Positions 1 through 43,169 of a stretch of DNA of 43,169 bases are shown in pieces; the stretch's first letter is position 1; each line of letters starts with the position of its first letter. The notes beneath the pieces were generated by a model. That model was given only the letters and a program-made list of their open reading frames with translations, did no database searches and was not told the origin of the DNA. The position numbers were made by a program, and so were the translations under genes. This DNA is from Thermodesulfobacteriota bacterium. Its GTDB lineage: Bacteria; Thermosulfidibacterota; Thermosulfidibacteria; Thermosulfidibacterales; B14-G1. The stretch is from positions 1 to 43,169 of the forward strand of contig JAJSAC010000034.1 in the NCBI GenBank assembly GCA_024274915.1. Reading direction: 5' to 3'.

Positions 1-1091
1 AAGCCGTACTCGATGAGGCTCTTCTTCCGGGAGCGGTCGCCTTCCACCATGCCCCGAAGCTGGGGGATGGTGACATGGGACTCGTCTATGATGATGAGGG
101 CGTCCTTGGGCAGGTAGTCGATGAGGGTGGGGGGCGGCTCCCCGGGTCTCCTGCCAGTGAGGTGGCGGGAGTAGTTCTCGATGCCTTTGCAGTAGCCGAT
201 CTCCTGGATCATCTCCAGGTCGAAGGTGGTCCGCTGCCACAGGCGCTGGGCCTCCACCTCCTTGCCCTGGGCCCTCAGTTCCTTCACCCGGGCCTCCAGC
301 TCGGCCTTGATGCTGGCAATGGCCCTTTTGCGCATCTCTTCCCAGGTGACATAGTGGGTGGCGGGGTAAATGGTGAAGCGCTGGGGTTCCTCTAGGATCT
401 CTCCCGTGAGGGGGTCGAAGAGGTAGAGGGCCTCGATCTCGTCTCCCCAGAGCTCTATGCGCAGGGCCTCCTCTTCCGTGTGGGAGGGGAAGACCTCCAC
501 CACGTCTCCCCGGACCCGGAAGGTGCCCCGGCGGAAGTCGTAGTCGTTGCGAGTGTAGTGGATGTCTGCCAGCTTACGGGTGAGCCAGGAACGCTCCAGG
601 GTGTCTCCCACCTCCAGGGTGATGACCATGCCGTAGTAGGCCTCGGGGGAACCCAGGCCGTAGATGCAGGAGACGGAGGCCACGATGACGACATCCCGGC
701 GTTCCAGGAGGGAGCGGGTGGTGGAGTGGCGCATGCGGTCTATGTCGTCGTTGATGGAGCAGTCCTTCTCTATGTAGAGGTCCCGCTGGGGGATGTAGGC
801 CTCGGGCTGGTAGTAGTCGTAATAGGAGACGAAGTACTCCACGGCGTTCTCGGGGAAGAAGGTCTTGAACTCCGAATAGAGCTGGGCGGCCAGGGTCTTG
901 TTGTGGGAGACGATGAGGGTGGGGCGGTTCACCCGGGCGATGACGTTGGCCAGGGTGAAGGTCTTGCCCGAGCCCGTCACCCCCAGGAGGGTCTGGTGGG
1001 GCACCCTGGCCTGGAGGTTTCTCACCAGGGCATCTATGGCCTCGGGCTGGTCCCCTGCCGGTTGGTATTCGGATACCAGGCGAAACTCCAT
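1..1091 (-). CDS. uvrB: UvrABC system protein B, N-terminal part (cut by window edge)
   Basis: This is the DNA-damage recognition helicase of nucleotide excision repair, which is loaded by UvrA and recruits UvrC. The visible 363 residues start with [20 protein letters not shown]. Walker A (GVTGSGKT) lies at about residues 37-44. The UvrB-specific beta-hairpin region ([15 protein letters not shown]) follows near residue 91, and the DESH helicase motif lies close to the window edge. The ATG at 1091 gives the family's usual N-terminus. The C-terminal helicase half and the UvrC-binding domain lie outside the window. Identification is by family motifs and is very secure. The gene points away from the repeat that follows it. 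Confidence 0.97.
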
Positions 1092-1138
1092 GGTGGGATT
1101 TTTATGGGGCCTGGGAGGGAATTTGGCAAGGGGGGATG

Positions 1139-1396
1139 CAGGACTTCTCCCAAAATTCCCTTCCTGGTAAAGGTATCATGGTTCAGAATCCTGGATTTTC
1201 CATCTCCAACAAGTGAAAGGGCGGGGCATTCCTCCCTTGCCCATGGCTGATAGCTGATGGCTCATGGCTCATGGCTCATGGCTGATAACAACTATGAGCA
1301 TTGAACCATGAACTACGAGCTATGAACTATGAGCTATCATCTCTGCGGTCGGAACGCCTCGCCCTGACCCATAAAACAAAAATGGGGGAAGTCCTG
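1139..1396 (+). repeat. Palindromic MITE-like repeat, copy A (258 bp)
   Basis: This is one of four copies in the window. The outer ends form an inverted repeat: CAGGACTTCTCCCA at the left and TGGGGGAAGTCCTG at the right. An inner inverted pair (AGGGCGGGGCATTCC at 1218-1232 and GGAACGCCTCGCCCT at 1351-1365) encloses the core. The core at about 1236-1340 consists of 7-bp units. The left half has TGATAGC/TGATGGC/TCATGGC units and the right half has CTATGAG/CTATGAA/CCATGAA units. The left units are near reverse complements of the right ones, so the whole can fold back on itself. No clear target duplication is visible here. The copy fills most of the 391-bp gap between uvrB and the gene at 1483; nothing else was seen in that gap. 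Confidence 0.85.
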
Positions 1397-1482
1397 CTGA
1401 AAGGGGTGGAACTTGCGCTTATAGGGTGGTAGTTGTTGAGGCCCGGGAGAGAGTCCTTTAGGTTTGGAAGGGGAGGCCTTTT

Positions 1483-2055
1483 GTGGATCTCAAGAGGGAG
1501 ATACCCAGGCAGGTGTTTCATCTCATCAATGGCACCATCATCGCCCTGGCCTATACCCGGTGGGAGGCCCGGGTGGGGTGGGTCCTCATGGCCATGGCCG
1601 TGGTGGGGGCCTTTCTGTCCTGGCGCCACACCAGGAAGCCCTTTCCCTGGGCGGAGCCTCTGTTAGATCTCCTGGATCGTCCCCACGACATCCGACATTT
1701 CCCGGCCAAAGGCGCTGTCCTTTATGGCTTGGCGGTGGGGCTTTCCCTGGTAGTTTACCCCTCCTATGCTGCCCTAGGGGGGATTGCTGTCCTGGCTTGT
1801 GGAGATGCCCTCTCCACTTTGGTGGGCAAGGCCTGGGGGAAGAGGCCCTGGCCCTGGAACAGGCGTCTCTCTGTGGAGGGGAGCCTGGCCTTCTTCATAG
1901 GAGGCACCATCTACGCTTCCCTTTTTATTCCCTTTCCCGCTGCTCTGGTGGGTGCCTTTGTGGGTGCTTTGGTGGAGACGGTGCCCTGGCCTCTGGACGA
2001 CAATGTCACTATCCCCCTGGCCGTGGGGGGACTCCTGGCCCTCCTTTTCTATTGA
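1483..2055 (+). CDS. Diacylglycerol/polyprenol kinase family membrane protein
   Basis: This is a 190-residue, very hydrophobic protein resembling the SEC59/VTE5 CTP-dependent lipid kinase family (dolichol, phytol or diacylglycerol kinases). Family-like features are GDALSTLVGKAWGKRPWPWN near residues 107-127, then SVEGSLAFFIGG, and VETVPWPLDDNVTIPLAVG near the C-terminus. About five or six membrane segments are apparent. The GTG start at 1483 follows a GGGAGG ribosome-binding site at 1471-1476. The substrate cannot be read from the sequence: polyprenol or another isoprenoid alcohol is likely from the family, but phosphatidate-type substrates are possible. It stands alone, with tRNA-Val immediately downstream. 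Confidence 0.75.
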   Translation: MDLKREIPRQVFHLINGTIIALAYTRWEARVGWVLMAMAVVGAFLSWRHTRKPFPWAEPLLDLLDRPHDIRHFPAKGAVLYGLAVGLSLVVYPSYAALGGIAVLACGDALSTLVGKAWGKRPWPWNRRLSVEGSLAFFIGGTIYASLFIPFPAALVGAFVGALVETVPWPLDDNVTIPLAVGGLLALLFY

Positions 2056-2080
2056 CAACCCAATCCTTCTCTCCTAATAA
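2052..2080 (+). promoter_or_regulatory. Sigma-70-type promoter for tRNA-Val
   Basis: A perfect TTGACA at 2052-2057 overlaps the stop codon of the preceding gene. A 17-bp spacer leads to TAATAA at 2075-2080. Transcription would start near 2087, about eight bases before the tRNA. The -10 is imperfect. Confidence 0.55.
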
Positions 2081-2094
2081 GAGTAGCGATGGTA

Positions 2095-2169
2095 AGGGAC
2101 GTAGCTCAGGGGGAGAGCACTTGCTTGACGCGCAAGGGGTCGGCGGTTCAAATCCGCCCGTCCCTACCA
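2095..2169 (+). tRNA. tRNA-Val (anticodon GAC)
   Basis: A full cloverleaf can be drawn. The acceptor stem AGGGACG pairs with CGTCCCT, and the D stem GCTC pairs with GAGC. The anticodon arm is CTTGC-TTGACGC-GCAAG with anticodon GAC. The T arm is GGCGG-TTCAAAT-CCGCC. Discriminator A is followed by an encoded CCA at 2167-2169. GAC reads the GUC/GUU valine codons. A possible weak promoter for thrS (TTGACG at 2174) starts just after the tRNA. Confidence 0.96.
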
Positions 2170-2283
2170 TTCTTTGACGCCTGCCGTGTAAGTTCCCATT
2201 CTCTCCTTTGGGGGAGGGCCTTTCAGGGTTGAGGGGCTTGGTCCTCAGGGCCCTTTGGGTTGGGGGATTTGTGGAGGATAGCT

Positions 2284-4197
2284 ATGCCTAAAGTGTACAT
2301 AAAAGGGAATGGCAGTGTAGATGTGGATGAAGGGGTCCCTTATTTGGATGCCTTGAAAAGGGCTGGCTGCAGTGATCTGGAGCAGGTCTTGGCTGTGAAG
2401 GTGGACGGCGAGTTGAGGGATCTTACCGCTCCTGTGAACGGGGATTGCGAGGTTGAACCTGTCACTTTCCAGGATCCGGAAGGGAAGGAGACTTACTGGC
2501 ATTCGACAGCCCACATCATGGCTGCTGCCGTTAAGGAGCTCTTCCCCACGGCCAAGGTGACCATTGGCCCACCTGTGGAGACGGGCTTTTATTACGATTT
2601 CGATTATGAGAGGCCTTTCACACCCGAGGACCTGGAGAAGATCGAGGCCAAGATGGCCGAGATTATAGCCCGGGACGAGCCTTTTCACCGGGAAGAGGTC
2701 TCTAAGGATGAGGCCATTCGCCTTTTCAAGGAGATGGGCGAGAACTACAAGGTGGAGATCATAGAAGAGATTCCCGATGGGAAGGTCTCCCTCTATCGCA
2801 CCGGTGAGACCTTTGTTGATCTGTGTCGGGGACCCCATATTCCCTCTTCCGGCAAGGTGAAGGCGGTGAAGCTCCTTTCCGTGGCGGGGGCCTACTGGAG
2901 GGGGGACGAGAGGAACCCCATGCTCCAGCGTATCTATGGGGTCTCTTATCCCTCCAGGGAGGAGTTGGAGGGATATCTCCGTTTTCTGGAGGAGGCCCGA
3001 CGCAGGGATCACAGGCGTTTGGGCAAGGAGTTGGACCTCTTCTCCATCCGGGAGGAGGTGGGTCCCGGTTTCATCATCTACCATCCCAAGGGGGCCCTGG
3101 TGCGTACCATACTGGAGGACTTTGAGAAGCAGGAGCATCTCAAAAGGGGCTACCAGATTGTCATGGGGCCTACCCTCCTCAAGGCAGACTTGTGGAAAAA
3201 GTCGGGCCATTGGGACCACTATCGGGAGATGATGTACTTCACCCAGGTAGACGAAGAGCTTTACGGCATAAAGCCCATGAACTGCCTGGCTCATATTCTT
3301 ATTTACAAATCCAGAATCCGGAGTTACAGAGACTTGCCCCTGCGCTACTTCGAGATGGGCACTGTCCATCGCCATGAAAAGTCGGGGGTCCTTCATGGTC
3401 TCCTGCGGGCCAGGGCTTTTACCCAGGACGATGCCCATATATTCTGCACCCCAGATCAGCTCAAGGATGAAATCAAGGGAGTGCTAAACTTCATCCATGA
3501 TGTTATGAAGATGTTTGGATTTCCCTATGAGGTGGAGATCAGTACTAGGCCCGAGAAGTACATTGGTAGCCATGAGATGTGGGAGCGAGCCACAGGTGCA
3601 CTGAAAGAGTCTCTTGAAGAGCTGGGTTTGCCTTATGACATATGTGAGGGCGAGGGAGCCTTCTATGGACCCAAGATAGACGTGAAACTCACGGACGCCA
3701 TTGGGCGTAAGTGGCAGTGTGGCACTGTTCAGTGTGATTTCGCTCTCCCTGAGCGTTTCGATTTGACCTATGTGGATAGTGGTGGGGAGCGGAAAAGGCC
3801 GGCCATGGTCCACCGGGTGATCTTGGGGTCCATTGATCGATTTCTGGGTGTTCTCATCGAGCACTACGCCGGGGCCTTTCCTCTATGGTTGGCCCCCGTA
3901 CAGGCTCGGGTGATGAACATCACCGACGACCAGGCCGAGTATGCACAGGGGGTGGCGGATCGCTTGCGCCAGAGGGGATTCCGGGTGGAGGCAGACCTGC
4001 GTAACGAAAAGCTGGGGGCCAAGGTTCGGGATGCCCAAATGGAAAAGATCCCCTACATGCTCATAGTGGGCAAAAGGGAGATGGCCGAAGGCAGGGTGGC
4101 TGTGCGTCATCGGCGTCAAGGGGACCTGGGACCCATGGAATTGGAGGATATCATTCAACGGATGTGGCATGAGGTAGAAGTCAAGGCTTCAGAATAG
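2284..4197 (+). CDS. thrS: Threonyl-tRNA synthetase
   Basis: This class II aminoacyl-tRNA synthetase charges tRNA-Thr in the cytoplasm. From the chosen start it has 637 residues, normal for the family. The N-terminal TGS domain (about 1-60) is followed by the editing domain, with HSTAH near residue 77 and [10 protein letters not shown] near 177. The catalytic core contains MNCLAH with the zinc-ligand cysteine, [11 protein letters not shown], and [14 protein letters not shown]. The C-terminal anticodon-binding domain starts at about [14 protein letters not shown] 2284 is chosen because GTGGAGG at 2271-2277 is a good ribosome-binding site; an upstream in-frame GTG at 2260 would lie before it. 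No T-box leader was seen. infC follows after 36 bp, the common thrS-infC order. Confidence 0.97.
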
Positions 4198-4233
4198 GAG
4201 CCATTTTGTGAATCTTTGTTGGGAGGTGGAGCT

Positions 4234-4782
4234 ATAGCTGTCAGGGATGGTAAGGAAGACAAGATAAGGGCTAACGAACAGATCCGGGCCCGGGAGGTGA
4301 GGGTTATAGACGAGGAAGGTAGGCAGCTGGGTATTATGTCTCTGAAGGAGGCTCTGGCCGCTGCCAGGGAGCGGGACCTGGATCTAGTGGAGGTGGCGCC
4401 CAACGCCTCTCCACCTGTCTGCCGTATTATGGACCTGGGTAAGTACAAATATCAGCAGAAAAAGAAGGCCCAGGCCGCCAAGAAGAAGCAGCATGTCATC
4501 CAGGTGAAGGAAGTGCGTATGCGTCCCAAGATTGAGGAGCACGATTACCAGGTGAAACTCAAACACTTGAGGCGCTTTTTGGAGGAGGGGAACAAGGCCA
4601 AGGTGAATGTGCGTTTCAGGGGCCGGGAGTTGGCCTTTGTGAATGCAGGGAAACAGGTGCTAAACCGCATTATCCAGGATCTCTCTGACATAGCGGTGGT
4701 GGAGAAGCTCCCCGATATGGAGGGGAGGAACATGATCATGGTTTTGGCTCCCAAGAGTATGGCCAAATCCTCCGGTTCATAG
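4234..4782 (+). CDS. infC: Translation initiation factor IF-3, apparently starting at an ATA codon
   Basis: IF-3 binds the 30S subunit and proofreads the initiation codon. The protein (about 182 residues) has the N-domain ([45 protein letters not shown]), a lysine-rich linker, and the C-domain ([20 protein letters not shown], then RFRGRE and MIMVLAPK). No ATG or GTG precedes the conserved N-domain. The strong ribosome-binding site GGGAGGTGG (4221-4229) sits just before ATA at 4234. The in-frame TTGs at 4216 and 4219 lie upstream of or inside that site and are poor candidates. Rare AUU/AUA/AUC-type starts are known for infC, where IF-3 limits its own synthesis by rejecting the codon. rpmI and rplT, the usual next genes, are absent. 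Confidence 0.93.
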
Positions 4783-4789
4783 ACTCAAA

Positions 4790-5538
4790 ATGGGTGAGGC
4801 CTTTTTCAAGCCCCGTTCCGTGGCGGTGGTGGGGGCCTCGGGAGATCCCAGGAAGGTGGGCTATGCCATAGCCCGCAATCTATTGGGTTCTTTCTTTAGC
4901 GGGGATCTCTACTTTGTCAATCCCAGGAGGGAGACCATTCTGGGGAGGCCTGTATACCATCAGGTGAAGGCTCTTCATCATGCCTCTGAACAGGCCATTC
5001 TGCCTACTACTACCCAGGAGCTCGGTTTTCCAGTGGTGATGAGGCTTTCTTCTCCCCGGATATTGCACAAAAGCGACGTGGGAGGGGTGAAGGTGGGGCT
5101 GGCTACCCCGAGGGATGTGGAGGGGGCCTTTTATGAAATCACCCTGGGGGCTAGGAGGCGCTTTTCCCGGGCCCGAATCGGGGGTGTATTGGTGGATGAA
5201 TCGGCCTTCCAGAGGGTGGATGTTATTGTGGGTTTCACCAGGGTCGCTATTTTGGTCCCTTCGTGGTGTTTGGACTGGGAGGCATATAAGAGGTCCTAAA
5301 GGAGGTCACCTTCAGACTGGTTCCCCTCACTTTTGAAGAGGCGGCAGAGGTGATAAGAGAGACAAAGCGTCACTCTATTTTTTGAGAGGGGCAAGGGGAG
5401 GTGGGAAGATGGATGTGGATGCCTCGGGGAAGGCCCTGGTGGGTTTCTCCCTCGTTTCCTGGGGGGCTGGGCTTGACGAAGTGTGAGGCCAATCCCCTTA
5501 GGGTGACCCCCAGTGGATTTATGGCATTGGATGCCTGA
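4790..5538 (+). pseudogene. Decayed ADP-forming acyl-CoA (acetyl-CoA) synthetase
   Basis: This is the remnant of an NDP-forming acyl-CoA synthetase, whose intact form has about 700 residues. Residues 1-60 of the first open frame match the CoA-binding domain (FFKPRSVAVVGASGDPRKVGYA, then FVNPRR and ILGRPVY). The text then jumps straight to the ATP-grasp domain (GFPVVMRLSSPRILHKSDVGGV), so several hundred middle residues are deleted. Near 5240 the frame shifts: FGPFVVFGLGGI is read in another frame. VLKEV and VTFRLVPLTFEEAAEVI follow, with a stop near 5384. A last piece, EANPLRVTPSGFMALDA, ends at a stop at 5536-5538. The combination of deletion, frameshifts and stops makes a functional product very unlikely. 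The DRTGG gene next door commonly accompanies this family. Confidence 0.85.
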
Positions 5539-5558
5539 CTCGTTTTGGGAGGAGAACA

Positions 5559-6623
5559 ATGAAGACCGTTATGGTCCACGCTGTAGACAGGTATGCGGGT
5601 AAGACCTTGGTGGCTCTGGGTATGGGGAAGTACTTCCAAGAGATGGGCTGGAAGGTGGGTTATATCAAGCCCGTGGGAACCCTTCCCCTTTGGACGGAAG
5701 AGTACGGGCTGACAGATCAGGATGTCCTCTTTTTCTCCCGGACCCTGGGGCTAGACGATCCCATGGAACTCATGGCCCCTTATGTGGTGACACGGGACAG
5801 GCTTAGAGGCCTCTTCAAGGGTGAGGATGATGCGGCCTCCAGGGCCTTTCAGGCCTTTCAGGATATCTCTAGGGGCAAGGACCTGGTCATCGTGGGAGGG
5901 GGAGGCTCTGTCTATGAGGGGGCTTTTCTGGGGTTGTCGGGCTTCCAGGTGGCCCATAACTGGGATGTACCCGCCCTGTTGGTGGCTGTCTACGACGAGA
6001 GTCTCAGATCCCTGGACCTGGTGCTGGATGCCAAGGGGAGGTTGGGGGAGAGACTCTTGGGGGTGGTGGTGAACAAGGTTCCATCCCACGGGTGGCAGAT
6101 CCTCGTGGAGGATTTGGTGCCCTATATGGAGAGCAAGAGAGTGAGGATTCTGGGAATGATTCCCTTGGACTCCAGGCTCCAGGCCCTTTCCCTGGAAGAG
6201 ATCTTGACCCTAACGGGGGGGAGAGTCCTCACCGGTTCCCATGACGACGAGGTGTTGGTTGAGGGTTTTATTCTGGGTTCCATGGGGCCTGAAGCGGCGG
6301 TGTCCTACTTCAAGAAGGGCAAGGAGAAGGCCCTCATCGCCTCGGCGGACCGCTCTGACCTCATGTTGGCTGCCCTGGAGCACCCCATAAATGCCATCAT
6401 AGTGACGGAGGGGCTGCCACCATTGGATAGTGTCCTCCAGCGGGCCGAAGAGAGAAAGGTTCCCGTGATCCTGGTAGACATGGATACCCTGTCTGCCGTG
6501 GAACTCCTGGGCGTAAGATGGGGTATGGCGGCTTTGAGGGGCGAAAAGAAGGCGGCCAGGGCGGTGGAATTGGTGAAGGCTTCCCTCGACTGGGACACCT
6601 TTTCGGCGGCTTTGGGGGTGTAG
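5559..6623 (+). CDS. BioD-like / DRTGG domain P-loop protein
   Basis: This 354-residue protein joins a dethiobiotin-synthetase-like P-loop NTPase domain to a C-terminal DRTGG-type domain, as in the N-terminal part of some phosphotransacetylases. The P-loop is RYAGKTLVALGMGKYF near residue 11, followed by GYIKPVG. VIVGGGGSVYEGA and LLGVVVNKVP are typical of the BioD-like fold. The C-terminal part (INAIIVTEGLPPLDSVLQRA, then VPVILVDMDTLSAVELL) matches DRTGG domains. The ATG at 5559 follows GGGAGGAGAA. Family members often neighbour acyl-CoA synthetases and may act in acyl-phosphate or CoA metabolism or as regulatory domains. Its partner here is broken, so its present role is uncertain. Confidence 0.8.
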   Translation: MKTVMVHAVDRYAGKTLVALGMGKYFQEMGWKVGYIKPVGTLPLWTEEYGLTDQDVLFFSRTLGLDDPMELMAPYVVTRDRLRGLFKGEDDAASRAFQAFQDISRGKDLVIVGGGGSVYEGAFLGLSGFQVAHNWDVPALLVAVYDESLRSLDLVLDAKGRLGERLLGVVVNKVPSHGWQILVEDLVPYMESKRVRILGMIPLDSRLQALSLEEILTLTGGRVLTGSHDDEVLVEGFILGSMGPEAAVSYFKKGKEKALIASADRSDLMLAALEHPINAIIVTEGLPPLDSVLQRAEERKVPVILVDMDTLSAVELLGVRWGMAALRGEKKAARAVELVKASLDWDTFSAALGV

Positions 6624-7195
6624 TGAAGGTTCTGGCTGTGGAAGGAAGCCCCCGTAGGGGGGGAAACTCTTCTATTCTCCTAGATTGGGTATTGGATGGG
6701 ATAGAAGGGGGAGGAGGCCAGATTACCCGCCTTAGTGTTAGGGATTTGGATATTGCGCCATGTAAGGGGTGTGATGGTTGTTTGGCTACGGGATTATGCG
6801 TGATCAGAGATGATATGGATCTGGTGATGGAACATATATTGGATTGTCATCATCTGGTGGTGGCTACTCCCATCTATTTTTACCACCTCCCAGCCCCCCT
6901 TAAAGCTCTAATAGACCGTCTCCAACCTCTGTGGGTCAGAAAGGTTCTACTGAGGAGAGGTCCGGCTCAAAAGGGGGGGCTGCTTCCGGTGGGAGTGGGT
7001 GCCACTGGAGGAGGAAGGCTTTTTGATGGGATTCTCCTCACCTTCAATTGTGTGGCTCCCCTTCTTGGTCTTGAGTTGGTGGATCCCATGTTCGTTAGGG
7101 GGGTGGACGCCATGGGGGCCGTTGAGAATGTGAGGGGTCTGAGAGAGATAGCCAGAAGGAAGGGTGCGGAGTTGATGGCCTTTGGGCGAGGGTGA
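6623..7195 (+). CDS. Isf-like iron-sulfur flavoprotein (NAD(P)H-dependent FMN reductase family)
   Basis: This is a 190-residue flavodoxin-fold protein. LAVEGSPRRGGNSS near residues 4-17 is the FMN phosphate-binding loop. ATPIYFYHLPAPLKALIDR matches the second FMN contact region. Between them PCKGCDGCLATGLC gives the spacing C-x2-C-x2-C-x5-C, the compact [4Fe-4S] motif of archaeal Isf-type flavoproteins. The likely role is electron transfer or reduction of small oxidants in an anaerobe. GTG 6623 is chosen because it begins exactly at the family N-terminus (VKVLAVEGSPR) and overlaps the stop of the upstream gene by one base, implying translational coupling. The open frame extends further upstream, but that part is glycine-rich out-of-frame text. 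Confidence 0.82.
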   Translation: MKVLAVEGSPRRGGNSSILLDWVLDGIEGGGGQITRLSVRDLDIAPCKGCDGCLATGLCVIRDDMDLVMEHILDCHHLVVATPIYFYHLPAPLKALIDRLQPLWVRKVLLRRGPAQKGGLLPVGVGATGGGRLFDGILLTFNCVAPLLGLELVDPMFVRGVDAMGAVENVRGLREIARRKGAELMAFGRG

Positions 7196-7238
7196 TCCTG
7201 GGGATGGAGTATATTTTTATTTAAAGAGGAGAGGGATC

Positions 7239-7706
7239 ATGAAAGAGGCGGTGGCAGAGGTGGTAAGGGAGAGTTCGGTCCTTATTGACAAAGAGGGGCT
7301 TTCCAACCTTTACGAGTCTGTTCTCAGGATAGCCGGGTTCGGCTTGGGGGGGATTTTCTATACCGCTGGCAAGAAGGCCGGGAGCAAAGGGGCGGTTCTT
7401 TTGAAAGATAGATTGGGAGTTGGTGGAAGGGACCTTATTGAGGCCATGGTTTTGGCCTTTGAAGTGGGTAACTGGGGTAAGATGAGGGTGGAAGAGGTGG
7501 ATGAAGAGCTGTACAGGGTTACGGTGACGGAGAACGTCCTAGTGAGTAGCCTGGAAAAGAAGAGGAAGAAGCCGGTTTGTCATCCTTTAGCGGGGTATAT
7601 AGCCGGTTTCTTCGAGCTGGCACTGGAAGATAAAGTGCAGGTCAAAGAAGGGGAGTGCATGGGCAAAGGAGACTCCGCCTGCATCTTCGAAGTGAAGGTG
7701 GGTTAG
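7239..7706 (+). CDS. V4R (4-vinyl reductase) domain protein
   Basis: This 155-residue protein matches the V4R small-molecule-binding domain. The diagnostic end is GECMGKGDSACIFEVKV, equivalent to the cysteine-containing GxC-GDxxCxFEV close of the family. V4R domains occur in bacteriochlorophyll synthesis proteins, in regulators and as free-standing proteins that bind hydrocarbons or tetrapyrrole-like ligands. ATG 7239 is chosen because AAAGAGGAGAGGG lies just before it; the open frame upstream has no support. It closes the plus-strand group with the DRTGG and Isf-like genes. What ligand it binds cannot be told from the sequence. Confidence 0.8.
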   Translation: MKEAVAEVVRESSVLIDKEGLSNLYESVLRIAGFGLGGIFYTAGKKAGSKGAVLLKDRLGVGGRDLIEAMVLAFEVGNWGKMRVEEVDEELYRVTVTENVLVSSLEKKRKKPVCHPLAGYIAGFFELALEDKVQVKEGECMGKGDSACIFEVKVG

Positions 7707-7738
7707 CCCACTCCGCCTGCTTTTAGTTCCTGCTTGTG

Positions 7739-8812
7739 TCAAAAGAGGACACTTCTCAGAGCTGTGCCCATGGCCACTGGAATGCGGGTGGATATTTCCT
7801 CCATGTGGGAGGGGTCCATGTGGGGGTGGAGTTCTATTTTCCTCGTGGGTGCAAGGGGCTGGATTTCCACATTGAGGAAAGATATGAGTTCGGGAATGAG
7901 GAAGGGGGTGCTCGAGGCTCCGCCCGTAACCAGAATTCTTTCCACCTGTTCCTGGGTACCTAGGAGATTTTGGGAGTAGTTGAGGGAAATTATGATCTCG
8001 TTATTGAGCTTTGATGCCAAGGCATGGGAACCCTCCCTCAAAATGGATTCGTCCACGTTCCCTGACAGCTTTATTTGCTCGGCGTCTTCCATAGAACATT
8101 TCAGATGGCTGGATATACTTTGGGTTACCACTTCCCCCCCTATTTACACGTTTCTGCTATAGAGGATGCGATGGTTTTTGATGACCAGGAGATCGGAGCT
8201 TTCGGCTCCAATGTCTAGCACCATGAAAAGCGCATTGGATAGCTCTTCATAGTTGACTATGACTATGTTTGCCAGGGCTAGGAAGGTAGAGTCTAAGACT
8301 TCTAGATTGATTCCTGCCATGAGAAATAGTTGCTGGTAGGATTCTATAACGCTTCTCCTTGCCACTACATAGACCAGGTCTACGCTCTCTCCTTCCTTGA
8401 TCTCATAAACGTGAAAGTCGAAGTGAATCTCTTCCAGTTTAAAAGGGAGGTTTTTCTCAATCTCCCATTGGATGGCCTTTTCTATCTCTTCCGGGGGCAC
8501 ATAAGGTAACCGTGACCTTCTAAGGATGGTGAGGTTTCCAGGTAGAGCTAAAGAGATGTTTCGGTTTTTCAGATTCAGCGTGTTCCAGATGGTATCTAAC
8601 TCTGCCGCCAGTCCTTCCTGGTCTTCGACGGATCCCATGGTTATCTTTTCCGGGGGCAGGGGAACTACATGGGCTTGGTGTAGAACCAACTGTCCCCTTT
8701 TACCCCTGATATCGGCGATCTTTATGGCGTTAGTTCCAATCTCCACTCCTAAAAGAACTTTCTTCTTTCTGAAGGCCGCTTTAAAGGGTTCTAACTTATC
8801 CAGCAGCTTCAA
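7739..8812 (-). pseudogene. pilM: Type IV pilus assembly PilM-like gene interrupted by an in-frame TAA
   Basis: The N-terminal portion (8144-8812, 222 residues) has the actin-like PilM fold: KVLLGVEIGTNAIKIADI, RRSRLPYVPPEEIEKAIQWE, and VLDIGAESSDLLVI. It ends at NHRILYSRNV followed by TAA (8144-8146). The same frame continues immediately as IGGEVVTQSISSHL and reads on to VTGGASSTPFLIPELISF and PVAMGTALRS, the normal PilM C-terminus, with a stop at 7739. No frame change is needed, so one nonsense codon splits an otherwise full-length gene. The usual partners pilNOPQ are absent nearby. It could be a recent pseudogene, a sequencing error or, less likely, a read-through gene. PilM anchors the inner-membrane pilus alignment complex. 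Confidence 0.85.
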
Positions 8813-8973
8813 AGCTCCTCTCCCAAATAAGGTTTTTTTATGTTATTAGCATTGGTATCTAAGGTTAGTCAACTAGAAAATGGGCTCTTGTTAGATTTTT
8901 CCTCCTCTTTCTTCCTTTCTGGAGAATCTGCAGAGCAGTTCTTCCCTCCTTCCCGGGAGGGGTCAGATATTGC

Positions 8974-9162
8974 TCAGAGCATGCCCTTAACTGTTCCTGT
9001 TCTTTTATAGATATACCCTTGAACAGCTAGGATTATTCCACCTAGGATCAGGGGACCCGTAGCGGCAGGGTAGTTTCTTTTGAAGATTGAAACTATGCCC
9101 GAGGCAACCAGGAAGATTCCTAAAAATATCCACATCATACCACTAATTTTTGAATGGTTCAT
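8974..9162 (-). CDS. Small two-segment membrane protein, unknown function
   Basis: This 62-residue protein has two hydrophobic stretches (MMWIFLGIFLVASGIVSIF and TGPLILGGIILAVQGYIY) separated by a short basic loop. The ATG at 9162 follows GGGAG on the minus strand. It lies 18 bp downstream of the Fis-like regulator and is probably cotranscribed with it. No family recognised. Confidence 0.6.
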   Translation of the reverse strand: MNHSKISGMMWIFLGIFLVASGIVSIFKRNYPAATGPLILGGIILAVQGYIYKRTGTVKGML

Positions 9163-9180
9163 TTTGGGATCTCCCTGTTT

Positions 9181-9429
9181 TTATTTCTCCGTTTTAAGCT
9201 GGTATTTTTTGATCTTATTGCTTAGGGTGTTCCGGTTTATTCCCAATACTTGGGCAGCTTTTCTTTTGTTGCCTCCGGTGTGTTCCAGGGCTTTTTCGAT
9301 CAGTACCCTTTCCACCCCTTCTATAACAAGGCTGTGGAGGTTTTTGCTGTTGTACAATTCTGGGTGGTCGATCACTTCTTTAACCAATTTCCCGATGAGA
9401 GAGGGCAGATCAGAAGGCATAGACTTCAC
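9181..9429 (-). CDS. Fis-family helix-turn-helix protein
   Basis: This 82-residue protein ends in the Fis-type HTH_8 domain: VLIEKALEHTGGNKRKAAQVLGINRNTLSNKIKKYQL, with the recognition helix at about residues 63-76. The N-terminal half would form the dimer interface. The start at 9429 follows AAAGGAG. Fis-like proteins bend DNA or regulate promoters. The same domain also ends sigma-54 activators, but no AAA+ part is present here. It heads a short minus-strand transcript with the membrane protein. The roughly 180 bp upstream to 9608 show no clear gene. Confidence 0.85.
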   Translation of the reverse strand: MKSMPSDLPSLIGKLVKEVIDHPELYNSKNLHSLVIEGVERVLIEKALEHTGGNKRKAAQVLGINRNTLSNKIKKYQLKTEK

Positions 9430-9608
9430 TCCTTTAATAGGGGAGATCTATTGGGGGAAACCTTATACCATACCCCTCGGCTAATCAAGGCGGGTGATAG
9501 AAAGGGGAGAGTACCCGGGATGGCTGAAACGGGCACTGTTGGCTTAGGAAGGTCTGTTTGCATCTTTTTGTGCCTCTTTACCTTTGCTATGGTGCTCCAA
9601 AAATAGCG

Positions 9609-10250
9609 TTATAAAATTAGCCCGCTGAAAAAGGGGTTGAATCTTTTCTCCCTGCTAATGGTTGATGGGGGACCGTGGCCCGGCAGCACTTCTGTTTCTT
9701 CCGGTAACACGAAGAGCTTCTGTCGCACTGAGCGGAAGAGGGCATCGTGTTCTGAGAAGGGCAGGTCTGTACGGCCCACGGAACCGGCGAAGAGGGTATC
9801 TCCTGTAAAGACCACCCCCGAGCCGGCGCTGTAGAGGCAGGTGGAGCCTATAGTGTGACCCGGGGTTTCTATCACCACCAGTTCCTCGGTACCCACGGGA
9901 ATGGTGTCTCCCTCCTTGAACAGCAACTCAGGTTCTGGAGAGGGTTTGGCCCTGCACATCATGACCAACATGGGGTTATGGGGAGATCTGAAGAGAGGGA
10001 GGTCCTTCTCGGGTATGGCCAGGAGGGCTTCGGGGAAGGACTCCTTCACGTCGGCGTTGGCCCCTATGTGGTCTACGTGGCAGTGGGTGTTGACAATGTG
10101 GGTGAGGGTGAAGTCCTGTTTCTTGATCTCTTCTACGATCATGGGACCCTCCGCCCCGGGGTCTATTACTATGCCTTGGCCGGTTTCTTCGTCCCAGGCT
10201 AGGTAGCAGTTGACTTCTAAAGGACCTACAACCAGGGTTTTTACTCTCAT
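9609..10250 (-). CDS. MBL-fold metallo-hydrolase (glyoxalase II-like)
   Basis: This 213-residue metallo-beta-lactamase-fold enzyme resembles hydroxyacylglutathione hydrolase. The metal-binding signature THCHVDH lies at about residue 55. Further ligands sit in [16 protein letters not shown] and LPGHGPPST. It would hydrolyse thioesters such as S-lactoylglutathione-like conjugates, but the exact substrate is unclear because the C-terminal substrate domain is short. The start at 10250 overlaps the stop of dtd by four bases (ATGA), so the two are translationally coupled. Confidence 0.85.
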
Positions 10251-10699
10251 CTGCCTCTCTCCCGTGAATTTATGATAAAGGTGACTGGTCCGTTGTTCTC
10301 TATAGATACCAACATGTGGGCTTGGAAGACCCCTTGGGCCACAGATACAGGGTAGGTCTTGAACCGCTTTACGGCCATGTCAAAAAATCTAGAGGCTTCC
10401 TGGGGTGGGGCTGCCCTGGTGAAGTTGGGGCGCCGTCCCTTGCGGCAGTCTCCCAGGAGGGTGAACTGGGGAATGACCAGAATGCCTCCCCGAATGTCCA
10501 TGACAGAGAGATTCATCTTGCCCTGGTCGTCTTCGAAGATGCGGAGGTGGACGATCTTGTCGCAGAGCCACTCGAGGTCCTCCTGGGTGTCTCCCTTTTC
10601 TACCCCCAGGAGGCAGTTGAGGCCGGGGCCAATCTCGCCCACCACCCGGCCTTCCACTTCCACTTTGGAGCTCTTCACCCTTTGGACCACGGCTATCAT
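10247..10699 (-). CDS. dtd: D-aminoacyl-tRNA deacylase
   Basis: This is a 150-residue enzyme that removes D-amino acids wrongly attached to tRNA. The N-terminus [17 protein letters not shown] is typical. The active-site segment is [21 protein letters not shown]. The C-terminus usually carries the conserved NxGPVT element, here [14 protein letters not shown] 10699 gives the standard MxAVVQRV start; in-frame ATG 10705 and TTG 10708 are alternatives. The ribosome-binding site is weak. It is first in a two-gene unit with the MBL hydrolase. Confidence 0.93.
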
Positions 10700-10724
10700 G
10701 GGCATCAAGTATATAGGCTAACCC

Positions 10725-10740
10725 CCGTTGCTTGCAACGG
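10725..10740. repeat. Small perfect inverted repeat (CCGTTGC-TT-GCAACGG)
   Basis: Seven-base arms surround TT. As RNA the hairpin would be capped by a G(CUUG)C tetraloop. A second palindrome with the same centre (TTGCTTGCAA) occurs at 25492-25507. It could be an operator for an unknown dimeric regulator or just an RNA hairpin; there is no T tract, so a terminator is unlikely. Confidence 0.5.
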
Positions 10741-11000
10741 CCAACCATGAAGGGGCTTTCCCAGAAGTTTCGTCTTGTCCTTTGTTTGTGTACTTGAGAC
10801 GGGGGACAGAATCCCAATCCTGTTTTATTCGGGTTGGGGCCGGAAGGAACGGTTGTTAAGGGATGAAGGGTGAGGGGAGTTCCCTTTCCACGGCTTGTTC
10901 CAATGGACTCCTGTCTTGACAAGGACTTGGGGGGTCTGATAGCTAACTCCCCTGGGTTGGTTGGCCAATTTTTTTTGGCCTGGCGTTACAGCGAGATTTA

Positions 11001-11019
11001 AAGGTTTTTTATAAACCTT
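11001..11019 (+). promoter_or_regulatory. AT-rich inverted repeat before accC
   Basis: AAGGTTT (11001-11007) and AAACCTT (11013-11019) flank a 5-bp spacer, about 17 bp upstream of the accC start. The position suits a repressor site or a translation-affecting hairpin; which one cannot be decided. Confidence 0.35.
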
Positions 11020-11035
11020 AAAACAGAGGTGGCTC

Positions 11036-12379
11036 ATGTTTGAGAAGGTGCTTGTTGCCAACCGAGGTGAGATTGCTGTCAGGGTGATAAAGGCGTGTCA
11101 GAAGTTGGGGGTCAAGACAGTGGCTGTCTATTCTGATGCTGATAGAGAGGCCCTGCATGTCCAGATGGCTGATGAGTCTTACCATATTGGCCCTCCTCCT
11201 GTGGCCCAGAGCTACTTGAACATGGACAAGATCGTTGAAGTGGCTTTGGGAGCAGGGGTCCAGGCCATCCATCCCGGGTATGGTCTTCTGGCGGAGAACG
11301 CTACTTTTGCAAGAAAGTGCAGAGAGAAGGGGCTAATCTTCATCGGCCCTAAACCCGAGGCCATGGAGGCTATGGGGTTCAAGGTGAAAGCCCGCCAGAT
11401 CATGAAGGAGGCGGGGGTCCCCATTGTACCTGGTAACGTGGAGGGCATTCGGGATTTGGAGCGGGCCAGGGCTCTGGCCCAGGATATAGGTTATCCCGTT
11501 ATGGTGAAGGCTTCGGCGGGTGGCGGTGGAATCGGGATGCAGATTGCCCGGGATGAGAGGGAACTGGAACAGGCCTTCAAGATATGTGAAGCCCGGGCCA
11601 AGGCCTATTTTGGCGATCCTTCCCTATACCTCGAAAAGTATATTGAGGAGCCCCGGCATATAGAGATCCAGGTGCTGGCCGACAACGAGGGTTACACCGT
11701 TCATCTCAATGAGAGGGAGTGCTCTGTCCAGAGGCGTCACCAGAAGGTGATAGAGGAGGCTCCTTCTACCTTTGTAGACCCTGATATGAGGCGAAGGATG
11801 GGGGCTGCCGCTGTACGATCTGCTCAGGCCATAGGATACAACAACGCTGGTACGGTGGAGTTTCTGGTGGATCCCGATAAAAATTTCTACTTTCTTGAGA
11901 TGAACACTCGTATCCAGGTGGAGCATCCCGTGACAGAGATGATCACGGGCGTAGACTTGGTGGAGTGGCAGCTGAGGATAGCCTCGGGGGAACTTCTCAC
12001 CTTGCAGCAGGAAGAGATCGGCATTGATGGCCATGCCATTGAAAGTCGTATCTATGCCGAGGACCCCGATAAGAAGTTCATGCCCTCTCCCGGGAAGATC
12101 ACCCGGTGGCAGGTGCCCCAGATGGAGGGTTTCAGAGCCGATGTGGGGGTTTATGAGGGTTATACAGTTTCCCCTTACTATGATCCCCTATTGGCCAAGT
12201 TTGTCACTTGGGGTGAGACCAGGGATGAGGCTATTGACAGGATGGTTTTGGCCTTGGAAAGTACGGTGGTGGAGGGGATCAAGACCAATATACCCTTCCA
12301 TCTCAAAGCCTTAAAGAGCAGGTTGTTCCGTGAGGGGAGGACCACCACCAACTTTATAGATCAGTTGAAGGAGGAGTGA
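11036..12379 (+). CDS. accC: Biotin carboxylase subunit of an acyl-CoA carboxylase
   Basis: This 447-residue ATP-grasp enzyme carboxylates protein-bound biotin using ATP and bicarbonate. It starts FEKVLVANRGEIAVRVI, the standard N-terminus. The glycine-rich ATP loop KASAGGGGIGMQ lies near 161, ERECSVQRRHQKVIEE near 226, and the catalytic EMNTRIQVEHPVTE near 288. ATG 11036 follows AGAGGTGG. Length matches free-standing biotin carboxylases; the carrier domain is encoded separately by the next gene, four bases away. The gene heads the 11-17.6 kb operon. Context (a carboxyltransferase and an enoyl-CoA hydratase) argues for an acyl-CoA carboxylase rather than the fatty-acid acetyl-CoA carboxylase. 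The precise acyl substrate is inferred, not seen. Confidence 0.93.
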   Translation: MFEKVLVANRGEIAVRVIKACQKLGVKTVAVYSDADREALHVQMADESYHIGPPPVAQSYLNMDKIVEVALGAGVQAIHPGYGLLAENATFARKCREKGLIFIGPKPEAMEAMGFKVKARQIMKEAGVPIVPGNVEGIRDLERARALAQDIGYPVMVKASAGGGGIGMQIARDERELEQAFKICEARAKAYFGDPSLYLEKYIEEPRHIEIQVLADNEGYTVHLNERECSVQRRHQKVIEEAPSTFVDPDMRRRMGAAAVRSAQAIGYNNAGTVEFLVDPDKNFYFLEMNTRIQVEHPVTEMITGVDLVEWQLRIASGELLTLQQEEIGIDGHAIESRIYAEDPDKKFMPSPGKITRWQVPQMEGFRADVGVYEGYTVSPYYDPLLAKFVTWGETRDEAIDRMVLALESTVVEGIKTNIPFHLKALKSRLFREGRTTTNFIDQLKEE

Positions 12380-12382
12380 GAG

Positions 12383-12595
12383 ATGGCGGAAGTGGCATGC
12401 CCCATGGCTGGAGTGGTTGCTGAAGTGAAGGTCCAGCCCGGAGACACCATTGAGCCCGGGCAAGAGCTCCTTATACTGGAGTCCATGAAGATGATGATCC
12501 CTTTCCAGGCGGAGAGCAACGGTGTCGTTAGGGAAGTGAAGGTGAACGTGGGTGATTTTGTTAATGAGGGAGACGTGGTTATCGTTTTGGAGTGA
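12383..12595 (+). CDS. Biotin carboxyl carrier (biotinyl domain) protein
   Basis: This is a minimal 70-residue biotinyl/lipoyl-fold protein. The biotin-acceptor lysine is K36 in LESMKMM. The paired half-motifs PGDTIEPGQ and VGDFVNEGD mark the two symmetrical hairpins. It lacks the long N-terminal extension of AccB, as in carriers that pair with free carboxyltransferase subunits. It shuttles carboxybiotin between the biotin carboxylase before it and the carboxyltransferase after it. It starts three bases after the previous stop. Confidence 0.93.
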   Translation: MAEVACPMAGVVAEVKVQPGDTIEPGQELLILESMKMMIPFQAESNGVVREVKVNVGDFVNEGDVVIVLE

Positions 12596-12598
12596 ACC

Positions 12599-13378
12599 AT
12601 GGAAGAACTGGTCTTGGAGGAGCGAGAGGGCCATGTACTGATCCTTACCCTCAATCGGCCCAGGGTGATGAACGCCCTCAATTTTCCCATGCTAAGGGCC
12701 CTGAAGGGAAAGCTGGAGGCCTGTTGGTTCGATAGAGAGGTGAGGGTGGTACTGGTTACGGGTGCTGGAGATAAGGCCTTCTGCGCTGGTGCAGATCTTA
12801 AGGAGAGGGCTACCCTTTCCGACGTGGAAGTGAAGGAGTTCATCAGGACCATCAGGGACACCTTCACCATGCTGGAGGAGATTCCCAAACCCACCATGGC
12901 CGTTATGAATGGGGTGGCATTTGGTGGTGGGTTGGAGATGGCCTTAGCCTGCGATCTTCGTTTGGCTGCCGAATCGGCTCGCATGGGGCTTACAGAGACC
13001 AGTCTAGCCATCATTCCGGGGGCTGGAGGAACCCAGAGGCTCCCCCGGGTGGTGGGCAAGGCTCGGGCCAAGGAGCTTATCTTCACCGCCCGACGTATCA
13101 CAGCTCGAGAGGCGGAAGGAATGGGTCTGGTGAACGAGGTGGTGTCCGATCACAGACTCCTGGAGCGGGCTATGGAGGTTGCTCGAGAGATCGCCAGCAA
13201 CGGTCCCTTGGCCGTGGCCCAGGCCAAGTACGCCATCAATATGGGCTCCGAGGTGGAGATCCACGTCGGGCTCTTCATAGAGTCCCGGTGCTACGATAAC
13301 ATCATCCCTACCAAAGACCGACTGGAGGGGCTCAAAGCCTTTCAGGAAAAGAGGAAACCCCAGTACAGAGGGGAATAG
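12599..13378 (+). CDS. Enoyl-CoA hydratase/isomerase (possible methylglutaconyl-CoA hydratase)
   Basis: This 259-residue crotonase-fold protein starts ELVLEEREGHVLILTLNRP. The first oxyanion-hole region is KAFCAGADLKE near residue 60. The second is NGVAFGGGLEMALACDLRLA near 103. The first catalytic glutamate is likely in ETSLAIIPGAGGTQRLPR and the second nearby. The protein is of normal length with the normal C-terminal helices. It sits inside the carboxylase operon between the carrier and the carboxyltransferase, so it probably acts on the carboxylase product or substrate. If that is 3-methylglutaconyl-CoA it would interconvert it with HMG-CoA. The assignment to the crotonase family is firm; the substrate is inference. 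Confidence 0.88.
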   Translation: MEELVLEEREGHVLILTLNRPRVMNALNFPMLRALKGKLEACWFDREVRVVLVTGAGDKAFCAGADLKERATLSDVEVKEFIRTIRDTFTMLEEIPKPTMAVMNGVAFGGGLEMALACDLRLAAESARMGLTETSLAIIPGAGGTQRLPRVVGKARAKELIFTARRITAREAEGMGLVNEVVSDHRLLERAMEVAREIASNGPLAVAQAKYAINMGSEVEIHVGLFIESRCYDNIIPTKDRLEGLKAFQEKRKPQYRGE

Positions 13379-13388
13379 GAGGTAAATC

Positions 13389-14930
13389 ATGGCAACTAAA
13401 GGTGGGGGACTCAAGGCCATCAGGGAGAGGATTCTCCAGATGGGGCCTGAGCGTCACAAAAAGAGGGTGAAAGAGGATTACGGGAAGCTCCTGTGTAGGG
13501 AGCGTTTGGAAATCCTTCTGGACCCAGGTTCCATAGTGGAGGATGGACTCATGGCCAACTGTCTGGAGGAGGAGCTGGCGGCCGACGGTGTGGTCACAGT
13601 TTTGGGCAAGGTCAACGGTCGGGACGTGGCCGTCATGGCCAATGACTTCTCTGTCAAGGCTGGTTCCTGGGGCCAGCGCACCGTGGAGAAGATTATTCGC
13701 ATCCAGGAAACGGCCATGCGTCTCCGCATCCCCATGATCTATTTGGTGGACTCGGCAGGGTTACGCATCACCGATCAGATCTACTGCTTCCCGGGGCGGC
13801 GTCACGCAGGACGCATTTTCCATCTCCAGGCTCTCATGTCGGGTATGATCCCCCAGGTCTGCATCCTATCGGGACCTTCGGCGGCGGGGGGGGCCTACAT
13901 TCCCACTTTCTGTGACGTGATCATCTGCGTGGACAAGCTGGGGGCCATGTACCTGGGATCCCCTAGAATGGCCGAGGTGACCATTGGGGAGAAGGTGACC
14001 CTGGAGGAGATGGGAGGATCTCGGATGCACTGCTCCGTGTCGGGGGTGGGCGACGTCTTTGCCGAGAACGAGGAGGAGGCCCTCCAGATGCTCAAGGACT
14101 ATCTATCCTACTTCCCCCAGCACTGCTTTGAGAAACCCCCTGTCTACGAGCCTGCCGAGCCCGAGAAATCCATTGAGGACATTGAGAAGGTGATACCCGA
14201 GAACCAGAACCTTCCCTTCGACATGTACGAGGTGATCTGGCGCATTATTGACAGGGACAGCTGGTTCGAGATGAAGAAGCTGTGGGCCCAGGAGATCATC
14301 ACCGGTTTTGCCCGGATCGACGGCAAGCCCCTGGGCATCATCGCCAACCAGCCCAAGGTGAAGGGCGGTGTTCTTTTTGTGGACTCTGCCGACAAGGCTT
14401 GTCGGTTCATCAGACTCTGCGATGCCTTCAATATTCCCCTTCTTTACCTCATGGACGTGCCAGGTTTCATGATCGGTTCCAAGGTGGAGAAAGAGGGCAT
14501 CCTGCGCCACGGTTGTAAGATGCTCTATGCCGTCTCCGAGGCCACGGTGCCCAAGATTTCCGTGGTTATCCGCAAGGCCTACGGTGCCGGACTCTACGCC
14601 ATGTGTGGTCCGTCCCACGAGCCCGATGCCTGCCTGGCCCTGCCAACGGCCATGGTGGCTGTCATGGGTCCCGAGGCAGCAGTGAACGCTGTGTACTACA
14701 ATCACATCCAGGAGATTAAAGACCCCAAAGAGCGTATGAAGTTCGTCATGGAGAAGCAAAAGGAGTACCGGGAACAGGTAGACATATACAAGCTGGCCGC
14801 CAACCTGATCATCGATGACATGGTGGTGCCCACTCAGCTCCGTTCTGAACTCATTCGCCGTTTCGCCTACTACGAGAAGAAGCCTGGAGAGCTGCGTTAT
14901 CCCAAGAAACACGGGGTTATGCAGGTTTGA
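13389..14930 (+). CDS. Acyl-CoA carboxylase carboxyltransferase subunit (MCC/PCC type)
   Basis: This 513-residue fused carboxyltransferase transfers CO2 from carboxybiotin to an acyl-CoA. The N-half has RERLEILLDPGSIVEDG, LVDSAGLRI, and the oxyanion loop GPSAAGGAYIPTFCDVIICV. The C-half has GIIANQPKVKGGVLFVDSADKACRF, the LMDVPGFMIGSKVEKEGIL loop and KAYGAGLYAMCG. The AGGAYIP form resembles methylcrotonyl-CoA carboxylase beta subunits more than propionyl-CoA ones (which tend to read GGAVYSP), but this is judged by eye. The start follows a strong TAGGAGGT site. The gene ends the first tight block of the operon; a 73-bp gap follows. Confidence 0.9.
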   Translation: MATKGGGLKAIRERILQMGPERHKKRVKEDYGKLLCRERLEILLDPGSIVEDGLMANCLEEELAADGVVTVLGKVNGRDVAVMANDFSVKAGSWGQRTVEKIIRIQETAMRLRIPMIYLVDSAGLRITDQIYCFPGRRHAGRIFHLQALMSGMIPQVCILSGPSAAGGAYIPTFCDVIICVDKLGAMYLGSPRMAEVTIGEKVTLEEMGGSRMHCSVSGVGDVFAENEEEALQMLKDYLSYFPQHCFEKPPVYEPAEPEKSIEDIEKVIPENQNLPFDMYEVIWRIIDRDSWFEMKKLWAQEIITGFARIDGKPLGIIANQPKVKGGVLFVDSADKACRFIRLCDAFNIPLLYLMDVPGFMIGSKVEKEGILRHGCKMLYAVSEATVPKISVVIRKAYGAGLYAMCGPSHEPDACLALPTAMVAVMGPEAAVNAVYYNHIQEIKDPKERMKFVMEKQKEYREQVDIYKLAANLIIDDMVVPTQLRSELIRRFAYYEKKPGELRYPKKHGVMQV

Positions 14931-14945
14931 TGAAATTTAAAATTA

Positions 14946-14974
14946 TTGACAGAAACTAAAAAGGATTGTAAAGG
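14946..14974 (+). promoter_or_regulatory. Possible internal promoter before HMG-CoA synthase
   Basis: TTGACA at 14946-14951 is followed by a 17-bp spacer and TAAAGG at 14969-14974. The surroundings are AT-rich, in contrast to the genes on either side. The weak -10 keeps this tentative. It would allow separate expression of the HMG-CoA synthase, thiolase and DUF35 trio. Confidence 0.4.
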
Positions 14975-15003
14975 CAGTACAAATACACAAGGAGGGTAGC
15001 TTC

Positions 15004-16068
15004 ATGGCAGTAGGTATTATCGGATACGGTGCCTACGTCCCCCGTTACAGGATTAAGGCGGAGGAGATAGCGGCCCAGTGGGGGGATGACCCTGAGGTCA
15101 TCAAGCGGGGCTTGCTCCTCTACGAAAAGACGGTGCCCAACCAGGACGAGGACACGGTCACCATTGCCTACCAGGCTGCCAAGTATGCCCTGGTTAGGGC
15201 GGGAATCGATCCCAGGGAGATCGGCGCCATCTACATCGGTTCCGAGTCCCATCCTTACGCCGTCAAGCCTTCCGGCACCATAGTGGCCGAGGCCTTGGGC
15301 ATGACCCCCGAGATTCATATCGCCGACTACGAGTTTGCCTGTAAGGCCGGTGCCGAGGCCATGTTCGTCTGTTACTCCCATGTCAAGTCCGGCAACATGA
15401 GGTATGCCATGGCTATTGGAGCCGACACCTCCCAGGGTGCCCCTGCCGACGCTCTCGAATACTCGGCTGCCGCCGGTGGCTCTGCTTTCATTTTTGGGGC
15501 CGATGAGGACAAGATCATCGCTGAAGTTCTCTACACTTACTCCTTCACCACAGATACCCCCGACTTCTGGCGCCGGGAGCACGAGATGTATCCCCAGCAC
15601 GGCGGCCGTTTCACTGGAGAGCCAGCCTACTTTAAACATGTGGTCTCTGCTGGCAGGAACATCATGGAGATGGCTGGTCTCACTGCCAAGGACATCCAGT
15701 GGGCCGTGTTTCACATGCCCAACGGGAAGTTCCCCCTGAGGGCTGGTCAGAAGCTTGGTTTCAAGAAGGAGCAGATAGAGCCCGGCTGGGTGGTCCCCTG
15801 GCAGGGTAACACCTACTCCGGCGCCTCTCCCAACGGTCTGACCGCCACCCTGGATAGCGCCGCCAAGCCTGGGGATCTCATTCTCATGGTCTCCTTCGGT
15901 TCTGGTGCCGGTTCCGACTCCTTCATCTTCAGGGTGACGGAGAGGATCAACGAGGTGAGGGACATGGTGCCCAAGCTGTGGGACCTTATCCACGGCAGAA
16001 AGTTCTATCTCACCTATGGTCAGTATGCCAAGTTCAGGGGCAAGATCCACCTGAACCCCGATGTTTAA
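15004..16068 (+). CDS. Hydroxymethylglutaryl-CoA synthase, archaeal type
   Basis: This 354-residue thiolase-fold protein would condense acetyl-CoA with acetoacetyl-CoA to HMG-CoA, or run the reverse. It starts [20 protein letters not shown]. The nucleophile cysteine is in [14 protein letters not shown] near residue 112, the catalytic glutamate is probably in GTIVAEALG, and the histidine in FHMPNGKFP near 237. Length and C-terminus (GKIHLNPDV) match the short archaeal HMG-CoA synthases rather than the longer eukaryotic or Gram-positive MvaS. The start follows AAGGAGGG. Together with the next two genes it forms the arrangement known from archaea, where thiolase, synthase and DUF35 make one complex. 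Confidence 0.9.
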
Positions 16069-16084
16069 TTCAGGAGGTATGGGC

Positions 16085-17233
16085 ATGAGAGATGTAGCAG
16101 TAATTGGAATTGGTATCACCAAATTCGGGGAGCTCTGGTGGCAGAACCTCCGGGAGCTTTACGTGGAGGCTGCCCTGAAGGCCATAAAGGACGCCGGCGT
16201 GGATCACCTGGACTCCATGTACGTGGGCTGTATGACCAGTGGCCTTTTCTGTGCCCAGGAGCATTTGGGTTCTCTTATGGCCGACTATCTGGGCCAGAAG
16301 CACCTCCCCGCCTACAGGATCGAGTCGGCCTGCGCTTCGGGTGGTCTGGCCTTCCGTCTGGGCTACATAGAGGTGGCCTCGGGCATGAGCGACATAGTGT
16401 TGGTGGGGGGCGTGGAGAAGATGCTCACCGGGGCCGATGCCACTTTTGCCCTGGCGTCTGCTGCCGACCAAGAGTACGAGGCCTTTCATGGGAACACCTT
16501 CCCTGGTCTCTACGCTATGATCGCCAAGGCTCACATGACCAAGTATGGGACCACCCGGGAGCAGATGGCTGCCGTGGCTGTGAAGAGCCACGATAACGGT
16601 TCCAAGAACCCCAACGCCCAGTTCCCTTTGAAAATCAGCAAAGAGATGGTCCTCAACGCCACTCCCGTAGCCGACCCCCTGGGTCTCTTCGACTGCTCCC
16701 CTGTGAGCGATGGCGCTGCTGCCGTTATCCTGTGTCCCGTGGAGCTGGCCAAAAAGTACACTGACACCATCATCAAGGTGATTGGTTCCGGTGCCGCCAC
16801 CTCCACCATTGCCCTCCATCAGAGGGACGACATTACCTTCCTGGATGCTGTATATCAGGCAGGTAAGAGGGCCTATGAGGTGGCAGGTCTCAAGCCCGAG
16901 GATATAGATTTTGCCGAGGTTCACGATTGCTTCACCATTGCTGAGATCTGCTGCATCGAGGCCCTAGGCTTCTGCGAGGTGGGCCAAGGAGGTCCCTTCT
17001 CCGAGGCGGGCAATACGGCTCTGGACGGCAAGGTGCCCATCAACACCAGTGGTGGTCTCAAGTCCAAAGGCCACCCCGTGGGGGCCACTGGAGTGGCCCA
17101 GATCGTGGAGTTGGTGGAGCAGCTTAGGGGCTCCGCTGGTGAGCGGCAGGTGAAGAACGCCAAGAGGGGCCTGGCTCAGAATATGGGAGGCTCCGGTGGG
17201 AGCTCTGTAGTTCACATCCTGGAGGTGCAGTGA
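16085..17233 (+). CDS. Thiolase (acetyl-CoA C-acetyltransferase, SCP-x/archaeal type)
   Basis: This is a 382-residue thiolase of the short archaeal/SCP-x group. It starts [16 protein letters not shown]. The nucleophilic cysteine is in [14 protein letters not shown] near residue 85. The histidine is in HDCFTIAE near 280, and the C-terminal motif is [18 protein letters not shown] near 320. It would condense or cleave acetoacetyl-CoA. ATG 16085 is seven bases from AGGAGG (16072-16077); the in-frame ATGs at 16061 and 16079 lie upstream of or too near that site. It follows HMG-CoA synthase by 16 bp and overlaps the DUF35 gene by one base. The archaeal-like trio suggests that the unstable intermediate is channelled between the two enzymes. 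Confidence 0.92.
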
Positions 17234-17619
17234 TGATTGTGCCCAGACACTATAAGGAGATGCCCCAGAGGTATAGGTTGCAGGGCAACAGATGCAAGGC
17301 TTGTGGTAAGGTTTTTCTGCCCCCCAGGCTGGTGTGCCCCTGCGGTTCTGAGGACTTGGAAGACTACAGCCTATCTTGGAAGGGAAAGATCCTCTCCTAT
17401 ACCATTATTCGGACTCCTCCCACCCAGTTCAAATATCAAAAACCCTATGCTGTGGCCATCGTGGAGCTGGAGGGTGGAGGTACCGTCCAATGTCAGGTGA
17501 CGGATACCTCTTTGGAAGAGGTGGAGATCGGGAAAGAGGTGGAGATCGTCTTCCGCAAGATTTTCAGCGAAGGGGAAGCAGGAATCCACTGCTACGGCTA
17601 CAAGTGTAGGGTGGTTTAA
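17233..17619 (+). CDS. DUF35 zinc-ribbon/OB-fold CoA-binding protein
   Basis: This 128-residue partner protein has a rubredoxin-like zinc ribbon and an OB-fold. The zinc ligands are C21, C24, C35 and C37 (C-x2-C-x10-C-x-C). The OB part ([19 protein letters not shown], then [11 protein letters not shown]) follows. In archaea DUF35 proteins bridge acetoacetyl-CoA thiolase and HMG-CoA synthase and help to shuttle CoA-bound acetoacetate. The same gene order here strongly suggests the same complex. ATG 17233 overlaps the thiolase stop (TGATG). A terminator follows within 20 bp. Confidence 0.92.
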
Positions 17620-17636
17620 TTTCGCTGATGGTTAGT

Positions 17637-17675
17637 GGGGGGCCTGGTCCTGGAGGTAGGGTAGGTCCCCCTTTT
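17637..17675 (+). terminator. Intrinsic terminator after the DUF35 gene
   Basis: GGGGGGCCT (17637-17645) pairs with AGGTCCCCC (17663-17671) with one mismatch or bulge. TTTT follows at 17672. It closes the accC to DUF35 transcript, 18 bp after the stop codon. Confidence 0.65.
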
Positions 17676-17698
17676 CTGTAATCCATGAGGGGAAAAGA

Positions 17699-17974
17699 AT
17701 GAAGATTTCGCCCAACAAGTTTTATTGGCTTATCTTGAGGGTGGGTGATTGGGAGAAGAAGGGCCGTTGCAATCACCTCACCATAAGGGAACTGTTACCC
17801 GATGAGAAAGAGGTCTTGGGGTCGGAGGGCCAGGGGGCCACCCATGTGGTCCGATTCTTCGATTTCGAGGCCTATCGTCAAATAGTGGGCACCGTCATAG
17901 AGGAGGACGAGGAGCATCTGGTCTTTGACATGGGGAAGGGAAAGACCTACGAATTCCGGGTGTTTAGAGGGTAG
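17699..17974 (+). CDS. Small hypothetical protein
   Basis: This 91-residue soluble-looking protein (MKISPNKFYWLILRVGDWEK at the start) is rich in acidic and aromatic residues and has no recognised motif or signal peptide. ATG 17699 has GAGGGG upstream. It lies after the terminator and runs into the converging amidase gene, overlapping it by 11 bp. A real gene is likely because of the good start and the space it fills. No function proposed. Confidence 0.6.
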   Translation: MKISPNKFYWLILRVGDWEKKGRCNHLTIRELLPDEKEVLGSEGQGATHVVRFFDFEAYRQIVGTVIEEDEEHLVFDMGKGKTYEFRVFRG

Positions 17975-18749
17975 ACCTGGCCAGGTGGCTATCCCGTAGG
18001 GAAGGTATCTGGCTTCTGTACTCTTCCATCACGCTTTTTTCTAGGGTGGCTACGGCAATGTCTTCCTTGTGGACGCTAGCCAAAACACCTCCCAGGGGAT
18101 CTAGGATGATGGAGTGGCCTGGGAAGTTGTATGATCCCGCTTGACCCCACCGGTTGCATCCCAGGACGAAGAACTGGTTTTCCACTGCCCTGGCTTTTAA
18201 TAGGATCTCCCAGTGGGCTATCCTTTGGACAGGCCACTGGGCAGGAACACAAAGGATCTCTACCCCCTGGAAGGGGAGGGGGCGGATAAACTCGGGAAAG
18301 CGGAGGTCGTAGCATATTACCACCCCTAGCTTGCCCAAAGTGGTATCTACTACTAAGGTTTTGTTGCCAGGCGAGAAGATCCTTAACTCTCCCATAGGCT
18401 CGAATAGGTAAACCTTGCGGTACTTGCCTACAGTTTCCCCTTCAGCGATGACGTAAGATGTGTTGTAGATCCTGCCCTCCTCTTCCTCCATCATGGAACC
18501 TGCAACAATCACCATATCGCTCTCTTTAGTCATGCCTTGTAGATGGGCTAGGGCTTTGGCTGTCCAGGGCAAGTGGAGTTGGGGGTCTTTCAGGACAAAA
18601 TCGGTAAGCCACATTTCCGGCAGGACCGCCAGTTGGGCTCCTTCGTTGATGGCGGTTTCCAGTAATGTGAGGGCCTTAGCCAGGTTGAGGCCCGGCTCCC
18701 CTTTGCGTATTTCCATTTGGATAAGGGCTGCTGTCACTCTTTCCTTCAT
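17964..18749 (-). CDS. Carbon-nitrogen hydrolase (nitrilase superfamily, omega-amidase-like)
   Basis: This 261-residue amidase has the full Glu-Lys-Cys triad: E in AVLPEMWLTDF near residue 45, K in YRKVYLFEPMGE near 112, and C in GVVICYDLRFPEF near 146. The following AQWP and AVENQFFVLGCNRWG segments fit omega-amidase/YafV-type members. Such enzymes hydrolyse alpha-ketoglutaramate or other short amides. The exact substrate is not decidable. The 3' end overlaps the small hypothetical gene on the other strand. Confidence 0.88.
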   Translation of the reverse strand: MKERVTAALIQMEIRKGEPGLNLAKALTLLETAINEGAQLAVLPEMWLTDFVLKDPQLHLPWTAKALAHLQGMTKESDMVIVAGSMMEEEEGRIYNTSYVIAEGETVGKYRKVYLFEPMGELRIFSPGNKTLVVDTTLGKLGVVICYDLRFPEFIRPLPFQGVEILCVPAQWPVQRIAHWEILLKARAVENQFFVLGCNRWGQAGSYNFPGHSIILDPLGGVLASVHKEDIAVATLEKSVMEEYRSQIPSLRDSHLARSTL

Positions 18750-18874
18750 GTTGTCTCATATAGCGATTTTCTTCTTGGATGTCACGATATGTGTTTGACC
18801 GTGAAGGTTGGGGGACTATAGGGATGTCCATTCTTTGACACAACTTAGAGCTCCAATGTTTGCAACTTTACACA

Positions 18875-18902
18875 TTTACTAGGCGTTTTCCTTGTCTATA
18901 AT
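18875..18902 (+). promoter_or_regulatory. Sigma-70-type promoter for lpxC
   Basis: A perfect TATAAT at 18897-18902 is preceded, at a 16-bp spacing, by TTTACT (18875-18880). Transcription would begin near 18909, which rules out the upstream in-frame TTG at 18906 as the translation start of lpxC. Confidence 0.6.
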
Positions 18903-18935
18903 GGGTTGAGTAAAAAAGATAAGAGGAGGGTGCCC

Positions 18936-19811
18936 TTGGAGTATCCGTCAGGTGCGCAGAGGACCCTTAAGAGGGAGATAGAACTCAGAGGCTACGGACT
19001 CCATACGGGAAAGCCTTCCACCATCAGAATAAAACCTGCCCCTGTGGATACGGGGGTGGTATTTGTGAGGGGAGGGGTAGAGATTCCGGCTCACTTTTCC
19101 CATGTGGTGGATGTTTCTCGTGCCACCAATCTTGGTAAAGGCCATGTGATGGTGAGAACGGTGGAGCATCTCCTCTCTGCCTTGGCGGGTTTGGGTATAG
19201 ATAATGCCGTCATAGAGGTGGAGGGGGGGGAAGAGATCCCCGGTATGGATGGGAGTTCCTCTGTCTTCACCCGGAAGATTTTGGAGGCAGGTGTAAAGGA
19301 GCAAGAGAAGCCCAGGCGCTGTTGCAGGGTGTTGAAGCCTTTCCGGGTGGAGAGGGAGGATGGGAGCTTTATGGAAGTTTCCCCGAACGGGGGGGGGTTT
19401 AAGGCCCATTGTGTCATAAAGTATGAGCACCCATATCTCGGCTATCAGGCGGCCTCATTTGACCATGACTCTGATAACTACGTGGATGGTATAGCTCCCG
19501 CCAGGACTTACTGCTTTTATGAAGAGATAGCCCATCTTTTGAAGCAGGGGCTGGGCAGGGGCGGAAATATAAAGAACGCTGTGGTCATCGGGAAGGAAGG
19601 GGTTTTGAACGGTCCCCCCCGATTCGAGGATGAGCCTGTACGCCACAAGTTGCTGGATCTTCTGGGGGACTTAAAACTTCTGGGATGTCCCATTATGGGG
19701 GAGCTTAAGGCCTTCAAGGCTGGCCACGCTATGCATCTCCGTTTCCTTGAAGCTTTTGTTGAGAGTGGTGTCTTTGAGGTGATAGACGCTTCCGAAAAGG
19801 TCGGGGGATAG
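18936..19811 (+). CDS. lpxC: UDP-3-O-acyl-N-acetylglucosamine deacetylase
   Basis: This zinc enzyme carries out the committed step of lipid A synthesis, so its presence marks an LPS-bearing diderm. The protein has about 291 residues. It begins with QRTLKREIELRGYGLHTGKP and contains TVEHLLSALAGLGIDNAVIE with a zinc-ligand histidine. HKLLDLLGDLKLLGCPIMGE carries further zinc ligands and GELKAFKAGHAMH follows. TTG 18936 is chosen: AGGAGG at 18924-18929 sits six bases before it, while an upstream in-frame TTG (18906) lies at or before the transcript start and GTG 18930 abuts the ribosome-binding site. The gene stands alone, with its own promoter and a probable terminator. Confidence 0.95.
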   Translation: MEYPSGAQRTLKREIELRGYGLHTGKPSTIRIKPAPVDTGVVFVRGGVEIPAHFSHVVDVSRATNLGKGHVMVRTVEHLLSALAGLGIDNAVIEVEGGEEIPGMDGSSSVFTRKILEAGVKEQEKPRRCCRVLKPFRVEREDGSFMEVSPNGGGFKAHCVIKYEHPYLGYQAASFDHDSDNYVDGIAPARTYCFYEEIAHLLKQGLGRGGNIKNAVVIGKEGVLNGPPRFEDEPVRHKLLDLLGDLKLLGCPIMGELKAFKAGHAMHLRFLEAFVESGVFEVIDASEKVGG

Positions 19812-19825
19812 GGTTCGACCTTTTT
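19795..19825 (+). terminator. Probable terminator at the end of lpxC (bidirectional)
   Basis: AAAAGGTCG (19795-19803) pairs with CGACCTTTT (19816-19824), followed by another T. It overlaps the last lpxC codons and lies between two converging genes, so it could serve both strands. Confidence 0.45.
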
Positions 19826-19852
19826 GAAAGGCGTGAGGGGCCTGGCGGGTGC

Positions 19853-20431
19853 CTAGTTCCCTTTTTTGTTGACGGTGGGTTTCTTTTCTTCCCCCTGGGG
19901 TTTGGGATAGACCTCTTTTATCTCTCCACTGGTGGTGTCTATGTTCACTTGCCAGTGGGCCGTGCGTTGATCTGGATCCCAACACATGACCAGTGCCTCG
20001 GGGTCGTCCCAGTCCATCTTGTAAATGATGCGGTATTGGCAGGTTTTCCCTGTAGCTTCCTTCACCTTGTTCAAGACTTGGGGAGAGTCCATCATTTTAT
20101 TCCAATTTAAGGTAGGATGGCACACTTCGGTCTTTATGCTCCGGGGCCTAAAGAGCCTCTTGCCGTTAGAGAGCATGTAGTAAGTTCTTTCTTGGGAGGG
20201 AGAGCACCCGCTGATGAGGAACTTCTTGGTGTGGCCCGAGCTGTCCATGTTCTGTGAGTCGAAGGAGGCGTAGGCTAGATCAGGAACCTCCACCCCCTTT
20301 TTTAGGAGGATGAAAGCTTCTTTGGCGGTGACGTAGGGGGCGGGTAGTCTCCCTTGACGCGCCACCAGGACCAAGTAGAGGAATAGTATGGAAAACATGA
20401 CGAAAGACGAAGCTAGAATTTTCCCTTTCAT
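19853..20431 (-). CDS. Hypothetical membrane-anchored/secreted protein
   Basis: This 192-residue protein begins with a basic start and one hydrophobic segment (ILASSFVMFSILFLYLVLVA, about residues 5-24), probably a membrane anchor or uncleaved signal. The rest is hydrophilic, with several cysteines (SGCSPS, EVCHP, KTCQY, VMCWD). Near the end WQVNIDTTSGEIKEVYP resembles the end of a PepSY-like repeat, but only weakly. A good AAGGAG site precedes ATG 20431. It is the last gene of the clpB-sigma-adh unit, 24 bp after the dehydrogenase. The cysteines suggest disulfides or a cofactor outside the cytoplasm. No function is assigned. Confidence 0.65.
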   Translation of the reverse strand: MKGKILASSFVMFSILFLYLVLVARQGRLPAPYVTAKEAFILLKKGVEVPDLAYASFDSQNMDSSGHTKKFLISGCSPSQERTYYMLSNGKRLFRPRSIKTEVCHPTLNWNKMMDSPQVLNKVKEATGKTCQYRIIYKMDWDDPEALVMCWDPDQRTAHWQVNIDTTSGEIKEVYPKPQGEEKKPTVNKKGN

Positions 20432-20455
20432 GGAGCCTTTCTCCTTTCTTCTGGA

Positions 20456-21601
20456 TTAAGGTGATGATGCCATCCTCTCTAGCAGTTCTTTAAGATCTTG
20501 AGGAGTGGGAGTGAGGGGAAGGGCTTCTAGGACGCTCTTTCGGGACATGACGAGTTCCACCATTTGATTTTTCCAGTCAGGGTCAAATTCAATCTCTTGG
20601 AGGGAAGTGGGTAATCCCATAGAAGCAAGCCATCCCCGAAGCCAGTCGAGGAATTCGGGAGGGGCAACCCCGGCCTGGTAGGCCAACTCTTTCAATTTTT
20701 CTTGCACGGTGTCTCCGTAGAACTCCAGGACAGGGACCATGAAGAGGGCCATGGCCTCGCCGTGGGACATGCCGTTGAAGACAGCCAAGGCATGCCCCAG
20801 CTGGTGGATGAGGCCGGCTCCTGCTCCGGCAATGGCTAAGCCACCCATGAGGCTTGCTAGAGCCATCTTTTCCCTGGTCTCCCCATTCTCTCCATCTCTC
20901 ACGGCTTCTGTCAGGTGGTGGAGAACGAGTCTGGCCCCTTCCCTGGCCACCAGGTCCGTGAGGGGGAGGGCCTTTTGGGAGAGGAAAGCCTCTATACAGT
21001 GAGAAAGGGCATCTACACCCGTCCTGGCAGTGAGATCGGGGGGACAGGAGAGGGTGAGCTGGGGGTCTACTAGGGCGTGGATGGGAAAACTCCTGCGGCT
21101 CACGATGGGGGCCTTGCGGGGCACAGAGGGGTCTATGATTACGGCATAAGGGGTCACCTCCGATCCCGAACCACTGGTGGTGGGTATGGCGATGTAGGGG
21201 AGGCCGTCTCTTTTAAAGGGCTCGTAGACGCCTATCAAGGAGCTCACCCGGCCTCCGTTGATGAGCATCATGGCTACCACCTTTGCAACATCCAAAGGAC
21301 TCCCTCCGCCCACGCCCACAATTATATGGGGCCATACGCTCTTGGCGAAGGAGAGGGCTTCCTCTACCACATCCACTGTAGGCTCGGGAGGCACTTTGGC
21401 GTAAAAGATGGGATCTTTCCGGGTTTTGTCAATGATTTCCTTTATCTTTTCCTCTAACCCGGAGGCCTTGAGATGGTGGCTTCCACTGATCACCAAGACT
21501 CGGCGAATGTCATGATAACCTTTGAGGATCTCTCCTAGTTTCTCCAGGGTTTCCTGTCCAAAGTGGATTCGAGTCGGTATGTGGTAGCTCCACGCCTTCA
21601 T
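20456..21601 (-). CDS. Iron-containing alcohol dehydrogenase
   Basis: This 381-residue group III (Fe-type) alcohol dehydrogenase starts WSYHIPTRIHFGQETLEKLG. The NAD-binding GGGSPLDVAK lies near residue 96. The metal-site residues lie in GVDALSHCIEAF (D and H), LIHQLGHALA and FNGMSHGEAMA. It probably oxidises or reduces a primary alcohol/aldehyde or diol; the family does not reveal the substrate. The start codon overlaps the sigma-factor stop by one base (TGATG), so it is coupled to a stress operon, an unusual neighbour. Confidence 0.92.
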   Translation of the reverse strand: MKAWSYHIPTRIHFGQETLEKLGEILKGYHDIRRVLVISGSHHLKASGLEEKIKEIIDKTRKDPIFYAKVPPEPTVDVVEEALSFAKSVWPHIIVGVGGGSPLDVAKVVAMMLINGGRVSSLIGVYEPFKRDGLPYIAIPTTSGSGSEVTPYAVIIDPSVPRKAPIVSRRSFPIHALVDPQLTLSCPPDLTARTGVDALSHCIEAFLSQKALPLTDLVAREGARLVLHHLTEAVRDGENGETREKMALASLMGGLAIAGAGAGLIHQLGHALAVFNGMSHGEAMALFMVPVLEFYGDTVQEKLKELAYQAGVAPPEFLDWLRGWLASMGLPTSLQEIEFDPDWKNQMVELVMSRKSVLEALPLTPTPQDLKELLERMASSP

Positions 21602-22596
21602 CAGTTTAGGTAATCCTCCAGTCTCCTAGCTACAGCAATCTTCTTCAGTTTGTCCAGAGCCCTGGCCTCCAATTGTCTCACCCTTTCCCGGCTGATGCCA
21701 AGCATTTTACCCACTTCCTCCAAGGTCATGGGTTTTTCTGTTTCCAATCCGAACCTACACCGGAGGATAAGGGCCTCCCTGGGTTTCAGCTCCTTGAGAA
21801 GATCCTGGATCTGGGTGGAAAGGGACCATTTGAGCATCTGTTCCTCAGTGCTGGGCATTTTTTCCTCTTCCATGAGGTCCAGGAAGGTGGTGTCTTCGTC
21901 CTCGTCCCGGTTGATGGGAGACTCCAGGGAGAGGTGGATGCGGGCCACCCGCAGGATGTCCTCGATGTCGTGGGGTTCCATATGTAGCTCTTCTGCCAGC
22001 TCCTCGGTGGTGGGTTCCCGGCCCAGCTTCTGAGAGAGTTCTTCGAACTTGTTACGGATTCTTAAAAGGACTCCCGCCTGCTTCAGCGGGAGTCTCACGG
22101 CCCCCGATTGCTCGGCCAGGGCTTGCATTATGGCCTGTTTGATCCACCACACCGCGTAGGAGATGAATTTCACACCCCTTTCGGGATCGAAGCGCTTGGC
22201 TGCCTGGATGAGGCCCAGATTCCCTTCGTTTATGAGGTCCATAATGGGAATACCGTACCCCCGGTACTTGCTGGCAACGGAGACCACGAAGCGCAAGTTT
22301 GACTCTATCAGTTTTTTCAGGGCCTCCTTGTCTCCTTCCTGGGCCTTTTTTGCCAGTTCTATCTCCTCTTCCCGGGAGAGGACGGGATATTTACTGATTC
22401 TCTTGAGGTAACTGCTCAGGGCCTCTTCGGGGGTTACCTTGAACTCTTCTACCAGTTCAATAGGGTTTTCGGGCGTTATGGTATCCTCCTCCAAGGCTAC
22501 TGGGGCTGGGACAGAAGGGGAGGGGTTTTCCCTCTCCTCTTCTGTCTCCAGTTTCTTTTCCCTCTCATTGGGAGACTCTCTAGGAGGTTTGGTCAT
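21601..22596 (-). CDS. RNA polymerase sigma-70 family factor (RpoD/RpoS-like, no region 1.1)
   Basis: This is a 331-residue sigma factor. Its Pro/Glu-rich N-terminus (1-45) is followed by region 1.2 (VTPEEALSSYLKRISKYPVL), region 2 (NLRFVVSVASKYRGYGIPIM, GNLGLIQAAKRFDPERGVKF, YAVWWIKQAIMQAL), region 3 (LGREPTTEELAEEL) and region 4 (LEEVGKMLGISRERVRQLEA). It lacks the acidic region 1.1 of housekeeping RpoD, so it is a group 2 or group 3 factor. AVWWIKQAI is closer to RpoD/RpoS than to RpoH. It lies four bases after clpB and overlaps the dehydrogenase. This suggests that heat or protein stress induces this sigma factor together with the disaggregase, which is inference from position. Confidence 0.92.
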   Translation of the reverse strand: MTKPPRESPNEREKKLETEEERENPSPSVPAPVALEEDTITPENPIELVEEFKVTPEEALSSYLKRISKYPVLSREEEIELAKKAQEGDKEALKKLIESNLRFVVSVASKYRGYGIPIMDLINEGNLGLIQAAKRFDPERGVKFISYAVWWIKQAIMQALAEQSGAVRLPLKQAGVLLRIRNKFEELSQKLGREPTTEELAEELHMEPHDIEDILRVARIHLSLESPINRDEDEDTTFLDLMEEEKMPSTEEQMLKWSLSTQIQDLLKELKPREALILRCRFGLETEKPMTLEEVGKMLGISRERVRQLEARALDKLKKIAVARRLEDYLN

Positions 22597-22599
22597 CCT

Positions 22600-25248
22600 T
22601 TAAACCACCTCAGCTTCCATCACTTCCCCTTCTTGCATTTCCTGGGGATTGAAGCGTATCTGCCCATCCTCCATTTCCACTACTACCCTGTGTCCAGGCC
22701 TCACTTCGCCCTTGAGAATGAGTTGGGCCAAGGGATTTTCAATGTATTTCTGAATGGCCCGCCTGAGAGGTCTGGCACCGTACTGGGGATCGAAGCCCGC
22801 CTCCACAAGGAACTCTTTTACTTCCGGTGTGAGCTCTATGTCAATCTTTCGATCAGCCAGACGTCTCCCAATCTTCTCTATGAGGAGGTCCACGATGGCT
22901 TTCATGTGCTCCTTGCCCAAAGAGTGGAAAACGATGATCTCGTCTATCCTGTTGAGGAACTCAGGTCTGAAATGGCGCTGGAGTTCTCGAAGGACCTGCT
23001 CCTTCATGCTCTGGTACTCCAACTCGTATTCGGCGGTGCCGTATGGTGCTTTCGGGACAGTAATGTACTCGTTGCCCACGTTGGAGGTCATGATGATCAC
23101 CGTGTTCTTGAAGGAGACTACGTTCCCTTTAGAGTCGGTGAGGCGCCCGTCCTCCAGAATCTGGAGAAGGATATTGAATACCTCAGGATGGGCTTTCTCG
23201 ATCTCGTCCAGGAGGACCACGGAATAGGGGCGTCTGCGCACCGCTTCCGTGAGCTGCCCTCCTTCCTCGTAGCCTACATAGCCTGGAGGTGCGCCAATGA
23301 GCCTGGCTACAGAGTGACGCTCCATGTATTCGCTCATGTCCAGACGGACCATGGCATTCTCGTCGTCGAAGAGGAACTCGGCCAGGGCCCGCGCCAGCTC
23401 CGTCTTGCCCACACCTGTGGGGCCCAGGAAGAGGAAGGAGGCCAGGGGCCTGTTGGGGTCTGCCAGACCTGCTCTGGCCCTGCGGATGGCTTCGGATACG
23501 GCCTTAACAGCCACATCCTGACCAACCACCCTCTTATGGAGGGCCTCCTCCATGTGGAGGAGCTTCTCGGCCTCTTCCTGGAGGAGCTTGCTCACAGGGA
23601 TCCCCGTCCACTTGGAGACGATCTCGGCAATGTCCTCCTCGTCCACCTCCTCTTTGAGCATGGACCGGTGGCTCTGGATCTCCTTGAGCCTCTGGGTCTG
23701 CTCCTCCAACTCCTTCTGGAGGCGCACCAAAGTGTCGTACTTTAGACGGGCAGCCTTCTCCAGATCGCCAGCCCTCTCAGCCCGCTCCAGCTCTAGGCGA
23801 GTCTGGTCTATCTCTTCCTTAGTCTGGCGTATCTGCTGTATCACCTCTTTCTCCGCCAGCCACTGGGCCTTGAGCTCCTCGTACTTCTCCTTGAACTTGG
23901 AGATTTCCTCTTCGATTTTGCGAAGACGCTCACTGGCAGCGGGATTGTCTTCCCTTTTCACTACCTGGCGCTCGATTTCCAGCTGGCGGATCTTGCGGTC
24001 CAGTTCGTCCAATTCGGCGGGCATGGAGTCTATCTCCATGCGCAGCTTGGCGGCAGCCTCGTCTATGAGGTCAATGGCCTTGTCGGGTAGCCTTCTGTCG
24101 GGCAGGTACCTGTGAGACAGATAGGCTGCTGCTACCAGGGCCGAGTCGGAGATCTTTACGCCATGGTGGATTTCGTACTTCTCCTTAATACCCCTCAGGA
24201 TGGAGATGGTATCCTCCACGCTGGGCTCAGTCACCAATACAGGCTGGAAGCGACGCTCCAGAGCCGGATCTTTCTCAATGTATTTCCTATACTCATCAAT
24301 GGTGGTGGCGCCAATACAATGTAGTTCGCCCCTGGCCAGGGCTGGTTTCAGCAAGTTGGAGGCGTCCATGGCCCCTTCTGCGGCTCCTGCCCCTACCACG
24401 GTGTGGATCTCGTCGATGAACAGGATGACACGACCTTCTGACTCTTGAATCTCTTTTAGGACGGCTTTAAGCCTGTCTTCAAATTCGCCCCTGTATTTGG
24501 CACCGGCGATGAGGGCCCCCATATCCAGGGCCAAAATGGATTTGTCCTGTAGTGTAGTTGGCACGTCTCCTGCAGCTATGCGCTGGGCCAAGCCCTCTAC
24601 GATGGCCGTTTTACCCACACCGGCATCGCCGATGAGGCAGGGGTTATTTTTCCGGCGCCGACACAGGATCTGGATCACTCTTCTTATCTCTTCGTCCCTG
24701 CCGATGACGGGGTCCAGTTTTCCTTTCCTGGCCAGTTCTGTGAGGTCCGTGCAGTAGCGCTTCAAGGCTTGGTATTTTTCCTCAGGGGCCTGATCCGTCA
24801 CCCTGTGAGGCCCCCTCACCTCTTGAAGGGCCTTCATGAAGGTCTCCCGGTTCACCCCCTGGGAAACCAGGATATCATGGGCATAGGAATCCTTCTCCTC
24901 CAGGATGGCCAAAACCAAGTGCTCGGTGCTCACATACTCGTCCTTGAGCTCCTCGGCCTCCTTCATGGCTCTGTCCAAGACCTTTTTCAGCCGGGGAGAA
25001 AGGTAGATCTCTCCTGTGCCCTCCACTTTCGGGTATTTCTGGAGGGCCTCCAGGGTCTGCTTAGAGAGCAGGCCTATGTCTAGCCCCAGCTTCTGGAGAA
25101 TGGGCACCACTATACCCTCTTTCTGCTCTAAGAGGGCGTGGAAGAGGTGCTCAGGTTCCATCTGTTGGTGGCCATACTCTTGGGCCAGCGCATAGGCCCT
25201 CCTCACGGCCTCCTGGGCCTTCACCGTGAGTTTTTCTATGTTCAACAT
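22600..25248 (-). CDS. clpB: ClpB protein disaggregase
   Basis: This hexameric AAA+ chaperone rescues aggregated proteins together with DnaK and DnaJ. The 882 residues show the Clp_N repeat domain (1-150), NBD1 with GDAGVGKT near 206 and [14 protein letters not shown], the long M-domain coiled coil (about 410-530), and NBD2 with [17 protein letters not shown] near 610 and [14 protein letters not shown]. The C-terminal domain ends in an acidic tail. ATG 25248 follows AAAGGAGGAG. It heads the operon clpB, sigma factor, Fe-dehydrogenase, hypothetical. Upstream is a sigma-70 promoter with an HspR-like inverted repeat at the start of the transcript. Confidence 0.97.
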
Positions 25249-25285
25249 GGTTCTCCTCCTTTAAATTTGTTTCTTCCAATAATTT

Positions 25286-25306
25286 ACTCAAGAAATATGA
25301 TTGAGC
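25286..25306 (-). promoter_or_regulatory. HspR-like inverted repeat in the clpB leader (halves in reversed order)
   Basis: On the plus strand ACTCAAG (25286-25292), seven bases, then ATTGAGC (25300-25306). The classical HAIR site is CTTGAGT-N7-ACTCAAG. Here the same heptamers and spacing are seen with the halves exchanged. It lies just after the -10 box of the clpB promoter, a good place for a repressor. Binding by HspR is inference. Confidence 0.5.
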
Positions 25307-25314
25307 TATACTAA

Positions 25315-25343
25315 AATATCGGACAAGGGGGTCCCTATGTCAA
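25315..25343 (-). promoter_or_regulatory. Sigma-70-type clpB promoter
   Basis: Read on the minus strand, TTGACA (25343-25338), a 17-bp spacer and GATATT (25320-25315). The transcript would start near 25308, leaving about a 60-base leader before clpB. Confidence 0.55.
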
Positions 25344-25491
25344 GAGGGTGGGGCTTTTTCCTAAGGGTGGGGTAGGAGCGGAATGAGAGGGTCTGGACGT
25401 TACTTGGGTAGGTAGGATGATTGTCTTCCTGTCCGTTGTTTTACCTCTGATCGAGGCTCGATAAACCTGAAAGGCGGGGAATTTATAAAGT

Positions 25492-25507
25492 ACATTGCTT
25501 GCAATGT
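25492..25507. repeat. Small perfect inverted repeat (ACATTGC-TT-GCAATGT)
   Basis: Seven-base arms flank TT. The centre TTGCTTGCAA is identical to that of the palindrome at 10725-10740. Whether it is an operator or a hairpin is unknown. Confidence 0.45.
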
Positions 25508-25543
25508 TGATTTGTTTTGTATGGTGTATATATTTTCCAATTT

Positions 25544-25581
25544 AATGAACAACCCTGGGGCTTGCCCCAGGGTTGTTCATT
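25544..25581. terminator. Perfect 18-bp inverted repeat, strong hairpin
   Basis: The arms AATGAACAACCCTGGGGC (25544-25561) and its exact reverse complement (25564-25581) surround TT. As RNA the stem is capped by a G(CUUG)C tetraloop. No good T run follows on either strand, so a terminator is only the most likely explanation. A protein site or a mobile-element end is possible. It lies between hspR (310 bp away) and clpB (330 bp away). Confidence 0.4.
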
Positions 25582-25891
25582 GGGAAGTTTCAACTGGAGC
25601 AGGCAATGATATCATGCTTAAAGTCGAGAAGATGCTAGGACTTGAGAGAAGAGAGAACTTTGAAGACAGGAACAAGATGATGAATTATTGTTGCAACTTA
25701 ACGATAAAGTTAGGGAATATCTATATTCATAAAACGAGGTCTTCTTTCTAGGATAAACATTTAACTTATGTGTAAAAGTTCTGATAGGTGAGTATTTTAG
25801 ACGATAAAACCCAGTTCTATATGTTGTCCATCGGTGTAGAATCATATAACATGCAATTTGTCACATAATGAGAGACGGATAGGCTTCCTGA
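25582..25891. other. AT-rich stretch without a convincing gene
   Basis: Some 310 bases are visibly richer in A and T than the surrounding coding DNA. An open frame of 79 codons (25512-25751) crosses the hairpin and has no ribosome-binding site or family resemblance. Nothing else was recognised. It could hold a small RNA or be the remains of transferred DNA. Confidence 0.4.
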
Positions 25892-36185: not shown

Positions 36186-36426
36186 CAGGAGTTCCCCCAG
36201 TTTTACCCTTAGGGATAAGGGCGGGGCGTTCCGACCGCAGAGATGATAGCTCATAGCTCATGGTTCATAGCTCATAGCTCGTAGTTCATAGCTGATAGCC
36301 ATCAGCTATCAGCCATCAGCCATGGGCAAGGGAGGAATGCCCCGCCCTTTCACTCGTTGGAGATGGAAAATCCAGGATTCTGAACATGATGCCTTTACCA
36401 GGAAGGGAATTTTGGGGGAAGTCCTG
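36186..36426 (-). repeat. Palindromic MITE-like repeat, copy C (241 bp)
   Basis: Opposite orientation to copies A and B. On the plus strand it opens CAGGAGTTCCCCCA and closes TTTGGGGGAAGTCCTG. The inner pair AGGGCGGGGCGTTCC / GGAATGCCCCGCCCT encloses the core. The heptamers are TCATAGC, TCATGGT, TCATAGC x2, TCGTAGT, TCATAGC and TGATAGC, then CATCAGC-type units; the two arms have unequal unit numbers. The adjoining 36168-36185 (TGTCAAGAGGAGCCCAAT) is also present beside copy D. No direct repeat was found at its edges. The rest of the gap to 36571 holds nothing else recognised. Confidence 0.85.
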
Positions 36427-36571
36427 GACCTTTAGATCTTGGGAGTGGGTGAGGAGAGCTTCTCGTGGGGTAGCCTTTCCACTCACTTTCCATACTTGAC
36501 ATGTAGGATAAGGAGGAATATATCTTTTCAAAATAAGGGTTTATTATTAATCTTTACCCATGGGGGGTGAT

Positions 36572-37291
36572 ATGCTTGACTTATTGGTCCTTTTGGCGTT
36601 CGCCATGGCCCTGGTCTCTTTTTTCTTTTGGCTTGTGAAGTTCCTCAGAAGGCAGGGTAAAACCCGTGATGAGAACCTCTGTTTTTGGTTGGCCAAGGAG
36701 GTGAACGGGAGGTGCGTAGAAGGGTCATGGTCTGGTTTTGGGGAGTTGATCCAGGGCATGGTAGATTTTGGCATAGGAGTCACCCAACCCAAGTACGTGG
36801 TGGTGACCCGGGATGGCGGGATGGATGTGGTCTTCTTTGAAATCGACGACAAGCCTTTTCATATTAGCGTTTCTAGTCCGTACACCTCCGCTTGGTGTGG
36901 GTGTATTATCCGGTCTGGAAATGCCCTGGCACCTCCCATGTTGGTTTTCAGGAGAGACGTAGGTGCCGCCGAGCTAGAGGGTTGCAGGGAGACACCTGAG
37001 AGGTGGCACAGGCGGGATTTAGAGGGAGGACCCCTAAAAGGTTATACGGTGGTCAGTCCCGATTTGGAGGGGGCTCTGGACGTATTGGGCAGGGGATTAG
37101 CCTCTCTGTTGGTCAAGGCTGCTAGGGCCGTGGAGGGCAGGGTGTTGCCAAGGCATTTGGCCCTTCAGGTGGTGGGTGATAGGGTGGCTCTTTACACTCA
37201 TCAGCGTGGGTTGACCGAAGTGGAGCACTTTCTGGCCCTTTTCGAGGGGGCCAAGGGGGTCTTGACCGTGCTCGCCGGGAACAGGGGGTAA
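36572..37291 (+). CDS. Hypothetical membrane-anchored protein
   Basis: This 239-residue protein has one N-terminal membrane segment (LDLLVLLAFAMALVSFFFWL, about 2-21), followed by a basic stretch and a soluble domain. No known motif was recognised. ATG 36572 is chosen over ATG 36560 because GGGGGGTGA lies between the two. The soluble part alternates strands and helices (KYVVVTRDGGMDVVFFEID; RHLALQVVGDRVALYTH), suggesting a compact globular cytoplasmic domain. It is monocistronic and converges on the DUF169 gene, with six bases between the stops. Confidence 0.65.
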   Translation: MLDLLVLLAFAMALVSFFFWLVKFLRRQGKTRDENLCFWLAKEVNGRCVEGSWSGFGELIQGMVDFGIGVTQPKYVVVTRDGGMDVVFFEIDDKPFHISVSSPYTSAWCGCIIRSGNALAPPMLVFRRDVGAAELEGCRETPERWHRRDLEGGPLKGYTVVSPDLEGALDVLGRGLASLLVKAARAVEGRVLPRHLALQVVGDRVALYTHQRGLTEVEHFLALFEGAKGVLTVLAGNRG

Positions 37292-37297
37292 AGAGCT

Positions 37298-38080
37298 TCA
37301 GACTTGGATGCCTACCTTCCGGGCCAGCTCTTCGTAGAGGGGGGGAAACTGAACCTGATGGAGCATATAGGGGACGAAGGGATACCGGTTACTACCCACC
37401 TGGGACCCAGCTTCTTTTAGCCCTTCTATGGTGGATGCCAACAAAGAGTAAGGGATGGATAGGACTATCTCGGTGTCTTGGGTGCCGGAAAAGACCCTGT
37501 CTCCCGTACCCGGTATAGTAATGATAGGGGCCCTCAGGAGGTAGGGGGCTACCAGATAGTCGCTGCAAGCTACCCTGCCGCTGGCCTGGGTTCTTACACT
37601 CTTTCCCGTAGTATAAGAGTATCCGTGAACCAGCTTCACTATCTGGGATGGGTCTCCGTAGACCACCACCAACGCTGGTTCTCTGGTGGCTTTGTACAAG
37701 GGTTCCAAGAGAATGGTTTTGTATTCTCGTTTCATGACATGCCATTCTTGCTCCCCTTCCCTCTCTCTAGATACCCAACCCACTTCTACCATAAAGCGGG
37801 AGAGGATCTCTTCGTTGGAAGCGTTGGGACTGGTCAGGAGATTGAGGGCTAGACCCCCTGGAATGCAGATATTGTCTTCCTTTTCTACGGCAACGGACCA
37901 GCCGTAAATCCTGGCCCAGGTCATAGCTTGGCAGAGAGTGATGCGGACCTTTCTGTCTCTGGGTTTCCGCGCCTTGGGGGGGAGGGTTTCTCCATCCGAA
38001 AGGTACGAGACCCCTACAGGTTGTGACTTCAGTCTAAGGAAGTGGGTGAGTCTTTCCGATAGCTTCTTTGCCTTTTCCAT
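37298..38080 (-). CDS. DUF169 family protein
   Basis: This 260-residue protein matches the DUF169 family, found mainly in anaerobes and archaea. Characteristic pieces are LKSQPVGVSYLSDGE near the start, TLCQAMTWAR near residue 70, NICIPGGLALNLL near 90 and GRVACSDYLVAPYL near 187. The three well-placed cysteines in these segments suggest metal or Fe-S binding, but the biochemical role is not established. ATG 38080 is chosen because GGAGGG precedes it; the frame runs on upstream without support. It follows the HlyD gene by 11 bp on the same strand. Confidence 0.82.
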   Translation of the reverse strand: MEKAKKLSERLTHFLRLKSQPVGVSYLSDGETLPPKARKPRDRKVRITLCQAMTWARIYGWSVAVEKEDNICIPGGLALNLLTSPNASNEEILSRFMVEVGWVSREREGEQEWHVMKREYKTILLEPLYKATREPALVVVYGDPSQIVKLVHGYSYTTGKSVRTQASGRVACSDYLVAPYLLRAPIITIPGTGDRVFSGTQDTEIVLSIPYSLLASTIEGLKEAGSQVGSNRYPFVPYMLHQVQFPPLYEELARKVGIQV

Positions 38081-38091
38081 ATTTCCCTCCT

Positions 38092-39216
38092 TTACTGGGT
38101 TGTCTCTTCCCTGATGGGGTTCCACCAGGGACCTGGCCCCACTTTGATAACCCCATCACCAGGCATTCCTGGTTTGAGGAGGTGGTTCTTGTTCTCTTTT
38201 ACGCAGAGCTTTACGGCGAAGGTGTACTGAACCCGTTCCTTGTGGGTCTGGACCTCTTTAGGGGTGAATTCTGCCTTGGGGGCAACGTAGCAGACCCGGG
38301 CTGGAAAGGGGGTGTCAGGGAAGGCGTCCACGTAAACCCTGGCTTCCTGGCCCAGGGCGATGCGGCCCATTTGGGGTTCGGGGATGTAGATTTTGAGGTA
38401 GAGGCTGTCTAGGTTTGTCACTATCACCAGGGGGGTGCCAGCGGTGACCACCTCCCCTTCTTCCACCAGTTTTTCTACCACCCTTCCTTTGACGGGGGAT
38501 GGTATCAGGGTGTCTGCTAAGAAAGCTTGGGCTTTTTCCAGATTGGCTTGGGCGGTGGCCAGGGCCGATCTCAGAATCCCTATCTCCTTTTTCCTGAGGG
38601 TGATTTCTCTCCTCTTGGCCAGGGCCGTTTCCAGGGCTGCTCTGGCCCTGTTCAATTCTTGTTGGGCCTCATCCATCTGGGCTCTGGCACTTTTTGCTGC
38701 TGCTGCCACTTCGTCCAGTCTTCTCTGGGAGATGACCTTTCTATCCCGCAGGGCTTGGAATCGCTTCCAGTCCTTGTTCCATTTTTCCCATTGGGCTTGG
38801 GCACCCTGGAGGCGGGCCCGGGCTCCTTTCACCATGGCCTCTGCTTCCTGGATCTTCTTTCCCACCACTTCCCGCGTGAGATTTAGAGCAACTTTGGCCT
38901 TATCCACTTCCCTTTTTAGCCTGGTTACCTGGGCCTGGGCTGCTTTCATCCGAGCCTGGATTTCTCGGGAATCTAGGATGGCAATGGGGGCCCCCAGGGC
39001 TACAGAACCTCCCTCTTTCACCATGAGACGAGCCACTTTCCCCGGAATTTTGGGAGACACTTCTACTTCATCACCTTCTATGATGCCACTTCCCCATATA
39101 ATGTTGGGGGGTGATTTCTTCTGGGTGAGGCTATTGGACAGGAGGATGAGCCCACCTAGACTGATCCCTGCCACTATAACGATGAAAAGCCCTTTTACCT
39201 CCTTTTTCATTTTCAT
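38092..39216 (-). CDS. HlyD/EmrA-type membrane fusion protein
   Basis: This is a roughly 374-residue periplasmic adaptor for an export system. It has one N-terminal membrane segment (GLFIVIVAGISLGGLILL), a first biotinyl-lipoyl half (GIIEGDEVEVSPKIPGKVAR), a long coiled coil (about 75-205), the second half (ADTLIPSPVKGRVVEKLVEE), and a beta-barrel domain (LYLKIYIPEPQMGRI). A cognate ABC transporter or MFS pump and an outer-membrane channel normally sit next to it but are absent here. ATG 39216 is preferred (AGGTG six bases before); GTG 39225 and ATG 39210 are in-frame alternatives. Confidence 0.88.
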   Translation of the reverse strand: MKMKKEVKGLFIVIVAGISLGGLILLSNSLTQKKSPPNIIWGSGIIEGDEVEVSPKIPGKVARLMVKEGGSVALGAPIAILDSREIQARMKAAQAQVTRLKREVDKAKVALNLTREVVGKKIQEAEAMVKGARARLQGAQAQWEKWNKDWKRFQALRDRKVISQRRLDEVAAAAKSARAQMDEAQQELNRARAALETALAKRREITLRKKEIGILRSALATAQANLEKAQAFLADTLIPSPVKGRVVEKLVEEGEVVTAGTPLVIVTNLDSLYLKIYIPEPQMGRIALGQEARVYVDAFPDTPFPARVCYVAPKAEFTPKEVQTHKERVQYTFAVKLCVKENKNHLLKPGMPGDGVIKVGPGPWWNPIREETTQ

Positions 39217-39341
39217 GGGAAACACCTGCCTCCCGGGCAGAAGCCACAGTGTCTCCTCTTTCGCCCATTCTTTGTGGTGTTCTTCTCCTTCTTTTTGGGG
39301 TGAAACCCCTCGTTTTCTCCCTTTTTCACCATCCTTCTCCC

Positions 39342-39368
39342 TTTATACCAACTCTCCTTGAGGGTCAA
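39342..39368 (-). promoter_or_regulatory. Possible promoter for the HlyD gene
   Basis: On the minus strand TTGACC (39368-39363) and TATAAA (39347-39342) with a rather short 15-bp spacer, some 125 bp before the start codon. Confidence 0.35.
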
Positions 39369-39416
39369 AGGAGGGGGTTGACAGAGGAGGTGAATGGGTA
39401 GCAGTTTTTTTGTGTG

Positions 39417-39908
39417 ATGATGAGGGACAGGGAATTCCCACTGGAAGGACTTATCCTTGCCTTTAGGGAAGAAGAGTTCAGGAGATACGTCCGGGGGTTC
39501 ATTATGGACTCCCGTCGCCTTTTGAACGAGCTGGAGCCGTCGGAGCTTCATCTCATTGCCGACTATGTACCCGGGGTGTTTTGGAGAAAGCTTAAAGGAA
39601 GTGGTCTTCGCCTCTATGCCATGGACGGATTGATGGAGTATTACTTCGGTCACGATCCTGGAGACACATCCCTGGATTTCGCCGAGGACCTGCTTATTCT
39701 TAATTCCCTTTTTTGGGAAAGGTACGGGAGGAGGTCATTCAGGAAGGCTCACAGGGTGAGGCCCGGCGAGAACTACTATTTGGCCTTTGGAGCCTTCTTT
39801 TACAGACTTTCCTATGTGCAGCGGGGTTCCAGCATTTACAGACTCATGAACTTGTATTACAGACCCGTAGTGGAAGAGTTGAGGGAATTGAAAGGAGGGA
39901 GGGGTTGA
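39417..39908 (+). CDS. Hypothetical protein upstream of cutA
   Basis: This 163-residue soluble protein is rich in Arg, Glu, Tyr and Phe (for example DREFPLEGLILAFREEEFRR and SLFWERYGRRSFRKAHRVRP). No membrane segment, signal or known motif was recognised. Start codons GTG 39414, ATG 39417 and ATG 39420 are in a row, with no clear ribosome-binding site; 39417 is an arbitrary choice among them. Its stop overlaps the cutA start by four bases, so the two are translationally coupled, which supports it as a real gene. Confidence 0.6.
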   Translation: MMRDREFPLEGLILAFREEEFRRYVRGFIMDSRRLLNELEPSELHLIADYVPGVFWRKLKGSGLRLYAMDGLMEYYFGHDPGDTSLDFAEDLLILNSLFWERYGRRSFRKAHRVRPGENYYLAFGAFFYRLSYVQRGSSIYRLMNLYYRPVVEELRELKGGRG

Positions 39909-40237
39909 AAGAGTATATCCAGGTTGTGACCACCCTCGACGATGAAGATAAAGCCAGGTCCCTGGCCAGGGAGGTGGTGAAGGCCAGGGTGGTAGCCTGC
40001 GCTCAAGTGCTTGGTCCTATCTCTTCTATTTATTGGTGGCAGGGTGAGCTGGAGGAGACTGGGGAGTATATGGTGGTGATGAAGACTGTGAAAGGGTGCT
40101 ACCCGCGGCTCGAGAAGCTTATAAAAGAGCGGCATTCTTATACTGTACCGGAGATTCTGGCTTTTCCTGTTGTGGTGGGTAATGAGGAGTATCTGGAGTG
40201 GTTAGAGGAGGAGACGGAAGAGGGAGCCGGGGGCTAA
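39905..40237 (+). CDS. cutA: CutA1 divalent-cation tolerance protein
   Basis: This 110-residue trimeric ferredoxin-like protein of the CutA1 family is linked to copper/divalent metal tolerance, although its real role is debated. Typical motifs: VVTTLDDEDKARSLAREVVK near residue 6, VVACAQVLGPISSIYWWQGE near 30, MVVMKT, and HSYTVPEILAFPV near 75. The TTG start at 39905 follows AAGGAGGGAGG and overlaps the previous stop (TTGA). An upstream-extended frame to 39713 overlaps the hypothetical gene and lacks support. Confidence 0.93.
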   Translation: MKEYIQVVTTLDDEDKARSLAREVVKARVVACAQVLGPISSIYWWQGELEETGEYMVVMKTVKGCYPRLEKLIKERHSYTVPEILAFPVVVGNEEYLEWLEEETEEGAGG

Positions 40238-40242
40238 AGGTG

Positions 40243-41445
40243 TCAGGGGATGGTGGTGACTTTAACCACCCTTGTCTTGAAGGGTTCTAGGGAAGTGATG
40301 ACCACCCTCTTTATCTCTTTGCCCTGCCAAGAGTAGAGGCTGTGGATCACTTTGAATTTTGAACCCTCTTGGCCCACATAGACCATCACATGGCCTTGAA
40401 GGAAGAGAAGGGTTTTTCCTGGTGAAGCCTCCTGGAGAACCTCCTCAAGGCTTTCGGAATGAGACGGAGTCCACAGGGTTTTGCCTATCTCTGCCTGCTG
40501 GGACGAGTTGCGGGGGAGGATGATACCTGTCGTGGCGAAAATCTCTCTAACCAGGAGAGAGCAGTCCACTCCACCTTTACCCCCCCAAGAGTAGGTTTCT
40601 CCAAGGAGATTTGTAGCCAGGTTTATGAGGGTCTCTCCCTGGAAGGGAAGGTAGCCTCTGGCGGCCAGTCTCCTGGGTATGTAGAAGGCTCTCCATGGGG
40701 GGGAGGTGTGGTGTGAGGGAAGGAGGACTCTATAGAACCTCTTCTGGGTGCCTTTTAGGGGTAGTCTTGTGCCCATGGGGAGGGTGAAGAGGGGGATGCT
40801 CCCCTCCAGGGGGCTGGAGAAGACGGGGCTGTGGGGAGCAGTGATCACAACGAAAGGGGAGTGGTTGACGTAAGCTTGGAGTTCCCGGTGAGATAGGGAT
40901 ACCAGATCCTTCACTGGTATCCATCCAGGGTTGTAAGTGGAGAGAACAAAGGCCCATTTCTCGTCGCCAGTGGTGTGGACGATGGCTACAGGGGTACCGG
41001 GGGGGATGACGGAGTAGAGGTTACGGTCCAAGTCCCCTTCTCGGGCTTCTTCGGGACTCTCGTAGGTGGGCTTGTATGAGGGAAGACCCCTTAATGAGGT
41101 GGGTTTGACTACCAGGGCGAAAGAGACGTGGACCCGAGGGCGGATCTCGTTCAAGGCCATTGTCTGCTGTATCTTCTTGTAGAAGGCGGTGGGGACCTGG
41201 CTGCCGTCTCGGAAATAGCGGGGTTGGAGAGGGGGGAGGTTTTCAACAGACAGGAAGATCTTGAGAACGCTCCGATTTAGGAAGGGGGGGAGGCGGAGGG
41301 GGTCTGTCATGAGAGGGGTGAGGGTGAGGATGCGATTGTTGACCTTCTGAAGGTCTATTCCCCTGGCCGTAGACGCGAGGATTGTAAGGAGAAATAGGAG
41401 GGGAAAGGGACCTGCCTTGCGTCCTCCCTTTCCCCTGAGGATCAT
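40243..41445 (-). CDS. Secreted SH3 / NlpC-P60 peptidoglycan endopeptidase
   Basis: This 400-residue protein has a signal peptide (FPLLFLLTILASTARG). A central region (about 120-255) shows two SH3b-like parts (PPGTPVAIVHTTGDEKWAFV; SPVFSSPLEGSIPLFTLPMG) and a C-terminal NlpC/P60 cysteine peptidase. The catalytic cysteine is in GGKGGVDCSLLVREIF near residue 300 and the histidine in FLQGHVMVYVG near 360. Such enzymes cut peptide stems of peptidoglycan in the periplasm. It lies 14 bp after htrA on the same strand and is probably cotranscribed. The ribosome-binding site is weak, hinting at coupling. Confidence 0.88.
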   Translation of the reverse strand: MILRGKGGRKAGPFPLLFLLTILASTARGIDLQKVNNRILTLTPLMTDPLRLPPFLNRSVLKIFLSVENLPPLQPRYFRDGSQVPTAFYKKIQQTMALNEIRPRVHVSFALVVKPTSLRGLPSYKPTYESPEEAREGDLDRNLYSVIPPGTPVAIVHTTGDEKWAFVLSTYNPGWIPVKDLVSLSHRELQAYVNHSPFVVITAPHSPVFSSPLEGSIPLFTLPMGTRLPLKGTQKRFYRVLLPSHHTSPPWRAFYIPRRLAARGYLPFQGETLINLATNLLGETYSWGGKGGVDCSLLVREIFATTGIILPRNSSQQAEIGKTLWTPSHSESLEEVLQEASPGKTLLFLQGHVMVYVGQEGSKFKVIHSLYSWQGKEIKRVVITSLEPFKTRVVKVTTIP

Positions 41446-41459
41446 GGTAGTTGGCCCTG

Positions 41460-42857
41460 CTATTTCATCTGGATGGCCACGTAGAAGGAGGAATTACCCC
41501 TTCTTATGAGGAAGGCCACCACTTCTCCGGGTTTTGTTCTGGCCATGGCCATGCGGAAGTCTTCCAGGTTCCTGATGCGCTTCCTGTTTACCCGGAGGAT
41601 GATGTCGCCGTGTTGGATACCTGCTTCGTCTGCAGGACTGCCCGGTTCCACTTGGGTAACGTAGACGCCTCCCTTGATCCCCGTCTGGTTCATGATTTCA
41701 GGAGGCAGGGGTGCTACCTTGAGGCCGAGTTTCACATGTTCTCCGCCGGGCTCGGGCAAGGCTGCTTCCTCCTCGGGCATGGTGCCGATTTTCACCCGGA
41801 TAGTTTTGATCTTCCCGTTGCGTAACACCTTTATCTCCACCGTGGTTCCTGGGGGCGTAATGGCCACGAGACGAGGAAGCTCTCTTATGTCTTTGATTTT
41901 CTTGCCCCGGTACTGGATAATGATGTCGCCTTCTTTCAGTCCTGCCTTGGCAGCAGGGCTATCTTTCATGACTTGGGTGATAACGGCTCCCTGGGCCTTT
42001 TGGAGGCCAAAGGACTTGGCCAACTCGGGGGTGAGGGCTTGAATGTAGACTCCTAGCCAGCCTCTGATCACCTTTCCCCTGGTCTTGAGCTGGGGTAGAA
42101 TTTCTTTGGCCATATTGATGGGAATGGCGAAACCAATGCCTTGACCTTGGGCCACAATTGCTGTGTTGATACCGATAACTTCACCCTCCATGTTGATGAG
42201 GGGGCCACCGCTGTTTCCAGGGTTGATGGATGCGTCGGTTTGGAGGAAGTTGTCGTAGGGACCCTCTCCTATGACCCGGCCCTTGGCGCTAATTATACCA
42301 GCCGTGACGGTGTAGCTAAGACCGAAGGGATTACCTACGGCGATGACCCATTGACCAATTGCCACTCTATCCGAGTCCCCTAGTTTTGCCGCTACCAGTT
42401 TTTTGCCTTTGGGGTCTATCTTGATGAGGGCTATGTCTGTTTTGGGGTCGGCACCCACCAGTTTGGCGTCGTAGGTACTGCCGTCGTGGAGTTTCACTTT
42501 GATTTCCGTGGCCCCTTTCACCACGTGGTTGTTGGTGAGAATGTAGCCGTGGGAGTCGATGATGAAGCCCGAACCCAGGGAACGTCTCTTGAACTTCCTG
42601 GGCGTACCGGGGAAAAAGGGTCCGAATTTGTTTCCGAAAAAGAAGCGGAACATATCTTCGGGTCCCAAGACCCGGCGTTCAATGACCTGAGTTGTGTAAA
42701 TGTTGACCACGAATTCGTTGGCCTCTTTGGCGATCTTGGTAAAATCGGGTAAAGCTACCGTGACCGTTTCCCTTGCGGTGACGGGGCCTGAGAAGACTGA
42801 TAGGGCAAAGGCAACTGCCAGTGCCAGCAACACTCCCTTTTTTGTGTTTCTTTTCAT
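41460..42857 (-). CDS. degP: Periplasmic serine protease of the DegP/HtrA (Do) family
   Basis: This 465-residue protease/chaperone for misfolded envelope proteins has a signal peptide at about 1-28. The catalytic triad is complete: H111 (TNNHVVKGA), D141 (KTDIALIKID) and S216 (NPGNSGGPL). Two PDZ domains follow: RGWLGVYIQALTPELAKSFG near 270 and VYVTQVEPGSPADEAGIQHG near 390. The start follows AGAGGAGG. The protease tops a two-gene unit with the NlpC/P60 protein. The promoter lies next to repeat copy D. The family has DegP, DegQ and MucD members; the exact name is not decidable. Confidence 0.95.
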   Translation of the reverse strand: MKRNTKKGVLLALAVAFALSVFSGPVTARETVTVALPDFTKIAKEANEFVVNIYTTQVIERRVLGPEDMFRFFFGNKFGPFFPGTPRKFKRRSLGSGFIIDSHGYILTNNHVVKGATEIKVKLHDGSTYDAKLVGADPKTDIALIKIDPKGKKLVAAKLGDSDRVAIGQWVIAVGNPFGLSYTVTAGIISAKGRVIGEGPYDNFLQTDASINPGNSGGPLINMEGEVIGINTAIVAQGQGIGFAIPINMAKEILPQLKTRGKVIRGWLGVYIQALTPELAKSFGLQKAQGAVITQVMKDSPAAKAGLKEGDIIIQYRGKKIKDIRELPRLVAITPPGTTVEIKVLRNGKIKTIRVKIGTMPEEEAALPEPGGEHVKLGLKVAPLPPEIMNQTGIKGGVYVTQVEPGSPADEAGIQHGDIILRVNRKRIRNLEDFRMAMARTKPGEVVAFLIRRGNSSFYVAIQMK

Positions 42858-42936
42858 GAAAGGACCTCCTCTTTGGGTGGATGTGCTGAGAGTTTACTCC
42901 GCAGGATTAAAAAAGTTGTGTGACTCATGGGAAAAG

Positions 42937-42965
42937 AGCCTAGTATCCCTTGCCTGGGATGTCAA
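42937..42965 (-). promoter_or_regulatory. Promoter for degP at the edge of repeat copy D
   Basis: On the minus strand a perfect TTGACA (42965-42960), 17 bp, then TAGGCT (42942-42937). The -35 belongs to the conserved GGGCTCCTCTTGACA that also borders copy C. The -10 matches three of six consensus bases. Confidence 0.45.
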
Positions 42966-42976
42966 GAGGAGCCCAA

Positions 42977-43169
42977 CAGGAGTTCCCCCACTTTTACTCT
43001 TATGGGTCAGGGCGGGGCGTTCCGAGCGCAGAGATGATAGCTCATAGTTCATAGCTCGTAGTTCATGGTTCATAGCTCATAGTTGCTATCAGCCATGAGC
43101 CATCAGCTATCAGCCATGGGCAAGGGAGGAATGCCCCGCCCTTTCACTTGTTGGAAAGAAAAAATCCAG
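42977..43169 (-). repeat. Palindromic MITE-like repeat, copy D (cut by window edge)
   Basis: The first 193 bp of a copy in the same orientation as copy C. It opens CAGGAGTTCCCCCA. The inner pair AGGGCGGGGCGTTCC / GGAATGCCCCGCCCT is present. The core runs TCATAGT, TCATAGC, TCGTAGT, TCATGGT, TCATAGC and TCATAGT, then TGCTATCAG, CCATGAG, CCATCAG, CTATCAG and CCATGGG. The distal end lies outside the window. Confidence 0.85.

What the first reader, a model, noticed from the sequence alone, without database searches (positions are those of the whole stretch)
1139..43169. Four-copy MITE-like element whose core is two complementary arrays of 7-bp units
Copies at 1139-1396 and 29515-29764 (plus) and 36186-36426 and 42977-43169 (minus) share three nested layers. 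The outer ends are inverted CAGGA(C/G)TTCCCCCA. An inner inverted pair AGGGCGGGGC(A/G)TTCC follows. The centre has one half of tandem heptamers of the TCATGGC/TCATAGC/TGATAGC type and the other half of near reverse complements (CTATGAG/CTATGAA/CCATGAA). Unit number and order differ between copies while the flanks stay similar, so the heptamer arrays seem to expand, shrink or exchange. The element could form a cruciform or a long RNA hairpin, and all copies lie between genes. I know no named family with this exact build.
Basis: partly seen in the sequence, partly recalled or inferred. Interest (0 to 1): 0.75.

Follow-up and report, generated by a model that had tools for sequence, protein, structure and literature searches.

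The report
Promoter-hugging mini-transposon with heptamer hairpin core
The four copies belong to a family of about 80 small non-coding transposons that ride on a larger transposon's enzyme, land at a fixed spot just upstream of gene promoters, and carry in the middle a hairpin-forming pair of 7-letter repeat arrays whose length changes in exact steps of seven.

Summary
The four window copies belong to a family of roughly 75-85 copies in this 2.03 Mb draft genome. They are MITEs: terminal inverted repeats CAGGA(C/G)TTCCCCCA, 8-11 bp target-site duplications at 26 of 41 testable copies (2/1203 in shuffled pairings), and a multi-copy insertion sequence with the same 19-bp ends and an IS4-like DDE transposase. 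The heptamer arrays change in exact 7-nt steps (left arm 2-7 units, right arm 2-8) but the two arms do not covary. They are a derived, exchangeable cassette: some copies keep 96-100% identical flanks around a different core, which resembles the main core of the same MITE in a sister genus. Inverted heptamer hairpins also sit in a loop of all three cobalamin riboswitches of this genome. After the duplication comes CCTTGAC(A), then a -10 box 16-18 bp on. A promoter-like pair in the expected 4-nt window occurs at 40% of ends versus 2% of intergenic positions; 30 of 40 complete elements have one. The parental IS and relatives with ~38% identical transposases show the same. Verdict: new variant of a known kind.

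The parts
1139..1396 (+). MITE copy 1, complete (258 bp); no clear target duplication left
1139..1152 (+). copy 1 left terminal inverted repeat (CAGGACTTCTCCCA)
1218..1232 (+). copy 1 left inner inverted arm AGGGCGGGGCATTCC
1241..1289 (+). copy 1 left heptamer arm, 7 units (CCATGGC TGATAGC TGATGGC TCATGGC x3 TGATAAC)
   Evidence: L018
1292..1339 (+). copy 1 right heptamer arm, about 7 units (CTATGAG ... CTATCA)
   Evidence: L018
1351..1365 (+). copy 1 right inner inverted arm GGAACGCCTCGCCCT
1383..1396 (+). copy 1 right terminal inverted repeat
1124..1129 (-). -35-like TTGCCA beginning 9 nt outside the left end of copy 1, read outward
   Evidence: L018 Lend
29515..29764 (+). MITE copy 2, complete, between divergent dnaK (HSP70) and argS
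29506..29514 (.). target-site duplication TTTTTGGCC, left
29765..29773 (.). target-site duplication TTTTTGGCC, right
29776..29781 (+). -35-like TTGATT directly after the duplication, read towards argS
   Evidence: L019
29615..29656 (+). copy 2 left heptamer arm, 6 units
   Evidence: L019
29659..29706 (+). copy 2 right heptamer arm, about 7 units
   Evidence: L019
36186..36426 (-). MITE copy 3, complete, right end upstream of a tRNA-Gly(CCC) gene; rearranged core
36168..36173 (-). TTGACA 12 nt outside copy 3 (17-nt spacer to CATTTT at 36145-36150), ahead of tRNA-Gly
   Evidence: L020 Rend
36063..36134 (-). tRNA-Gly(CCC) gene downstream of that promoter
42977..43169 (-). MITE copy 4, cut by the end of the contig (left end missing)
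42960..42965 (-). TTGACA 11 nt outside copy 4, ahead of a trypsin/PDZ (HtrA-like) protease gene at 41460-42857
   Evidence: L021 Rend

Best explanation
It is a non-autonomous DNA transposon family (a MITE), about 240-260 bp long. Shown by sequence: terminal inverted repeats, target-site duplications of about 8-11 bp, roughly 80 copies, and an insertion sequence in the same genome and genus with the same ends and an IS4-like DDE transposase. Inferred: that transposase mobilises the MITE in trans. Shown: insertions are precisely placed. The duplicated 8-11 bp lie directly upstream of an outward-reading -35 box (CCTTGACA), with a -10 box 16-18 bp further on, so the element parks at about -38 to -47 of a promoter without breaking it. 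Inferred: the transposase (or its target complex) prefers promoter DNA, either by reading the -35 motif or by meeting promoter-bound RNA polymerase. Shown: the inside is an exchangeable cassette. An older core shared with a sister genus has been replaced in most copies by two opposed arrays of the heptamer YTSATRG/CYATSAR. Inferred: the arrays grow and shrink by slippage in whole units, and copies recombine with each other. The arrays can fold back into a long imperfect hairpin or cruciform. I find no evidence that this hairpin has a function for the host; it is most likely tolerated cargo.
For: Copy number: 56 exact, 92 with up to 2 mismatches, control 3; 59 left and 65 right ends. Duplications: 26/41 against 2/1203. 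Same-ended IS at contig ends in the genome, two sides of one insertion joined by the duplication GTCAATCC; transposase tail 52% identical to a 433-aa homologue matching NCBIfam IS4_3 (4.6e-10, far below its cut-off) and, weakly, Pfam DDE_Tnp_1 (3.3e-4). Promoter phase: -35 with at least 5/6 matches starting 10-13 nt out at 30/122 ends against 1.8% of intergenic positions; -35/-10 pair score >=8 at 40% against 2.0%; outward 30, inward 6; starts 2 nt after the duplication, spacer peak at 17 nt, 30/40 complete elements with at least one such end; 19/34 of these -35s have a -10 against 47/280 other intergenic ones, p 2e-6. Same phase in sister genus G004 and at IS ends of G041 and G098. Core exchange: L026 flanks 99/98% identical to heptamer copy L040, core 99% identical to L065 whose flanks are 83/85%; ancestral-type core in G004. 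7-nt steps.
Against: No complete autonomous IS is assembled in this genome: only its ends are seen, at contig ends, so mobilisation in trans is inferred. Fifteen of 41 copies show no duplication, so some are old or recombined. Promoters are predicted by consensus, not mapped; 10 of 40 complete elements have no promoter-like site at either end, and the single IS of G047 does not show the rule. Selection against other insertion sites could contribute to the pattern, although it does not explain a fixed phase.
Confidence: 0.82

Rival explanations
1. The elements are host regulatory structures: a hairpin or cruciform beside promoters that controls the neighbouring genes, kept and spread by selection.
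For: Fixed position next to promoters, strong predicted folding of the heptamer core (z -3 to -8), excess between divergent genes (9/17 against 31/136 gaps, p 0.016).
Against: Target duplications and IS-like ends show insertion. Arm lengths do not covary. The core is swapped for an unrelated one without loss of the flanks. The related genome G002 has the dnaK-argS gene pair without the element.
Confidence: 0.12
2. The promoter phase results only from selection: insertions are random, and those just upstream of -35 are the harmless survivors.
For: No copy lies in an ORF (0/38), as purifying selection predicts. The position upstream of -35 should be mild.
Against: The start positions peak within 2-3 nt (11-13 nt from the end, 2 nt after the duplication). 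Harmless sites further upstream or between convergent genes should be at least as common, but only 4 of 36 pairs were convergent in the rough census.
Confidence: 0.15
3. The heptamer hairpin is itself a mobile or self-copying module that invades hosts such as this MITE and riboswitch loops.
For: Inverted heptamer arrays also occur in the same loop of cobalamin riboswitches and in intergenic regions of other phyla, mostly with one polarity (23 of 27, p 3e-4) and with matching unit order between arms (p 0.0005, n=14).
Against: No ends, no target duplication and no enzyme are associated with the hairpins. 183 of 210 arrays found in other genomes have no inverted partner. The sample was preselected by pattern and includes related genomes. 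Slippage plus local inversion may suffice.
Confidence: 0.15

Closest known systems
BOX elements of Streptococcus pneumoniae (PMC3049150)
   Same: Small composite MITE-like repeat in many intergenic copies, terminal repeats resembling those of a resident IS, target duplications, a variable number of tandem internal modules between fixed ends, predicted RNA secondary structure; one BOX forms a composite with riboswitches.
   Different: boxB modules are larger and lie in one direction, not opposed heptamer arrays. BOX is over-represented between convergent genes, whereas this family sits at a fixed phase upstream of -35 boxes. No shared sequence was claimed or tested.
IS4-superfamily insertion sequences (NCBIfam IS4_3, IS4_2, IS701 as nearest models)
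   Same: DDE transposase of the DDE_Tnp_1 type, inverted ends, 8-11 bp duplications.
   Different: Nearest models score far below their family cut-offs (39 bits against 160), so this is a distant branch.
Heptanucleotide-repeat P6b stem of the cyanobacterial tRNA-Leu(UAA) intron (PMC3488679, PMC4476775)
   Same: Degenerate 7-nt repeats on both sides of a stem pair into a hairpin inside a structured RNA. Length changes by whole repeats, sometimes on one side only, and the entire stem is replaced by another repeat class in some lineages.
   Different: Different heptamers (TDNGATT, NNTGAGT); a host RNA stem, not a transposon core. The riboswitch hairpins found here are the closer parallel.
Intergenic heptamer arrays (TAACTGA in Beggiatoaceae PMC4679880; GGGAATC in Xanthomonas PMC4692102; Geobacter PMC2700814)
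   Same: Seven-base tandem arrays between genes, scattered across phyla, variable in unit number.
   Different: Other sequences, mostly direct arrays, and not described there as cores of transposons.

Membership tests
MITE (non-autonomous DNA transposon) | terminal inverted repeats | tested here: met
   CAGGA(C/G)TTCCCCCA at both ends, 59 left and 65 right ends
MITE (non-autonomous DNA transposon) | target-site duplication | tested here: met
   26/41 against 2/1203 shuffled
MITE (non-autonomous DNA transposon) | short, no transposase gene, many copies | tested here: met
   195-260 bp, about 75-85 copies, no ORF spans a copy
MITE (non-autonomous DNA transposon) | autonomous partner with the same ends | tested here: met
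   IS ends CAGGA(C/G)TTCCCCCAGTTTT at six contig ends, transposase C-terminus in frame; a full copy is not assembled
MITE (non-autonomous DNA transposon) | actual mobilisation by that transposase | not testable with these tools
   needs a transposition assay
IS4 family | transposase reaches the curated IS4 model cut-off | tested here: not met
   best NF033590, 39.1 bits against cut-off 160; so 'IS4-like DDE', not filed as IS4
IS4 family | DDE_Tnp_1 catalytic domain | tested here: inconclusive
   PF01609 E 3.3e-4, 20.9 bits against cut-off 23, C-terminal part only
BOX elements | boxA-(boxB)n-boxC sequences | not tested
   BOX models were not available here; only the architecture is compared, from PMC3049150
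Rfam RNA family | match to a curated structured RNA | tested here: not met
   the window elements match no family at gathering score
Conserved structured RNA | arms covary | tested here: not met
   arm lengths uncorrelated; no base-level covariation test was run

The most novel reading that the evidence does not exclude
A distant branch of IS4-like transposases finds its targets through bacterial promoters, by contacting sigma70 RNA polymerase or the -35 box, and inserts at -38 to -47. This would make it a bacterial counterpart of eukaryotic retrotransposons that insert upstream of polymerase III genes. Its MITE carries a heptamer hairpin module that also spreads into riboswitch loops and across phyla.
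Probability: 0.3. Interest if true: 0.85.

Novelty: new variant of a known kind. Interest (0 to 1): 0.62.

Why it matters
Transposons that reach a safe but active place in a gene-dense genome are of general interest. A fixed insertion phase beside -35 boxes, seen in a MITE, its parental IS and distant relatives, can be tested directly in vitro with RNA polymerase. It would also let the elements serve as markers of promoters in uncultured bacteria. The heptamer core ties together scattered observations (intron stems, intergenic arrays, and here riboswitch loops) as one kind of slippage-driven hairpin, and the exchange of cores between otherwise identical copies shows a transposon being rebuilt by recombination.

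Tried and rejected
Arms covary: rejected for this genome. The family is an RNA family: no Rfam match. Heptamer hairpins of other phyla lie in known RNAs: none in 18 loci. Transposase on plasmids or in viral contigs: none. The ARAGORN tRNA-Gly at 1117-1202 overlaps the element and is not supported by Rfam; treated as false. A base-exact empty site at dnaK-argS: G002 has the gene pair without the element, but its spacer differs too much to place the junction. Strand preference of the RNA hairpin: the plus strand of the core is more stable in 49 of 58 copies but by only 2 kcal/mol on average, and with the inner stem included the minus strand is more stable; not used.
Full report
Observation. The four copies are present at the stated places. 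Copy 2 is exact to the base, because a 9-bp duplication (TTTTTGGCC) abuts both stated limits. Copy 4 is cut by the contig end. Many of the 77 contigs of this 2.03 Mb draft genome end inside such an element, as expected for a repeat that breaks assembly. The inner 15-mer occurs 56 times exactly and 92 times with up to two mismatches, against 3 for the reversed control. A profile search and an end count give 59 distinct left ends and 65 distinct right ends. Some insertions are split over two contigs, so I put the number at roughly 75-85 copies, about 1% of the genome.

It is a transposon. Of 41 copies whose two flanks could be compared, 26 carry a duplication of about 8-11 bp (up to 13 counting ambiguous end bases). 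Random pairing of left and right flanks gives 2 in 1203. Six contig ends carry a different sequence behind the same terminus, CAGGA(C/G)TTCCCCCAGTTTT. The four right-end pieces read in frame as the C-terminus of a protein, and the same protein tail lies in the same-genus genome G001. One left end and one right end share GTCAATCC at the junction, so they are two sides of one insertion of this IS with an 8-bp duplication. A full-length homologue of 433 aa in genome G047 has ends CAGGACTTTACCC.../...GGGTAAGGTCCTG. It matches the NCBIfam IS4_3 model at 4.6e-10 and Pfam DDE_Tnp_1 weakly, both below the curated cut-offs. I therefore call it IS4-like and do not file it in the IS4 family. That this enzyme moves the MITE is an inference from the shared ends.

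Where it inserts. This was not part of the finding. Reading outward from 122 distinct element and IS ends, hexamers with at least 5 of 6 matches to TTGACA start at 11, 12 or 13 nt in 29 cases and are rare elsewhere. At 10-13 nt the share of ends is 30/122, against 1.8% of 61,230 oriented intergenic positions from 393 kb of the same genome. The opposite orientation gives 6. A -35/-10 pair with 16-18 nt spacing and at least 8 of 12 matches is found at 40% of ends against 2.0% of controls. Relative to the duplication, TTGA starts typically 2 nt after it: the duplicated bases are followed by CCTTGAC, CCTTGAA or a close variant in many copies. The number of -10-like hexamers peaks at a 17-nt spacer. 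Of these adjacent -35 sites, 19/34 have a -10 at 16-18 nt, against 47/280 other intergenic and 148/2380 coding -35-like sites (p 2e-6 and 3e-14), so these look like real promoters. Thirty of 40 complete elements have at least one such end (window 9-15 nt). In the window the sites precede tRNA-Gly (copy 3), an HtrA-like protease (copy 4) and, weakly, argS (copy 2).

The same phase holds for the family at large. It is seen for MITEs of the sister genus G004 (TTGAAA, TTGATA, TTGACA at 11-13 nt), at an IS end of G001, and at three right ends of IS relatives with about 38% identical transposases in the unrelated genomes G041 and G098 (TTGAC at 11, 15 and 12 nt; read off the sequences). The one IS of G047 does not show it. 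No ORF of 90 aa or more spans any of 38 complete copies. Nine of 17 elements in 393 kb lie between divergent genes, against 31 of 136 other gaps (p 0.016; rough ORF calls). Selection against gene insertions surely acts, but a peak of 2-3 nt width points to targeting. Whether the transposase reads CCTTGA or meets RNA polymerase cannot be told from sequence. Because nearly 90% of -35-like hexamers lie in coding DNA, and the chosen ones have a -10 much more often than other intergenic ones, recognition of the hexamer alone is not the whole story.

The core. In 57 heptamer copies the left arm has 2 to 7 units and the right arm 2 to 8, in phase, joined by AA. Loss and gain are in whole units. Arm lengths are uncorrelated (0.13, p 0.33). 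The heptamer core folds far better than shuffled sequence on either strand (z -3 to -8), and the alternative core only moderately (z -2.1 to -3.6). The whole of copy 2 folds with z -6.7 on the plus and -8.0 on the minus strand. Complementary units make the hairpin, but no covariation of arm lengths maintains it.

The core is a cassette. Five of 64 copies have another core, CCATATAATCG...CAAATATGG. Copy L026 has flanks 99% and 98% identical to heptamer copy L040, but its core is 99% identical to that of L065, whose flanks are 83% and 85% identical; L065 in turn has flanks 100% and 96% identical to heptamer copies L063 and L066. Left-flank and right-flank types are combined nearly at random. So copies exchange inner parts by recombination. 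In G004 the same MITE family has a core related to the alternative one, and L062 in this genome and L385 and L376 in G004 hold short heptamer runs beside the older core. I infer that the heptamers replaced an older core.

Heptamers elsewhere. In 393 kb, 38 arrays of two or more units lie in the MITE and 3 outside. The other places are the cobalamin riboswitches. All three in this genome, both in G004 and one in G002 carry opposed heptamer arrays or remnants of them in the loop between CCACTG and GGGAAGG, where G001, G003, most of G005 and the other G002 riboswitch have a 4-5 bp stem. A hairpin there lengthens a peripheral helix, as heptanucleotide repeats do in the P6b stem of the cyanobacterial tRNA-Leu intron (PMC3488679, PMC4476775). 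Arrays of the same heptamer occur in many phyla. In the sample 27 of 210 have an inverted array within 150 bp, with one polarity in 23 of 27 distinct pairs and arms of matching order more often than shuffled partners (p 0.0005, n=14). The sample is preselected and includes related genomes, so these two results are leads.

Known or new. The architecture is that of BOX elements (PMC3049150): fixed transposon ends, variable inner modules, a resident IS with similar ends. Heptamer arrays as such are known (PMC4679880, PMC4692102, PMC2700814). New, as far as I can tell, are opposed heptamer arrays as the exchangeable core of a MITE, heptamer hairpins in riboswitches, and above all the fixed insertion phase at -35 boxes.

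Noticed in passing
flanks of all copies; window 36168-36173, 42960-42965, 29776-29781, 1124-1129: Outward-reading -35 boxes at a fixed 11-13 nt from the element ends; became the main result.
   Followed up: yes
L433, L439, L444 (G000), L432, L441 (G004), L440 (G002): Opposed heptamer arrays inside one peripheral loop of cobalamin riboswitches; relatives have a short plain stem there.
   Followed up: partly
L404 (G000 contig 6, 5800-9700): One-sided heptamer arrays between an AAA_14/DUF4143 ATPase gene and several small genes, one with a weak HicB-like antitoxin match; no MITE ends there.
   Followed up: partly
L068, just left of the MITE copy: A second, shorter element of about 95 bp with ends CCAGGAGTTCC/GGAACTCCTG and no heptamer core, next to a MITE copy; possibly a related coreless family.
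   Followed up: no
window 36168-36184 and 42960-42976: The right flanks of copies 3 and 4 share TTGGGCTCCTCTTGACA although they precede unrelated genes (tRNA-Gly and an HtrA-like protease).
   Followed up: no
L111, L120, L169, L183, L192, L203, L206 and other loci: Inverted heptamer hairpins between genes in several other phyla, nearly all with the polarity TSATRG...CYATSA.
   Followed up: partly
window 1117-1202: ARAGORN reports a tRNA-Gly overlapping the start of copy 1; Rfam does not support it, probably false.
   Followed up: yes
G001 contig 102 (L364, L422): An IS copy whose left end runs straight into the transposase C-terminus: an internal deletion that looks like a MITE in the making.
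   Followed up: no

Follow-up and report, generated by a model that had tools for sequence, protein, structure and literature searches.

Classical leucine/isovalerate degradation, known from the Liu enzymes and from human methylcrotonyl-CoA carboxylase (MCC), AUH and HMG-CoA lyase, ends in a lyase step that yields free acetoacetate. HMG-CoA synthase (HMGS) is taught as an enzyme of biosynthesis that works in one direction, and the HMG-CoA synthases studied to date have been characterised in the forward direction. In the yng operon of Bacillus amyloliquefaciens (yngJ-yngI-yngHA-yngHB-yngG-yngF-yngE), the gene order is acyl-CoA dehydrogenase (ACAD)-AMP ligase-biotin carboxylase (BC)-biotinyl carrier (BCCP, 70 aa)-HMG-CoA lyase-hydratase (ECH)-carboxyltransferase (CT). 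This operon is regarded as catabolic because it has HMG-CoA lyase; the substrate of its carboxylase is itself deduced from operon context. In the archaeal complex of thiolase, HMGS and DUF35 protein (6ESQ), the thiolase and HMGS share a CoA site and acetoacetyl-CoA is not released, according to PMC12329534, which cites work on this complex. Here we describe a bacterial operon that unites genes of both kinds and that probably serves leucine/isovalerate degradation, with the HMGS/thiolase complex run in the cleavage direction and replacing both the lyase and acetoacetate activation.

A seven-gene operon combines a carboxylase, a hydratase and an archaeal-type trio

The window, that is, the whole stretch of 43,169 nucleotides that was analysed, carries seven genes in the order BC-BCCP-ECH-CT-HMGS-thiolase-DUF35, all on the + strand and spanning 11036-17619. 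Every gene named in the original prediction is present there, as confirmed by Pfam, NCBIfam and 6ESQ matches. The first gene (11036..12379) encodes the BC of a methylcrotonyl-CoA-type carboxylase (447 aa; Pfam Biotin_carb_N/CPSase_L_D2/Biotin_carb_C), 56% identical by blastp to Bacillus YngHA. It is followed by a stand-alone BCCP of 70 aa with an ESMKM biotinylation motif (12383..12595; Pfam Biotin_lipoyl, 2.6e-19; 51% identity to YngHB, also 70 aa), by a candidate 3-methylglutaconyl-CoA hydratase of the YngF/AUH type (12599..13378; 259 aa; 50% identity to YngF), and by a CT that homology and a tree assign to the YngE type (13389..14930; 513 aa; Pfam Carboxyl_trans; 59% identity to YngE). The hydratase scores 366.7 bits on the NCBIfam model PRK07657 (cut-off 363), on which YngF itself reaches 420, and its best PDB matches are 3kqf and then human methylglutaconyl-CoA hydratase 1hzd (AUH).

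The remaining three genes all have 6ESQ as their best match and retain the catalytic residues. HMGS (15004..16068; 354 aa) is of the archaeal type, scoring 514.6 bits on TIGR00748 (cut-off 353) and 456.6 bits with 6ESQ chain I, and alignment with this chain shows that its Glu, Cys and His motifs are kept (GSESHP, EFACKAG and VFHMPNG). The acetoacetyl-CoA thiolase (16061..17233) is of the type found in the archaeal thiolase/HMGS complex (392 bits with 6ESQ chain A; PRK06064, 543 bits, cut-off 420), with the aligned Cys in ESACASGG and His in [11 protein letters not shown]. The DUF35 scaffold protein (17230..17619) combines a Zn ribbon, CxxC...CxC, with an OB fold (zf-ChsH2 and OB_ChsH2_C; 112.5 bits with 6ESQ chain E).

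Intergenic gaps, from 5' to 3', are 3, 3, 10, 73, -8 and -4 nt. The 73-nt gap between CT and HMGS showed no terminator-like site; promoter and terminator scans were otherwise uninformative. The operon is also carried by six of eight relatives from the same taxonomic order. G003 and G008 are among those with the full set of seven genes in unchanged sequence, and in G001, G002, G004 and G005 the arrangement holds too, within the limits set by contig ends and by the stretches examined. Since the seven genes keep their order in relatives, their arrangement is not due to chance.

The carboxylase is a putative MCC

All three parts of a biotin-dependent MCC (BC, BCCP and CT) are recognised by homology and gene order to yng, and the hydratase by its PRK07657 score and nearest structures. 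NCBIfam holds no MCC-specific CT model, and in phmmer searches PCC chains score above MCC chains with the operon CT. The MCC reading rests on orthology to yng, because by phmmer score alone the CT lies nearer the propionyl-CoA carboxylase (PCC) of T. maritima. The source genome, however, holds a separate PCC-BC-BCCP-MCM cluster as well as AccA/AccD-like matches, and MCC would therefore be the natural role of the operon carboxylase; the same grounds led us to set aside PCC or ACC as the principal assignment. We infer from sequence that 3-methylcrotonyl-CoA and 3-methylglutaconyl-CoA are the substrates of the carboxylase and hydratase, respectively.

The trio adjoins a second type of MCC in other phyla

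The HMGS/thiolase/DUF35 trio also adjoins a human/LiuB-like MCC in WOR-3, Zixibacteria, Aminicenantes and the complete genome of Desulfurella acetivorans. In many phyla its neighbours are CT-ECH-BC-BCCP, in which the CT is a human/LiuB-type MCC-beta. The Desulfurella CT scores 657-662 bits with MCC chains versus 302 with T. maritima PCC, and in the tree the LiuB-type CTs adjacent to the trio form a group apart from that of the operon CT and YngE. It appears that the trio became associated with an MCC a second time here, independently. The Desulfurella operon additionally carries an ACAD bearing the LDVER and GAGT motifs of isovaleryl-CoA dehydrogenase, EtfB/EtfA and a sigma-54 regulator, and an acyl-CoA:acetate CoA-transferase-like gene lies behind it. 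The operon of the source genome has no isovaleryl-CoA dehydrogenase gene. Eleven ACAD matches lie elsewhere in this genome, none with the clear Desulfurella signature; the two closest to YngJ (50.5% identity) sit in other clusters, and ACADs C24 and C5 have Glu at the isovaleryl-CoA dehydrogenase position and are missing the GAGT motif.

These findings bear on the direction of the pathway, for which the original prediction had offered two choices. The catabolic direction is favoured by the ATP-dependent carboxylase and by the ACAD, EtfBA and CoA-transferase-like genes of Desulfurella, and the forward one is disfavoured. Run forward, the operon would convert three acetyl-CoA to HMG-CoA, which would be dehydrated and decarboxylated to 3-methylcrotonyl-CoA; as in myxobacteria, this would provide the isovaleryl unit from which iso-branched fatty acids are started. 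We consider this unlikely. HMGS and thiolase normally run forward, and the source genome does have a Gct/Aib-like two-subunit pair, but what the operon encodes is a full ATP-dependent carboxylase, with no AibAB-type decarboxylase. The Gct/Aib-like pair, the sole one found in the genome, is encoded elsewhere, next to a methylmalonyl-CoA-mutase-like gene; its catalytic position is occupied by Asn, in contrast to Glu in GCT and Cys in AibB. Likewise, the related yng operon is catabolic, and the Desulfurella cluster includes the isovaleryl-CoA dehydrogenase-like ACAD with ETF.

HMG-CoA reductase and lyase are missing from most genomes with a carboxylase-adjacent trio

Searches of the source genome (93% complete assembly) were run genome-wide, family by family. 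No match to HMG-CoA reductase (PF00368) occurs in this genome or in the eight relatives from its taxonomic order, and the MEP gene dxr (DXR) is present in the source genome, which argues that HMGS does not serve mevalonate synthesis. We further surveyed 36 genomes with a carboxylase-adjacent trio, most of them incomplete MAGs and one with the operon's own (YngE-type) carboxylase. The reductase was missing in 33 and the lyase in 34 (two have a lyase over the cut-off), DXR was present in 32, and 31 had neither lyase nor reductase, DXR being present in 30 of these. The reductase thus occurs in 3/36 carboxylase-adjacent genomes versus 7/14 comparators. Those same three genomes, together with one other, are the ones that lack DXR, which is the pattern expected if mevalonate is used only in the three. 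The complete Desulfurella genome has DXR and neither lyase nor reductase over the cut-off.

HMGS (run forward) and the carboxylase might instead both feed an HMG-CoA pool for a new, unknown consumer of HMG-CoA. Forward HMGS activity is well established, and some protozoa are described in PMC5993337 as routing leucine-derived carbon into sterols. Yet this arrangement is quite unlikely here, given the distribution of the reductase and given that no additional HMG-CoA-consuming gene was seen to recur among the neighbours of the trio.

The original prediction regarded HMG-CoA lyase as absent, and this holds genome-wide in the 93% complete assembly. No protein of the source genome exceeds the lyase cut-off of 246 bits, a model on which the Bacillus HMG-CoA lyase scores 442, and its four lyase-superfamily matches are other enzymes (two 2-isopropylmalate synthases, a citramalate synthase and a pyruvate carboxylase). 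Nor was a lyase over the cut-off found in the eight relatives. The operon is hence a variant of the leucine/isovalerate module and not a plain member of it. Could an unrecognised lyase outside the operon cleave HMG-CoA, leaving the trio as an acetoacetyl-CoA thiolase with an idle HMGS? The assemblies are incomplete, and relative G003 encodes, in a different gene context, a lyase-like protein of 293 aa that scores 131 bits, below the cut-off. Against such a lyase stand the assignment of all four superfamily matches to other enzymes, the negative searches in the relatives and in the complete Desulfurella genome, and the retention of HMGS with its catalytic residues, which make it very improbable.

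The homologous archaeal complex makes HMG-CoA for mevalonate. That the trio does so too, with incidental adjacency to the carboxylase, was already considered less likely in the original prediction and is now scarcely credible, with the reductase absent genome-wide, DXR present, the association recurring with two different carboxylases, and reductase and DXR distributed as they are in the survey.

Discussion

The series of steps from 3-methylcrotonyl-CoA to acetyl-CoA with the lyase replaced, as first proposed, gains support from the comparison with yng, from the absence of lyase and reductase together with the presence of DXR, and from the second trio-MCC association. The operon would encode the lower half of leucine/isovalerate degradation. 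BC, BCCP and CT would use ATP and bicarbonate to convert 3-methylcrotonyl-CoA to 3-methylglutaconyl-CoA, which the YngF/AUH-type hydratase would convert to HMG-CoA. HMGS, acting in reverse, would then cleave HMG-CoA to acetyl-CoA and acetoacetyl-CoA, the latter being handed to the thiolase within the putative complex and thiolysed there (net: HMG-CoA + 2 CoA -> 3 acetyl-CoA + H2O). Because free acetoacetate would never be made, neither a CoA-transferase nor ATP would be spent on its activation.

In reverse, HMGS has to turn a free carboxylate into a thioester with no input of ATP, and the reaction could thus be too slow or too unfavourable. It may be pulled by favourable thiolysis and by removal of acetyl-CoA, which is plausible because the complex would have a shared CoA site. 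A backward HMGS would gain approximately one ATP equivalent per leucine by skipping acetoacetate activation, in cells at the edge of energy yield.

We lean towards the broader view that a leucine/isovalerate degradation route not described before is distributed among several phyla, most of them uncultured. In it, a backward, channelled HMGS/thiolase complex would retain the thioester energy that is lost when the lyase route releases free acetoacetate, and the route would have originated at least twice, through linkage of the trio to different MCCs. If true, it would explain how leucine could be broken down with no lyase in WOR-3, Zixibacteria, Aminicenantes and Desulfurella, and it would caution against reading a mevalonate pathway from an HMGS gene in metagenomic data. 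The matter can be put to direct test in Desulfurella acetivorans, a named species whose genome and operon are both complete.

Searches of the open-access literature turned up no account of a leucine operon in which HMGS stands where the lyase would be. The Bacillus yng operon shares with the present one BC, the 70-aa BCCP, ECH and CT, in the same order and at 50-59% identity, whereas yngG (HMG-CoA lyase), the acyl-CoA dehydrogenase and the AMP-ligase are missing here and HMGS/thiolase/DUF35 are appended. Like the archaeal complex (6ESQ), the trio comprises three subunits encoded by consecutive genes with the catalytic motifs kept; in contrast, it is bacterial, occurs with DXR and no reductase inside a leucine-type operon, and is proposed to run backward. 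The classical Liu/human route has the same carboxylase and hydratase steps, but here HMGS and thiolase would stand in for the lyase and acetoacetate activation, by-passing free acetoacetate. Finally, myxobacterial isovaleryl-CoA biosynthesis (MvaS, LiuC, AibA/B, AibC) passes through the same HMG-CoA and 3-methylglutaconyl-CoA intermediates in the opposite direction, with another type of HMGS and with the AibAB decarboxylase where the present operon has an ATP-dependent carboxylase.

Gene organization and genomic context of the operon

Seven + strand genes occupy positions 11036-17619 of the window and encode, in this order, a biotin carboxylase (BC), a 70-aa biotin carrier (BCCP), an enoyl-CoA hydratase (ECH), a carboxyltransferase (CT), an archaeal-type HMG-CoA synthase (HMGS), a thiolase and a DUF35 protein. 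The full gene set of the original prediction was thereby recovered, the third of its three carboxylase genes being the 70-aa carrier. Intergenic spacing is tight (3, 3, 10, 73, -8 and -4 nt), and a scan of the 73-nt gap before HMGS revealed no terminator-like site; a good ribosome-binding site, AAGGAGGG, can be read directly in it. A 91-aa ORF (17699-17974) without Pfam or NCBIfam match directly follows the operon. Elsewhere in the window, two tRNA-Gly (ccc) are predicted at 1117-1202 and 36060-36134, the first of which has an unusual length for tRNA-Gly (86 nt) and may be misassigned.

The window corresponds to contig C25 of a draft genome (2.03 Mb, 93% complete). Of eight relatives within the order, six possess the operon. 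The stretches read from G003 and G008 contain all of it, and in G001, G002, G004 and G005 it is truncated by contig ends or by the limits of the fetched stretch; G006 and G007 yielded no such operon.

As the original prediction had proposed, we searched the genome for HMG-CoA lyase and reductase. Family searches of this 93% complete assembly returned no lyase over the cut-off and no reductase, whereas DXR of the MEP pathway is present, in line with the earlier view that a mevalonate role is less likely. The lyase model scored the Bacillus lyase at 442 bits; four sub-threshold matches in the genome are two 2-isopropylmalate synthases, a citramalate synthase and a pyruvate carboxylase. The genome also harbors its own PCC-BC-BCCP-MCM cluster, AccA/AccD-like matches, 11 acyl-CoA dehydrogenase (ACAD) matches and eight POR-type 2-oxoacid oxidoreductase matches, a set consistent with growth on amino acids and short-chain acids.

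Another locus of this genome (C2, 5326-12000) groups an ACAD, a methylmalonyl-CoA-mutase-like large subunit and a GctA/GctB-like pair with, by eye, a possible cobalamin adenosyltransferase and a possible MeaB-like GTPase. The pair may not be a CoA-transferase, since its beta subunit carries Asn at the position of Glu in glutaconate CoA-transferase. ACAD and CoA_trans matches co-occur repeatedly in the relatives. One relative encodes a 293-aa HMG-CoA-lyase-like protein (G003:C32 1351-2232; 131 bits vs a cut-off of 246) whose neighbours are an SDR and a regulator of the sigma-54 type; none of the other genomes of the order gave a match with a similar score.

The HMGS-thiolase-DUF35 trio adjoins two types of carboxylase

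We compared 80 loci that encode a related HMGS; in about half of them the trio adjoins CT, ECH or BC. The order HMGS-thiolase-DUF35-CT-ECH-BC-BCCP, or one near it, occurs in WOR-3, Zixibacteria, Aminicenantes, Ignavibacterium, Latescibacterota and Desulfurella, with a CT of a type other than the window's. Against human and Pseudomonas MCC-beta the Desulfurella CT reaches 657-662 bits, against Thermotoga PCC-beta 302; its top match, a chain annotated as propionyl-CoA carboxylase beta (672 bits), groups with the MCC-beta type. The CT tree, a quick search with long branches and uncertain deep order, places 36 downstream CTs in one group, the window and YngE in a second and PCC-type CTs in a third. 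Scores and tree groups together indicate that one trio is joined to two different putative methylcrotonyl-CoA-type carboxylases.

Five WOR-3/Stahlbacteria loci (L013, L015, L018, L020, L028) hold trio and MCC beside PCC-type CT and BC, methylmalonyl-CoA mutase, glyoxalase-fold (epimerase-like), alanine dehydrogenase family and acetyl-CoA hydrolase/transferase genes; by gene content, this is a branched-chain amino acid catabolic island.

The clearest case of trio plus MCC is Desulfurella acetivorans, where positions 7191-20661 of locus L053 encode a sigma-54 regulator, ACAD, HMGS, thiolase, DUF35, ECH, EtfB and EtfA (both identified by eye), MCC-beta, BC and BCCP, with an acyl-CoA:acetate CoA-transferase-like gene farther along. 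The ACAD carries LDVER and GAGT, motifs known from isovaleryl-CoA dehydrogenases. The isovalerate operon of this named species thus seems to be complete; its genome, itself complete, gave neither lyase nor reductase over the cut-off and has DXR. Genes for 2-isopropylmalate synthase and citrate synthase lie directly upstream.

We surveyed 36 genomes with a carboxylase-adjacent trio, one locus (L004) being of the window's type and the remainder of other arrangements. Lyase over the cut-off was found in 2/36, reductase in 3/36 and DXR in 32/36; 31 have neither lyase nor reductase, 30 of them with DXR. Reductase was more frequent in comparators with no carboxylase seen beside the trio (7/14; Fisher p = 0.0026, without correction for relatedness). 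Many of the genomes are MAGs, making single absences weak, but the overall pattern is not. The three carboxylase-adjacent reductase carriers (G040, G043, G048; loci L047, L052, L059) are among the four genomes without DXR, suggesting a switch from MEP to mevalonate; there the trio could serve both roles.

Proposed route and direction

The operon would convert 3-methylcrotonyl-CoA through 3-methylglutaconyl-CoA to HMG-CoA, which HMGS in reverse would split into acetyl-CoA and acetoacetyl-CoA, and thiolase would then yield three acetyl-CoA. In established chemistry, HMGS reversal, in which a thioester is remade from a carboxylate, is unfavourable, whereas acetoacetyl-CoA thiolysis runs favourably; channelling within a complex would couple them, and by our own estimate, not from measured values, their sum should be near equilibrium. 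Such a route would spare the activation of acetoacetate. The original prediction had also allowed forward, biosynthetic running. This is less likely, because the carboxylase is ATP-dependent, the Desulfurella cluster holds dehydrogenase/ETF genes and the operon has no AibAB-type decarboxylase; gene content thus favors the catabolic direction.

Comparison with known systems

The window's HMGS, thiolase and DUF35 correspond to the three subunits of 6ESQ, the Methanothermococcus complex of these proteins (457, 392 and 113 bits). Alignment to it shows that HMGS retains its Glu, Cys and His catalytic motifs, and thiolase its Cys and His. In the HMGS tree, of weak resolution, the window's group sits among other bacterial sequences. 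According to the summary in a recent paper, the archaeal complex has one CoA-binding site common to both enzymes and does not release acetoacetyl-CoA (PMC12329534).

The closest annotated CT in the plasmid collection (59% identity) belongs to Bacillus amyloliquefaciens, in a neighbourhood of acyl-CoA dehydrogenase, AMP-binding ligase, BC, 70-aa BCCP, hydroxymethylglutaryl-CoA lyase, ECH and CT. The record carries no yng names, but the gene order is recognisable as that of the yng operon of leucine degradation. The window's BC, BCCP, ECH and CT keep the Bacillus order (56, 51, 50 and 59% identity), and the sole gene missing between carrier and hydratase is the lyase. Window and Bacillus ECH both pass the same NCBIfam model; among structures, the former is best matched by 3kqf, a Bacillus-like enoyl-CoA hydratase, and by human methylglutaconyl-CoA hydratase. 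The predicted route is supported by the yng gene order, by the absence of lyase and reductase matches from a genome with DXR, and by the association of the trio with a second type of MCC. We found no description of a leucine operon with HMGS replacing lyase in the open-access literature and, as far as that literature shows, the arrangement represents a previously undescribed form of leucine/isovalerate degradation.
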